Source: Pseudomonas sessilinigenes (GTDB lineage: Bacteria; Pseudomonadota; Gammaproteobacteria; Pseudomonadales; Pseudomonadaceae). Taken from it: a stretch of DNA of 64,000 nucleotides. Below, in pieces: positions 1-64,000 of this stretch. Each line of letters begins with the position of its first letter. Position 1 is the first letter of the stretch. The notes under the pieces are model-generated. The model did not search any database. It was not told the origin of the DNA and worked only from the letters and a program-made list of their open reading frames with translations. The DNA lies in contig NZ_CP027706.1 of NCBI RefSeq assembly GCF_003850565.1, positions 5,146,001-5,210,000 of the forward strand. Direction: 5' to 3'. Position numbers and translations under genes: made by a program.

Positions 1-376
1 CAGTCAGTTGCCAGGCCTCGATATGCCGGTAGCGCTCGGGCAGCTTGAGGCGATCGCCGTGTTGCAGTTGGGCGATGCGCTGGCCGTTGGCGTCATAGAT
101 GGCCGCCGCCCGCAGGGGCGAGTAGCTGTCGAGCTCGTTGAGAAGCCGTTCTGCATCCTGGGGCGAATTCAGCGCCTGGAGCGACAGGGTCGGGTTGGAG
201 ACCAGCCGACCGATGGTCTGCAAGGCCTGGGGGGCCATGCTTTCCTGGGAAATCCAGTAGGCGGCGCTGATGAAGGTCAGGTTGGCGACCAGCAGGACGG
301 TGGTCAGCAGGACAAGCAGGGCCGCGAGGAGCTTTTGACCTACCGGCAGGTTTTCGAGGCGCTGGCGCAATGGCAT
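1..376 (-). CDS. Membrane sensor/signalling protein, N-terminal part only
   Basis: This is the first ~125 residues of a protein that runs off the left edge. It starts at an ATG 45 bp after the panE stop. The protein begins MPLRQRLENLPVGQK, then has a hydrophobic helix (about residues 15-45, rich in Leu, Val and Ala). An extracytoplasmic segment follows, ending in a PAS/CHASE-like stretch around 'RAAAIYDANGQRIAQL'. This is the usual start of a periplasm-sensing histidine kinase or diguanylate cyclase. In P. aeruginosa a sensor kinase gene lies next to panE (from memory), which supports a kinase, but no catalytic domain is inside the window, so kinase and GGDEF protein cannot be told apart. It probably forms an operon with panE. 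Confidence 0.65.
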   Translation of the reverse strand, partial: MPLRQRLENLPVGQKLLAALLVLLTTVLLVANLTFISAAYWISQESMAPQALQTIGRLVSNPTLSLQALNSPQDAERLLNELDSYSPLRAAAIYDANGQRIAQLQHGDRLKLPERYRHIEAWQLT

Positions 377-421
377 CGGCTATATCGCTGGAAATGAGCA
401 AGTGGGCAGCGTAGCCGCTGC

Positions 422-1402
<981 letters not shown>

Positions 1403-1403
1403 T

Positions 1404-1409
1404 TATAAT
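1404..1409 (+). promoter_or_regulatory. Probable -10 box of the yajQ promoter
   Basis: A perfect TATAAT lies 75 bp before the yajQ ATG, in the 144-bp gap between the divergent panE and yajQ genes. No good -35 element is visible at the expected spacing, so this rests on the -10 match and its position. Confidence 0.45.
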
Positions 1410-1483
1410 GAGCGCGGATTTTAACCGCAAGCCGGGCGTGTTCGATGTTCTGAACGGCGCCCCTTTTTATTTGGAGAGAATAC

Positions 1484-1969
1484 ATGCCGTCGTTTGACGT
1501 GGTATCCGAACTGGACAAGCACGAAGTCACCAATGCGGTGGAAAACGCCGTCAAGGAACTGGACCGCCGCTATGACTTGAAGGGCAAGGGCAGTTTCGAG
1601 TTCAAGGACAAGGAACTGACCGTCAACCTGACCGCCGAGGCCGAGTTCCAGCTGGAAGCGATGATCGAGATCCTCAAGCTGGCCCTGGTCAAGCGCAAGA
1701 TCGATGTGCAGTGCCTGGAGGTCAAGGACGCCTATGCCTCGGGCAAGGTGATGAAGCAGGAAGCGGTGCTCAAGGAAGGGATCGACAAGGAACTGGCGAA
1801 GAAAATCGTCGCTCACATCAAGGACGCCAAGCTCAAGGTGCAGGCTGCGATCCAGGGCGAGCAAGTACGGGTGACCGGCAAGAAGCGCGACGACTTGCAA
1901 GAAGCGATCGCGGCCTTGCGTGGCAAGGAATTCGGCATGCCGCTGCAGTTCAACAACTTCCGCGATTGA
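1484..1969 (+). CDS. yajQ: YajQ-family cyclic-di-GMP/nucleotide-binding protein
   Basis: This 161-residue protein belongs to the YajQ/UPF0234 family, which has two ferredoxin-like folds. The start '[15 protein letters not shown]' and the end '[15 protein letters not shown]' are hallmark sequences. Members bind c-di-GMP in Xanthomonas and affect virulence and phage gene expression in other gamma-proteobacteria; that role is family knowledge and not visible here. The ATG is preceded by a clear GGAGAG ribosome binding site. The gene is divergent from panE, and the c-di-GMP link fits the neighbouring signalling protein at the left edge. Confidence 0.9.
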
Positions 1970-2108
1970 TTGGATTCTCCGGGAACCTCTAGGTCTTATT
2001 GGCGTCCGAGGCCGGAGCAATGGCAGAAACGATTGAGCTCCCAGTGGAGCCGATCGTTCTGTCCGTCAGTCATGCATCCTGCGCAATCACGGAAACCTGG
2101 AGAAATAG

Positions 2109-2948
2109 ATGGACTTGAACGCTGAAGTAGACAACCTGGTCCGGGCTTCCCAAGCCTGGATTCCCATGATCATGGAGTACGGCAGCCGGGTGCTGCTGGC
2201 CGTGGTGACCCTGGCCATTGGCTGGTGGTTGATCAACAGGCTGACTCACAAGGTGGGCAAGCTATTGGCGTTGCGCAATGCCGACCTGGCCTTGCAGGGG
2301 TTCATCAGCAGCCTGGCCAATATCGTGCTCAAGGTGCTGCTGATCGTCAGCGTCGCCTCGATGATCGGTGTCGAGACCACCTCCTTCGTGGCCGCCATCG
2401 GTGCCGCCGGCCTGGCTATTGGCCTGGCCTTGCAGGGCAGCCTGGCGAATTTCGCCGGTGGAGTGCTGATCCTCTTGTTCCGTCCGTTTCGCCTGGGTGA
2501 TTTCATCGAAGCCCAGGGTATCAGCGGGACAGTGGATAGCATCCAGATCTTCCACACGGTCCTGCGTACGGGTGACAACAAGACGGTGATCGTGCCCAAC
2601 GGCAACCTGTCCAACGGCATCATCACCAACTACAACCGTCAACCGACCCGCAAGGTGGTGTTCGACGTTGGCGTGGATTATGACGCTGATCTGCAGAAGG
2701 CCCGTGAAGTGTTGCTGGAACTGGCCAAGGATGATCGGGTTCTGGCCGACCCTGCGCCTGTCGCGGTGGTCTCCACTTTGGGTGACAGCGCGATTACCTT
2801 GTCGCTGCGGGTGTGGGTCAAGACGGCGGACTACTGGGATGTGATGTTCCAGTTCAATGAACTATCGCGTGATCGCCTGAAGGCCGCGGGTATCGATATC
2901 CCGTTTCCACAACGAGTGATTCGTGTGGTTCAGGAAGCCGCCGTGTAA
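2109..2948 (+). CDS. Small-conductance mechanosensitive channel, MscS type
   Basis: This 279-residue protein is close to the length of E. coli MscS (286). Three hydrophobic segments occupy about residues 20-105. The pore helix is Gly/Ala rich ('AAIGAAGLAIGLALQGSLANFAGGVLILLFRPFRLGD', residues ~94-130), and its GLAIGLALQGSLANFAGG run is the MscS TM3 signature. A cytosolic beta/alpha-beta domain follows, with 'VIVPNGNLSNGIITNYNRQPTRKV'. It should open under membrane tension to release osmolytes after hypo-osmotic shock. It stands alone between yajQ and oprD and is followed by a strong terminator. Confidence 0.92.
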   Translation: MDLNAEVDNLVRASQAWIPMIMEYGSRVLLAVVTLAIGWWLINRLTHKVGKLLALRNADLALQGFISSLANIVLKVLLIVSVASMIGVETTSFVAAIGAAGLAIGLALQGSLANFAGGVLILLFRPFRLGDFIEAQGISGTVDSIQIFHTVLRTGDNKTVIVPNGNLSNGIITNYNRQPTRKVVFDVGVDYDADLQKAREVLLELAKDDRVLADPAPVAVVSTLGDSAITLSLRVWVKTADYWDVMFQFNELSRDRLKAAGIDIPFPQRVIRVVQEAAV

Positions 2949-2997
2949 TAAAGGTGTCTTCATAAGTTGGCCGTTCGGTCAACTAGTGCTGTTCAAG

Positions 2998-3026
2998 ACA
3001 AGGGGCCATCGGCCCCTTGTTTTTTA
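2998..3026 (+). terminator. Intrinsic terminator of the mscS-type gene
   Basis: A perfect 10-bp stem (ACAAGGGGCC / GGCCCCTTGT) with a 3-nt loop runs into a T-tract, about 50 bp after the channel stop codon. Confidence 0.9.
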
Positions 3027-3144
3027 TCCGTCTGATACGAACTAAGGCCTGCAGCCGTTGGCTGTTCTTTGGCAACTACCGATAGCATGTTATTTATTAG
3101 CTTGCTATGTAGTGGCGGATGAGGGCTTGCACTTTTGATGGCAT

Positions 3145-3184
3145 AAAAAAACCGCCACCCTGGGATGTCAGGGCGACGGTTTTT
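3145..3184 (-). terminator. Intrinsic terminator of oprD
   Basis: A 12-bp stem lies between an A-run and a T-run. Read as plus-strand RNA it has two A/C mismatches. Read on the minus strand the same positions become G-U wobbles, giving an uninterrupted stem followed by six Us. It therefore serves the minus-strand oprD gene, whose stop lies 40 bp upstream. Confidence 0.8.
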
Positions 3185-3223
3185 ATTGGAGTTGCGCGTT
3201 AGCGCAAGCAACTGGGCAACGAA

Positions 3224-4564
3224 TTACAAGATGCTCAGCGGGTACTCCACGATGATACGTACATCGTTGTTATCGGACTGGTAGCCGCTGTATGCGTTAT
3301 TGACGCGATACACCGCGCTACGCAGGCGGAAGGACAGATCCTTGGCTGGACCTTCCTGGAGAACGTACTTGGTCTCGAAGTTGAACTCTTTCTCTTTACC
3401 TTCGCCCAGGCCGTTGTTGGTGGAGATGTTGTCACCGGTCACGTAGCGAGCCATGAAGCTCAGGCCTGGCACGCCATAGGTGGCCATGTTCAGGTCGTAG
3501 CGTGCTTGCCAGGAACGTTCATCGCGACCCACGAAGTCGGAGATCTGGATGGAGTTGGCCACGAAGACCGTACCGTTACCGTCAACGCCGTAGTAGTAGC
3601 CGTTGTCGCCGCTGGAGCGCTGGTGGGCCAGGGTGAACTTGTGCGCGCCGAGGCTGTACGCTGCTGCCAGGCTCCACAGTTTGTTATCCACGCCCGTGCG
3701 GCCGTCGCCGATCATGTCGACCAGGTCGCCACGCTTGTCGCCTTCGGTCTTGTAGCCGTTGAAGTCGAAGTTCAGGGACTGCGATTCAGCGATCGGCAAG
3801 GTGTAGTTCAGGTTGATGTACTGCTTCTTGAAGTACTGGTCGACCTTGGAGGCTGCCAGGGTGCCGGTGAAGTTGTCGGTGAAGGCATAGGTTGCGCCGA
3901 AGATGTTCGCCGAAGGCAGGCCTTTGGCGCCGTTGCCATTCTCGTCAGCCACGCCACCGATGCTGTCCTTGCCCATACCGGTCTGCTTGCTCAGTGCGGT
4001 GAAGCGACCAGCATTCAGCTCCAGGCCCTTGATTTCCTTGCTGGTGATCAGGGTACCTTCGGCCACTTCCGGCAACAGGCGGCTATCGTCAGTGGCGAAT
4101 ACCGGGCTGGCGACGAACTGACGACCGTACTTGAGGGTGGTGTCGGAGATGCGGAACTTGATGGCGGCACCGGTCTTGGACTGGGTCTTTTCCGGTTGGC
4201 CGTCGCCATTGACTGCGAACAGACCGTTGCCGGCACGGCCTGCACCGCCGTCCAGGCGGGCTGCGCCCATGGCCATGGCGTCCACACCGACACCCACGGT
4301 GCCTTGGGTGAAGCCCGATTCGTAGGTCAGCAGTTCACTGATGCCGGTGTCCTGGCGATAGCCGCTCTTGTAGCCACCACCGGGCTTGGCGATGTTACCG
4401 GCACCGTTCTTGTAGTCGCGGTTCATGTATTCCAGACGAGTCTTGGACTTCAGGCTCTGATCTTCGAAAAAGCCTTTCGAGTCGTCTTGGGAAGACGCGA
4501 TTGCGAACTGCGAGGTCCCTGCAGATACAGCCAGGGCGATCATGCTCCACTTCATCACGCGCAT
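3224..4564 (-). CDS. oprD: OprD-family outer-membrane porin
   Basis: This 446-residue protein is a substrate-selective outer-membrane channel. The signal peptide is about residues 1-23 ('MKWSMIALAVSAGTSQFAIAS', signal peptidase I type). The mature part has alternating beta strands, with typical OprD motifs such as 'FFEDQSLKSKTRLEYMNRDY', 'LKYGRQFVASPVFATDDSRLLPE' and the C-terminal strand 'DVRIIVEYPLSIL'. OprD-family channels take up basic amino acids, small peptides or other carboxylates. Position next to HIT-slyX-csp-dps-aspS matches oprD of P. aeruginosa, which passes basic amino acids and carbapenems; substrate range here is not known. AAGGAG sits 9 nt before the start. A long upstream gap leaves room for complex regulation. 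Confidence 0.85.
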   Translation of the reverse strand: MRVMKWSMIALAVSAGTSQFAIASSQDDSKGFFEDQSLKSKTRLEYMNRDYKNGAGNIAKPGGGYKSGYRQDTGISELLTYESGFTQGTVGVGVDAMAMGAARLDGGAGRAGNGLFAVNGDGQPEKTQSKTGAAIKFRISDTTLKYGRQFVASPVFATDDSRLLPEVAEGTLITSKEIKGLELNAGRFTALSKQTGMGKDSIGGVADENGNGAKGLPSANIFGATYAFTDNFTGTLAASKVDQYFKKQYINLNYTLPIAESQSLNFDFNGYKTEGDKRGDLVDMIGDGRTGVDNKLWSLAAAYSLGAHKFTLAHQRSSGDNGYYYGVDGNGTVFVANSIQISDFVGRDERSWQARYDLNMATYGVPGLSFMARYVTGDNISTNNGLGEGKEKEFNFETKYVLQEGPAKDLSFRLRSAVYRVNNAYSGYQSDNNDVRIIVEYPLSIL

Positions 4565-5484
4565 CGTGATTTGCTCCTTTGGTTTTTAGAAGAGTACTGC
4601 CGTCCCACCTGTATTTTTATTTGGGCGGCTCTTTCTTTTTGTGTCGGCGCAAACTTATATCACGCTGACAATATTGGCGATACTTGCCTATCTATCCTTT
4701 CAGCTTCTTTACGACCCTGTCGCAAATTGCTTGATCGGTGTCGCAATCCTTCAGCCGGAATGTATCCGGACTGACAACTTCAATAGTGCTCTTCGGAGGA
4801 TTGCAAGGAGGGAAAGAACCCTCCAGACAAACACTTTCAAAGTACTTTTGGGCAGCCCTGCCGCTATTATCATGAGTCTTTAAGGTTTCACTTTCGCTCA
4901 TCCCTCGCAGACGGTGTCGGGCTGGATGCAACAAGCGTGCACAAAACCAAATCGCCAAGTGTTTTTTGCTCCAGACGGTAAAGGAGTCTGTAAAAACCGC
5001 ATAAAACCGTCGCTCGGAATGAGTTTTCGCTTGGCTTGACGTCGCTGCCTGCATGAGGCAGTGGTGTGCAATAAGTTGCACAGCCAGACAAAATGTTACC
5101 GACGCACACTGCAAAGTGAGTAAACGGCGGATGCTTGGGGTACTCAGCGTAGACCCGTTGTCCGATTTCGGTGCAAAACTTTTGGATGACGTTGCCCCTG
5201 TTCATACCGTCAGGTGCGTAAACGGCACTGGCTATCAAGGACTTGGCGAGTGTCCTTGCGAGCGACTCTGAAGTGGTGTGGGCAAATGGTGCAGGGCTTT
5301 GCAAAATGTCCTGCTTTGGGGCGCATTGACCGCATGAACTGGCTCCTTGCCAAATTGAGGAGAGGTCGCTGGCTCATTGGTCATGAAGCGTGAGGCGTTC
5401 ACAGGTATGCTGCGTCTCTGTCGCCTGGTCCATGTCAGTAATACTTGACGCCAGGCAGGAATGAGCGGAGCGGGAGTAAGCGCG
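4565..5484. other. 920-bp intergenic region upstream of oprD and the HIT gene
   Basis: I see no convincing gene here. The open frames present lack ribosome binding sites and have composition unlike the neighbours. The region is AT-richer than its flanks. It holds a perfect small hairpin (GGAGGG, 6-nt loop, CCCTCC) at 4807-4824, which could be part of a leader or a small RNA. It is the shared control region of two divergent genes, so several promoters are expected, but none has a clear pair of boxes. Confidence 0.4.
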
Positions 5485-5910
5485 GTGTTCACTTTAGATT
5501 CACGACTGCAGCAAGACACAGTACTCATCGGGGACTTCCCCCTTTGCCGGCTGCTGCTGTCCAATGATGCAAACTATCCTTGGTTTATCCTGGTGCCGCG
5601 TCGCGAAGATATCAGCGAGTTGTTTCAACTGGATGTCACGGATCAACGTCAGCTATGGCAGGAAACCACGGCCCTGGCCGAGCTGCTCAAGGACTCGTTC
5701 GATGCCGACAAGTTGAATGTGGCGACTTTGGGCAATGTGGTAAGCCAGTTGCACATGCATGTGATCGTGCGTAAACGTGACGATGCCGCCTGGCCGGCCC
5801 CGGTTTGGGGCAAGCATCCGGCAAAACCCTACACGGCAGAGCAGATCGAACAGGTCCGCGAACGGTTGCGAGTGGTGCTGACCGATGATTTCCGGTTTCT
5901 GGAGGACTGA
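5485..5910 (+). CDS. HIT-family nucleotide hydrolase/transferase
   Basis: This ~141-residue cytoplasmic protein has the histidine-triad motif 'QLHMHVIVR' (the usual HxHxHxx with Gln in place of the first His). Ahead of it is the conserved 'DKLNVATLGNVVSQ', and family signatures 'NYPWFILVPRR' and 'WPAPVWGKHP' are present. HIT proteins hydrolyse or transfer nucleotidyl groups. Missing the first His is common in this pseudomonad subgroup and may alter chemistry. I chose the GTG at 5485 because GGGAG lies 8 nt upstream and homologues begin close to 'FTLDSRLQQD'; an ATG 24 bp earlier is possible. slyX follows 3 bp after the stop, so the two are probably one operon. Confidence 0.85.
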   Translation: MFTLDSRLQQDTVLIGDFPLCRLLLSNDANYPWFILVPRREDISELFQLDVTDQRQLWQETTALAELLKDSFDADKLNVATLGNVVSQLHMHVIVRKRDDAAWPAPVWGKHPAKPYTAEQIEQVRERLRVVLTDDFRFLED

Positions 5911-5913
5911 GGC

Positions 5914-6120
5914 ATGGAGCTGGAAGAGCGCGTAACCGATCTGGAAAGTCGCCTGGCGTTCCAGGATGACACCATCCAAGCCTTGAATGATGAGCTGGTG
6001 GCACAGCAAAAGAGGGTGGAGCGCCTGCAATTGCAGATGGCTGCGCTACTCAAGCGCCAGGAGGAGATGCTTGGGCAATTCGGGGTCTTTGAGGAAGATG
6101 CGCCGCCGCCTCATTATTAA
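5914..6120 (+). CDS. slyX: SlyX family protein
   Basis: This 68-residue protein is a short coiled coil ('[47 protein letters not shown]') ending in the signature acidic, proline-rich tail 'EDAPPPHY'. SlyX is widespread in gamma-proteobacteria but its molecular role is unknown. It follows the HIT gene by 3 bp and is closed by a strong hairpin terminator. Confidence 0.9.
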
Positions 6121-6146
6121 GGTGGCGGGGTTGTCGCCAGAGCCAT

Positions 6147-6176
6147 AAAAAAACCGCGCCTTGGCGCGGTTTTTTA
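6147..6176. terminator. Bidirectional terminator between slyX and the cold-shock gene
   Basis: A run of As, a near-perfect stem (ACCGCGC / GCGCGGT, 4-nt loop) and a run of Ts form a symmetric hairpin between two convergent genes. It can end transcription from both sides. Confidence 0.88.
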
Positions 6177-6186
6177 TGACCTGTGA

Positions 6187-6801
6187 TCAGCGGCGGGGCA
6201 ATGCAGCAATGACATCTTCGGCTTGCAGGCCCTTGTCACGGTTCATCACCGAGAACTCCACGCGCTGGCCTTCTACCAGGACGCGATGGCCTTCTCCGCG
6301 AATGGCGCGAAAGTGCACGAAGATATCGTCGCCGGAGTCCCGGGAGATAAAGCCGAAGCCCTTGGAGGTGTTGAACCACTTCACGGTACCCGTATCACGA
6401 TTGCTCATGTCGTAGACCGGTGCAGAAGAAGCCGCGGGTGACGATTTGTAGAAGCTCACGGCCAGGTGCAGCGCCACTGCAAACAGGGCAGTCAGCAGGC
6501 TGACCAGCACAGCTGGCTGGTCACCGATCACTGGCATCGGAGCCAGGAGGGTGAGGGTTTGCAGGACGACCACCAGGACCAGCAGGGCGCTGACCAGGTT
6601 CTGCAAGTGATGGCGAGGGCCTTTGTTCCAGTGCGGAATAACTGGGGCCAGGACCAGGTTGAGCAGGCCGAAAAGGGCCAGGTAAAGAGCATCGGGTTGT
6701 TGTAGGTAGGGAACCGCGTCGGATCTAAGGCTCGGAATCAAGGACAGCAGCAAGGCTGCAAGTCCTGTCAACAAGTGGACAATTTTCAACATTTTGATCA
6801 A
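6187..6801 (-). CDS. Membrane protein with C-terminal cold-shock domain
   Basis: This 204-residue protein joins two parts. Residues ~1-115 hold about four hydrophobic helices. Residues ~135-203 are a complete cold-shock (OB-fold) domain with '[27 protein letters not shown]', which contains RNP1 (KGFGFI) and RNP2 (DIFVHF). Cold-shock domains bind single-stranded RNA or DNA; here the domain would be tethered to the inner membrane on the cytoplasmic side. A 'probable cold-shock protein' occupies the same place next to dps in P. aeruginosa, so this is a conserved gene and not a random fusion. It converges on slyX. MLK at residue 4 is an alternative start. Confidence 0.85.
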
Positions 6802-7243
6802 CTCACGTTAAGAAGGAGCACAAGGAAGAGCTGATCGCGCACGGTTCGCTTCTGAAAAAATAGATGAGGCGGCAGGTTCGTGCGCGGTGTCAGCCTATGC
6901 GCGCTGGCCGAAGAAATAGGCAACAACGACACGGGCTCTATTTAACCGCAAAGCCCAGGCCTTCTCAAATCAGCCGCGTTGTTCCGCGAGGCGGCTCGTC
7001 GTCCGTGGTCGGAAATGGATCGGACAATCAGGCAAAGGCCCGTTTCTTGGGGCGTTGCTGGATCGTCCAAGGAACAGCGAATTTTTCTTGCGGTCAGATC
7101 CGTTTCAGCCCTGGCCATTCTTCACCCATGGGCCTGGTCCCGAGGCAACCTGCCGCGGGCTGCGCGGCAGCAGGCAGGTCCTGTCCTTGCTAGAGTGGTC
7201 CGGCAGCTGAATGGATTGGTTCATCTGGTCAACGGAGAGAAAC
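6802..7243. other. 442-bp gap between the cold-shock gene and dps
   Basis: No gene is supported. The region must hold the divergent promoters of the membrane cold-shock gene and of dps. It could include a long 5' leader for the cold-shock gene, as is usual for csp mRNAs. I found no clear sigma-70 pair. Confidence 0.35.
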
Positions 7244-7717
7244 ATGGCAATTGATATCGGTATCAGCGAAGCAGATCGCAAGTCCATCGTCGATGGTCTG
7301 TCCCGTCTACTGTCGGACACTTACGTGTTGTATCTGAAAACCCATAATTTCCATTGGAACGTCACCGGCCCGCAATTCCGTACCCTGCACTTGATGTTCG
7401 AAGAGCAATACAACGAACTGGCCTTGGCGGTCGACCTGATCGCCGAGCGTATCCGGGCCTTGGGCTTTCCTGCCCCGGGTGCCTATTCCATCTATGCCCG
7501 GTTGTCCTCCATCAAGGAGGAGGAGGGAGTGCCGGCGGCGGAGGAAATGATCAAGCAACTGGTCAGCGGGCAGGAAGCAGTGACCCGTACGGCTCGCGGT
7601 ATCTTTCCTCTGTTGGACAAGGTCAGCGATGAGCCTACCGCGGACCTGCTGACCCAGCGCATGCAAGTGCATGAAAAAACTGCATGGATGTTGCGCTCCC
7701 TGCTGGAAAATCCCTAG
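7244..7717 (+). CDS. dps: Dps-type DNA-binding ferritin-like protein
   Basis: This 157-residue protein oxidises and stores iron with H2O2 and protects the chromosome in stress and stationary phase. The ferroxidase signature is visible: '[46 protein letters not shown]', with the His, Asp/Glu ligands of the inter-subunit di-iron site. GGAGAG lies 5 nt before the ATG, and an earlier in-frame ATG adds residues that do not match the family. Dps forms 12-subunit shells. It is monocistronic, followed by a hairpin. Confidence 0.92.
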
Positions 7718-7727
7718 GTCGTTCATG

Positions 7728-7758
7728 GCGGATGGCGCTCATCGCGCCATTCGCTTCT
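7728..7758 (+). terminator. Terminator of dps
   Basis: An 11-bp stem with one G-U pair (GCGGATGGCGC / GCGCCATTCGC, 5-nt loop) is followed by a T-rich stretch, just after the dps stop. Confidence 0.6.
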
Positions 7759-7810
7759 TAGGCTGCGTACGTTATCGGGGCATACGGCTGCACAGGGCCG
7801 ATTTAATGGA

Positions 7811-7816
7811 TATAAT
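7811..7816 (+). promoter_or_regulatory. Probable -10 box for fmdB-aspS
   Basis: A perfect TATAAT lies 87 bp upstream of the zinc-ribbon gene. The region about 17 bp upstream has only a weak -35 match. It is the only obvious promoter for the fmdB-like gene and perhaps aspS. Confidence 0.45.
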
Positions 7817-7897
7817 CCCGCTCTTTGCTACGTAGCCCGAGCCTTGGCATGGGCTCTGCCTGTATCAAGCCGTAATCTGGATTGCCGAGACGTCCCC

Positions 7898-8119
7898 ATG
7901 CCGATGTACGACTACCAATGCGCTTCCTGTGGCCATCAGTTGGAAGCCATTCAAAAGATCAGCGCCGCGCCGCTGGTCGATTGCCCTGCATGCCAGGCGC
8001 CTGAGTTGAAAAAGATGCTATCCATGCCGGGTTTCCGCCTCAGTGGCACCGGCTGGTATGAAACCGACTTCAAGACCGGCTCCAAGAAGAATCTGGCCGG
8101 TGGCGACAAAGCTGACTAA
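7898..8119 (+). CDS. FmdB-family zinc-ribbon protein
   Basis: This 73-residue protein starts 'MPMYDYQCASCGHQLEAIQKI' and carries two CxxC pairs (CASC and CPAC) that form a zinc ribbon. Homologues are called FmdB or putative regulatory proteins and often sit upstream of aspS, as here (96 bp gap). The function is unknown; transcriptional or translational regulation has been proposed on the basis of the fold only. A second ATG 6 bp downstream is equally possible. Confidence 0.85.
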   Translation: MPMYDYQCASCGHQLEAIQKISAAPLVDCPACQAPELKKMLSMPGFRLSGTGWYETDFKTGSKKNLAGGDKAD

Positions 8120-8215
8120 GTTGAACGACACGCGCGAGTTCTTGCACTATCTGGCACCCGAGGGGTGCGCAAGGCCTCCATCGAATTTCGAATTACGAGA
8201 AGTGAAACCACTACC

Positions 8216-9991
8216 ATGATGCGCAGCCATTATTGCGGCCAACTGAACGAAGGCCTGGAAGGTCAGGAAGTAACCCTTTGCGGATGGGTCCACCGTCGTC
8301 GTGACCACGGCGGGGTGATTTTCCTCGATATTCGTGATCGTGAAGGCCTGGCCCAGGTGGTGTTCGATCCGGATCGTGCGCAAACCTTCGCCGCTGCCGA
8401 CCGTGTGCGCAGTGAATATGTAGTCAAGATCACCGGCAAGGTGCGCCTGCGTCCGGCAGGTGCCGGCAACGCCAATATGGCCTCGGGCATGATCGAGGTC
8501 CTGGGTTACGAGCTGGAAGTCTTGAACGAGGCGGAAACCCCGCCGTTCCCGCTCAACGAATACTCCGACGTGGGTGAAGAGACCCGCTTGCGCTATCGCT
8601 TCATCGACCTGCGCCGTCCGGAAATGGCCGAGAAGCTGCGCCTGCGCTCGCGCATGACCACCAGCATCCGTCGTTTCCTCGACGAGAACGGCTTCCTGGA
8701 CGTCGAGACGCCGATCCTGACCCGCGCCACCCCTGAAGGTGCCCGCGACTACCTGGTACCGAGCCGCACCCATGCCGGCAGCTTCTTCGCCCTGCCGCAA
8801 TCGCCTCAGCTGTTCAAGCAACTGTTGATGGTGGCCGGCTTCGATCGTTACTACCAGATCGCCAAATGCTTCCGCGACGAAGACCTGCGCGCCGACCGTC
8901 AGCCTGAATTCACCCAGATCGACATCGAAACCAGCTTCCTCGATGAAAAAGACATCATGGGCCTGACCGAGAACATGATCCGCAACCTGTTCAAGGAAGT
9001 GCTGGGTCTGGAGTTCGGCGAGTTCCCGCACATGACCTTCGAGGAGGCCATGCGTCGTTATGGTTCGGACAAGCCGGACCTGCGTATTCCCCTGGAACTG
9101 GTTGACGTTGCCGACCAGCTCAAGGAAGTGGAGTTCAAGGTATTCAGCGGCCCGGCCAACGACCCTAAATGCCGTATCGCAGCCCTGCGCGTACCTGGCG
9201 GGGCGAGCATGCCGCGCAAGCAGATCGACGACTACACCAAGTTCGTCGGCATCTATGGTGCCAAGGGCCTGGCGTACATCAAGGTCAACGAGCGCGCCAA
9301 GGGCGTCGAGGGCCTGCAGTCGCCAATCGTCAAGAACATTCCGGAAGCCAACCTGAACGTGATCCTCGATCGTGTCGGTGCCGTCGATGGCGACATCGTG
9401 TTCTTCGGCGCCGACAAGGCCAAGATCGTCAGCGAGGCCCTGGGGGCGCTGCGTATCAAGCTCGGCCACGACCTGAACCTGCTGACCTGCGAATGGGCGC
9501 CGATGTGGGTCGTCGACTTCCCGATGTTCGAAGAGAACGACGATGGCAGCTTCACTGCGCTGCACCATCCGTTCACCGCGCCGAAGTGCTCGCCTGAAGA
9601 ACTCGAGGCCAACCCTGCTGGTGCTCTGTCGCGTGCTTATGACATGGTCCTCAATGGTACTGAGCTCGGCGGCGGTTCGATCCGTATCCACCGTAAAGAA
9701 ATGCAGCAAGCGGTATTCCGCCTGCTGGGTATCAATGAAGCGGAACAGGAAGAGAAATTCGGCTTCCTGCTGGACGCCCTGAAGTACGGCGCTCCACCCC
9801 ATGGTGGCCTGGCCTTCGGCCTGGATCGCCTGGTGATGCTGATGACTGGCGCCCAGTCGATTCGCGAAGTGATCGCCTTCCCGAAAACCCAGAGCGCGGC
9901 TTGCGTCATGACCCAGGCACCCGGCTTGGTGGACGCCAAGGCCCTGCGCGAGCTGCATATCCGCTTGCGCGAACAGCCCAAGGCTGAGTAA
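8216..9991 (+). CDS. aspS: Aspartyl-tRNA synthetase
   Basis: This 591-residue class IIb synthetase has an N-terminal OB-fold anticodon-binding domain (residues ~1-110, '[32 protein letters not shown]'). The catalytic core carries motif 2 '[16 protein letters not shown]' and motif 3 '[13 protein letters not shown]', and the bacterial GAD insertion domain lies at about residues 280-420. It charges tRNA-Asp. In Pseudomonas this enzyme is the non-discriminating kind that also charges tRNA-Asn for GatCAB amidation (genus knowledge). The double Met start matches homologues. A terminator follows. Confidence 0.97.
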
Positions 9992-10005
9992 GCCGGCCCG
10001 ACAAG

Positions 10006-10028
10006 GCGCACCTTCGGGTGCGCTTTTT
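10006..10028 (+). terminator. Terminator of aspS
   Basis: A 7-bp perfect stem (GCGCACC / GGTGCGC) closed by a stable TTCG tetraloop is followed by five Ts. Confidence 0.9.
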
Positions 10029-10105
10029 CTATGGGGAAGAGTTTTTGTTGCCGGTTCACCTAGTGGTGGTGCAGGCAATGTTTCAAAGAGAATTTGGAGC
10101 AAGTT

Positions 10106-10852
10106 ATGGCAGGTCATTCCAAGTGGGCGAACATCAAGCACCGCAAAGAGCGTCAGGATGCCAAGAGAGGCAAGATCTTCACCAAGTGGATTCGTGAGCT
10201 GACTGTCGCGGCCCGTCAGGGCGGTGGCGAACCCGGTTCCAATCCACGCCTGCGCCTGGCCCTGGACAAGGCCCTGGGCGCCAACATGAGTCGCGACATC
10301 ATCGACCGGGCCATCGCCCGTGGTACTGGTGCTGCCGGTAGCGACGATGTGGTCGAGCTGACCTATGAGGGCTATGGTCCCAATGGTGTAGCGGTCATGG
10401 TCGAATGCATGACCGACAATCGCAACCGTACGGCGGCGGCTGTTCGTCATGCTTTCAGCAAGTGTGGCGGCAACCTGGGTACCGATGGCTCGGTTGCCTA
10501 CCTGTTCGAGCGCAAGGGCCAGCTCACCTTCGCCGAAGGTGTCGACGAGGATGCATTGATGGAAGCGGCCATGGAGGCCGATGCCGACGACGTGGTCAGC
10601 AATGATGACGGTTCGGTCGATGTGTTTACCTCGTTCGCTGGTTTCTATGGCGTGCGCAATGCCCTGGAAGCTGCTGGTTTCAAGGCTGCAGATGCGGAAA
10701 TCGTCATGCTGCCCACCACCAGCGCCGAGCTGGACCTGGAAGGTGCCGAGAAGGTCTTGAAGCTGATCGACATGCTGGAAGACCTGGATGACGTGCAGAA
10801 CGTCTACTCCAATGCGGATATTCCGGAGTCGGTCGCCGCCCAGCTTGGTTGA
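10106..10852 (+). CDS. yebC: YebC/PmpR-family transcriptional or translational regulator
   Basis: This 248-residue protein begins '[28 protein letters not shown]', the YebC/TACO1 signature. Three domains are expected, the central and C-terminal ones forming a cleft ('[23 protein letters not shown]'). The P. aeruginosa orthologue in this same position, PmpR, down-regulates the PQS quorum-sensing regulator, and other members help ribosomes through difficult stretches. Both roles are family knowledge. It sits between aspS and ruvC, the usual place in the genus. Confidence 0.93.
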
Positions 10853-10870
10853 TCCAGCAGCGCCGCTCTT

Positions 10871-10932
10871 GAAGCCGGATGCGCAACGCCGTGATCATTA
10901 CGCGGCAGGGTGCCTCCGGCTTCCGTTTTTTT
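10871..10932 (+). terminator. Probable terminator or attenuator after yebC
   Basis: A 9-bp stem (GAAGCCGGA / TCCGGCTTC) encloses a 35-nt loop and is followed by seven Ts. The large loop makes it less certain than the other terminators, but it fits the 129-bp gap before ruvC. Confidence 0.5.
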
Positions 10933-10981
10933 GCCGTTCCGTTCCTGAACGGTCGGCCTTTTCATTTCAGCAGCAGGCCTT

Positions 10982-11506
10982 ATGACTCTAATTCTTGGCA
11001 TCGACCCCGGTTCACGCATTACCGGTTATGGCGTGGTTCAAGACACCGGGCGGGGTTGCGTGTATGTGGCCTCCGGCTGCATTCGTACCGGCGCTGGCGA
11101 ACTGCATGAGCGCTTGCAGATCGTTTATCGCGGGGTTCGCGAGGTGATCCAGACCTACGGCCCGGTGACCATGGGCATCGAGAAGGTATTCATGGCGCGC
11201 AATGCCGATTCGGCCCTGAAGCTCGGGCAGGCTCGGGGGGCGGCCATCGTCGCCGGGGCCGAAGAGGGGCTGGAGATTGCCGAATACACGGCGACACAGG
11301 TGAAGCAGGCGGTGGCGGGCACTGGCGGCGCTAATAAGGAGCAGGTGCAGATGATGGTCATGCATCTGCTCAAGTTGACAGCCAAGCCGCAGATCGACGC
11401 CTCGGACGCCCTGGCGATTGCCATTTGCCATTCCCATACCCGTTCCAGCTTGTTGCCCCATGGCCTGGGAACGGCACGCAGTCGTGGCGGTCGATTGCGT
11501 CTCTGA
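10982..11506 (+). CDS. ruvC: Holliday-junction resolvase RuvC
   Basis: This 174-residue endonuclease cuts four-way DNA junctions in recombinational repair. The acidic catalytic residues are visible: Asp in '[13 protein letters not shown]', Glu in '[23 protein letters not shown]', and the C-terminal '[12 protein letters not shown]' pair. It acts with RuvAB, encoded by the next two genes. Confidence 0.96.
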
Positions 11507-11618
11507 TAGCATCAGCGCAGTCATTTTAGGAGCGGGTGTCATGTGCCTGAGTAATCGGCGCTGACCTTGTTCAGTGAGTCGCCAGCCCCGTGCTGGCCAT
11601 CGCCTTAAGGATCGATAC

Positions 11619-12227
11619 GTGATTGGACGCTTGCGCGGCACCCTGGCTGAGAAACAGCCGCCGCACCTGATTCTCGATGTCAACGGCTTGGGTTATGAAG
11701 TCGAAGTACCCATGACCACCTTGTATCGCCTGCCGTCGGTCGGCGAACCCCTGACCTTGCACACCCATTTGGTCGTGCGTGAGGACGCACAGTTACTCTA
11801 CGGTTTCGCCAGCAAGCGCGAGCGAGACTTTTTTCGCGAGTTGATCCGTCTAAATGGTGTCGGGCCGAAGTTGGCCCTGGCCCTGATGTCCAGTCTTGAA
11901 GTGGATGAGCTGGTGCGCTGCGTGCAAGCCCAGGACACCTCGGCCTTGACCAAGGTGCCGGGGGTCGGCAAGAAAACCGCCGAGCGCCTGTTGGTCGAGC
12001 TCAAGGATCGGTTCAAGGCCTGGGAGGCGGTGCCGAGCATGTTCGCCCTGGTGCCGAACCAGCCGGATGCGCCGATGCCCGTGGCCAGCGCCGAGTCGGA
12101 TGCGGTCAGTGCACTGATCTCCCTGGGGTACAAGCCGCAGGAAGCCAGCAAGGCGGTATCCGCGATCAAGGAAAAAGGCTTGAGTAGTGAAGACATGATC
12201 CGCCGAGCCCTGAAGGGGATGATTTAA
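11619..12227 (+). CDS. ruvA: Holliday-junction helicase subunit RuvA
   Basis: This 202-residue protein binds the junction and loads RuvB. The start is taken at GTG 11619 because the family begins 'MIGRLRGTL'. The N-terminal OB-fold is followed by helix-hairpin-helix motifs ('[13 protein letters not shown]' and '[16 protein letters not shown]'), and the C-terminal domain III ('[20 protein letters not shown]') contacts RuvB. Its stop codon directly abuts the ruvB GTG, so translation is coupled. Confidence 0.95.
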
Positions 12228-13286
12228 GTGATAGAAGCAGATCGTCTGATCGCCGCTACGGGCCCCCGTGAGCGCGAGGAAGTCCAGGACCGGGCGATTC
12301 GTCCGGTCAGCCTGGCCGACTATATCGGCCAGCCCAGCGTGCGCGAACAGATGGAGCTGTTTATCCAGGCGGCCCGTGGGCGCAGCGAATCCCTGGACCA
12401 TACGCTGATCTTCGGGCCTCCCGGGTTGGGCAAGACCACCCTGGCCAACATCATCGCAGAGGAAATGGGGGTATCGATCAAGAGCACCTCCGGACCGGTC
12501 TTGGAGCGTCCCGGGGATCTGGCCGCGTTATTGACCAATCTCGAGCCTCACGATGTGCTGTTCATCGATGAGATTCATCGTTTGTCGCCGATCGTCGAGG
12601 AAGTGCTGTATCCGGCCATGGAGGACTTCCAGCTCGACATCATGATCGGCGAAGGGCCGGCGGCGCGTTCGATCAAGCTGGACCTGCCGCCTTTCACCCT
12701 GGTGGGAGCCACGACCCGTGCGGGCATGCTGACCAACCCGCTGCGGGATCGTTTCGGTATCGTCCAGCGCCTGGAGTTCTACAGCGTTGCGGATCTTGCG
12801 ACCATCGTTGGGCGTTCCGCTGGCATCCTCGGCTTGCCGCTGGACCCGGAAGGCGCCGTCGAGGTGGCCCGGCGAGCCAGGGGCACGCCGCGGATCGCCA
12901 ACCGTCTTTTGCGCCGGGTGCGTGATTTCGCTGAAGTCCGGGCCAAGGGGCACATCACCAAGGCTGTTGCCGACCTGGCATTGAATCTGCTGGATGTCGA
13001 CGAACGTGGCTTTGACCATCAGGACCGGCGTCTATTGTTGACCATGATCGAGAAGTTCGACGGCGGTCCGGTCGGGGTCGACAGCCTGGCCGCGGCGATC
13101 AGTGAAGAGCGTCATACCATCGAGGATGTGCTGGAACCGTACCTGATCCAGCAGGGCTACATCATGCGAACCCCTCGTGGGCGAGTGGTGACCCGACATG
13201 CGTACCTGCATTTCGGGCTAAATATTCCGTCACGATTGGGAGACATGCCCGCGGTAGACGAATTCCTCGATGCCATGGACGATTGA
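12228..13286 (+). CDS. ruvB: Holliday-junction branch-migration ATPase RuvB
   Basis: This 352-residue AAA+ motor drives branch migration with RuvA. Walker A is '[11 protein letters not shown]', Walker B is '[11 protein letters not shown]', sensor 1 is 'GATTRAG', and the arginine finger lies in 'NPLRDRFG'. The C-terminal winged helix ends in '[16 protein letters not shown]'. Translation starts at a GTG placed immediately after the ruvA stop. Confidence 0.97.
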
Positions 13287-13424
13287 TCGCTCGCTTTGCA
13301 CCGACTTAATCGGGGTTTGTGCTGTCCTACGGGCGGACATCGTTAAAACTGCACGAAAAGTCGTTCAAGAATGAAAAAACAGTTGCTTGGCTGGATTGGC
13401 AACCTGAGGAGTAAGCACTAGAGT

Positions 13425-13892
13425 ATGCGCGCGCAAAACGGGCTTGAGCCGTTCGCACATCGTTGTCGCGTTTATTACGAGGACACCGATGCCGGCGGTA
13501 TCGTGTATTACGTTAATTACCTTAAGTTTATGGAGCGGGCTCGAACCGAGCGGCTACGACATTTGGGCTTTGCCCAGTCGCAGTTGGCGGGGGAGAACCT
13601 GTTATTCGTCGTGCATTCCAGCGAAGCGCGTTATCACTCGCCGGCGCGGTTGGACGATGAGCTTCTGGTCAGTGCCCAGGTCACCGAGTTGAATCGGGCC
13701 AGCCTACGTTTCACCCAGCAGGTCAGGCGGTTCTCGGACAATGTGCTGCTCTGTGAGGGGCAGTTCCTGGTGGCTTGTGTGCGCGCCGACAATTTCAAAC
13801 CCCGCGCTATTCCAGACGCTCTGCGTACGGCCTTTGCCGACGAGGGCAGCGCGGGTACACACTCAGAGCAGGAGATAAAGCGTGGAAGCTAA
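13425..13892 (+). CDS. ybgC: Tol-Pal system acyl-CoA thioesterase YbgC
   Basis: This 155-residue hotdog-fold thioesterase is the first gene of the Tol-Pal operon. The active-site Asp lies in '[27 protein letters not shown]', the 4-hydroxybenzoyl-CoA-thioesterase-like signature. It hydrolyses short acyl-CoAs in other bacteria, and its part in Tol-Pal function is unclear. The 3' end overlaps the tolQ start by 11 bp. Confidence 0.92.
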
Positions 13893-14577
13893 CGTCGTCG
13901 ACCATTCCTCCATGTGGAGCCTGGTCAGCAATGCCAGCGTTGTAGTGCAGTTGGTAATGCTGACCCTGGTGGCCGCATCGGTGACTTCATGGATCATGAT
14001 CTTTCAGCGCAGCAACCTGCTGCGCGCTGGTCGACGTGCCCTGGAGAGCTTCGAGGAGCGCTTCTGGTCCGGTATCGACTTGTCCAAGCTGTACCGCCAG
14101 GCCGGCAGCAACCCTGACCCGGACTCCGGTGTCGAGCAGATCTTCCGTGCTGGCTTCAAGGAGTTCTCCCGCCTGCGCCAGCAGCCGGGCGTCGAACCCG
14201 AGGCTGTGATGGAAGGCGTGGCTCGTGCGATGCGTGTAGCGATCTCCCGTGAAGAAGAGAAGCTCGAGCAGAGCCTGCCGTTCCTGGCCACTGTGGGCTC
14301 GGTCAGCCCGTACATCGGTCTGTTCGGTACCGTGTGGGGGATCATGAACTCCTTCCGCGGCCTGGCTTCCGCACAGCAGGCGACCCTGGCCACCGTGGCC
14401 CCGGGTATCGCCGAAGCCCTGGTAGCGACTGCCATCGGCCTGTTCGCGGCCATCCCGGCGGTGATCGCCTACAACCGTTTCTCCGCCCGTGGCGAGACGC
14501 TGATCAGCCGTTACTACACCTTCGCCGACGAATTCCAGGCGATCCTGCACCGTAAAGTGCACACCAGCGAAGAGTGA
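13882..14577 (+). CDS. tolQ: Tol-Pal system proton channel subunit TolQ
   Basis: This 231-residue inner-membrane protein has three transmembrane helices (about residues 16-38, 135-160 and 170-195) and the MotA/TolQ/ExbB signature '[17 protein letters not shown]'. With TolR it forms the proton channel that energises TolA for outer-membrane constriction at division. The GTG start lies inside ybgC. Confidence 0.96.
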
Positions 14578-14590
14578 GCAGGTAGACCCA

Positions 14591-15043
14591 ATGGCCCGAG
14601 TTCGCCACAAACGCAAGCCGGTTGCCGAGATGAACGTAGTGCCCTACATCGACGTGATGTTGGTACTGCTGGTCATCTTCATGGTGACCGCGCCGATGCT
14701 CAACCAGGGTGTGAAAGTCGACCTGCCCAAGGTTTCCAGTGAAGCCTTGCCCCAGGACAACAACACCCAGGTGCTGACCATCTCGATCAAGGCTGACAAG
14801 ACCTACTACTGGAACCTTGGCAGTGAAGTCGATACCGACAAGCAACAGGACAAGGCAATGACCTTGCCGCAGATGACCGACGCGGTGACCAAGATCATCC
14901 GTGCCGGTAACGAAGGCGGCAAGCACACCCAGGTGTTCATTCGCGGGGACAAATCCGTCGACTACGGCGCCGTGATGGGTGCCATGGGCGGCCTGCAGAA
15001 AGCTGGCGTCGGCAACGTTGGCTTGATTACCGAGGCGCCCTGA
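14591..15043 (+). CDS. tolR: Tol-Pal system protein TolR
   Basis: This 150-residue protein has one N-terminal transmembrane helix that contains the proton-carrying Asp ('VVPYIDVMLVLLVIFMVTAPML'), followed by a periplasmic ExbD/TolR domain. It works with TolQ. Its stop overlaps the tolA start by one base. Confidence 0.96.
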   Translation: MARVRHKRKPVAEMNVVPYIDVMLVLLVIFMVTAPMLNQGVKVDLPKVSSEALPQDNNTQVLTISIKADKTYYWNLGSEVDTDKQQDKAMTLPQMTDAVTKIIRAGNEGGKHTQVFIRGDKSVDYGAVMGAMGGLQKAGVGNVGLITEAP

Positions 15044-16122
15044 TGCAGCAACAGCGAGAGCCGTCCGCTTCGGAAAGCTACTTCTGGCCTAGCGTCTGGG
15101 CAATTGCCCTTCATGTTCTGGTGTTCGGCATGCTGTTTGTCAGCTTTGCCATGACGCCAGAGCTGCCGCCGGCCAAGCCGATCGTCCAGGCGACCCTGTA
15201 TCAGCTGAAATCGAAGAGTCCAGCGACCACCCAGACCAATCACAAGATTGCGGGTGAGGCGAAGAAATCCGCCGCGCGCCAGACCGAAGCCGAGCAGTTG
15301 GAGCAGAAGAAGGTCGAGCAGGAAGAGATCAAGGCTGCGGAACAAAAGAAAGAAGAGGCTGCCCAAAAAGCCGCGGAAGCGAAGAAGGCCGACGAGGCCA
15401 AGAAAGCCGACGAGGCCAAGAAAGCCGACGAGGCGAAAAAGGCTGACGAGGCCAAGAAAGCCGCCGAGGCGAAAAAGGCCGAAGAGAAGCAACTGGCCGA
15501 TGTAGCCAAGAAGAAAGCCGAGGAAGAAGCCAAGAAAGCCGCTGAAGAAGAGGCCAAGAAAAAGGCCGCTGAAGAAGCGAAGAAGAAAATCGTCGAAGAC
15601 GCGAAGAAGAAAGCCGCGGAAGACGCCAAGAAAAAAGCAGAAGCTGACGAGGCGAAGAAAAAGATCGCTGAAGACGCGAAGAAGAAGGCTGCCGCCGACG
15701 CCGCGAAGAAAAAGGCCCAGGAAGCAGCACGTAAATCTGCCGAAGAGAAAAAGGCCCAGGCCCTGGCGGACTTGCTTTCCGACAAGCCGGAACGTGAGGC
15801 CACGAAATCGGATGAAGTCGGTGATAGCGTCGCGGGCAGTTTCGACGACCTGATTCGTATTCGTGCAGCAGAAGGTTGGGCTCGTCCTCCTTCGGCGCGC
15901 AAGGGTATGACAGTGGAGCTGCGTATCGGCATGTTGCCTGATGGTACGGTGACTACGGTCAGCGTGATCAAGTCCAGTGGAGACGGCCCGTTCGACGCCT
16001 CGGCGGTGGCGGCAGTCAAGAACATTGGGCGTTTGACAGAAATGCAGGGTCTGAGTCCGAAGGACTTCGCTCCCTATCGTTCATTCAAGATGACATTCAC
16101 ACCTGAGGATCTAGCCTTGTGA
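15043..16122 (+). CDS. tolA: Tol-Pal system spanning protein TolA
   Basis: This 359-residue protein has an N-terminal membrane anchor (residues ~15-38), a long Lys/Ala/Glu helical domain II (about residues 65-245), and a C-terminal globular domain III ('[50 protein letters not shown]'), which binds TolB and Pal and is parasitised by colicin-type toxins and phage. Six tandem 18-bp units coding AKKADE-like repeats lie in domain II. tolB starts within its last four bases. Confidence 0.96.
15379..15486 (+). repeat. Tandem 18-bp repeat in tolA
   Basis: Six head-to-tail copies of an 18-bp unit encode AKKADE (later copies AKKAAE and AKKAEE). The copies are near-identical at the DNA level and in frame, so copy number can change by slippage without breaking the gene. 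Confidence 0.85.
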
Positions 16123-17420
16123 GAAACCTTCTTCGAGGAATGCTTGTCGTTATTTGCTGTATGGCAGGGATAGCGGCAGCGGATGAAAAAAACATTCTGG
16201 TCACCAGCGGTAGTGACCGGGCGACGCCGATCGCGGTTGTACCTTTCGGCTGGCAGGGCGGCAGCGTGCTGCCGGACGACATGGCGCAGATCATCGGTGA
16301 CGACCTGCGTAACTCCGGTTACTACGCGCCGATTCCAAAGCAGAACATGATCAGCTTGCCGACCCAGGCCAGCGAGGTCATTTTCCGTGACTGGAAGGCC
16401 CTGGGCGCCCAGTACGTAATGGTTGGCAGCATCGTGCCGGCCGGTGGCCGCCTGCAGGTGCAGTACGCGCTGTTCAACGTGGCTACCGAACAACAGGTGC
16501 TGACTGGCAGTGTTTCTGGCGGCGTTGATCAGTTGCGAGACATGTCGCACTACATCTCCGACCAGTCCTTCGAGAAGCTCACCGGCATCAAGGGTGCGTT
16601 CTCCACGCGCCTGCTGTACGTGACCGCCGAGCGTTTTTCGGTGAACAACACTCGCTACACCCTGCAACGTTCGGACTACGACGGTGCTCGGGCAGTGACC
16701 TTGTTGCAGTCTCGCGAGCCGATCCTGTCGCCGCGCTTTGCCCCCGATGGCAAGCGCATTGCCTATGTGTCGTTCGAACAGAAGCGTCCGCGCATCTTCG
16801 TACAGCATATCGACACGGGTCGTCGCGAGCAGATCACCAACTTCGAAGGCCTCAACGGCGCGCCAGCCTGGTCGCCGGATGGCAGCCGCCTGGCGTTCGT
16901 GCTGTCCAAGGACGGTAACCCGGACATCTATGTCATGAACATGGCTTCGCGCCAGATCAGTCGTGTGACCAGTGGCCCGGGCATCAATACCGAGCCGTTC
17001 TGGGGCAAGGATGGTTCGACCATCTACTTCACTTCCGACCGCGGTGGTAAACCGCAGGTATATAAAAGCAACATCAATGGCGGTGGTGCCGAGCGTGTGA
17101 CCTTTATCGGTAACTACAACGCCAACCCGAAACTTTCTGCTGACGAAAAGACCCTGGTAATGATTCACCGCCAGGACGGTTTCACCAACTTCCGGGTAGC
17201 GGCTCAGGATTTGCAGCGCGGTAGCGTAAAAATCCTTACAGACACTAACCTAGATGAGTCAGCTACTGTTGCGCCCAACGGCACCATGGTAATCTACGCC
17301 ACCCGCCAGCAGGGCCGGGGAGTCTTGATGCTCGTGTCCATTAATGGACGTGTGAGGCTCCCGCTTCCTACCGCTCAAGGCGAAGTCAGAGAACCGTCCT
17401 GGTCCCCTTACCTGAACTGA
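16119..17420 (+). CDS. tolB: Tol-Pal system periplasmic protein TolB
   Basis: This 433-residue protein has a signal peptide (residues ~1-21, ending AAA-DE), an N-terminal alpha/beta domain (~22-160) and a six-bladed WD40-like beta-propeller with repeated 'SPDGxxxAF/YVS' blades. It binds Pal and TolA in the periplasm. The GTG start overlaps the tolA stop. Confidence 0.96.
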
Positions 17421-17473
17421 CGCGGCGCTACAATGTTTCACTTAACACACTGGGGTTCATTAGGAGTTTCACG

Positions 17474-17971
17474 ATGGAAATGTTGAAGTTTGGTAAGTTT
17501 GCTGCGCTGGCTCTGGCCATGGCTGTGGCTGTAGGTTGCTCCTCCAAAGGCGGCGACAACGCTGGTGAAGGCGCTGTTGATCCAAACGCTGGTTACGGCG
17601 CTAACACTGGTGCTGTTGATGGCTCCCTGAGCGAAGAAGCAGCTCTGCGCGCAATCACCACCTTCTACTTCGAATACGACAGCTCGGACCTGAAGCCAGA
17701 AGCCATGCGCGCTCTGGACGTTCACGCCAAGGACCTGAAAGGTAACGGCGCTCGCGTTGTTCTGGAAGGCAACACCGACGAACGTGGTACTCGTGAGTAC
17801 AACATGGCTCTGGGCGAGCGTCGTGCGAAAGCCGTTCAGCGCTACCTGGTACTGCAAGGTGTTTCCCCAGCTCAGCTGGAGCTGGTTTCCTACGGTAAAG
17901 AGCGTCCAGTTGCCACTGGCCACGACGAGCAGTCCTGGGCTCAAAACCGTCGCGTCGAACTGCGTAAGTAA
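17474..17971 (+). CDS. pal: Peptidoglycan-associated lipoprotein Pal
   Basis: This 165-residue outer-membrane lipoprotein has a signal peptide with the lipobox around Cys22 ('AVAVGC'). The OmpA-like domain binds peptidoglycan ('[26 protein letters not shown]'). It completes the Tol-Pal bridge. A TACAAT box at 17429 and AGGAG before the ATG suggest it is also transcribed from its own promoter, as in other bacteria. Confidence 0.96.
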
Positions 17972-17977
17972 TTCGTC

Positions 17978-18796
17978 ATGCGAACGTGCCGTCGTGCTGT
18001 AACTATTTTGGCTCTCAGTCTCACGCCGCTTGCGGCGTGGTCTGCGGTTCCTGTGGTCGATAGCAACTCTGGCTATGGAAATAGCGGGAGCAGTTATCCA
18101 CCAGCGGGTTATGGCACGAACGGCGCCTATGCCGGGGGAGGGGTTTCGACCCCTGTCTCGGCACAGGGCGAGCTGTTCCAGCAACTGCAGCAAATGCAGG
18201 AGCAGATTGCACGGCAGCAAGGTGTGATTGAAGTTCTGCAAAATGATGTAGCGCGCATGAAGCAAGAAAGCCTGGAGCGTTACCAGGATCTTGATCGGCG
18301 CATAGGAAGCGGTGCTGCACCTGCCGCGACTCCTGAGAATTCTTCAGCTGGTGGCAATGCCGCCGCTGCCGCGGCCGGGGCTGCTACTCAAGCACCAGCT
18401 GCCAGTAGTGAACCGGGGGATCCGGCCAAGGAAAAGCTCTACTACGATGCTGCCTTCGACCTGATCAAGGCCAAGGACTTCGACAAGGCCAGCCAGGCCT
18501 TCTCGGCATTCCTGCGCAAGTACCCCAACAGCCAGTATGCTGGTAACGCCCAGTACTGGTTGGGTGAAGTGAACCTGGCCAAGGGTGACCTGCAAGGTGC
18601 CGGCCAGGCATTTGCCAAGGTGTCCCAGCTTTATCCAAAGCACGCCAAGGTGCCTGACTCGCTGTACAAGCTGGCCGACGTGGAGCGTCGCCTGGGTCAT
18701 ACCGACCGCGTCAAGGGTATCTTGCAGCAGGTTGTGGCCCAGTATCCGGGGACCTCTGCCGCTCAATTGGCGCAACGAGACTTGCAACGCATGTAA
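17978..18796 (+). CDS. cpoB: Cell-division coordinator CpoB (YbgF)
   Basis: This 272-residue periplasmic protein has a signal peptide (residues ~1-24), a trimerising coiled coil (about 60-110, 'GELFQQLQQMQEQIARQQGVIEVLQNDVARMKQES') and C-terminal TPR repeats ('YYDAAFDLIKAKDFDKASQAFSAFLRKYPNS...'). CpoB links the Tol machine with PBP1B and peptidoglycan synthesis. It is the last gene of the operon, 6 bp after pal. Confidence 0.93.
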   Translation: MRTCRRAVTILALSLTPLAAWSAVPVVDSNSGYGNSGSSYPPAGYGTNGAYAGGGVSTPVSAQGELFQQLQQMQEQIARQQGVIEVLQNDVARMKQESLERYQDLDRRIGSGAAPAATPENSSAGGNAAAAAAGAATQAPAASSEPGDPAKEKLYYDAAFDLIKAKDFDKASQAFSAFLRKYPNSQYAGNAQYWLGEVNLAKGDLQGAGQAFAKVSQLYPKHAKVPDSLYKLADVERRLGHTDRVKGILQQVVAQYPGTSAAQLAQRDLQRM

Positions 18797-18819
18797 GCGT
18801 GCAGCTCATGTTTACAAGA

Positions 18820-18844
18820 AACCCGCGCTTGTCGCGGGTTTTTT
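18820..18844 (+). terminator. Terminator of the Tol-Pal operon
   Basis: An 8-bp perfect stem (AACCCGCG / CGCGGGTT) with a 5-nt loop runs into a T-tract directly after cpoB. Confidence 0.9.
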
Positions 18845-18961
18845 CGTTAGAATCCACGCCCTTTTATGAAATACGCTTCCTGGGATCTGCGCGATGGCGG
18901 GGTTCCTTGAGGTGCCTGACGGAGGCGGACAGCCTGTTTAGCTGTTACGCCCGTGGCGAAT

Positions 18962-19609
18962 ATGCAAGACACATTGAGAATCACCGAAGTTTTCTACTCG
19001 TTGCAGGGGGAAACTCGGACTGCCGGGCTGCCCACGGTTTTTGTGCGCCTGACCGGTTGTCCGCTGCGTTGCCAATACTGCGACAGCGCCTATGCCTTCA
19101 ATGGCGGTACCCAACGAACCCTCGACAGCCTGCTTGAGCAGGTAGCCGGGTTCCGCCCGCGTTATGTCTGTGTCACCGGCGGCGAGCCGTTGGCCCAGCC
19201 TAATGCCATTCCCTTGCTCAAGAAGCTATGTGACGCCGGTTATGAGGTATCGCTGGAGACCAGCGGTGCCCTGGACATATCGGCCGTGGACGTGCGAGTC
19301 AGTCGAGTCCTGGACCTGAAGACCCCCGGCTCCAAGGAAGCGCATCGAAATCGCTACGAGAACATCGAGCTGCTGACCGCCAATGATCAGGTCAAGTTTG
19401 TCATCTGCTCCCGCGAGGACTATGACTGGGCAGTGTCCAAGTTGATCCAGTACCGTCTTGAGCAACGTGCTGGCGAAGTGTTGTTCTCGCCAAGTCACCA
19501 CGATCTGAATGCACGCGATCTGGCTGACTGGATCGTGGCGGACAACCTGCCAGTACGCTTGCAACTGCAGCTACATAAATACCTTTGGAACGATGAGCCA
19601 GGACGCTGA
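18962..19609 (+). CDS. queE: 7-carboxy-7-deazaguanine synthase QueE
   Basis: This 215-residue radical SAM enzyme makes the deazaguanine ring in queuosine synthesis. The cluster motif is 'CPLRCQYC' (CxxxCxxC), preceded by '[22 protein letters not shown]', with 'CVTGGEPL' downstream. The ATG at 18962 matches homologues (MQDTLRITE); a GTG three codons earlier is possible and neither has a strong ribosome binding site. queC follows immediately. Confidence 0.93.
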
Positions 19610-19610
19610 A

Positions 19611-20312
19611 ATGACTGAATCAGTATTGAACCAAGCAACAGCTGAAAAACGCGCGGTAATTCTCCTGTCCGGTGGCCTGGACTCGGCCACTGTGGTGGCG
19701 ATGGCCAGGGCCGATGGCTATAGCTGCTACACCATGAGTTTCGATTACGGCCAGCGCCATCGTGCTGAACTACAGGCGGCGGAGCGAGTGGCCCGGAATC
19801 TGGGCGTGGTGGAGCACAAGGTCATAGGCCTCAATCTGAACGGTATCGGCGGCTCCGCGTTGACCGATGCCTCCATCGATGTGCCGGAAGCGCCCAGCGA
19901 AGGTATTCCCGTTACCTACGTCCCTGCGCGCAACACCGTATTTCTTTCCCTGGCCCTGGGGTGGGCGGAAGTCCTGGAGGCGCGGGACATCTTCATCGGT
20001 GTCAACGCGGTGGATTACTCGGGGTATCCGGATTGCCGTCCAGAGTTCGTCGAGTCTTTCGAGCGCATGGCCAACCTGGCGACCAAGGCCGGGGTGGAGG
20101 GGCAGGGCTTTCGTATTCAGGCCCCGCTGCAGAACCTGAGCAAGGCCGAGATTATCAAGGCAGGAGTGCGCTTGGGAGTCGATTACGGACTGACCGTTTC
20201 CTGCTATCAGGCGGACAACGACGGCCGCGCTTGCGGCAAATGCGATAGCTGCCGCCTGCGTGCGGATGGCTTCCGCGCGGCCGGGATCAGCGACCCAACA
20301 CCTTATTTTTGA
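19611..20312 (+). CDS. queC: 7-cyano-7-deazaguanine synthase QueC
   Basis: This ~233-residue ATP-dependent enzyme makes preQ0 from carboxydeazaguanine and ammonia. The PP-loop is '[15 protein letters not shown]', and the zinc site is '[20 protein letters not shown]' (four Cys). I chose the ATG at 19611 because AGGA lies 7 nt upstream and the core starts soon after; an upstream ATG at 19593 is in frame. It lies directly before tRNA-Lys, as in P. aeruginosa. Confidence 0.93.
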
Positions 20313-20330
20313 TTTTTTTCATCTAGGGTG

Positions 20331-20358
20331 TTGAATTCCCGTTAGAAATCAGTATTAT
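20331..20358 (+). promoter_or_regulatory. Promoter of tRNA-Lys
   Basis: TTGAAT (20331-20336) and TATTAT (20353-20358) are separated by 16 bp, with the mature tRNA beginning 18 bp further on. The arrangement fits a sigma-70 stable-RNA promoter. Confidence 0.7.
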
Positions 20359-20375
20359 ACGCGCCACCACACAGC

Positions 20376-20451
20376 GGGTCGTTAGCTCAGTTGGTAGAGC
20401 AGTTGGCTTTTAACCAATTGGTCGTAGGTTCGAATCCTACACGACCCACCA
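20376..20451 (+). tRNA. tRNA-Lys (anticodon UUU)
   Basis: These 76 nt fold as a full cloverleaf. The acceptor stem is GGGTCGT/ACGACCC, the D-arm contains AGCTCAGTTGGTAGAGC, the anticodon loop is CTTTTAA (anticodon TTT at 20409-20411) and the T-arm contains GGTTCGAATCC. CCA is encoded. This locus beside queC is a known integration site for pKLC102/PAPI/PFGI-1-type elements in Pseudomonas, which agrees with the integrase found next to it. Confidence 0.97.
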
Positions 20452-20790
20452 TATTCATGGTCGGAAGCGGTACTAGGAAGGGGGGCTTGCCAGGGCCAGT
20501 CTACTAGTCTTGCAGCCGTCTGGAGCGAACCATAGGCGCGCTCCTTGATGATGTCAATATGAAATAGCCCACTGCCGGTCCAGGTCAGTGGGTTTTTTCG
20601 TTCAAGCGGTCAACAAATCAGCTTCGCCTTAGCGCGAACTGGTCCAGCTCGATGCTTTTATCAGGAATCCTTGTGCAAACATCGACTTGCTGATGTCCGG
20701 CGCCGACCAGGCGTGCACAGTTCATCCTGCCGATGCCGACATTCCTGAAGCTGAACCTAAGCTGAACGAAGCTGGGCGTTTAGCTAGCTG
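20452..20790. other. 339-bp gap between tRNA-Lys and the integrase
   Basis: No gene is supported. It contains the tRNA terminator and presumably the crossover-proximal arm sites of the element. The first bases after the CCA are ordinary sequence, and I see no second copy of the tRNA 3' end here. Confidence 0.4.
20568..20598 (+). terminator. Terminator downstream of tRNA-Lys
   Basis: CCCACTG (20568-20574) pairs with CAGTGGG (20586-20592) around an 11-nt loop, followed by six Ts. Confidence 0.75.
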
Positions 20791-22128
20791 TCAATTCCAC
20801 CGGAAACTGCCGATGGCGCTTCTATCCGGTAAGAGATCCATCAGAGCTGCTGGCTCAAACGAATCCTCCATCGACTGGCAGGGAGGTATTCCTAAATCCG
20901 CCCAGAGCGTCCCAGGTCCGTCCCAACTCAGCTCATGAGAAAGCCCTGTGCTGGGCTTGGATATCTGTTCCAGCGGATATTTCTCAGGCCGTCTCTGCCT
21001 GGGCAGTGCTGCAAGCAGCTCAGAGGCCGTAGCGGGTTGTTGAGTGGGTGAGTCCTTCACTGTTGCGGCAATACCTTGCCCAAGCCCCTCTGGCATCTCC
21101 TCTGGGGCCGGTAAGTGTTCGGGTAGAGGTACAGGCTTAGGCTCAAGCGCCTGAGGAGCTATGACGTCCTCACGTCGCTCAAGCCTTATCGCACCCTGGT
21201 GCCAGCTACGTTCATCGAGCACTGCCCGCATATGTTCGTAGTCAGCCTCGATGTAACTCATCGTCGTGGCGATGTTCGAATGGTTCAGCAGTGTCTTGGT
21301 CAGGTGAATATTGCGTTCTGGTTGCCGCATCAAATCGGTAGCTAAGGTGTGCCTGAACCGGTGCGGCGTCATGCGTATACCGAAGGCGCTAGTCAGTTTT
21401 TTGTACATGCCCTCAACTTGATCGATGTTCATGGTTTTAGATCTATAGTGGATCGAGAACCGATTAACATTGAAAAGCTGATCTTGGCCCGAAAAGCCCT
21501 GGGATGAAGCAGCGTTCAAAAGTTTTTGTATGTGTGATTCCAAACCCTTCATGATGGGTACGCAAAACTCTCTGTGAGTCTTTTCTGTATCAGCATTCAC
21601 GTAAACGAGTCTGTTGTCCCAGTCCACGTCTTGAACCCTAATGCATAGCAGTGCATTCAGGCGTATCCCGGTGTAATAGAACATCTCGAATGTGGCCAGC
21701 CAGAACCACGCAGGCGTTATCGGGCTGCGCTGACCAGAGATCTTCTCCTGGTCGACTAGGGATTGCAGCCAATGGCGTGCCTGGCGTATCCCGTCTCCCG
21801 AGATGATCTTGCTTGGCCGCTTCGGAGCAATGAGCGTGCTTTTCTTAAAAGGGTTGGTTAGCGAGCTGGGTATGATTTCGTACTCAAGCGCATAGCTCCA
21901 AATAGTGCGCAGATGATTTGAGTATGTGTTCCAACTTCGCCTAGAAAGCCCGCCCTCGACAACATTATTTCTCCAGGCGAGGATCTTTCTTCGGTCAAGG
22001 GTTGTTATATCTACCTCTTTACCAAAATTTTTAGTCAGCGCTTTCATGGCTGAGCGATAGATCTTAATACTTGCATCGCGCAATACATGATCCATTAGGT
22101 ATTCTTGTAGCAGCGCAACCGGAGTCAT
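20791..22128 (-). CDS. Tyrosine-recombinase integrase of an integrative element
   Basis: This 445-residue protein has the phage-integrase fold. The SAM-like DNA-binding domain is residues ~1-90. Catalytic residues are Arg156 ('YTGIRLNAL'), 'HRFRH' (256-260), His283 ('LNHSNIATTMSY') and the nucleophile Tyr292. About 145 C-terminal residues after the catalytic domain are Pro/Glu-rich and probably disordered. It starts inside the relaxase stop (4-bp overlap), so the two genes are coupled. Position 340 bp from tRNA-Lys fits site-specific integration into that tRNA. TTA codons and lower GC than the flanks indicate acquired DNA. Confidence 0.92.
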   Translation of the reverse strand: MTPVALLQEYLMDHVLRDASIKIYRSAMKALTKNFGKEVDITTLDRRKILAWRNNVVEGGLSRRSWNTYSNHLRTIWSYALEYEIIPSSLTNPFKKSTLIAPKRPSKIISGDGIRQARHWLQSLVDQEKISGQRSPITPAWFWLATFEMFYYTGIRLNALLCIRVQDVDWDNRLVYVNADTEKTHREFCVPIMKGLESHIQKLLNAASSQGFSGQDQLFNVNRFSIHYRSKTMNIDQVEGMYKKLTSAFGIRMTPHRFRHTLATDLMRQPERNIHLTKTLLNHSNIATTMSYIEADYEHMRAVLDERSWHQGAIRLERREDVIAPQALEPKPVPLPEHLPAPEEMPEGLGQGIAATVKDSPTQQPATASELLAALPRQRRPEKYPLEQISKPSTGLSHELSWDGPGTLWADLGIPPCQSMEDSFEPAALMDLLPDRSAIGSFRWN

Positions 22129-24023
22129 TGGCTAACCCCTTCTTCAACTCTAGAGATGCTAGGGTTGTCCAGGGCAACTTCTGTGAAGATAGTGCTAGGG
22201 GCTCTTAGTAAATAGCCTTTAAGTTGTTTGGTTTTCCTTGGGCCTGAAACGTTGAAGGTCCAGATATTCAAACTCTTCTTCGTTTTCTCATGCAGCTTTT
22301 CCTTCTCGAACGCACGCTGAACTTGCTGCCAGGCAACCGTCCCGTTCTTGGTTGCGATCTGCTCAAGGGCCGGATGCTCTTGTATATAGCGCTTGAAGAT
22401 ACCTGGAGTAACGAGCATCGCTGTGCCGTCAACGGTATGAACCAGCGCTTTGGCATCATTGATGATGATTTTTCGGGAGGTGATTCCGGCCTTTAGCCAC
22501 GCGACGAATCCCTGTCCCAGACTGATACTGGAAGGCATTGTGGTTACATCTTCTAGTGCTTGAGGCTCAGAACTGGCCTCAGAAGTGTATTCAGGCTGCG
22601 TCATCCCTGATTGAAGGGGCGATGCAGCCCCCGGGCCAGTGCTAGAACTTAGTACCTCTGCTGGCACCGTGATATTACTATAGAGTTTCAACAGCTCATC
22701 GATATCGGAGCTTTCCGAATCGATGCTCTGCAAGGTCTGAACTGGCTTCTGCCTTTTGGCTGGAGTAACGACAGGATCGGCCGCCGCGACATGGAGAGTG
22801 GGCTCGGCTGTAATCGGTTCGTCTGGAACTGCGCATGTCGTCTCCTGACGAGCTTCTGAGCCGTCTTGATCGACTTCGACCGTGACGGTGCCCGCGTAAG
22901 CCTCAGGACGATCAGCTGGATCAGCCCAGATTAGCGAAGGTGTGACTTTCAGTACCGTAAAGCTGTGCTTCCAGCCACGCCCTGTATCGACGGTCACCTT
23001 CCAGACAGCCTTATCCTTGGCATTCGTCTGAATAATGGCCTGGTCCTGCAGCATGTTGAAGAAAGGTGCATTGGAGGACGGAATGTTTTCACTGCCCTGC
23101 GAAAGCATTGCCGCCCTCAGGTGGTCCGCGGTCGGCTTGCTTACTAGCCAAAGAGCATCCTGTGCCAGCCAACCGTCAGCAGGACCGTCGGGGTGGTTGA
23201 GCTTGAACTTCTCACGCACCAGGTACCTGAGACATTCCACCAGTTGCCTTTGTAGCGATTGTTTGGGTGCTGCCATCGCACGGTCTGGATTGCCTCCGAG
23301 CTCCTGGGCCACTGATGCACTATCAGCCTTGATCACAATCTCACCGAGAATGCCGGCATTTTCGAACTGCCCTGCGACCAGGTAGATCAGTTGCGTCCAT
23401 AGTTCCGGAAACCCGCAGAGCCAATCTAGAATCTCGGGGGCCAGGATCTGCGAATAGATCAAAGCAGTAGCAGCTCCGTGGAGCTGGTACTCACGACCTT
23501 TGACGTACTTGAATCGATAGGGCTTTGCGATTGGCCCATGCCATGGGTGCCAGATCTCTCCACCTTGAAGCTCGACACGAATATCGACTGCTACTTTGCC
23601 GAGGTCATGTAGCAACGCCCCATAGGCTGCCGCTGTTGTCCAAGCTTCAGCTTGGGCTGATTGCGACTCAGGCGGGGCGCCGATCGGTAGAAGGTAGGTT
23701 TGACGGATCTTCAAGGCGTAAGCCACGATCTCCAGTCCGTGATCGAGCAGGCCACCTAGATGGGCGTGGTGATGATTTTCTGAAGCCGGCATCAGCTGTA
23801 CCAGCTCTGCGTACCGCTCAAGCGGCTGGCGGTAGAGCGTGTTGAACTGTTGGTGTGAGAGCGAAGCGCGGCGCCAGATGTTCTCCAGGAGCTCTTGGCG
23901 TCGGGGAGTGTTCAGCAGCGCAGCTGCGTTTGCCGGTAGGTGGAAGCCTTGTGGAGTTGCTTCTGAGGGTGGCCTAGCCGGTTTTCGGCTGAGCCAGGAA
24001 AGAATTTGCATTGGGCGCTCCAT
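22125..24023 (-). CDS. Conjugative relaxase, TraI/MobH type (PFGI-1 class)
   Basis: This 632-residue protein matches integrating-element relaxases. The N-terminal half carries the histidine-rich HD-like signature of the MobH family ('ENHHHAHLGGLLDHGLEIV', residues 82-100, and 'LLHDLGK', 137-143). A variable acidic linker (about 370-510) leads to the C-terminal TraI_2_C-like winged-helix domain ('GFVAWLKAGITSRKIIINDAKALVHTVDG'). It should nick oriT to start transfer. Relaxase followed by integrase next to tRNA-Lys is the arrangement at one end of PFGI-1/pKLC102-class elements. No other transfer gene lies in the window, so this looks like an element end or remnant. Confidence 0.85.
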   Translation of the reverse strand: MERPMQILSWLSRKPARPPSEATPQGFHLPANAAALLNTPRRQELLENIWRRASLSHQQFNTLYRQPLERYAELVQLMPASENHHHAHLGGLLDHGLEIVAYALKIRQTYLLPIGAPPESQSAQAEAWTTAAAYGALLHDLGKVAVDIRVELQGGEIWHPWHGPIAKPYRFKYVKGREYQLHGAATALIYSQILAPEILDWLCGFPELWTQLIYLVAGQFENAGILGEIVIKADSASVAQELGGNPDRAMAAPKQSLQRQLVECLRYLVREKFKLNHPDGPADGWLAQDALWLVSKPTADHLRAAMLSQGSENIPSSNAPFFNMLQDQAIIQTNAKDKAVWKVTVDTGRGWKHSFTVLKVTPSLIWADPADRPEAYAGTVTVEVDQDGSEARQETTCAVPDEPITAEPTLHVAAADPVVTPAKRQKPVQTLQSIDSESSDIDELLKLYSNITVPAEVLSSSTGPGAASPLQSGMTQPEYTSEASSEPQALEDVTTMPSSISLGQGFVAWLKAGITSRKIIINDAKALVHTVDGTAMLVTPGIFKRYIQEHPALEQIATKNGTVAWQQVQRAFEKEKLHEKTKKSLNIWTFNVSGPRKTKQLKGYLLRAPSTIFTEVALDNPSISRVEEGVSQ

Positions 24024-24668
24024 GAGGATTCATGGCGCGGGTTTTCCTCTACAGGCGGAATGCCAGCAACAGAAAACCATTTTTAGCGGCGAGAGGATTT
24101 TAGGGCACTGTGCCACTACGATGGGGCTCAAGTACTGGCGCCTTGGAGGTGTTAGTACGCTGAAGACGGTCAGAATCGGGCATTAAAATGTCAAGCACTG
24201 TCGTAGCTAACGAAGCTTGTCGCATTCCTAGCTCATCAATGTAAGGTAGAAATCATGAGCTACGGCCTTCGCGGCAAAGTTATCTGGGTCAACTTTACGA
24301 ATGGTGCTATAGGACCGCCCTCCCCCCCGCAGAGGTATGTGTGCGGCGTCTGTCTCGTACTGACTAATATTTTAAGGCACGAGCAGTGAACCTATGGGAG
24401 AAAGAGTTCGATGCCGACGAATACGAGAACTCGAACTGGATGTCACCAACTGCGAGGCTCTTACGCAGATTCTGAGCGCTATGGACATCCAACGCCGGTA
24501 TTTACTCTCTAGAGGCACACTGGCGACTCTCAATTTGGTGCGCCAAATTGACCACGGGTCAACCGTTTGTCAGAAGTTCTGTTAGTAATGGCTCCATTCA
24601 GGGAGGTCAAGCATTATTTGCCTACACTGGCTAATTGTGAGGACGTCCAAAGGATTGGAGGAGACTCG
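24024..24668. other. 645-bp junction between the element remnant and the PKS locus
   Basis: I see no confident gene. Composition is AT-richer than the PKS genes. Short frames occur (a 44-codon frame from about 24255, a 29-codon frame that overlaps its stop, and a 63-codon frame at 24394-24585), but none has a good ribosome binding site or a recognisable family; they may be remains of broken genes. The right-hand part must hold the promoter of the PKS locus. Confidence 0.45.
24531..24562. promoter_or_regulatory. Two overlapping inverted repeats, operator-like
   Basis: CAATTTGG / CCAAATTG are perfect 8-bp arms separated by 4 bp (24531-24550). Overlapping them, TTGACC / GGTCAA are perfect 6-bp arms separated by 3 bp (24548-24562). 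TTGACC could also be a -35 box. They lie 107 bp before the first gene of the PKS locus, where a repressor or activator site would be expected. No regulator gene is nearby, so the cognate protein is unknown. Confidence 0.45.
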
Positions 24669-25700
24669 ATGGCCCATGCTAGGAAGGTCGTCTTGATAAC
24701 GGGTGTCGCGGGAGTTCTCGGCGAGGCCCTGACTGACTGTCTAAAGGATCACTACCACCTTGTCTGCCTGACTCATCGACGCGTGCCGCGCTGGGAGCGG
24801 CTCGAGACCCTCGTCGGTGACATCGGCCAGCCCAGGCTCGGTCTGGGGCGCGACGAGTTCGAGCATCTGGCGAAACGAATCGACTGGATCATCCATTCTG
24901 CGGCGATCACTCGCCTGGATGGCAAGGCCGAACAGATCCATCGGGTTAATTACATTGGCACCCGCCACATCCTTGAACTCGCCGAACGCGCCCAGGTACC
25001 GCTGTACTACATCAGCACTGCGTTTGCGTCTCCATGCGACTACTTCGAGGGTGTGGCAGGTGCAACCGTCTACGAAACGGAGAAGATTCGCGCCCAACAA
25101 TTGGTGCGAGAATCAGGTCTGCCTGCTTCGATCTTCCTGCCGTCGATCCTGATCGGCGATGCCAGTACCGGGCGAATTTCCGAGCCCCAAGGCATGCATC
25201 GTTTGCTGGCGTTGCTCATGAGCGGACTGATGCCGCTGGTTCCTTGCCCGCAGTCTGCCTATGTTGATGTGATCGCACGGGATGTGGCCGCCCGGGCCAT
25301 CGCACGGGCGATGGAGCAGGAGCGGGTCGGCGGCGAGTATTTCCTTACCAGTGGTGCCGCTTCACCCACGATGCGGATGCTGCTCGATACCGCGGATGAC
25401 GTCTCTGCGCAAAACTCGTTGGTGTTCGATCGCCCACGCTGCGTAGCGCCGGACTGTTTCGAGCGCTTGATCAAACCGGTATTCCTGCCGACGCTACCGG
25501 TACGGTTGCGCACGCGGCTACTGCGTGCCTTTCGCATGACCCGCTACGCTAGTCTGCGCACGCCGTTACCCCAGTCCCTTGAAAGCCTGCTGTCCCCGGA
25601 GGACCTGGAAGAACGCGCGCCGATCGCCGAACTGCGCAATACCCTGATGTCGATCTCGCTGGAGATGGCGCGGGGCCGGAGTCTCGAGGTGCAAGCATGA
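24669..25700 (+). CDS. Extended short-chain dehydrogenase/reductase (thioester-reductase-like)
   Basis: This 343-residue NAD(P)-dependent enzyme begins 'MAHARKVVLITGVAGVLGEAL', with the extended-SDR motif GxxGxxG. It has a 'HSAAIT' segment, 'YYISTAF' and the catalytic pair Tyr-x3-Lys in 'VYETEKIRAQQL'. It resembles the male-sterility/NAD_binding_4 group that reduces acyl thioesters or carbonyls. I chose the ATG at 24669 because a strong GGAGGAG lies 5 nt upstream; a longer frame begins about 100 bp earlier. Its stop overlaps the aminotransferase ATG (ATGA). It may complement the terminal reductase of PKS2 or reduce another carbonyl of the product; the substrate is not known. Confidence 0.75.
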   Translation: MAHARKVVLITGVAGVLGEALTDCLKDHYHLVCLTHRRVPRWERLETLVGDIGQPRLGLGRDEFEHLAKRIDWIIHSAAITRLDGKAEQIHRVNYIGTRHILELAERAQVPLYYISTAFASPCDYFEGVAGATVYETEKIRAQQLVRESGLPASIFLPSILIGDASTGRISEPQGMHRLLALLMSGLMPLVPCPQSAYVDVIARDVAARAIARAMEQERVGGEYFLTSGAASPTMRMLLDTADDVSAQNSLVFDRPRCVAPDCFERLIKPVFLPTLPVRLRTRLLRAFRMTRYASLRTPLPQSLESLLSPEDLEERAPIAELRNTLMSISLEMARGRSLEVQA

Positions 25701-26983
25701 GCGTCACTCAGACAACGCCGGTCGAACACCGTGAGCGGATCCTGGCCCTGTATCGTCGCCACGTGAATGCGGGGCAGGCCCGGCTCGCTTCGCTGATGAA
25801 CCTGCCGATCGAGCGATCGGCGCAGGGTGCGAAGGTGTGGGACCATGGGGGCCAGGACTACCTGGATGCAGGAGGCTATGGGGTATTCCTGCTCGGTCAC
25901 GGACATCCGACAGTGATTAAGGCGGTGACCGAACAGTTGCAACGGCTCGCGCTGTCGACACGGTTGCTGGTCAATGGCGAACAGGCCTGCGCGGCAGCCG
26001 AACTGGCCGCCCACTGCCCTGGGAACTTGCAGTATGTGTTCTTCTGCAATTCCGGCGCGGAGGCCACCGAGGCAGCGCTCAAACTTGCACAACTCAATGG
26101 CTGCCAGACGTTCGTCTCGATGTCGGGCGGTTACCATGGCAAAACGCTCGGCGCGCTGGCGATGACCGGACGCGAGCTCTATACCCAACCCTTCGCGGCG
26201 CGGTTGGGCACAACACACTTCATACCCTTCGACGATGCCGAGGCTCTCGAGGCGACGCTAGCACAGGCGACTGGCCGGGCTTTAGTGATTCTCGAGCCCA
26301 TCCAGGCCGAAGGCGGCGTTCTGATTCCGAACACTGGTTACCTACGCCAGGTCCGCGAGGCCTGCGACCGTCACGCTGCACTGCTTATCTTCGACGAAAT
26401 CCAATGCGGGATGGGACGCACCGGCACCTGGTGGGCCTGCGACCGGGAAGGGGTGGTGCCTGACATGCTGCTGATCGGCAAGGGGCTGTCGGGCGGCTGT
26501 GTGCCGGTGGGGGCGATGGTCACGACCGAGGCGATCTACCAGCCATTCAACCAGCATCCGTTCATCCACAGCTCCACTTTCGCCGGCAATCCGCTGGCGA
26601 TGGCCGCCGTTCGCGCCACCCTGCAGGCAATGGATGACGAAGCGATCGTGGCGCAAGTGAGCAGCCTGGGCGAGCAACTGGCCGAGGGGTTGCGCCATGC
26701 AATCGTCCGGCGCCAGCTCGAATCGCGGGTGACGTTGCGCGCTGCCGGGCTGCTGTTGGGGATTGCCTGCCACGACGCGGCCGACGCAGGCCGTCTTGCA
26801 ATGGCGATGCTTGAGCGACACGTGATTGTCTGCCACTCGATGAACGATCACCGAGTGGTTCGGCTGACGCCACCGGCGACGCTGACGGCAAGGCAGGTCG
26901 CTGACTTGATCCGGGTCTTCGATGAGGCGTTGTTAGCTATTTTCGGCGAACCGTTACCTGATACGCATGGAGAGCCGTCATGA
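25697..26983 (+). CDS. Class III PLP-dependent aminotransferase
   Basis: This 428-residue fold-type I enzyme resembles putrescine/acetylornithine omega-aminotransferases. Cofactor signatures are 'FFCNSGAEATEAALKLAQ', 'GGYHGKTLGALAMTG', 'ILEPIQAEGGV' and 'LLIFDEIQCGMGRTGTWWA'. The Schiff-base lysine is Lys262 in 'LLIGKGLSGGCVPVGA'. Members convert terminal aldehydes to primary amines. PKS2 ends in a thioester reductase that should release an aldehyde, so amination of the polyketide aldehyde is the obvious role (inference). Similar reductase-aminotransferase pairings make amines in tambjamine and coelimycin-type pathways. It overlaps both neighbours by 4 bp. Confidence 0.87.
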   Translation: MSVTQTTPVEHRERILALYRRHVNAGQARLASLMNLPIERSAQGAKVWDHGGQDYLDAGGYGVFLLGHGHPTVIKAVTEQLQRLALSTRLLVNGEQACAAAELAAHCPGNLQYVFFCNSGAEATEAALKLAQLNGCQTFVSMSGGYHGKTLGALAMTGRELYTQPFAARLGTTHFIPFDDAEALEATLAQATGRALVILEPIQAEGGVLIPNTGYLRQVREACDRHAALLIFDEIQCGMGRTGTWWACDREGVVPDMLLIGKGLSGGCVPVGAMVTTEAIYQPFNQHPFIHSSTFAGNPLAMAAVRATLQAMDDEAIVAQVSSLGEQLAEGLRHAIVRRQLESRVTLRAAGLLLGIACHDAADAGRLAMAMLERHVIVCHSMNDHRVVRLTPPATLTARQVADLIRVFDEALLAIFGEPLPDTHGEPS

Positions 26984-27435
26984 GAAAAGTCCTGATCCAC
27001 ACCCACCTACCCGACTGCGAAGCGGACGCGGTGTTCACTGCGTTGCACGATTTCAGCGCTTATCCTGAATATTGCCAATCAGTACGGGCCGTCCAGGTAC
27101 AACCCCTGGACGATCACCAGGCGCTGTCTGCCTGGGAGGTCAACTTCCAGAACGGCATTCTCAAGTGGCAGGAGCGCGACCGTTTCGATCCCGAACAGCG
27201 GCGGATCCAATTCGAGCAGTTCGAGGGCGACATCGAGCATTTTTCAGGTTGCTGGCAGGTTTGTCCGAAGAACCACGGCAGCCTGCTGATATTTGAAGCC
27301 CAATTCGACCTGGGAATCCCAATGCTGGCGGACATGCTCGATCCAATCGCACAGCAAGCTATCGAGGAAAATATTCGCTCGATCATCCACGGCCTGTTCT
27401 TCGTTCGGCGCACCGAAGCGGGCAGGGCACCATGA
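26980..27435 (+). CDS. SRPBCC (START/Bet v1-like) protein, polyketide cyclase type
   Basis: This 151-residue protein fits the polyketide-cyclase/coenzyme-Q-binding family: 'DAVFTALHDFSAYPEYCQSVRAVQV' at the N-terminus and a C-terminal amphipathic helix after 'LIFEAQFDLGIPMLADMLDP'. The fold has a deep hydrophobic cavity. In pathways it acts as a cyclase/aromatase or a carrier of greasy intermediates, and either would suit a branched lipophilic chain. It is translationally coupled to the aminotransferase upstream and the dehydrogenase downstream (4-bp overlaps), so they should act on the same substrate. Confidence 0.7.
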   Translation: MRKVLIHTHLPDCEADAVFTALHDFSAYPEYCQSVRAVQVQPLDDHQALSAWEVNFQNGILKWQERDRFDPEQRRIQFEQFEGDIEHFSGCWQVCPKNHGSLLIFEAQFDLGIPMLADMLDPIAQQAIEENIRSIIHGLFFVRRTEAGRAP

Positions 27436-28559
27436 ATTTCGCGTTTCTGGAGACACCGCGCGCACTGCTTGAGCGACATGCCCCCGGGTTCGACGCTGAA
27501 CTTGCTGATATTCCGTTCACTAGCCGCGAATCGCGCGCGAGTCCGGCGATCCCGGCATTCAAGGCCCGTGGTCCAGTGGCCTTGCTGATTCCGGCCAGTG
27601 CAGGTGGCCTCGGTGCGTCGGCACTCGACGCCGTCCACGTGCAATGCGCACTCGGCGCGCGGGCGCCCTCGCTGGCAGTGGCGAGCACCATGCATCAGTT
27701 CTCGGTGGCGAGCCTGGTGCTGGCAGCCGCTGGCGATGCGACCCAAGGCCTGTTGTTGCGGGCAATCGCCGAACAGCGATTATTGCTCGCTTCCGGATTC
27801 GCCGAAGGCGTGCCAGGCCGGGGCATCCTCGATTCGGGCATGCAGGCCGAGTCCGCGGACGGCGGCGTTTACCTGACCGGGTGCAAGAAACCCTGCAGTC
27901 TGGCGACGTCGATGGACCTTCTCACCGCTAGCTACCTGCGCGAAACGCAGACGGGTGATGAGTTGATGATCGCGCTGATCCCCGCCAACACTCCAGGCAT
28001 CAGTCTCCATGCCTACTGGAGCAATCCAGCGCTGGCCGGCGCGCAAAGCGACGAACTACGGCTGGATCGGGTTTTTGTTCCTAATCGGCTGAGCGTCTGC
28101 GCCGGTCCACGCGAAATTCTTGAACCCCTACAGTTGGCCGGCTTCGTGTGGTTCGAGCTGTTGATCAGTGCCGCCTACCTGGGCATCTGTGCAGGCTTGG
28201 TGGAGCAAGTGGTCGATGGCGCACGCTGGAGCGAAGCCGATCGGGTCGATCTGGGGTGCGAGCTGCAACTCGGGCTTGCGGCGTTGCAGGGTCTCGCGCG
28301 CGAGCTGGATGCCGATGGTGCACTGGCCGGGGACTTGCTGGCACGCCTGCTGTTGGTTCGCTATGGCCTGGAACGTTCATTGGCACGGGTTTCGGACCGG
28401 GCTCACGAGGCGCTTGGTGGGATGCGTTTCATCGCCTCGGGCGACGCCTCGATCAGGCTGCTATCAGCCCGTGGCCTGTGTTTTCACCCACCGGCCCGGA
28501 TCGCCATGCGTACCGCCTTGGACGCGTACCTGCGCGGCGGGGCCTTCAACCTCACCTGA
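27432..28559 (+). CDS. Acyl-CoA-dehydrogenase-like flavoprotein
   Basis: This 375-residue protein has the acyl-CoA dehydrogenase layout: an N-terminal helical domain ('PVALLIPASAGGLGASALDAVHVQCALG'), a middle beta domain ('GVYLTGCKKPCSLATSMDLL...', 'DELRLDRVFVPNRL') and a C-terminal helical bundle ('AHEALGGMRFIASGDASIRLL'). Canonical enzymes desaturate acyl thioesters at C2-C3 with FAD. I do not see the usual catalytic-Glu 'YEGT'-like segment near the C-terminus, so chemistry may differ (gamma-desaturation, imine or alcohol oxidation, or no activity). It is the last of four coupled genes. Confidence 0.72.
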   Translation: MNFAFLETPRALLERHAPGFDAELADIPFTSRESRASPAIPAFKARGPVALLIPASAGGLGASALDAVHVQCALGARAPSLAVASTMHQFSVASLVLAAAGDATQGLLLRAIAEQRLLLASGFAEGVPGRGILDSGMQAESADGGVYLTGCKKPCSLATSMDLLTASYLRETQTGDELMIALIPANTPGISLHAYWSNPALAGAQSDELRLDRVFVPNRLSVCAGPREILEPLQLAGFVWFELLISAAYLGICAGLVEQVVDGARWSEADRVDLGCELQLGLAALQGLARELDADGALAGDLLARLLLVRYGLERSLARVSDRAHEALGGMRFIASGDASIRLLSARGLCFHPPARIAMRTALDAYLRGGAFNLT

Positions 28560-28662
28560 AGTGACCGCCCTCGGCCAACGCAGGGGGGCCAACGTAGAAA
28601 TGTCGCATGCCGCGCGGTCACGCGAAACGCGAGAAAGGCAATTTTTGTCAGGAGGACAGGAT

Positions 28663-28983
28663 ATGCACCATGCCAATGATGGCTCCTACCACATCTTCGG
28701 CGTCTGCCATGAACCCGACAGCCGCTTGTTCGTCGACTACGCGGTCGACGACCCCGGCGCATGCGAACCCCGACTCCTGGATTTCATCCGTTGCTCCAGC
28801 GATCCCGCGCTGGCCCGCTGGCCTGCCCGGACACAACTGGCCAGCGGCGATGTCTTCGAAATCGAATGTGTGCAGGACGTGAGTGCCGCGCAGGAAGCAG
28901 TGGAGTTCTGGCGTGCGTACTTTCGCATGCTCGGCATGACCGTCTTCGAGGCCCGCCATCTGGTGGACCGGACCGGCGAATGA
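28663..28983 (+). CDS. Small unknown protein upstream of PKS1
   Basis: This 106-residue protein starts at an ATG with GGAGGA 6 nt upstream. It has no signal peptide and no membrane segment. The pattern 'YHIFGVCHEPDSRLFVDYAVDDP' followed by 'FEIECVQDVSAAQEAVEFWRAYFRMLG' weakly recalls the fold of GIY-YIG domains, but the GIY and YIG residues are absent (HIF and FVD here), so nuclease activity is unlikely. The position between the tailoring operon and PKS1 suggests a role in the pathway. I do not recognise the family. Confidence 0.6.
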   Translation: MHHANDGSYHIFGVCHEPDSRLFVDYAVDDPGACEPRLLDFIRCSSDPALARWPARTQLASGDVFEIECVQDVSAAQEAVEFWRAYFRMLGMTVFEARHLVDRTGE

Positions 28984-29148
28984 TCCATCCGGGGAAGTGC
29001 CATGCGTTCGCGCGTCGAGCATTCCAGTTCCTGAGCACACCTCAAGACCTGGCCTGTACCGGGGCCAATGCCCTCACGTCCCTGCATGAACCCCCATGCC
29101 GCCAAGACGCTGGCCACTAGCTGCTGCGGATACCGCTGGAGGTATGTC

Positions 29149-31530
29149 GTGACCGATCTACTCAATCGCCTCGCCGATGGTTGGCTAGCGCTGCCGGTGC
29201 TCGAGGTCCTTGACCAACATGGCGTGCTGCGCGCCCTGGAAAGCGCGCCCGACGGCATCAGCGCCCGCAGCTTGGCCCGGGCCTGCGCCGCCAACGAGGG
29301 CCAGTTGCGGGTGGCCTTGCGTCTGTTGCTGGAGCTGGGATGCGTGGTGCAGCTGGCCAACGATCACTACGGGCTGACGCCAGGGATGAGCATTCGCATC
29401 CCGGCCTGCGCCGGCGCGCTGATTCGCCTGTCGCTGCCGCAGTTGCTGGGCGAGCCTGCCGGCCACGAACTGCGCTCCTGGCTCGAGCGTTCCGCTGGTG
29501 GCTGGGAAAATGCTCCCGAGCCGATGGCGACCTGCCTGGACGGGGCACTGCTGGCACCGTTAGTGATGGCGCTGGAACAGGCCGGCGGCGCGCAGGTCTT
29601 GCAAGAGCAGGGGGCTAGCACCGGAGGGCCGGCCACAGGGCTGTCCAGTGCGGTGCTGGAGGCGCTGCGCCGATACTTCGAGCAACGTACCTGGGGATAT
29701 TGGCAAGGCAACGGTTTTTGCCTGAACGATGCCGGCCGTGCACTGCTGGAAGGCACTGCGCAGTTGCGCGCGAGCCTGGCCTGGCAACCGCTGCCGGGCC
29801 AATTGCAGGTACTGCTGTTCGGCGATGCCAGCTCGATCCAGGAACCCAAGGAGGAAGATGCAGGTTCTTGGCCGACCGAGTATCTCGCTGCGTTCGAGGC
29901 TGCCGTCGTCGCTCGATTCGACCAACAGCCGCTGGAGCAACAACCAGGTTATCTCGTCGAGGTGGGCTGCTCCGAAGGGGCGTTGCTGCGTCGCCTGTAC
30001 CTGGCCATCGCCAATCACAGTCGGCGTGGCCAGCACCTCGAGCGCTACCCGCTGCGGCTGATCGGCGTCACGGCCAGCAGCAAGCAGCACGCCCGGGGGC
30101 AGCAAACCCTGGAAGGCCTGCCGCACCTGTTATTGACCGGTGACGTCGGCGATCCCCAGGGGCTGCTTGCCAGCCTGGGCGCCAACGGTATCCGCGACCT
30201 GGAGAACATCCTCTATATCCATGCCTTCCAGGAACATCGGCGGGCCTGGCAGCCGCCAGTCTCGACCCGGGGCATCGACGACCAGCGCCATGCGCGCCCA
30301 AGCAGTGTTCATGTGGATCGGCATGGAGCCTGCATCGAACCGGCGGCAGCCTTGCAGGGCCTGGTCGAACATCTGGCCCGCTGGCAGGAAATCACCACAC
30401 ACCACGGCCTGATACTGCTGGCCGCCCATTGCCTGCACCCTGGTAGCGCGCAACAGCATGCCCGGCGCAGCGGGGCGCTGCATCTGGACGCCAGCCACGG
30501 TTTTGCCGGGCACCAGCTGTTCGAGGCCCCGGTGTTCCTGCTGGCCGCGGCGCAAGCCGGATTGTTTCCGGATCGGGCCGTGGCCCAGGGCTTGCCCCGT
30601 GGCGAGTTGTTCACCCAGGCCAGCCTGAATCGTCTGTTGCCACGGCATTACCGTATCCACCACCCATTACCCAGGGACTTGCCACGGCTGCGAGAACTGG
30701 AGCTGGCCTGCTGGCCCAGCGGGCTGGGGGCTACCGAAGCGGTGTTGCAGCGCCGGTTGGAGCTCTACCCCCAAGGCCAACTGGTGCTCGAGTACCAGGG
30801 GCAGCTAGTGGCGGCGATCTATTCCCAGCGCTTGGCGGCGGTCGAGCAGCTACGCCACAGCGATTGCTTTCAGGTCGAGGCTTTGCATGATCCGGCCGGC
30901 CCCGTCGCACAGCTGCTGGGTATTTGCGTGCACCCGGAACACCAGGGCGAGGGGCTGGCCGATGAGCTGATCGATTTCACGCTGGTATACCTGGCCAGCC
31001 TCGACGCAGTGCGCAACGTGGTCGGGGTGACGCGCTGTCATCACTATGACGCCCGCCGAGCTGACGCCTTGTCGCTCAAGGACTACATCCGCCGCAGGGA
31101 CGAGGTTTCCGGGCGCTTGCTCGAACCCATGTTGTGGTTTCACGAAAGTCATGGCGCGCAGGTGCGCGAGGTACTGGAGGGCTATCGGCCCGGCGATGCG
31201 GTCAACCGCGACGCCGGGGTCCTGGTGGAATACCCCGATGTGCGGAACATGCCCCCGCCACTCAAGACAACGGCAGCGCCATCACTGGCCGTCCCGTCCG
31301 GACAGTGGCCGCAGGTGGTAGGCCAATTGCTGCTGGGGGTGTTGGGCGAAGCCCGGGCCGAGGCCTACGGCGAGCACGTGCCATTGATGGAAATGGGCCT
31401 GACTTCGTTGCAGATGCTCGATTTGCGCCATCGCCTGGCGGAGCGCCTGGCCAGCCCGCTGCCGGCCACGTTCTTTTTCCAGCACGGGACCCCGGCGGCG
31501 ATCATCGCCTATCTGCAAAACCACAGTGCC
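29149..31530 (+). other. PKS1 loading module: AprA-type MT - GNAT - ACP
   Basis: The N-terminus has a winged-helix-like region and a SAM-methyltransferase fold ('VEVGCSEGALLRRLY'). The 'ILYIHAFQEHRRAWQPP' and 'HGFAGHQLFEAPVFLLAAAQAGL' stretches align with the starter MT of AprA, SxtA and GphF. A GNAT-like decarboxylase follows ('LGICVHPEHQGEGLADELIDF', 'VVGVTRCHHYDARR', 'YRPGDAVNRDAGVLVEYP'), then a starter ACP ('MGLTSLQML'). In relatives this set gives acetyl, propionyl or isobutyryl starters depending on how many methyl transfers occur. Metal ligands look partly diverged (EH for the usual DH), so MT activity is uncertain. Confidence 0.75.
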
Positions 31531-34500
31531 CCGGCCCACGAGCGAACCAGGCACGCGCCTGCGCCGGTAGCCGAGCCGGCGCCTTGTGCTCCCGACCCCG
31601 GGGGCATCGCCATCGTCGGTGTGGGCTGTCGCTTTCCTGGCGGCGCCTCTTCACCGGAGCGTTTCTGGAGCCTGTTGCAACAGGGCATCGATGCGGTTGG
31701 TCAGCGGGATGGCCCGGACGACGAGCTGGAGCGCGGTGGTTTCATCGAGGGCGCGCAGGAGTTCGACCCACGTTTCTTTCGTATTTCCCCCAGGGAAGCG
31801 CAGCTGCTCGATCCCCGGCAGCGGCTGTTGCTGGAAACCGCCTGGGAGGCACTGGAGCAGGCGGCGATCGCGCCAAGCAGTTTGCGTGGTTCCAGTACCG
31901 GGGTGTTCGTCGGCCTGATGGGGCATGGCTATGACTTGCTCTTGCGGCAAACGGGGCAGGGGCACGAGTCCAGGCCGGCCTTCACCACCGGCAATGCGGC
32001 TTCGGTCGCGGCCGGGCGTCTGGCGTATTTCTTCGACTGGCATGGGCCGGCGCTGTCGGTGGACACCGCTTGCAGTTCATCACTGGTGGCGGTCCACCTG
32101 GCCTGTGAAAGCCTGCTGGGCGGCAAGTGCGAGGTGGCCCTGGCCGGTGGCGTGAACCTGCTGCTGGATCAGGCGGAGTCCGAGGCCTTCCGCGCTGCCG
32201 GCATGCTCTCGCCGCGGGGCAGTTGCAGCACCTTCGATGAGGCCGCCGATGGCTATGTCCGGGGCGAAGGCTGCGGGCTCCTGGTGCTCAAGCGTCATGC
32301 CGACGCCCTGGCTGCCGGCGACCCGATATGGGCGGTCATCCGAGGCAGTGCGATCAATCACGATGGCGCCAGTGCCGGGCTGACCGTGCCGAACCAGTCG
32401 GCCCAGCGTGGGGTCATCGAAGCCGCGCTGGCCCAGGCCGGCCTGGCCCCGCACCAGGTGCAGTACCTGGAAGCCCACGGCACCGGCACTCGCTTGGGCG
32501 ACCCGATCGAGGTGCAGGCCGCCGCCCAGGCATTGGGAGCTGGCCGGCAAGCGCAGCGTCCGCTGCTGCTCGGCTCGGTCAAGGCCCAGCTCGGGCACCT
32601 GGAGGCCGCCGCCGGCGTGGCGGGGCTGATCAAGGTCATTCTTGCCATGGGCAAGGGGCAGATCCCCGGGCAACTGCACTTTCGCTCACCCAACCCGCAG
32701 GTGGACTGGGCCAACCTGCCGGTGCAGGTGGTCGATCGGCCTCGCCCGTGGTTCGCCGGCCGGCGGATTGCCGGCGTCAGCAGCTTCGGTTTCAGCGGCA
32801 CCAACGCCCATGTGCTGCTGGAAGCCTGTGAACCACCGCCACCTGCTGTAGCGAATATTGCTGAGCCAGTGCTGATCCTGCTTTCGGCGCGGACCCGGGA
32901 CCGCCTGCTGGCCAGCGCCGAACGCTTGCGCGCGGTGGTGGCGGATGGCCGCTTTGCCCCAGCGCAGTTGCGCGATATCGCCTACACCCTACAGGTTGGG
33001 CGTGAGGCCATGGCCCATCGTCTGGCGTTGCTGGCCCGTTCATTGCCGGATCTGGCCAGCAAACTGGCAGGGCTGGGCCAGCCCGGGGTCGAGGCTGGCG
33101 AGCTGTGGCTGGGCGAAGCCTCCCAGGATCACCCGCCGCCTGCCGATGCCCCGGCCAACGTAGCCCAGGATCGGCTGCAAGTCCTGGCGCAACGCTGGGT
33201 CCAGGGAGCCGTCGTGGACTGGACGCAACTCTACACAACACCGTTGCCACGCCGGATCGACTTGCCGACCTATCCGTTCGCCCGCCAGCTCTGCTCGGTA
33301 TTGCATGGAAGCACAACAGGGAGCATCACTATGGAGCGTCAACCCCCACAGTCGCCAACCACCGCCTTCGCGGGCGGCTCGTCCCAGTCCGGGCTCGATG
33401 ACGGCAAGCCGCGCAAGTTGCAGTTGCGCGCCCTGGAGGATGGACCAGCCATCGAGCCCCCGGCGGCGCAGGAGCAGGCAGAGCCGGTAGCCGCGCAAGA
33501 CTCGCCCATGGCCGCCCAACCGGTCGCAGCGGCCCGTGCCCCGGAGCTTGCCCCCCATGTGCAGGCCGAGCGGCGCGCGCTACTTGAGCGCGAGCTGACC
33601 ACCAGCCTCGCCGCCGCGCTGTTCCTCGATCCTGGCGAGATCGGCCTGGATCATTTGTTCGTCGACCTGGGCCTGGATTCGGTGATCGGTGTCGAATGGG
33701 TCCGTGATCTCAACCGGCGCTATGGCCTGGCGCTGAACGCACCGGTGGTTTATGAGCATTCCAGCGTCAGGCGCATGGCCGCCCTGGTCGAGCAGGCCTT
33801 GCAGCCCAAGGCGCCGATCCAGGTTCAAGGGCCATCGGCTTCGCTTGCCCCGCAGCCGACTGTCGCCAGGGCTGCGGCCAGCCCAGAACCGCCTGCACAA
33901 CCAGAGATGGCGCAAATACCAGCCGCGCCTGCACCTGGTGCGGCCGGGAGCGCAACGGCCAGCGAAGGTATCGCCATCATCGGCATGTCCGGGCGCTATC
34001 CGGGAGCACCGACGCTGGATGCCTACTGGGACAACCTGGTGGCCGGTCGCGACTGCGTCGAGGAGATCCCGCCAGCGCGCTGGAGCATCGACGACTACTA
34101 CGATCCCGAGGCCGGCAAGCCGGGCAAGACCTACAGCAAGTGGCTGGGCCGGCTGGATGACATCGACTGTTTCGATCCGTTGTTCTTCAATATCTCGCCG
34201 GCAGAGGCGGAATGGATCGACCCTCAGCAGCGCCTGTTCCTGGAGGAGGGCTACAAGGCCTTCGAGGACGCGGGGTATCCGCCGCAGAAATTGAGCGATG
34301 CCCGCTGCGGGGTGTACCTGGGCATCATGGGCCCCAGTGAATACGGCTGGCTGGCCCAACAGCAGCGCGGCGCGGCGGAAATCACCGGCAGGAGCGAGGC
34401 GATAGCCGCCGCGCGCCTGGCCTATTTCCTTAATCTCAAGGGGCCGGCGCTGCTGGTGGACACCGCTTGCTCGTCGTCCCTGGTGGCCACGCACCTGGCC

Positions 34501-37500
34501 TGCCAGGCGCTGCGCAGCGGCGAAGTGGATGTGGCCCTGGTGGGCGGCGCCACCCTGTACCTGTCGCCCGAGATATACATGAGCATGTGCCAGGCCGGCA
34601 TGCTCTCGCCCACGGGCAAATGCCGGACCCTGGACAACGCCGCCGATGGCATCGTGCCCGGCGAGGGCGTCGGCGCCCTGGTACTCAAGCGCCTGGCCGA
34701 TGCCGAGCGCGATGGCGATCGTATTCACGGAGTGATCGTTGCGTCGGGCATCAACCAGGATGGCAAAACCAACGGCATCACTGCGCCCAGCGCCAGCAGC
34801 CAGATCGCCCTGGAGCGCGAGGTGTACGCCCGCCACGGCATCGATCCGCGGAGCATCTCCTATGTCGAGTTGCACGGTACGGGAACCAAGCTGGGCGACC
34901 CGATCGAGCTGACAGCCCTGGATACGGTGTTCCGTGAGCGGACCGAGCAGCGCAATTTCTGCGGCCTGGGTTCGGTCAAGAGCAACATCGGCCATACCAC
35001 GGCAGCAGCCGGGGTCGCCGGGGTGCACAAGGTACTGCTGCAGATGCGCCACCGTGAACTGGCACCGACTCTGCACTTCGCCACGCCGAACGAGCATTTT
35101 GATTTCGCCCGCTCGCCGTTCTTCGTCAATACCCACCACCAGGGCTGGCTAGTCGCCGCTGGCCAGCCGCTGCGCGCGGCGGTCAGCGCCTTCGGCATCA
35201 GCGGGACCAATGCCCACGTGGTGATCGATGCCTACCAGCCGGCTGTCGTACCGCCGGCCGCCGAGGCGGGTGCCCCGGCGCTGCTGGTGCTGTCCGCGCA
35301 ACGCGCTGACCGTTTGCAGGAATACGCCAAGGCACTGTTGCAATTCATCGAGCAGCAACCACGACTCGACCTGGCGGCCCTGTCCTACAGCCTGCAAACC
35401 GGCCGCGCGGCCCTGGGGCAGCGGCTGGCCTTCGTCGCTACCTCGCTGGAACAGGTACGCCAGGCGCTGGGCGACTTCATCAGCGGTACGCCATCGGCAT
35501 GCCTGCTGAGCGGCGAAGTGGCGACGGCCAAAGACGCCGCTTCGGTGTTGGCCGGCGAGGAGGAGTTCCAGCAGCTGTTGGTCAGCCTGTTGGAGAAACG
35601 GCGCCTGCAGAAGCTGGCCGAACTCTGGGTCAGAGGGGTGGTGATCGACTGGTCGTGCTTGTATGGCGCCGATCGTCCGCGCCGCTTGTCGCTGCCGACC
35701 TATCCCTTCGCCCGGGAGCGCTATTGGGTAACGCCCCAGGCGGCGTCCGGCTCATTGCCAGATGAGCGGGCGGTCCTGCACCCATTGCTCCACTGCAATA
35801 GTTCGACCCTGCACGAACAGCGCTACAGCACCCGACTCTCGGGTAAAGAATGGTTCGTTCGCGAACACCGGGTGGCCGGGCAACCGGTGGTGCCGGGGGT
35901 GGTGCAACTGGAGTGGGCCCGCGCAGCGGCGGCCCTGGCCAGCGAACTGCCAGTGGGGCAGCCGATGGTGCTGGAGGAGGTGGCCTGGTTGCGCCCGCTG
36001 GTGGTCAGCCAGCCGCTACTGGTGCATATCGGCCTGGTCGAAGAGCCGGGGCGCGGGGTCCGTTATGAGATCCATAGCGGCACCGGCGCGCAAAAACAGC
36101 TTTATAGCCAAGGCTGGGTGCGCCCCGCGAGCGGGCAACCAGCGCCGCAGGTCGACCTGGCCGCCGTAGGTGCCTCATGCGAGTCGCGGGTGGACGCAGC
36201 GAGCTGCTATGCGCGCTTCACCGAACAGGGCCTGGAGTACGGCGTGGGGTTTCGCGCCCTGAAGGAACTGCGCAGCGGCCCCCTGACAGCGTTGGCGAGC
36301 CTGGCTGTGGCCAGCGCGGCGCCGGGCTATACCTTGCCGCCATCCCTGCTGGATGGCGCATTGCAGGCCGCTACTGGCTGGTTGGCCAAACCGGCGCTGC
36401 AACTGCCATTTGCCGTGACCCGGGTCGAACAGTGGGGCCCGCTACCGGACTTGGCATGGGCGGTGGTGCAGCGTGCCAGCGGGGAGCAGGGCGCAGGGCA
36501 GAGCTTCGATGTCGACCTGGCGCACGCCGATGGCCAGGTTGCGGTGCGCCTGAGCGGCTTTTGCTGTCGCACGCCCGCGCAACCAAGGCTTGCGGGAGAG
36601 CTGACCCTGGCCCCACGTTGGCAAACGCTAGAGGCCGTGAAGACCATCGCCGATACCCAGGACCAGCACCTGTTGGAAGTTCCAGAGGCGATCGCTCGCC
36701 AATGGGGCACGCCCGATGGGGCTGCAGCCTGTGCCAGCTGGTTGGGCGCCTGGGCCGGGTTCGACCATCTGCTCTGGCATGTGCCGCAGGGTCAGCCCGG
36801 GGTCGCACGAATCGGCCTGCAACTGGTCCAGGCGCTTTTGGCCCTGGACTACGGTAGCCGGCCCCTGGCGTTGACGGTGGTCACCCGCCAGGCGCTGCCT
36901 GTTCTGGCCACAGAAACCGGCGATCCAGAACAGGCCAGTGTCCACGGGCTGATGGGTTCGGTGGCCAAGGAATATAGTCATTGGCAGGTGCGCGTGCTCG
37001 ACCTCGCCGGCCAGGACTCATGGCCTTCCGCGCAGGCTGGCCCGGATGTGCCAGAACTGCCGGGGGAAACCCTGGCCCTGCGCGACGGCCAATGGTATCG
37101 CCAGCGCCTGGTGCCCTGCGTACTGCCGGACGTCGTCGACAGCGGGCTGCGCGAACGGGGGGTCTACCTGATCCTCGGTGGTGCCGGCGGTCTGGGCACG
37201 GTCTTCAGTGAATACCTGATCCGTCGCTACCAGGCCCAGGTGATATGGCTGGGCCGCCGTGAGGCCGATGAGGCGATCGAGGCGCAACGGACGCGCCTGG
37301 GCAGCCTTGGCCCCACGCCGCTCTACCTGCGGGCGGACGCCAACGACCGGGCGGCGCTGGAAGCCGCCGAGCAGACCGTTCGCCGCCGTTATGGCGCGGT
37401 GCATGGCGTGGTGCACGCCGCCATCGTGCTGGAGGATCGCGGCGTGGCGCAGATGGCCCCGGGGGTATTCGATGCCGCGCTACGGGCCAAGGCGGCCACC

Positions 37501-40500
37501 AGCGAGAACCTCGATGCGGTGTTCGGCCGGCAAGACCTGGATTTCATGCTGTTTTTCTCATCGATGCAAAGCTTCATCCGCGCCCCGGGCCAGGCCAACT
37601 ACGCCGCCGGTTGCTGCTACGCCGATGCCTTTGCCCTGGGCCTGAGGGAACGGCCATACCCGGTGAAGATCGTCAACTGGGGCTATTGGGGCAGTGTCGG
37701 CATAGTGGCCAAGGCCAGCTATCGGCAGCGAATGGAGGCGGCCGGGATCGGCTCGATCGAAGCACCACAGGCCATGGCGCTGCTGGAGCGCCTGCTGGCC
37801 AGCCCACTGTCACAGCTGGCGTTCTTCAAGGCCCGACATGCGCAAGCTGCGAGCCAATGGGCAGTGGCGGACGATCGCCAGTTGCAGATCAGCGCGCCGG
37901 TGGCCCCGGTGATCTTGAATGGCGACTCCTCGCTCGGCCTGCCACAGCGGGCGGCCCCGGTGCTGGCCGAGTTGGAGCGTAGCCTGGCGCAACTGCTACG
38001 CAATCTGCTGGCCCATCAGGGCTGGGAGCATGGCCCTGCAGGCTTGGCTTCGGCCTACGTCGGTTGGCGCGAGGATGCCCTGCGCCTGCTGGACGCCAGT
38101 GGCCAGGCGCAGGCGGCGACGGACTGGCCTGGCGCCTGGCGACAATGGGAGGTCGACCGCGAGCGCCTGCTGCAAGGCCCCGACCAGGCTGTGGTGCACA
38201 ACCAGATCCGCTTGCTCGATGCCGTGCTGCCGGCATTGCCCGGAGTACTGCGTGCAGAGTGCGCGGCCACCGCAGTGCTGTTCCCGGGCGGGAGCGTGGA
38301 GCGGGTGGAGGGTATCTATCGCGGTCATCCGCTGGCCGACTACTTCAACGCCGTGCTGGCGGAACAGCTGCAGGCCTATGTGGCACAGCGCTTGGCCGCT
38401 GATCCCCAAACGCGGTTGCGGATCATCGAGATCGGCGCGGGAACCGGCGGTACCAGCTCACGGCTGTTCCTGCACTTGGCGCCCTATGCGCAGGCGATCG
38501 ACGAGTACTGCTACACCGATGTGTCAGAGGCATTCCTGGCCCACGGGCGTGAGCAGTACGGGGAGCAGGCGTCGTACCTGCGTACTGGCAACCTGGACAT
38601 AGAGCGCGATCCACGCAGCCAGGGCTTCGAACCCGGGCACTACGACGTGGTGGTAGCGGCCAATGTCCTGCATGCGACGCGAGACATCCGCCGCACCCTG
38701 CGGCACGTCAAGAGCCTGCTGCGGGGCAATGGCCTGCTGTTGCTCAACGAACTGACCCGGGCCAGCCTGTTCACCCACCTGACCTTCGGCTTGCTCGATG
38801 GTTGGCGAATGGCGACTGACGTTGCGTTGCGGGTTCCCGGGACCCCGGCATTGGCGCCATCGACCTGGCGGCACGTACTGGAGCTCGAGGGTTATGGCTC
38901 GCTGAACCAGCCGGCGGCAGCGGCCCATGGCCTGGGCCAGCAAATCGTCACCGGCATCAGCGATGGGGTGATCGAGTTCCAGGGCGAGGCGGCGCGGCAA
39001 GCAGGGCATGAGAGCGGCGACAGTGCTGCCTGGGAAACTCGCCCAGCAAGCCCGGCGCCGAGCTCGCAGCCAACGGACTTGGCGCAAGAGCGCGGGATGC
39101 CGGTGCGCCAGGCGATCCACGAGGCGCTGTTGGAAGTGCTGAAACTCGACCGCGCCCGGGTGCAGGAGGACCAGGCCTTTGCCAACTACGGTGTGGACTC
39201 GATCACCGGCATCACCTTGATCAACGCGCTCAACCAGAAGCTCGGTCTGCGCCTGCCGGTCACGGCGCTGTTCGATTTTCCGTCGATCAAGGCGCTGGCC
39301 GAGCATATCCAGCGCACGTACCCGTCCCTGGAACAACAAACCAGCCGTACCGAGGCGCCTGCAGCCAGGTGGCCGGTGCCGCCAGTGGCCGTAACCGAGC
39401 CCAGACGCCGGCGCGCACCGGCCAGCGCCGAGCCTGCCCGGGTCGAGGTACTGCCATTCGCCGAGGGGGTGGAGCAAGTGCCGCAGGTGTGCCGGCAATT
39501 GCGAATCGAGGGCCCGGGGCGGATCGATGAGCTGCAACCTATCGAAGCGCCCTTGCTGCCGTTGGGGCCGGACGAAGTGCGGATCGCAGTACGCGCCTTC
39601 GCCCTGAACTTCGGCGACCTGTTGTGCGTCAGCGGCCTGTATCCCACCCAGCCGCCATATCCCTTCACCCCGGGTTTCGAGGCCAGCGGCGTGGTGCTGG
39701 AGGTGGGGGGAGAGGTGTCGCGGGTTGCGCTCGGCGATGCGGTGTTCGCCTTGGCTGGCGAAGCCTTGGGTGCCCACGCCAGCGTCATGACCTGCCCCCA
39801 GGACCGGGTGTTCGCCTTGCCGCAGGGGCTGTCGTTCGAGGAAGCCTGCGCGCTGCCGGTGGTGGCCTTGACCATGATCGCCAGCTTTGCCCGGGCCCAG
39901 GTCAAGCCCGGCGAGCGGGTACTGATCCAGACCGCCACCGGCGGCACCGGGTTGATCGCCGTACAACTGGCGCAGCATGCGGGGGCGCAGGTCTACGCCA
40001 CCGCCGGCTCCCAGGAAAAACTCGACTACCTGGCCGGGCTGGGGGTCGCCCACCGGATCAACTATCGCGAAGAGGACTTCGAGCAAGCAGTGTCGCGACT
40101 GACCCAGGGCCAGGGCGTGGACGTGGTGATCAATACCCTGGCCGACGATGCACTGCAGAAAGGCTTCAATTGCCTGGCTCCTGGCGGGCGTTATGTCGAA
40201 CTGGCGATGACCGCATTGAAATCGGCCCGCAGCATCGACCTCTCACGGCTCAACGACAACCAGTCGTTCATCAGTATCGACCTGCGCAAGCAGACCCGGG
40301 ACAACCCGGTGCTGCTGCAAGAGTTGGCCGATGAAATGACCAGGTTGCTGGAGGCTGGGGTGATCCGGCCCACCTTGAGCCGGGTCTTCGCTTTCAGCGA
40401 GGTGCAGGACGCCTACCGCTGGCTGGCTGACCGGCGCAACATCGGCAAGGTGGTGGTCCGGGTGCCGCAAGCGACAGTCGTTCCGGAGCCTGCGCCGCAG

Positions 40501-43023
40501 CTTGCCAGCGACCCGGGCCGGCCGGAGCCGATCGCGGTGATCGGCATGAGCGGCCGGTTCGCCAGTGCCGACAACCTGGACGACCTCTGGCAGGTCCTCG
40601 TCCAGGGCCAGGACCTGCTGGAAGACGTGACGCGCTGGGACTTGTCGCGACATTTTCCCGCCTATGCGCCTTATTGCCGGCGTGGCGGTTTCCTGCGCGA
40701 TATCGATTGCTTCGATCCGCTGTTCTTCAATATTTCCGGGCGCGAGGCCAAGGTCATGGACCCGCAGCAGCGCCTGTTCCTCGAAGAAGCCTGGCGCGCC
40801 TTGGAAGACGCCGGGTATGCGGGCTCTAGCGGCGAAGGCTTGCGCTGTGGGGTCTATGTGGGCTGCGCGGCGGGCGATTACCAGCGGCTGTTGGAGAGCG
40901 ACGCGCCGGCGCAGGCGTTCTGGGGCAATTCCGGTTCGGTGATTCCAGCGCGCATCGCCTATCACCTCAACCTGCAGGGCCCGGCTGTGGCGATCGATAC
41001 CGCCTGCTCCAGCTCGCTGGTGGCGTTGCATCAGGCCTGCCAGGGGCTGCGCACCGGGGATGCCGACCTGGCTTTGGCTGGCGGCGTGTTCGTGCAAAGC
41101 ACCGAGCTGTTCCATCTCCAGGCCCAGCGGGCCGGCATGCTCTCGCCCAGCGGTTGTGCCTATGCCTTCGATGCCAAGGCCGATGGTTTCGTCCCAGGGG
41201 AGGGCGTCGGTGCAGTCGTGCTCAAGCGCCTGTCCCAGGCCCTGGCCGATGGCGATGTGATCCACGGTGTGATCCGCGGCACGGGAGTCAATCAGGATGG
41301 CGCGAGCAACGGCATCACGGCCCCCAATGCCACTGCCCAGGCCCGGCTGGAACTGGAGGTCTATCGGCGTCACGGTATCGAGGTCGAGCACATCGGCCTG
41401 GTGGAGGCCCACGGTACCGCGACAGTGCTGGGTGACCCGATAGAGGCCAGGGCCCTGGCCGATGCCTTCGCCCAAGGTGGCCATAGTGGCGCACCTTGTG
41501 CCCTTGGCTCGATCAAGAGCACGGTGGGGCACACGGCCACAGCGGCCGGCATCGCCGGAGTACTCAAGGTTCTGCTGGCGTTGCGGCACCGACAGATCCC
41601 GGCGTCGGCGCATTTCGTCAGTGCCAATCCGCACATCGATTTTTCCCACGGTCCGTTCCATGTCCCCACCCGCACCGAACAGTGGCGCCGGCCGGTGGCC
41701 GGGGAGCGGCTGGCGGCCGTCAGCTCATTCGGTTTCAGCGGTACCAACGCCCATGCGGTGATCGCCGAGGCGCCCGAGCGGCCGGTGCGGCCATCGGCCA
41801 GCCCGCTGCATCTGGTGGTGCTGTCGGCCAGGACCATTGCGCAACTACGGCTGCAGGCAAAGAACCTGCTCGCCCACCTGCAGTATGAGTCCGTCGAGCC
41901 AGGTGCCATGAGCCACACCCTGTTGTTGGGCCGGCGCCACCTCGAACAGCGCCTGGCCTGGGTCACCAGCGACGTGTATGCACTACGCACGCAGCTGGCG
42001 CATTGGTTGGATGTTGGCAAACTGGTCGACGGCTACAGCGGGATCGTCGACGGTACCCAGGAAGCCTCCACCAAGGCCCAGGCCGTGGCCGACCAGTGCT
42101 TGCAGGACTGCCGCGCGCAGGCCAATCCCGAAGTGCTCCGCGGTGCACTGCTGTCACTTGCGCAACTGTATGTAGAGGGGATCGAGCTGGATTGGGCGCG
42201 ATTGTTCCAGGGACAGCAGCCGGGCCGGGTTGCATTGCCAACCTATCCCTTCGAGAAAGAGCGCTATTGGCCGTCCGGCAAGGAGCAAGAGGACCGGCAG
42301 GCCGCTGCTCAGGCGCAACTGGCGTCAGTCCAGGCCGAACCCTCGGCAGCGCCCGCCACGCTGGTGCAGGTCAGCGCCAGCAAGCCAGCTGCGGCAACCC
42401 ATGCCAAATCCGGCCGTCTCAAGTTGCGCTCCCTGGAGCAAGACCTGGAAGCCCTGGACAGCATCGCACCCGAGGTCGCACCGCCGGCGCAACATGTTCC
42501 CACCCTGCAGTTGCGGCCACTGCGGACGATTGCCGAACCGGAAGACTCGGCAGTCGTCCCCGTCCAGCTGCCACCCGCAACGCTACAAGCCGTTGCCGAG
42601 CCGGTATCGGTTGCCGTCCCGGCGGTACAGCAGAACCAGCAGGTACCCGGAATTGACCGCTACTCGCTGGAGCGTGAGCTGTCCGAGAGCCTCGCTCGGG
42701 CGCTGGGCATCGACGTGGAACGAATCCAGGCGGACAAGCCCTTCGCCTCGATGGGCATGGATTCGATCATCGCCGTGGAGTGGAGTCGCGAGATCAACAG
42801 GCGCTACGGGCTGGCCATCGGTGCGACCGCGGTCTACAAGCATCCGACCCTGGCCGGCATCGTCACCTTGGTGGCCGCTCAGCTCGAGGCGAATGTGCCG
42901 GGTGTCGTAGAAGCATCCGCGCCGCTAAATGCGCCCGATCACTTGGAGCAGGCTATCGCCATGCATGTTCAGGCAGCCCCAGAGAGCGGGAGGCAAAATC
43001 CGTGTACGGATTCCTGTGCTTGA
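29149..43023 (+). CDS. Trans-AT polyketide synthase 1 (loading module plus modules 1-3)
   Basis: This giant protein has about 4,624 residues. I chose the GTG at 29149 because GGAGG lies 6 nt upstream; in-frame ATGs at 29068 and 29086 would add 27 or 21 residues with no good ribosome binding site. Order (approximate residues): AprA/SxtA-type MT 1-495; GNAT 497-667; ACP 720-790; KS1 819-1234; ACP(W) 1474-1547; KS2 1607-2030; DH 2209-2477; KR 2665-2880; MT 2940-3260; ACP 3319-3389; MDR enoylreductase 3451-3774; KS3 3794-4207; ACP(W) 4504-4577. No AT domain is present; every KS is followed by the trans-AT post-KS linker ending 'LPTYPFxRxRYW' or a close variant. All three KS have Cys-His-His. The chain is then passed to PKS2. 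Confidence 0.95.
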   Translation: MTDLLNRLADGWLALPVLEVLDQHGVLRALESAPDGISARSLARACAANEGQLRVALRLLLELGCVVQLANDHYGLTPGMSIRIPACAGALIRLSLPQLLGEPAGHELRSWLERSAGGWENAPEPMATCLDGALLAPLVMALEQAGGAQVLQEQGASTGGPATGLSSAVLEALRRYFEQRTWGYWQGNGFCLNDAGRALLEGTAQLRASLAWQPLPGQLQVLLFGDASSIQEPKEEDAGSWPTEYLAAFEAAVVARFDQQPLEQQPGYLVEVGCSEGALLRRLYLAIANHSRRGQHLERYPLRLIGVTASSKQHARGQQTLEGLPHLLLTGDVGDPQGLLASLGANGIRDLENILYIHAFQEHRRAWQPPVSTRGIDDQRHARPSSVHVDRHGACIEPAAALQGLVEHLARWQEITTHHGLILLAAHCLHPGSAQQHARRSGALHLDASHGFAGHQLFEAPVFLLAAAQAGLFPDRAVAQGLPRGELFTQASLNRLLPRHYRIHHPLPRDLPRLRELELACWPSGLGATEAVLQRRLELYPQGQLVLEYQGQLVAAIYSQRLAAVEQLRHSDCFQVEALHDPAGPVAQLLGICVHPEHQGEGLADELIDFTLVYLASLDAVRNVVGVTRCHHYDARRADALSLKDYIRRRDEVSGRLLEPMLWFHESHGAQVREVLEGYRPGDAVNRDAGVLVEYPDVRNMPPPLKTTAAPSLAVPSGQWPQVVGQLLLGVLGEARAEAYGEHVPLMEMGLTSLQMLDLRHRLAERLASPLPATFFFQHGTPAAIIAYLQNHSAPAHERTRHAPAPVAEPAPCAPDPGGIAIVGVGCRFPGGASSPERFWSLLQQGIDAVGQRDGPDDELERGGFIEGAQEFDPRFFRISPREAQLLDPRQRLLLETAWEALEQAAIAPSSLRGSSTGVFVGLMGHGYDLLLRQTGQGHESRPAFTTGNAASVAAGRLAYFFDWHGPALSVDTACSSSLVAVHLACESLLGGKCEVALAGGVNLLLDQAESEAFRAAGMLSPRGSCSTFDEAADGYVRGEGCGLLVLKRHADALAAGDPIWAVIRGSAINHDGASAGLTVPNQSAQRGVIEAALAQAGLAPHQVQYLEAHGTGTRLGDPIEVQAAAQALGAGRQAQRPLLLGSVKAQLGHLEAAAGVAGLIKVILAMGKGQIPGQLHFRSPNPQVDWANLPVQVVDRPRPWFAGRRIAGVSSFGFSGTNAHVLLEACEPPPPAVANIAEPVLILLSARTRDRLLASAERLRAVVADGRFAPAQLRDIAYTLQVGREAMAHRLALLARSLPDLASKLAGLGQPGVEAGELWLGEASQDHPPPADAPANVAQDRLQVLAQRWVQGAVVDWTQLYTTPLPRRIDLPTYPFARQLCSVLHGSTTGSITMERQPPQSPTTAFAGGSSQSGLDDGKPRKLQLRALEDGPAIEPPAAQEQAEPVAAQDSPMAAQPVAAARAPELAPHVQAERRALLERELTTSLAAALFLDPGEIGLDHLFVDLGLDSVIGVEWVRDLNRRYGLALNAPVVYEHSSVRRMAALVEQALQPKAPIQVQGPSASLAPQPTVARAAASPEPPAQPEMAQIPAAPAPGAAGSATASEGIAIIGMSGRYPGAPTLDAYWDNLVAGRDCVEEIPPARWSIDDYYDPEAGKPGKTYSKWLGRLDDIDCFDPLFFNISPAEAEWIDPQQRLFLEEGYKAFEDAGYPPQKLSDARCGVYLGIMGPSEYGWLAQQQRGAAEITGRSEAIAAARLAYFLNLKGPALLVDTACSSSLVATHLACQALRSGEVDVALVGGATLYLSPEIYMSMCQAGMLSPTGKCRTLDNAADGIVPGEGVGALVLKRLADAERDGDRIHGVIVASGINQDGKTNGITAPSASSQIALEREVYARHGIDPRSISYVELHGTGTKLGDPIELTALDTVFRERTEQRNFCGLGSVKSNIGHTTAAAGVAGVHKVLLQMRHRELAPTLHFATPNEHFDFARSPFFVNTHHQGWLVAAGQPLRAAVSAFGISGTNAHVVIDAYQPAVVPPAAEAGAPALLVLSAQRADRLQEYAKALLQFIEQQPRLDLAALSYSLQTGRAALGQRLAFVATSLEQVRQALGDFISGTPSACLLSGEVATAKDAASVLAGEEEFQQLLVSLLEKRRLQKLAELWVRGVVIDWSCLYGADRPRRLSLPTYPFARERYWVTPQAASGSLPDERAVLHPLLHCNSSTLHEQRYSTRLSGKEWFVREHRVAGQPVVPGVVQLEWARAAAALASELPVGQPMVLEEVAWLRPLVVSQPLLVHIGLVEEPGRGVRYEIHSGTGAQKQLYSQGWVRPASGQPAPQVDLAAVGASCESRVDAASCYARFTEQGLEYGVGFRALKELRSGPLTALASLAVASAAPGYTLPPSLLDGALQAATGWLAKPALQLPFAVTRVEQWGPLPDLAWAVVQRASGEQGAGQSFDVDLAHADGQVAVRLSGFCCRTPAQPRLAGELTLAPRWQTLEAVKTIADTQDQHLLEVPEAIARQWGTPDGAAACASWLGAWAGFDHLLWHVPQGQPGVARIGLQLVQALLALDYGSRPLALTVVTRQALPVLATETGDPEQASVHGLMGSVAKEYSHWQVRVLDLAGQDSWPSAQAGPDVPELPGETLALRDGQWYRQRLVPCVLPDVVDSGLRERGVYLILGGAGGLGTVFSEYLIRRYQAQVIWLGRREADEAIEAQRTRLGSLGPTPLYLRADANDRAALEAAEQTVRRRYGAVHGVVHAAIVLEDRGVAQMAPGVFDAALRAKAATSENLDAVFGRQDLDFMLFFSSMQSFIRAPGQANYAAGCCYADAFALGLRERPYPVKIVNWGYWGSVGIVAKASYRQRMEAAGIGSIEAPQAMALLERLLASPLSQLAFFKARHAQAASQWAVADDRQLQISAPVAPVILNGDSSLGLPQRAAPVLAELERSLAQLLRNLLAHQGWEHGPAGLASAYVGWREDALRLLDASGQAQAATDWPGAWRQWEVDRERLLQGPDQAVVHNQIRLLDAVLPALPGVLRAECAATAVLFPGGSVERVEGIYRGHPLADYFNAVLAEQLQAYVAQRLAADPQTRLRIIEIGAGTGGTSSRLFLHLAPYAQAIDEYCYTDVSEAFLAHGREQYGEQASYLRTGNLDIERDPRSQGFEPGHYDVVVAANVLHATRDIRRTLRHVKSLLRGNGLLLLNELTRASLFTHLTFGLLDGWRMATDVALRVPGTPALAPSTWRHVLELEGYGSLNQPAAAAHGLGQQIVTGISDGVIEFQGEAARQAGHESGDSAAWETRPASPAPSSQPTDLAQERGMPVRQAIHEALLEVLKLDRARVQEDQAFANYGVDSITGITLINALNQKLGLRLPVTALFDFPSIKALAEHIQRTYPSLEQQTSRTEAPAARWPVPPVAVTEPRRRRAPASAEPARVEVLPFAEGVEQVPQVCRQLRIEGPGRIDELQPIEAPLLPLGPDEVRIAVRAFALNFGDLLCVSGLYPTQPPYPFTPGFEASGVVLEVGGEVSRVALGDAVFALAGEALGAHASVMTCPQDRVFALPQGLSFEEACALPVVALTMIASFARAQVKPGERVLIQTATGGTGLIAVQLAQHAGAQVYATAGSQEKLDYLAGLGVAHRINYREEDFEQAVSRLTQGQGVDVVINTLADDALQKGFNCLAPGGRYVELAMTALKSARSIDLSRLNDNQSFISIDLRKQTRDNPVLLQELADEMTRLLEAGVIRPTLSRVFAFSEVQDAYRWLADRRNIGKVVVRVPQATVVPEPAPQLASDPGRPEPIAVIGMSGRFASADNLDDLWQVLVQGQDLLEDVTRWDLSRHFPAYAPYCRRGGFLRDIDCFDPLFFNISGREAKVMDPQQRLFLEEAWRALEDAGYAGSSGEGLRCGVYVGCAAGDYQRLLESDAPAQAFWGNSGSVIPARIAYHLNLQGPAVAIDTACSSSLVALHQACQGLRTGDADLALAGGVFVQSTELFHLQAQRAGMLSPSGCAYAFDAKADGFVPGEGVGAVVLKRLSQALADGDVIHGVIRGTGVNQDGASNGITAPNATAQARLELEVYRRHGIEVEHIGLVEAHGTATVLGDPIEARALADAFAQGGHSGAPCALGSIKSTVGHTATAAGIAGVLKVLLALRHRQIPASAHFVSANPHIDFSHGPFHVPTRTEQWRRPVAGERLAAVSSFGFSGTNAHAVIAEAPERPVRPSASPLHLVVLSARTIAQLRLQAKNLLAHLQYESVEPGAMSHTLLLGRRHLEQRLAWVTSDVYALRTQLAHWLDVGKLVDGYSGIVDGTQEASTKAQAVADQCLQDCRAQANPEVLRGALLSLAQLYVEGIELDWARLFQGQQPGRVALPTYPFEKERYWPSGKEQEDRQAAAQAQLASVQAEPSAAPATLVQVSASKPAAATHAKSGRLKLRSLEQDLEALDSIAPEVAPPAQHVPTLQLRPLRTIAEPEDSAVVPVQLPPATLQAVAEPVSVAVPAVQQNQQVPGIDRYSLERELSESLARALGIDVERIQADKPFASMGMDSIIAVEWSREINRRYGLAIGATAVYKHPTLAGIVTLVAAQLEANVPGVVEASAPLNAPDHLEQAIAMHVQAAPESGRQNPCTDSCA
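31603..33800 (+). other. PKS1 module 1: KS - ACP(W), beta-branching
   Basis: KS1 has its nucleophile at Cys codon 32071 ('DTACSSS'), with 'EAHGTG' and 'KAQLGHLEAAAG' histidines. No reductive domain follows. The ACP has phosphopantetheine Ser at 33679 and, six residues on, Trp at 33697 ('GLDSVIGVEW'), the signature of ACPs recognised by the HMG-synthase cassette. The beta-keto group formed here, the starter carbonyl, should become a C-methyl branch. Confidence 0.85.
33967..40470 (+). other. PKS1 module 2: KS - DH - KR - MT - ACP - ER
   Basis: KS2 nucleophile Cys codon is 34468. DH has 'HRVAGQPVVPG' and 'LLDGALQ', both catalytic residues present. KR has 'GGAGGLG', 'FFSSMQS' and 'NYAAG'. C-MT has 'EIGAGTGGTS' and 'NVLHATRD'. 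The ACP ('GVDSITGI', Ser near 39199) lacks the Trp. A complete MDR-type enoylreductase ('ALNFGDLL', 'PGFEASGVV', 'TATGGTGLIAVQLA') sits after the ACP, an unusual place. Expected outcome: alpha-methyl group with a double bond that the ER may saturate. Confidence 0.85.
40528..42885 (+). other. PKS1 module 3: KS - ACP(W), beta-branching
   Basis: KS3 nucleophile Cys codon is 41005, with 'EAHGTATVLGD' and 'KSTVGHTATAAG'. The ACP carries Ser at 42763 and Trp at 42781 ('GMDSIIAVEW'). Between KS and ACP is a 250-residue Ala/Pro/Gln-rich linker. This is the second beta-branching position; the C-terminus of PKS1 follows. Confidence 0.85.
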
Positions 43024-43081
43024 CTGCATTTTCATCCCGCACCCGCCATGGATATGGCGATAGCCCGCAGTGGAGGCGGCA

Positions 43082-43864
43082 ATGATCGAAACCGGATACC
43101 ACACCCTGCGTGTGCGCCACGAGGACAACATCTGCTTCGTGCAGCTGTATCGGCCCGAGGCCAACAACACCATCGACGATCGCCTGGTCGCCGAGCTGGC
43201 CGACCTGCTGGAACGACTGGATGAGCGCGTGACGGTACTGGTGCTCGAAGGGCTACCGCAGGTGTTCTGCTTCGGCATGGACTTCGCGCTGGTGCGCAAG
43301 CTGGCCAAGGACCCCCAGGCCAGTTCCAGCGTGCTCGACCCGGCCACCCTCTATGACCTCTGGCTGCGCCTGGCGACCGGGCCGTTCGTGGTGCTGTCCT
43401 ACGTGCGCGGCAAGGTCAATGCCGGCGGCGTCGGGTTCGTCGCCGCCAGCGATATCGTGATCGCCGACCAGAGCGCCTCCTTCAGCCTTTCGGAGTTGCT
43501 GTTCGGACTGATGCCGGCCTGCGTATTGCCGTTCCTGGAGCGCCGAATCGGCCCGCAGCGCGCCCACTACATGACCTTGATGACCAGCGCGATAGGCGCC
43601 GACCAGGCCCTGTCCTGGGGCCTGGTGGATGCCAGCGAGGCTGATGGCGACAACCTGCTACGCAAGCACCTGTTGCGCTTGCGGCGCCTGTCCCGGCCCG
43701 GGGTGGCGCGCTACAAGCAATTTCGTGGCTCGCTGTGCGGCGCCCCACGACTCGATCGCGACGCCGCGCTGGCGGCCAACCGACAGGCGTTCAGCGATCC
43801 GCAGAACCTTTCGAACATCGTGCGTTACGTCGAGACGGGCGCGTTCCCGTGGGAGCAGGTGTGA
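43082..43864 (+). CDS. Enoyl-CoA hydratase-like protein, beta-branching ECH1 (PksH-like)
   Basis: This ~260-residue crotonase-fold protein is expected to dehydrate the HMG-ACP-like adduct to a glutaconyl thioester. Motifs 'VFCFGMDFALV' and 'VRGKVNAGGVGFVAASDIVIADQSASFSLSELLFGLMPACV' form the oxyanion hole and match PksH/MupJ-type dehydratases and not true hydratases. The start is the ATG at 43082, with GGAGG 5 nt upstream; a GTG four codons earlier also exists. ECH2 starts one base after its stop. Confidence 0.85.
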   Translation: MIETGYHTLRVRHEDNICFVQLYRPEANNTIDDRLVAELADLLERLDERVTVLVLEGLPQVFCFGMDFALVRKLAKDPQASSSVLDPATLYDLWLRLATGPFVVLSYVRGKVNAGGVGFVAASDIVIADQSASFSLSELLFGLMPACVLPFLERRIGPQRAHYMTLMTSAIGADQALSWGLVDASEADGDNLLRKHLLRLRRLSRPGVARYKQFRGSLCGAPRLDRDAALAANRQAFSDPQNLSNIVRYVETGAFPWEQV

Positions 43865-43865
43865 G

Positions 43866-44615
43866 ATGAGCGACGATCTGGTACAGCTCGAACAGGTAAC
43901 GCCAGCGATCGTGCAGGTCACCATGACCGATCGCGTCCACAAGAACGGATTCTCCACTGGCCTGGCCCAGGCACTGATCCGCACCTTCGAGACGGTACGC
44001 AGCAATCCGGCGTGGAAGGTGGTGGTCCTGACCGGCTACGACACCTACTTCTGCACCGGCGGCACCCAGGAAATGCTACTCGAGCTGGCCGCCGGGGGCG
44101 GTCAGTACACCGACTATCCGATCTACGAATTGCCGCTGACCTGCGAGATTCCGGTAGTGGCGGCCATGCAGGGGCATGCGATTGGTGGCGGGCTGGTATT
44201 CGGCCTGTTCGCCGACCTGGCGGTGCTCAGCCGCGAGAGCGTATATGCGGCGAACTTCATGCGCTATGGCTTCACCCCGGGGTTCGGCTCGACCCTGGTG
44301 CTGCAGGAAAAGCTCGGCCTGGCGCTGGCCCAGGAGCTGTTGATGACCGCCGAGAACTATCGCGGCGACGAGCTGGCCGGCCGCGGCATCCCGTTCCCGG
44401 TATTGCCACGGGCGAACGTGCTGGCCCACGCCCATGAACTGGCAGCGCAATTGGCCGAGAAACCCCGGCATTCACTGGTGCTACTCAAGGAGCACCTGAC
44501 CTCTGGCCTGCGCGCGCGGTTGCCCGCGATCACGGCCCGCGAGGTGCAGATGCACGAGCAAACCTTTCATCTCCCCGAGGTGCGAGAGCGTATCAAGGCA
44601 CTGTTCGGCAACTGA
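43866..44615 (+). CDS. Enoyl-CoA hydratase-like decarboxylase, beta-branching ECH2 (PksI-like)
   Basis: This 249-residue crotonase-fold protein is expected to decarboxylate the 3-methylglutaconyl thioester to a beta-methyl-alpha,beta-enoyl chain. Motifs are 'MTDRVHKNGFSTGLAQALI', 'YFCTGGTQEMLLELAAGGG', 'AMQGHAIGGGLVFGLFADLAVLS' and 'NFMRYGFTPGFGST', typical of PksI/MupK. Regiochemistry (endo versus exo double bond) is set by this enzyme and cannot be read from sequence. It lies directly after ECH1. Confidence 0.87.
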   Translation: MSDDLVQLEQVTPAIVQVTMTDRVHKNGFSTGLAQALIRTFETVRSNPAWKVVVLTGYDTYFCTGGTQEMLLELAAGGGQYTDYPIYELPLTCEIPVVAAMQGHAIGGGLVFGLFADLAVLSRESVYAANFMRYGFTPGFGSTLVLQEKLGLALAQELLMTAENYRGDELAGRGIPFPVLPRANVLAHAHELAAQLAEKPRHSLVLLKEHLTSGLRARLPAITAREVQMHEQTFHLPEVRERIKALFGN

Positions 44616-44661
44616 TTAGCCGTTGCCCGGTGCGATATTCCTTCAAGAGCGAGGCACAAGC

Positions 44662-44916
44662 ATGACCAGAGAACAGGTATTCGAATTGATCGTCCGTCAC
44701 GTCCGGCAAGTGATTCCTACCCTTGCCAGCCATGCGTTCAGCCGGGGCGACCGCTTGCGTGACCTGGGTGCGAACTCGGTGGATCGCGCGGAAATCGTGA
44801 TGCTGGTGCTGGAGTCGCTGTCCCTGAGCATTCCGCGGGTGGAGCTGTTCGGCCCGGGCAATATCGGCGAACTGGCGGACCTGATCCACACCCGGCTCCA
44901 GGCGCGGGCGGTGTAG
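44662..44916 (+). CDS. Free-standing donor acyl carrier protein of the beta-branching cassette
   Basis: This 84-residue ACP carries the phosphopantetheine Ser in 'LRDLGANSVDRAEIVMLVLESL', the sequence type of AcpK/MacpC donor ACPs. It should hold acetyl, made by decarboxylation of malonyl, for the HMG-synthase homologue. It lies between ECH2 and the trans-AT. The PPTase that activates it is not in the window and must come from elsewhere in the genome. Confidence 0.9.
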   Translation: MTREQVFELIVRHVRQVIPTLASHAFSRGDRLRDLGANSVDRAEIVMLVLESLSLSIPRVELFGPGNIGELADLIHTRLQARAV

Positions 44917-44985
44917 CACGGATGGACCGGGCAGGGCGCGCCAGGTCTGGCGCGCCGCCAGAGGTAACGCACAACGGAGGTGCCA

Positions 44986-46089
44986 ATGAAGGTGTTCATC
45001 TTTCCCGGCCAGGGTTCGCAGCAGCGCGGCATGGGTGGCCAGCTGTTCGATGAGTTCCCCGAGCTGACCGAAGCCGCCAGCGACATACTCGGTTATTCGA
45101 TCAAGGCCCTGTGCCTCGATGACCCGGATGGCCTGCTGGACCAGACCCGCTACACCCAGCCGGCGATCTATGTGGTCAACGCCCTGGCCTATTTCCAGCG
45201 GCTGCGCGATGGCGCCCAGGCGGATGGTTTCGCCGGCCACAGCCTGGGTGAATTCAACGCTCTGCTGGCCGCGCAGTGCTTCGATTTCGCCCAGGGCCTG
45301 CGTCTGGTCCAGCGCCGCGCCGAGCTGATGAACCAGGTCAGTGGCGGGGAGGGGGGCATGGCCGCGATCATGAACCTGCGGCGCCACGCGCTGGTGGAGC
45401 TTTTGCAGGCGCAACAGGCCGATGGTGTGGACCTGGCGATTCACAACGCACCCTTGCAGAGCGTGATCGCCGGGCCCAAGGCCGAGCTGGCGCGCTTGGA
45501 AAGCGCGGTCGAGGCAGCGGGCGGCATGCTGTATCCGCTCAATACCAGTGGCGCCTTCCACTCGCGCTACATGCAACCGATCGCCGATGCATTTTGCGCG
45601 TATCTCCAAGGCCTGGAGCTGGCGCCGCCGAACAAGCCGGTAATCGCCAACGTTTCGGCCCAGCCATATAGCCAGGAAGCGATCGCCGACAACCTGGTCC
45701 GGCAACTGACCCATCCAGTGCAATGGTGCGAGAGCATTCAATACCTGCTGGCCCAGGGCGAGGTGCAATTCGAAGAGGTCGGCCATGGCGAGGTGTTGAC
45801 CAAGCTGGTGGAGAAGATCCGCGCTGGCAGCCGCCTGCCTGTGCCTGGCGTTGCGGTTTCGCCGCGGGACGCAGCGCCTGGGCCTCGCGAAGCGGCGCTG
45901 CACAGCGCCATCGAGCAGGTCGCCCAGTGGAATGCCCGGCATCCCGCCGGCACTCGGGTGCGCTCGCTACGGGTCGACGGCGACCAGCTGACCCGCAGCA
46001 CCGCCTTGGTGTTGCTGGGCCACCGGGCGGCGGTCTACCTGCAAGGCCACAACGGCTACTTCGCCCTCGACGAGATCCAGGCGTTGTAG
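44986..46089 (+). CDS. Trans-acting malonyl acyltransferase (AT)
   Basis: This 367-residue protein starts at an ATG 5 nt after GGAGG. The active-site Ser86 is in 'GHSLGEF', with 'FPGQGSQQRGM' at the start and 'GAFHSRYM' typical of malonyl specificity. It should load malonyl onto all five AT-less modules and the donor ACP. About 80 C-terminal residues after the AT fold ('ALHSAIEQVAQWNARHPAGTRVRSLRVDGDQ...') form an extra small domain of unknown role. It is the only AT in the locus. Confidence 0.92.
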   Translation: MKVFIFPGQGSQQRGMGGQLFDEFPELTEAASDILGYSIKALCLDDPDGLLDQTRYTQPAIYVVNALAYFQRLRDGAQADGFAGHSLGEFNALLAAQCFDFAQGLRLVQRRAELMNQVSGGEGGMAAIMNLRRHALVELLQAQQADGVDLAIHNAPLQSVIAGPKAELARLESAVEAAGGMLYPLNTSGAFHSRYMQPIADAFCAYLQGLELAPPNKPVIANVSAQPYSQEAIADNLVRQLTHPVQWCESIQYLLAQGEVQFEEVGHGEVLTKLVEKIRAGSRLPVPGVAVSPRDAAPGPREAALHSAIEQVAQWNARHPAGTRVRSLRVDGDQLTRSTALVLLGHRAAVYLQGHNGYFALDEIQAL

Positions 46090-46151
46090 CCATCCATGCA
46101 GCCATGGGCCGGCCCGTTGCCTTCGCCCGAATCGACAATCCTGGTGCCAAC

Positions 46152-47384
46152 ATGCTTGCCACTCGACCACTACCCGTTGCGATCACCGGTGTCGGTATCG
46201 TTTCCGCCATTGGCCAGGGCCGGGAGGCCTTTACCCGCGCACTGCTGGCCGGCGACGCCGCTTTCGGCGTGCTGCAACGCCCCGGGCGCCAGGGGCAAAG
46301 CCGTTTTCTCGGCGCCGAACTCGGCCCCCTGCAACTGCCGCCGGAGCGTTCGCCACGGTTGTTCCGGCAGTTGTCGCTGACTGCCGAAGCGGCCCTGGTG
46401 GCCTTGCATGAAGCCTGGCAGGACGCCCGCCTGGAGGACGTGGACCCGCAGCGCGTCGGCCTGGTCGTCGGTGGCTGCAACCTGCAGCAACGTGAACTGG
46501 CCCAGCTCCATGAGCGCTATACCGGGCGCGAGGCCTTCGTGCGGCCGGGTCATGGCGTCGAGTTCATGGACAGCGACTTGTGCGGGTTGTGTACCCAGCA
46601 GTTCGGCATCCAGGGCATGGCCTGCACCGTGGGCGGCGCCTCGGCCAGCGGCCAGGTCGCGGTGATCCAGGCGCTACAGGCGGTGCAGTCGGGACAGGTG
46701 GATGTGGCGATCGCGCTGGGCGCCCTGATGGATCTGTCGCATTGGGAGTGCCAGGCGTTGCGTTCTTTGGGGGCCATGGGCTCCGAGCGCTATGCCGATG
46801 CGCCGATGCAGGCGGCCCGGCCGTTCGACCGCGACCGTGACGGCTTCATCTATGGCGAGTGCTGCGGTGCGGTGGTGGTGGAACGCTTGGCCAACCCCGC
46901 GCGCAGCACCGTCCGGCCCTATGCGCAATTGTCCGGCTGGGGCTGGACCATGGATGCCAACCGCAATCCCGACCCATCGCGCGAGGGCGAGATGCGCGCC
47001 ATCGCCCAAGCCCTGGAACGCGCGGGCCTGGCCCCGGGGCAGATCGACTATGTGAACCCCCACGGGACCGGCTCGCCCCTGGGCGATGTGGTGGAGCTGG
47101 CTGCCCTGCGCGACAGCGGCCTGGGCCACGTGCGCCTCAACACCAGCAAGTCGCTGCTTGGCCATGGGCTCACCGCCGCCGGCACCGTGGAGGTAATTGC
47201 CACGCTGGTGCAGATGTGCGAAGGGCGCCTGCACCCGAGCCGTAACCTGGACACGCCGATCGATCCGTCCTTCGACTGGATCCGGGATGCGGCAAGGCCG
47301 CACTCGATAGAGCACGCCCTGACCCTGAGCATGGGTTTTGGCGGCATCAACACCGCGTTGTGCCTGACGCGTCATGAGCGATGA
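46152..47384 (+). CDS. Decarboxylating ketosynthase homologue with Cys-to-Ser change (PksF-like)
   Basis: This ~410-residue KS-fold protein has Ser164 ('VGGASASGQVAV') where condensing enzymes have the nucleophilic Cys. The histidines remain ('NPHGTGSPLGD', 'LLGHGLTAAG'). Such 'KSS' proteins decarboxylate malonyl on the donor ACP to acetyl and cannot condense. I set the start at ATG 46152 from family alignment; an ATG at 46104 is possible and neither has a clear ribosome binding site. It sits between the AT and the HMG-synthase gene, the normal cassette position. Confidence 0.87.
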   Translation: MLATRPLPVAITGVGIVSAIGQGREAFTRALLAGDAAFGVLQRPGRQGQSRFLGAELGPLQLPPERSPRLFRQLSLTAEAALVALHEAWQDARLEDVDPQRVGLVVGGCNLQQRELAQLHERYTGREAFVRPGHGVEFMDSDLCGLCTQQFGIQGMACTVGGASASGQVAVIQALQAVQSGQVDVAIALGALMDLSHWECQALRSLGAMGSERYADAPMQAARPFDRDRDGFIYGECCGAVVVERLANPARSTVRPYAQLSGWGWTMDANRNPDPSREGEMRAIAQALERAGLAPGQIDYVNPHGTGSPLGDVVELAALRDSGLGHVRLNTSKSLLGHGLTAAGTVEVIATLVQMCEGRLHPSRNLDTPIDPSFDWIRDAARPHSIEHALTLSMGFGGINTALCLTRHER

Positions 47385-47403
47385 ACAACCAAGGAGAAAG
47401 CCA

Positions 47404-48663
47404 ATGCTATCCGTAGGAATCGAAGCGATGAATGTGTTCGGCGGTCGAGCCTGCCTGGACGTTGCCGAACTGGCCGCGCACCGCCAGCTGGATACGGCGC
47501 GCTTCAATAATCTGCTGATGAAGGAAAAGACCGTCGCGCTGCTGGACGAGGACCCGGTGACCTATGCGGTGAACGCAGCACACCCTTTGGTGGAGGCGTT
47601 GTCGGCCGAAGAGAAGGCCCGGATCGAGTTGCTGATCACCTGCTCGGAATCGGGGATCGATTTCGGCAAGTCGCTGAGCACCTACGTCCATCACCACCTG
47701 GGACTGAACCGCAACTGTCGGTTGTTCGAGCTCAAGCAGGCTTGCTATTCGGGCACCGCGGGCTTGCAGATGGCGGTGAACTTCATCCTGGCCCAGGTCT
47801 CGCCGGGGGCCAAGGCGCTGGTGATCTCCACCGACCTGGCCCGGCACATGACCACCGGCGGCAGCGCCCTCACCGAGGACTGGTCCTTCGCCGAGCCCAG
47901 CACCGGTGCCGGCGCCGTGGCGATGCTGGTCAGTGACCAGCCGCGGGTCTTCGACATCGACGTTGGCGCCAACGGCTACTACGGCTACGAAGTGATGGAC
48001 ACCTGCCGGCCAACCGCGGATACCGAGGCCGGTGACTCCGACCTGTCGCTGCTGTCCTACCTGGACTGCTGCGAGAACGCATTTCTCGAGTACCAGAAGC
48101 GCGTCGGCGACGTCGACTATGTCGGCTCGTTTCGCTACCTGGCGTTCCATACGCCCTTCGGCGGGATGATCAAGGGCGCACATCGCACCATGATGCGCAA
48201 GCAGGTCCGGGCCGCGCCGGCGGACATCGAGGCCGATTTCCAGCGCCGGGTGACGCCGGGACTCAGCTATTGCCAGCGGGTCGGCAACATCATGGGCGGC
48301 ACCGTGCTGCTATCGCTGGCCAGCACCATCGCCAATGGCCGCTTCGAATCGCCGGGACGCATCGGTTGCTTCTCCTATGGCTCGGGCTGCTGTTCGGAGT
48401 TCTACAGCGGCGTGGTGCGCCACCTGGGGCAGGAGCAACTGCGTGCCCAGGAGATCGAGCGCCAGCTCGATAACCGCTACCGGCTGTCGATGAGCGAGTA
48501 CGAAGGGCTGTTGCAGAGCAACACGCAGGTGCGCTTCGGCACCCGCAACGTACGGATCGACGACGCCTGCAGCGTGCATCCGCAGTTGCCACGTGCGGAC
48601 CGTCCACAGCTGGTTCTGCGGGAAATCAAGGAATTCCACCGCGAGTACGAATGGGTCCAGTAA
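47404..48663 (+). CDS. HMG-CoA synthase homologue of the beta-branching cassette (PksG-like)
   Basis: This 419-residue enzyme adds the acetyl carbanion from the donor ACP to the beta-keto group on a Trp-type ACP. It begins 'MLSVGIEAMNVFGGRACLDV', a hallmark of these synthases. Catalytic residues are Glu82 ('TCSESGIDF'), Cys114 ('KQACYSGTAG') and His249 ('AFHTPFGGM'), in the positions expected for PksG/CurD. AAGGAG sits 8 nt before the ATG; an earlier ATG inside the KSS gene is less likely. The same enzyme family makes HMG-CoA in the mevalonate route. Confidence 0.95.
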   Translation: MLSVGIEAMNVFGGRACLDVAELAAHRQLDTARFNNLLMKEKTVALLDEDPVTYAVNAAHPLVEALSAEEKARIELLITCSESGIDFGKSLSTYVHHHLGLNRNCRLFELKQACYSGTAGLQMAVNFILAQVSPGAKALVISTDLARHMTTGGSALTEDWSFAEPSTGAGAVAMLVSDQPRVFDIDVGANGYYGYEVMDTCRPTADTEAGDSDLSLLSYLDCCENAFLEYQKRVGDVDYVGSFRYLAFHTPFGGMIKGAHRTMMRKQVRAAPADIEADFQRRVTPGLSYCQRVGNIMGGTVLLSLASTIANGRFESPGRIGCFSYGSGCCSEFYSGVVRHLGQEQLRAQEIERQLDNRYRLSMSEYEGLLQSNTQVRFGTRNVRIDDACSVHPQLPRADRPQLVLREIKEFHREYEWVQ

Positions 48664-48728
48664 GGACCTGGGCCCATGGGTGGCCGCGAACAATGGATGG
48701 TTTGCCAGACAACTGAAGGAGTCGATTC

Positions 48729-58499
<9,771 letters not shown>

Positions 58500-58526
58500 A
58501 GCGGTTTGTTGAGAGAGGACATGGAG

Positions 58527-59957
58527 ATGGGACATTTTCCTGACCCACTGACACGGATGGTCGGCACCGCGGCAAGCGCACGGCGCCAAGGCGGGCAGAA
58601 CCTGGGCAGTGCGCTGTTCCGCCGGCGCTACGGCTTGAAGTACGCCTATGTCGCCGGAGCCATGTATCGCGGCACCGCTTCACCGCAGCTGGTGATCCGC
58701 CTGGGTCGGGCCGGCCTGCTCGGCTACCTGGGGACCGGTGGCTTGAGCCTGGCGCAGATCGAACAGGCGATCGGCACGCTGCAAGCCGCGCTGCCGGCGG
58801 GCGAGCCCTACGGGCTGAACCTGCTGGCGGAGTACGACGATCCTCATCATGAGCGAGCGACGGTGGAGATGTACCTGGCCCGCGGCATTCGCAATATCGA
58901 GGCGGCGGCCTTCATCGAGATCACATTGCCGCTGGTGCTGTTCCGGCTGCGCGGACTTGCGCGCGAAGCCGACGGCACGCTGGTGTGCAGGCACCGGGTG
59001 CTGGCCAAGGTCTCGCGGCTCGAGGTGGCCGAAGCCTTCATGAGCCCGGCGCCGGAGTCGCTGGTGGCGGCGCTGCGCAGGGCCGGGGATATCACCGAGG
59101 AGCAAGCCGAACTGGCTCGGCAGGTACCCATGAGCCATGACATCTGCGTTGAAGCCGATTCCGGCGGGCATACCGATGGCGGTATCCCGACCATCGTGCT
59201 GCCGGCAATGTTGCAGTTGCGCGACGCACTGCAAGCCCGGGCGGGGTATGCCGAGCCCATCTGCCTTGGCCTGGCTGGGGGCATCGGCACTCCCGCAGCC
59301 GCGGCGGCGGCCTTCGCGATGGGGGCCGACTTCATCCTGACCGGGTCGATCAACCAGTGTACGGTCGAGTCGGGCGCCACGGACCTGGTCAAGACCATGC
59401 TGCAGGACGTGAGCATCCACGACATGGCCTATGCCCCGGCGGGGGACCTGTTTGAACGAGGGAGCAGGGTGCAGGTACTCAAGCGAGGGGTGTTGTTTCC
59501 CATGCGGGCCAACCGTCTGTATGCGCTCTACTGCCATTACGAGAGCCTCGAGGCGATACCACAGAACATTCGCGGCGTGCTGGAGCGGCTGTTTTTCAAG
59601 CGCACGCTGGAGCAGGTCTGGCAAGAGTGCGAGCACTATCTGCTGGCCCAGGGCCGGGAAGCAGACCTGGCCCTGGCCCGAAGCAACCCCAAGGTGCGCA
59701 TGGCCCGGGTATTTCGCTGGTACTTCGCCTACTCGACCAAGCTGGCCTTCAGCGGCGAAAGCGCGGACCAGGCCAACTACCAGGTACAGACCGGCCCGGC
59801 GCTCGGTGCCTTCAACCAGTGGGTCAAGGGCACGCCCCTGGAATCCTGGCAGCGGCGGCATGTGGACGAGATCGCCACGAGCTTGATGGAGGCCACGGCG
59901 CAGCACCTGTTGGCGTTGCAGATGATGCTGGCCAGCCCGCAGGAAACCATCCGATGA
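58527..59957 (+). CDS. Trans-acting enoylreductase, PfaD type
   Basis: This ~476-residue flavin (FMN) TIM-barrel protein of the PfaD/2-nitropropane-dioxygenase group acts as a free-standing enoylreductase in trans-AT systems. Motifs are 'GLKYAYVAGAMYRGTASPQLVIRLGRAGLLGYLGTGGL', 'EADSGGHTDGG' and 'CLGLAGGIGTPAAAAAAFAMGADFILTGSINQC'. The start is the ATG at 58527, 8 nt after GAGG; an ATG at 58521 and a TTG at 58506 are alternatives. It is the last gene of the locus. It may saturate a double bond in module 2 or 4, or a beta-branch double bond. Confidence 0.9.
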   Translation: MGHFPDPLTRMVGTAASARRQGGQNLGSALFRRRYGLKYAYVAGAMYRGTASPQLVIRLGRAGLLGYLGTGGLSLAQIEQAIGTLQAALPAGEPYGLNLLAEYDDPHHERATVEMYLARGIRNIEAAAFIEITLPLVLFRLRGLAREADGTLVCRHRVLAKVSRLEVAEAFMSPAPESLVAALRRAGDITEEQAELARQVPMSHDICVEADSGGHTDGGIPTIVLPAMLQLRDALQARAGYAEPICLGLAGGIGTPAAAAAAFAMGADFILTGSINQCTVESGATDLVKTMLQDVSIHDMAYAPAGDLFERGSRVQVLKRGVLFPMRANRLYALYCHYESLEAIPQNIRGVLERLFFKRTLEQVWQECEHYLLAQGREADLALARSNPKVRMARVFRWYFAYSTKLAFSGESADQANYQVQTGPALGAFNQWVKGTPLESWQRRHVDEIATSLMEATAQHLLALQMMLASPQETIR

Positions 59958-60309
59958 ACTGAGCGCCCGTCAACCGGGGCAAAGACTGCCCGCAACCCAC
60001 GCCATCTCGCTGTAGTGCAGGAGCCGGCTGGCTCCCGCCAACGGTTTCAGGCCGCCCGCCCTTGATCCGAGGTAGGCGCCACCGATCCAGCCGCTCGATC
60101 ACAGCGCGCCTGCCGCCTGGCTGCTGGCGATGCTGGTCGAGCGCAGACGAGCACCGGCCAACATTCGACGATCAACATAAAAGCTGCTCCAGCTCATGGC
60201 GTTCGAGTGCGCGATTGGCTTCAATAGCGGGCTGCGTCGCCTTGCCTGCCGCATGGCTTGCAAGGGCATGGATGAATAACAAGAACGGAACACTTCGAAA
60301 GGACCCTGC
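59958..60309. other. 352-bp gap between the PKS locus and sulP
   Basis: No gene is supported. It contains a REP-like hairpin (60020-60035). I see no copy of the tRNA-Lys 3' end that would mark the far end of an integrated element, and no strong terminator directly after PfaD. Confidence 0.4.
60010..60044. repeat. REP-like palindromic sequence
   Basis: GGAGCC / GGCTCC with a 4-nt loop lies within a CTGTAG...GGAGCCGGCT...CCCGCCAACGG context, which resembles the intergenic REP elements common in fluorescent pseudomonads. Only one copy is seen here, so genome-wide repetition is assumed. Confidence 0.4.
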
Positions 60310-62001
60310 ATGTTGCTCTCCCGCTATCTGTCCGGCCTGTCCAACTTGTTGCATTACCGCCGTGAATGGTTGCGCGCCGACCTGCGGGCCGGTTTATCGG
60401 TGGCGGCGATCCAGATTCCCATCGCCATTGCCTATGCCCAGATCGTCGGGTTGCCTGCGCAGTACGGGCTCTATGCCTGCGTGCTGCCGATGATCGTCTA
60501 TGCCCTGGTCGGCAGCTCGCGGCAGTTGATGGTCGGCCCCGACGCCGCCACCTGCGCCATGCTCGGCGGGGCCGTGGCGCCCCTGGCCATGGGCGACCTG
60601 CAGCGCACCGTCGAGTTGTCGATGATTGTCACCGTGCTGGTGGGGCTGATGCTGATCGCCGCGGGGATCGCCCGGGCCGGGTTCATCGCCAGCTTCTTCT
60701 CGCGACCGATCCTCATCGGCTACCTGAACGGCATCGGCCTGAGCCTGATCGCCGGGCAAATGGGCAAGGTGGTGGGCTTCAAGATCGAGGGCGAGGGCTT
60801 CATCCTCGGGTTGATGGATTTTCTCCAGCGCCTGGGCGAGATCCACTGGCTGACCCTGGCCATCGGCTTGGCCAGCCTGGGCTTGCTGATCGGCTTGCCG
60901 CGCCGCTATCCACGGGTGCCGGCGGCGTTGGTGACGGTGGCGGTGTTCACCCTGCTGGCCGGGGTCTTCGGCCTCGACCAGTTCGGCGTGGCGATCTTGG
61001 GCCATGTGCCTGCCGGCATCCCCGAACTGTCCTGGCCCAGCACCACCCTGGAAGAGAGCAAGAGCCTGCTGCGCGACGCCCTGGGTATCGCCACGGTGAG
61101 TTTCTGCAGCGCCATGCTCACCGCCCGCAGCTTTGCCGCACGCCATGGCTATGCAATCAATGCCAACCATGAGTTCATCGCCCTGGGCATGAGCAACCTG
61201 GCAGCGGGGGCCTCCCAGGGCTTCGCCATCAGCGGCGCGGATTCGCGTACCGCGGTCAACGACATGGTCGGAGGCAAGAGCCAGTTGGTGGGCATCATCG
61301 CCGCCGTGGCGATTGCCCTGATCCTGCTGTTCTTCACCGCGCCCATGGCCTGGATCCCGCAGCCGGCCCTGGGCGCGGTCCTGCTGATGGCCGGCTGGGG
61401 CCTGATCGATGTGAAATCCCTCAGGCAGATCCACAAGCTCAGCCGCTTCGAGTTCTGGCTGTGCCTGCTGACTACGGTGAGCGTGCTGGGCCTTGGGGTA
61501 TTGCCGGGGATCATGTTCGCCGTGACCCTGGCCATCCTGCGCCTGCTGTACAGCATCTACCAACCCACCGACGCGGTGCTGGGCTGGATGCCAGGCATCG
61601 AAGGCCAGGTCGATATCAGCAAGTACCCGCAGGCCCGGACCGTGCCCGGGCTGGTGGTGTATCGCTTCGACGACGCGATCCTGTTCTTCAACGCCGACTA
61701 CTTCAAGATGCGCCTGCTGGAGAACATCGGGCATGACGGCAAGCCCGAGGTGGTGTTGTTCGATGCCGAAGCGGTCACCGATATCGATGTCAGCGGCATC
61801 GCAGTGCTGCGGGAAATCCGCGACACCCTGGCCGCCCAGGGCATTCACTTCGCCATCGCCCGTGCCCGCGGCACCTTCCTGAAGATGCTGGAACGCTCGG
61901 GGATGAGTGCACAAATGGACGAGCAGCTACTGTTCGGCTCGGTGCGTGCAGGGATCAGGAGCTACCGGATCTGGCGCAACAGCGTGCGCGGCAAGCAGTG
62001 A
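60310..62001 (+). CDS. SulP-family anion transporter with STAS domain
   Basis: This 563-residue inner-membrane protein has about 10-14 hydrophobic segments over residues 20-410. The SulP signature 'AIAYAQIVGLPAQYGLYACVLPMIVYALVGSSRQLMVGPDAATCAM' is near the start. A cytosolic STAS domain (about residues 435-550, 'VLFDAEAVTDIDVSGIAVLREIRDTL') is at the end. It transports sulfate, bicarbonate or a dicarboxylate; the substrate cannot be told. AAAGGA lies 7 nt before the ATG. It is probably core chromosome and not part of the PKS pathway, though it is transcribed in the same direction. Confidence 0.9.
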   Translation: MLLSRYLSGLSNLLHYRREWLRADLRAGLSVAAIQIPIAIAYAQIVGLPAQYGLYACVLPMIVYALVGSSRQLMVGPDAATCAMLGGAVAPLAMGDLQRTVELSMIVTVLVGLMLIAAGIARAGFIASFFSRPILIGYLNGIGLSLIAGQMGKVVGFKIEGEGFILGLMDFLQRLGEIHWLTLAIGLASLGLLIGLPRRYPRVPAALVTVAVFTLLAGVFGLDQFGVAILGHVPAGIPELSWPSTTLEESKSLLRDALGIATVSFCSAMLTARSFAARHGYAINANHEFIALGMSNLAAGASQGFAISGADSRTAVNDMVGGKSQLVGIIAAVAIALILLFFTAPMAWIPQPALGAVLLMAGWGLIDVKSLRQIHKLSRFEFWLCLLTTVSVLGLGVLPGIMFAVTLAILRLLYSIYQPTDAVLGWMPGIEGQVDISKYPQARTVPGLVVYRFDDAILFFNADYFKMRLLENIGHDGKPEVVLFDAEAVTDIDVSGIAVLREIRDTLAAQGIHFAIARARGTFLKMLERSGMSAQMDEQLLFGSVRAGIRSYRIWRNSVRGKQ

Positions 62002-62199
62002 GGCGGAGCAGGGGATTTTGGTCATGAGTCTTTCGGTACCAGCCCTGAACTCATTCGCTGCGATAGCGGTCGCGACACTCCGGCCTTCATGGGCGGTTGC
62101 ATCGCAATCATAAGTGAGCAGTCCCTCTGGCTTACCGAAATGGTTGACGAGCGCAGCGGTTAACGACTCAATGCGCTCCCCGGAGCGTATCGACAGAAC

Positions 62200-63354
62200 A
62201 TGGACCTGCACCTGATGACCGAGTGGCAACGACTGTACAAAGAACACGAGACCCAGCTGGATCGCCTCTACGAGGATGTCCGGGAGGGCAGGGTGGAGCG
62301 ATTACGGGCCTTTGCCCAACAGTATCCGCAGTTGCTGGAGCTGCCCCGCTATGGCTCTGCTGGGGATATCGGCCTGCTGCAGATGGCCGCCAGCGAAGGC
62401 CAGGCCGAGGTTTGCCAGCTGCTGCTCGAGCTGGGCCTGGAGGTGGATCGGCCGGTGCGGGTCAGCGGCCAGGAAACGGCGCTGGGGCTGGCGGCCAGTG
62501 AAGGGAGCCTGCCGACCTGTACCGCGTTGCTCGACGCCGGCGCCAGTGCCAATGGCCTGCCATTGAGCATCTGCCCACCACTTTACGCGGCCGCGTTGGC
62601 CGGCCATGAGCAGGTGGTCGCGCTGCTTCTGGCGCGGGGCGCCACGGTCAACCAATTGCATCGGCGCTTCAACAACACCGCCCTGGATGCCGCGCGCGCC
62701 TGGGGCCACCCGGCTGTAGCAGAGCTGCTGCAAGCCAATGGCGCACAGAGCATCCTGGATATCGACGCCCCGGACGTCGAGGGGCCGGGGCAGGCGATCG
62801 CGACCTTCGTCCACAACAGCGCCGGCTGGGTGCTGCCGGCGCTGTTCGGTCCGCCCAGCGCGGACCCTCGGTTTTCGCTGCATATCAGCCTGCTCACCAA
62901 GGGTCGCTACAAGCTGTTGTTCACTATTGGCCTGTACCACACCACTCCCATGACCGAGCTGTTCGTCTGCCTGCCCGAGGACTGGGCGCTTCCCCAGCAC
63001 GGCCTGGCGCAGCAGCCAGCCTGGTGCTTCCCGGTGCAGCTACTGGCTCGCCTGGCCCGCCAGAGCCTGGAGCACCAGGCCTTGGCCGAGGGGATGCTGG
63101 TACTGCGTGATGATCCTGGCTATGGGGACCTGGCCTGGCCCGATTCGGTGGATGCGATGCTGGCGGTGGACAAGCCATGGGACCCGGCATCCGCGGGCGA
63201 GGAGATTGCCGACGATGACCGGGTGGACCTGTTGTTGCTGGTCCCGGTGAAATTCACTGCCAAGGGCAGGCCCACCGGCGAGGCCCTGGATGCCCTGGTC
63301 GCTCGCAAGCGCAAGGCGAGCTGGAAGGTCCTGGCACTCAAGCCCCCGGCTTGA
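62200..63354 (+). CDS. Ankyrin-repeat protein with SUFU-like C-terminal domain
   Basis: This 384-residue cytoplasmic protein has about four ankyrin repeats at residues ~55-190 ('DIGLLQMAASEGQAEVCQLLLELGLEVD', 'CPPLYAAALAGHEQVVALLLARGATVN', 'NTALDAARAWGHPAVAELLQANGA'). The C-terminal domain (about 200-384) has 'TTPMTELFVCLPEDWALPQ' and 'VDLLLLVPVKFTAKGRPTGEAL', resembling Suppressor-of-Fused-type domains. SUFU and ankyrin proteins are frequent immunity proteins of bacterial toxin systems (family knowledge), but no toxin gene is visible beside it. An ATG at 62215 is an alternative start. It converges on the gene at the right edge. Confidence 0.7.
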   Translation: MDLHLMTEWQRLYKEHETQLDRLYEDVREGRVERLRAFAQQYPQLLELPRYGSAGDIGLLQMAASEGQAEVCQLLLELGLEVDRPVRVSGQETALGLAASEGSLPTCTALLDAGASANGLPLSICPPLYAAALAGHEQVVALLLARGATVNQLHRRFNNTALDAARAWGHPAVAELLQANGAQSILDIDAPDVEGPGQAIATFVHNSAGWVLPALFGPPSADPRFSLHISLLTKGRYKLLFTIGLYHTTPMTELFVCLPEDWALPQHGLAQQPAWCFPVQLLARLARQSLEHQALAEGMLVLRDDPGYGDLAWPDSVDAMLAVDKPWDPASAGEEIADDDRVDLLLLVPVKFTAKGRPTGEALDALVARKRKASWKVLALKPPA

Positions 63355-63378
63355 TGCCCGGGCAAGGGAAATGGCGGC

Positions 63379-63406
63379 CCCCGTCGGCCCATGGGCGCCG
63401 ACGGGG
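63379..63406. terminator. GC-rich hairpin between convergent genes
   Basis: A perfect 10-bp stem (CCCCGTCGGC / GCCGACGGGG) with an 8-nt loop lies between the ankyrin gene and the minus-strand gene. No T-run follows, so termination strength is uncertain. Confidence 0.45.
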
Positions 63407-63433
63407 ACAGTGCAGTGGGTCAGGCAGGGGGCG

Positions 63434-64000
63434 TTACTGGGTGATGGTCAGGCTGCCGGTGGCCTGGACCGAGCCATACCGAATACGCGAATAGACCGGG
63501 TCGCTGTAGCTGAAGTCCATGACGGTGCCCATGGAGCCAAGATGTATGGCCTGGCAGCTGAAGTTCACCGCCACTTGCCCGCCATAAGGCGTGACGCCGA
63601 TGGCGACCTGGGTCGGCCCGGTCCATTCGATCTTGCAGCCCAGCGTGCTGCCCCCGGCGCTGGTGTTGTAGCCACGGCAATTCAAGCTGGCGTTGCCGTT
63701 GCTGGTGTTGGGCAAGCCAGCCCACTTGGCGATAGCCAGGTTGGCCGAGCAGGAGGTGTTGATGCTGCTGGCCCCCGGAGCAAGCTTGTAGACCCCGGAA
63801 GGCGGCGCGAGGGTGGCGGTGACAGGTGTCAGCGGCAGTGGCGAGAATGTCGCCGCGGCCTGGTTTTCGACCACCGTCGTCCTTGAGGGCGGGAGCTTGC
63901 ACACCACCACGGCGCCAACGTCGTCGGACTTCTTCAGCTCTCCCAGGGCGGTAATGTCAGAGCCACCCTTGGACTCGCAAAAGAGCTTTCGCAGCTGGGC
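63434..64000 (-). CDS. Unknown protein, C-terminal part only
   Basis: The frame stays open to the right edge, so the visible ~188 residues are the C-terminal end of a longer protein. It starts 'AQLRKLFCESKGGSDITALGELKKSDDVGAVVVCKL' and is Ser/Thr/Asn rich afterwards. Six Cys are spread through the segment ('NTSCSANL', 'LNCRGYN', 'LGCKIEW', 'FSCQAI'). The composition suggests a beta-rich, disulfide-bonded extracytoplasmic protein. I do not recognise the family, and the signal peptide would lie outside the window. Confidence 0.6.
   Translation of the reverse strand, partial: AQLRKLFCESKGGSDITALGELKKSDDVGAVVVCKLPPSRTTVVENQAAATFSPLPLTPVTATLAPPSGVYKLAPGASSINTSCSANLAIAKWAGLPNTSNGNASLNCRGYNTSAGGSTLGCKIEWTGPTQVAIGVTPYGGQVAVNFSCQAIHLGSMGTVMDFSYSDPVYSRIRYGSVQATGSLTITQ

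Follow-up and report, generated by a model that had tools for sequence, protein, structure and literature searches.

The beta-methyl of bacillaene is made by PksG, PksH and PksI, and we take the cluster of Bacillus velezensis DMB05 to be the bacillaene (bae/pks) cluster on the basis of its gene order. The clusters of Eleftheria terrae and of genome G079 are presumably kalimantacin/batumin-like. Among GNAT loaders, CurA has the lid only, and AprA and GphF have an active methyltransferase (MT). To our knowledge, there is no line in which three HMG-ACP synthase (HMGS) beta-methylations alternate strictly with C-methylating modules, giving isoprenoid methyl spacing. An isobutyryl starter introduced via a GNAT loader is described for gephyronic acid and put forward as a proposal for thiamyxin; in coelimycin biosynthesis a thioester reductase (TR) and a transaminase make an amine, and the tail amine of tambjamine is made by a transaminase/TR fusion.

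The window analysed here, a stretch of 64,000 nucleotides from Pseudomonas sessilinigenes, encodes a trans-AT polyketide line of five modules spanning 29068-58499, with the domain order AR-MT-GNAT-ACP / KS1-ACP1 / KS2-DH-KR-MT-ACP2-ER / KS3-ACP3 // KS4-DH-KR-MT-ACP4 / KS5-ACP5a-ACP5b-TR, on which Pfam and HMMs built from the window, run on the window and its relatives, concur. The start of the line, placed at 29149 by an earlier reading made from the letters alone (the sequence-only reading), moves to 29068, where the PKS1 open frame begins, and the tandem ACP in module 5 was absent from that reading. As Pfam detected no AT domain in PKS1 or PKS2 and an acyltransferase is encoded as a separate protein, the line has the make-up of a trans-AT modular PKS, and RhiE-like linkers are present in PKS1/PKS2 (Pfam). 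The line and its beta-branching cassette comprise the following features:

29068..43023, + strand, PKS1, loading module and modules 1-3 (open frame, 4651 aa)
29872..30630, + strand, loading methyltransferase, degenerate (PF23525)
30616..31236, + strand, GNAT decarboxylase-type loading domain (matches CurA 2ree and GphF 6mfc; motifs)
31300..31527, + strand, loading ACP (window-built HMM)
31600..32841, + strand, KS1 (HMM; sister to KSs after GNAT loaders)
33577..33804, + strand, ACP1, Trp flag (HMM, ACP alignment)
33964..35247, + strand, KS2, post-beta-branch type (KS comparison and tree)
35740..38967, + strand, DH-KR-cMT of module 2 (Pfam, HMM)
39097..39324, + strand, ACP2, no Trp (HMM, ACP alignment)
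39475..40467, + strand, ER of module 2, located behind ACP2 (best match CurK ER 5dp1, 1e-48)
40525..41784, + strand, KS3 (HMM, KS tree)
42661..42888, + strand, ACP3, Trp flag (HMM, ACP alignment)
43070..43864, + strand, ECH1 dehydratase (PksH 3hp0, 9e-96)
43863..44615, + strand, ECH2 decarboxylase, start approximate (PksI 4q1g, 2e-94)
44662..44916, + strand, free donor ACP
44980..46089, + strand, stand-alone acyltransferase, FabD-type (TIGR00128 over cut-off)
46149..47384, + strand, KS0, decarboxylating KS with Ser at the active-site Cys, start approximate (PRK07103 over cut-off; sequence)
47374..48663, + strand, HMGS (PksG 4yxq, 1e-194)
48729..58499, + strand, PKS2, modules 4-5 and release (open frame, 3256 aa)
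48822..50108, + strand, KS4, post-beta-branch type (KS comparison and tree)
50607..53858, + strand, DH-KR-cMT of module 4 (Pfam, HMM)
53982..54218, + strand, ACP4, no Trp (HMM, ACP alignment)
54348..55634, + strand, KS5, grouped with KSs after KR-DH modules (KS comparison and tree)
56370..57002, + strand, ACP5a and ACP5b, Trp flag on both (HMM, ACP alignment)
57318..58103, + strand, TR release domain (PF07993; carboxylic acid reductase 5msc, 6e-76)
58506..59957, + strand, PfaD-type trans-acting enoylreductase (TIGR02814 over cut-off)

The sequence-only reading placed C-methyltransferases in modules 2 and 4 only, which stands for the intact-looking ones but overlooks a third, degenerate MT in the loading module. 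A role of the module 2 ER as cyclopropanase is not favoured; the nearest solved ER is that of CurK, followed by that of CurF. No prenyltransferase or terpene synthase family was found by Pfam among the 22 window proteins scanned, and a genome-wide terpene synthase search was silent, as were its controls.

The ACP alignment located a Trp at Ser+6 in ACP1, ACP3, ACP5a and ACP5b but not in the loading ACP, ACP2 and ACP4, reproducing the confinement of Trp-signature ACPs to modules 1, 3 and 5 claimed earlier. Within the line the flag marks 3/3 KR-less modules and 0/2 KR modules; across the other loci a KR was undetected by HMM in 15/15 Trp-flagged modules and present in 53/78 unflagged ones (Fisher p 5e-7, the rows not being independent). 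The flagged ACPs are candidate acceptors, located on modules that would leave a beta-ketone. The Trp flag is described as a good predictor of beta-branching that may not be the determinant (PMC10006238). In the stretch from Photobacterium GJ3, the ACPs around an HMGS gene all lack the Trp. The HMG-synthase cassette, situated between the two PKS genes, is as full as the sequence-only reading held, since ECH1, ECH2, free ACP, AT, Ser-KS and HMGS are all present and all open, and its HMGS is closest to PksG and CurD. With donor ACP, decarboxylating KS, HMGS, ECH1 and ECH2 all there, the cassette appears to be an HMGS beta-branching system. Because of the order of the modules, and counting from the released carbonyl, beta-methyls are predicted at C3, C7 and C11 and alpha-methyls at C4 and C8, which is the farnesane spacing proposed earlier.

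The bacillaene-type cluster resembles this line in the kind of cassette it carries and in a KR-less module with Trp-flagged tandem ACPs, and its post-branch KS is the nearest to ours, but the stretch examined has one flagged module, whereas the present line has three that alternate with methylating modules. The kalimantacin/batumin-like clusters resemble it in their GNAT loader, HMGS cassette and several Trp-flagged modules (the G079 cassette is 70% identical in HMGS and 61% in ECH2), but have many more modules, with the flagged ones partly consecutive and without strict cMT alternation; the TR of the present line had no match in the G079 stretch examined. Two clusters of the same genus, G292 and G310, have a GNAT loader, kin of KS1 and KS3, and a KS-DH-KR-MT-ACP-ER module with an ER 63% identical to ours, whereas their module 1 has a KR and lacks the Trp flag, and no HMGS match was found in the stretches examined.

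For the comparison of KS domains we used 102 KSs from trans-AT clusters of the genus, its order and named plasmids, the named sources being Bacillus velezensis DMB05, pTML1 of Pseudoalteromonas, Eleftheria terrae, Nostoc UHCC 0926 and Photobacterium GJ3. Every KS was labelled after the module preceding it; the SEC, JANT, NOST, MAG, G377 and G183 loci (near copies or outsiders) and KS matches of <=380 aa were excluded. The 102-row tree was a quick one without bootstrap, and a careful tree was built from 66 rows. The top 10 matches of KS2 and of KS4, each list including the other KS once, all follow Trp-flagged ACPs, of which there were 13 cases among the 101 other KSs. After each other, their nearest relative is the bacillaene-type KS (64.6% for KS2, 62.8% for KS4), and the three form a three-row clade (100* in the quick tree). 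When the label for KSs following a Trp flag (W) was set against the DH and MT-DH labels, 4 changes were counted versus 11.9 in shuffles, with 0/500 shuffles as low, although the shuffles ignore relatedness. Nine other W-labelled KSs make up a second clade, and 2/14 Trp-labelled KSs were placed elsewhere in the quick tree, both with a label taken across a gene border and one of them from an unusual ACP; the W label of KS4 likewise spans the PKS1/PKS2 border. Since KSs behind methylating modules intervene and two KSs are placed elsewhere, the post-branch KSs are not one clade. The assignment of KS4 to the type that follows a Trp flag fits ACP3 of PKS1 feeding PKS2.

KS1 is sister to KSs after GNAT loaders, with its nearest kin in G292 and G310, and KS3 pairs with the G310 KS behind an MT-ACP-ER module (97* in the quick tree). 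KS5 groups with five KSs, two of them of bacillaene type, whose preceding modules have KR and DH but no methyltransferase (support 90 in the quick tree), and the careful tree recovered a smaller set of its kind (100/99). A check of KS clades had been suggested from the sequence alone; in our own set of 102, KS2, KS3 and KS4 match the chemistry expected upstream, but the kin of KS5 lack an upstream MT. KS kinship therefore supports branches at C11, C7 and C8, and the C3 beta-methyl, which has no KS downstream, is supported by the Trp flag and the module make-up. For the C4 methyl the kinship of KS5 leaves the module 4 MT domain, whose motifs appear intact by eye, as the evidence, and makes a C4-C5 olefin likely; it suggests that this double bond is kept, and C4 is the weakest of the methyls and doubtful. 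KS5 is the main result against the proposed alternation.

Beyond what the sequence-only reading noted, the line is present twice in the genome, the second copy lying at C1:3316644-3346046. The window copy adjoins a tRNA-Lys, an integrase and a TraI-type relaxase, followed by tailoring genes on the strand of the PKS:

20376..20451, + strand, tRNA-Lys (ttt), likely insertion site of the element (ARAGORN; Rfam)
20791..22128, - strand, tyrosine integrase (PF00589)
22125..24023, - strand, TraI_2-type relaxase/helicase (PF07514, PF07515)
24567..25700, + strand, extended SDR/thioester-reductase-like reductase, TTG start uncertain (PF07993; TIGR01746 far below cut-off; GxxGxxG, YxxxK)
25697..26983, + strand, class III aminotransferase, start overlapping the reductase stop (PF00202; putrescine aminotransferase 4uox, 6e-87)
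26980..27435, + strand, SRPBCC/polyketide-cyclase-like protein (PF03364)
27432..28559, + strand, acyl-CoA-dehydrogenase-like protein, weakly PigA/RedW-like (Pfam below gathering score; other matches below cut-offs)
28663..28983, + strand, 106-aa protein, no Pfam match (88% identical in the second copy)

Alignment showed the copies to be identical over 12,500 bases (window 43698-56197); identity is 96-100% over KS2 to ACP3, 97% for PfaD, 77% for the loader, 64% for ACP5ab and 80% for the TR. Because zero differences in 12.5 kb stand beside strong divergence elsewhere, the best explanation, provided that the assembly is correct, is that two older paralogues recently underwent gene conversion or recombined. 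In the assembly, the ECH1 frame of the second copy is broken by two single-base indels, while that of the window is open. The cassette is free-standing, and that of one copy could supply both lines. Lasonolide offers a published case of repeated trans-AT clusters in which one of the repeats has a damaged gene for beta-branching. Phenazine genes and a protein of an integrating conjugative element were also observed near the second copy; the phenazine genes, together with the ruvB-tol-TolB-tRNA surroundings of the line in the window, fit a Pseudomonas.

From the genes, domains and domain order that we observed, together with the KS kinship and the degenerate loading MT, we infer what each step does chemically, which oxidation levels result and what the product is, as follows. 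The GNAT would decarboxylate malonyl to an acetyl starter, which module 1 would extend, and the cassette would convert the beta-keto group to a beta-methyl enoyl, giving senecioyl on ACP1 with a prenyl-like end; in this conversion an acetyl would be supplied on the free ACP via KS0, followed by HMGS aldol addition, ECH1 dehydration and ECH2 decarboxylation. Module 2 would add a C2 unit that is alpha-methylated, reduced, dehydrated and saturated by the ER, so that ACP2 would carry 2,5-dimethylhex-4-enoyl if the ER works, and module 3 would repeat the beta-methylation to give 4-methylgeranoyl-ACP3. Module 4 would contribute an alpha-methylated unit that stays an olefin unless PfaD reduces it, and module 5 the third beta-methyl. 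The TR would then release 3,4,7,8,11-pentamethyldodeca-2,4,6,10-tetraenal (C17H26O) or, with PfaD action, 4,8-dimethylfarnesal (C17H28O). The upstream aminotransferase would then convert this aldehyde to an amine (~C17H29N), and the remaining upstream enzymes may act on that amine. To the whole model, a five-module trans-AT PKS with acetyl start, alternating beta- and alpha-methyls, TR release and transamination, we assign a probability of roughly 55%. The layout is confirmed as real, and the molecule remains a prediction.

The prenyl-like end depends on the starter, and the loading region as a whole resembles full-length MT-GNAT loaders (7ucl, 5e-130; AprA MT1 6b39, 3e-80), such that an active MT would lead to a larger starter and spoil that end. 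If the loading MT still worked as in AprA/GphF, a propionyl or isobutyryl starter would give a C18-C19 chain with an ethyl- or isopropyl-type end that is not prenyl-like, and the retention in both copies of two His residues invariant in six homologues, and of a third found in 5/6, is in keeping with this. However, when 17 loaders were aligned and conservation was scored on the six full-length homologues, two of them from one genome, the loading MT was found to retain 36/67 invariant residues in the window and 40/67 in the second copy; the 27-31 changed in the two copies include the motif-II Asp and the SGFQH stretch, both lost, and the glycine motif. The loaders ahead of the nearest kin of KS1, moreover, are shorter GNAT loaders that match in the GNAT and not in the MT. 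The conserved residues of an active MT of the AprA/GphF type are thus lacking in part, a working MT appears unlikely, and the loading MT is favoured to be a relic; the inference of a propionyl or isobutyryl starter from the mere presence of an MT was dropped after this alignment and the residue counts. The loader shares with CurA, GphF and AprA its AR-(MT)-GNAT-ACP order before the first KS and differs from all three in an MT that is full in length yet degenerate, a state intermediate between CurA and AprA/GphF. Its GNAT matches CurA (2e-43) and, in a motif-level comparison, retains 36/48 invariant residues in each copy, with VTRC and FHxSHGA present; standing with these motifs ahead of the loading ACP, it has the features of CurA-type initiation with acetyl from malonyl. 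The acetyl starter assumed in the sequence-only reading is favoured by the degenerate state of the loading MT together with the conserved motifs retained in the GNAT.

The end product turns on the tailoring genes. The aldehyde had been read as the end product, but an amine is likelier because an aminotransferase set lies directly upstream and a TR plus transaminase route is known in coelimycin and tambjamine, in which the two enzymes turn a carrier-bound chain into an amine; their chains are unbranched and C12, from a different PKS or fatty-acid source. The best NCBIfam match of the aminotransferase is putrescine aminotransferase, below cut-off, with prodigiosin PigE fifth, and the TR is similar to the reductase portion of carboxylic acid reductases (5msc). 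With a C-terminal TR and a clustered transaminase, which would act on the chain, the locus has the parts for reductive release to a polyketide amine; the end product is probably this amine of ~C17H29N, with the farnesal-like aldehyde as its precursor. We consider it improbable that the pathway ends with the aldehyde itself, or with an alcohol or acid formed from it, as a true farnesal mimic, with the four upstream genes belonging elsewhere. The second copy does retain the line and PfaD, and nothing in the surrounding 70 kb matches the aminotransferase set, so that the link of the tailoring genes to the PKS is one of position, and homology between the copies begins at 28627, downstream of these genes; yet the four are co-oriented with the PKS, overlap by 4 bases and end 103 bp before the small PKS-conserved gene, and TR plus transaminase is an established pairing. 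A cyclic alkaloid, formed if the polyenal were transaminated, oxidised by the ACAD-like protein and ring-closed as in coelimycin-type compounds, would make the isoprenoid spacing only a stage. The adjoining aminotransferase, ACAD-like and SRPBCC genes and the kinship of KS5, which suggests a retained 2,4,6-triene, speak for such a course, but the predicted chain is without a ketone for the usual cyclic imine, the ACAD-like match is below the Pfam cut-off and no cyclase was identified, which makes this outcome possible but rather unlikely.

In the samples of the genus, its relatives and the class, which overlap, a loader of >44% identity was found in the own genome only, at both places. At 1e-20 the loader was matched in 8/398 genomes of the genus (the seven others at 33-44%), at 1e-60 in 2/194 relatives (the other at 33%) and at 1e-40 in 2/369 of the class (the other at 35%); two genomes outside the genus match it at 33-35% with low E-values. 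HMGS at E 1e-80 was found in 3/398 genomes of the genus and 2/293 of the order, own genome included. A scan of named genomes revealed loader loci in Nostoc favosum (34%) and a gammaproteobacterial MAG (32%), but the layout is absent from the parts of both that were examined, the MAG ORF comprising the loader and two ACPs only. Strict alternation was seen in none of the clusters compared, several of them in part. Among the loci compared, the loader, ER and KS3 are nearest to G310/G292 and the cassette to G079, and the line looks like a mosaic. Modules 2 and 4 probably descend from one duplicated module, because each is the nearest of the other in KS (73%), DH (46%), KR (53%) and MT (56%). Plain duplication of a two-module block was ruled out, as KS3 and KS5 are of different kinds.

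The enzyme types are individually known, and the arrangement appears to be new; no published description of such a line or of an isoprenoid-spaced polyketide was found in open-licence literature, and among the matches listed the juvenile hormone literature held nothing relevant. Chlororaphen and grimophan, noncanonical C17 sesquiterpenoids of Pseudomonas with methylated farnesane-derived skeletons, differ from the predicted product of our line in their origin: farnesyl pyrophosphate is converted by SAM methyltransferases/cyclases together with terpene synthases, and not by a PKS (PMC13022886). We speculate that the PKS has converged on sesquiterpenoid architecture, proceeding from a prenyl end via 4-methylgeranoyl-ACP to a C17 chain of the 4,8-dimethylfarnesal type with methyls at C3/C7/C11 and trisubstituted double bonds at C2/C6/C10, a relative of HMGS acting at every isoprene-like position, so that terpenoid-like signals (farnesal- or juvenile-hormone-like mimics, or an amine) would be made from malonyl on a mobile element; this is tentative and, in our view, somewhat unlikely to hold in full. 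Since a single cassette must act at three points of the line and spare two, the locus offers a clean test of the beta-branching code, and its two copies, the same over 12.5 kb and diverged at both the loader and the release end, amount to a natural experiment on assembly-line recombination. If the product is as predicted, it would represent a second, polyketide route to isoprenoid-like skeletons, alongside the terpene route by which the genus also makes C17 sesquiterpenoids.

The host genome (G000) holds a second copy of the whole PKS line, which was compared with the line at 29068-58499 of the window, and both copies come with a small protein:

G000:C1:3316644-3346046 (loci L010 and L011), second copy of the whole PKS line
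window 28663-28983, 106-aa protein directly 5' of PKS1

Alignment of the window line with the second copy revealed 12.5 kb of identical sequence, the divergence between the two lying at the loader end and the release end. The two copies of the 106-aa protein are 88% identical, and a Pfam search with the one encoded at window 28663-28983 returned no match. As assembled, ECH1 of the second copy is interrupted, and the aminotransferase set was not found in the 70 kb examined around this copy. Upstream of it, phenazine-type genes were observed (L009:7990-18036), where PhzG, a PhzF-family protein and an asparagine-synthase-type amidotransferase all scored over the cut-off, accompanied by weaker anthranilate-synthase-like, DAHP-synthase and LuxR-type matches. 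This gene set suggests that the host may resemble Pseudomonas chlororaphis.

Loading methyltransferase regions at differing stages of decay were also identified in four other genomes of the genus, G079 (L026), G061 (L032), G183 (L035) and G377 (L045), where they precede conserved GNATs in other PKSs. Two further genomes, G310 (L043) and G292 (L039), encode a related line with a GNAT loader and a KS-DH-KR-MT-ACP-ER module, and an HMGS match was absent from the stretches read of both. A trans-AT cluster on plasmid pGJ3-1 of Photobacterium sp. GJ3 (L072) combines an HMGS gene with a GNAT-type loader, and the stretch read contained zero Trp-flagged ACPs.

Mobility genes adjoin the PKS cluster in the window, and part of the tRNA gene beside them recurs elsewhere in the genome:

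window 20376-24023, tRNA-Lys with an integrase and a TraI-type relaxase, adjoining the PKS cluster
G000:C1:3427166-3427214, copy of the tRNA-Lys 3' end (49 bases, 94%)

The latter lies approximately 81 kb past the second PKS copy, a placement that an attachment site might have.
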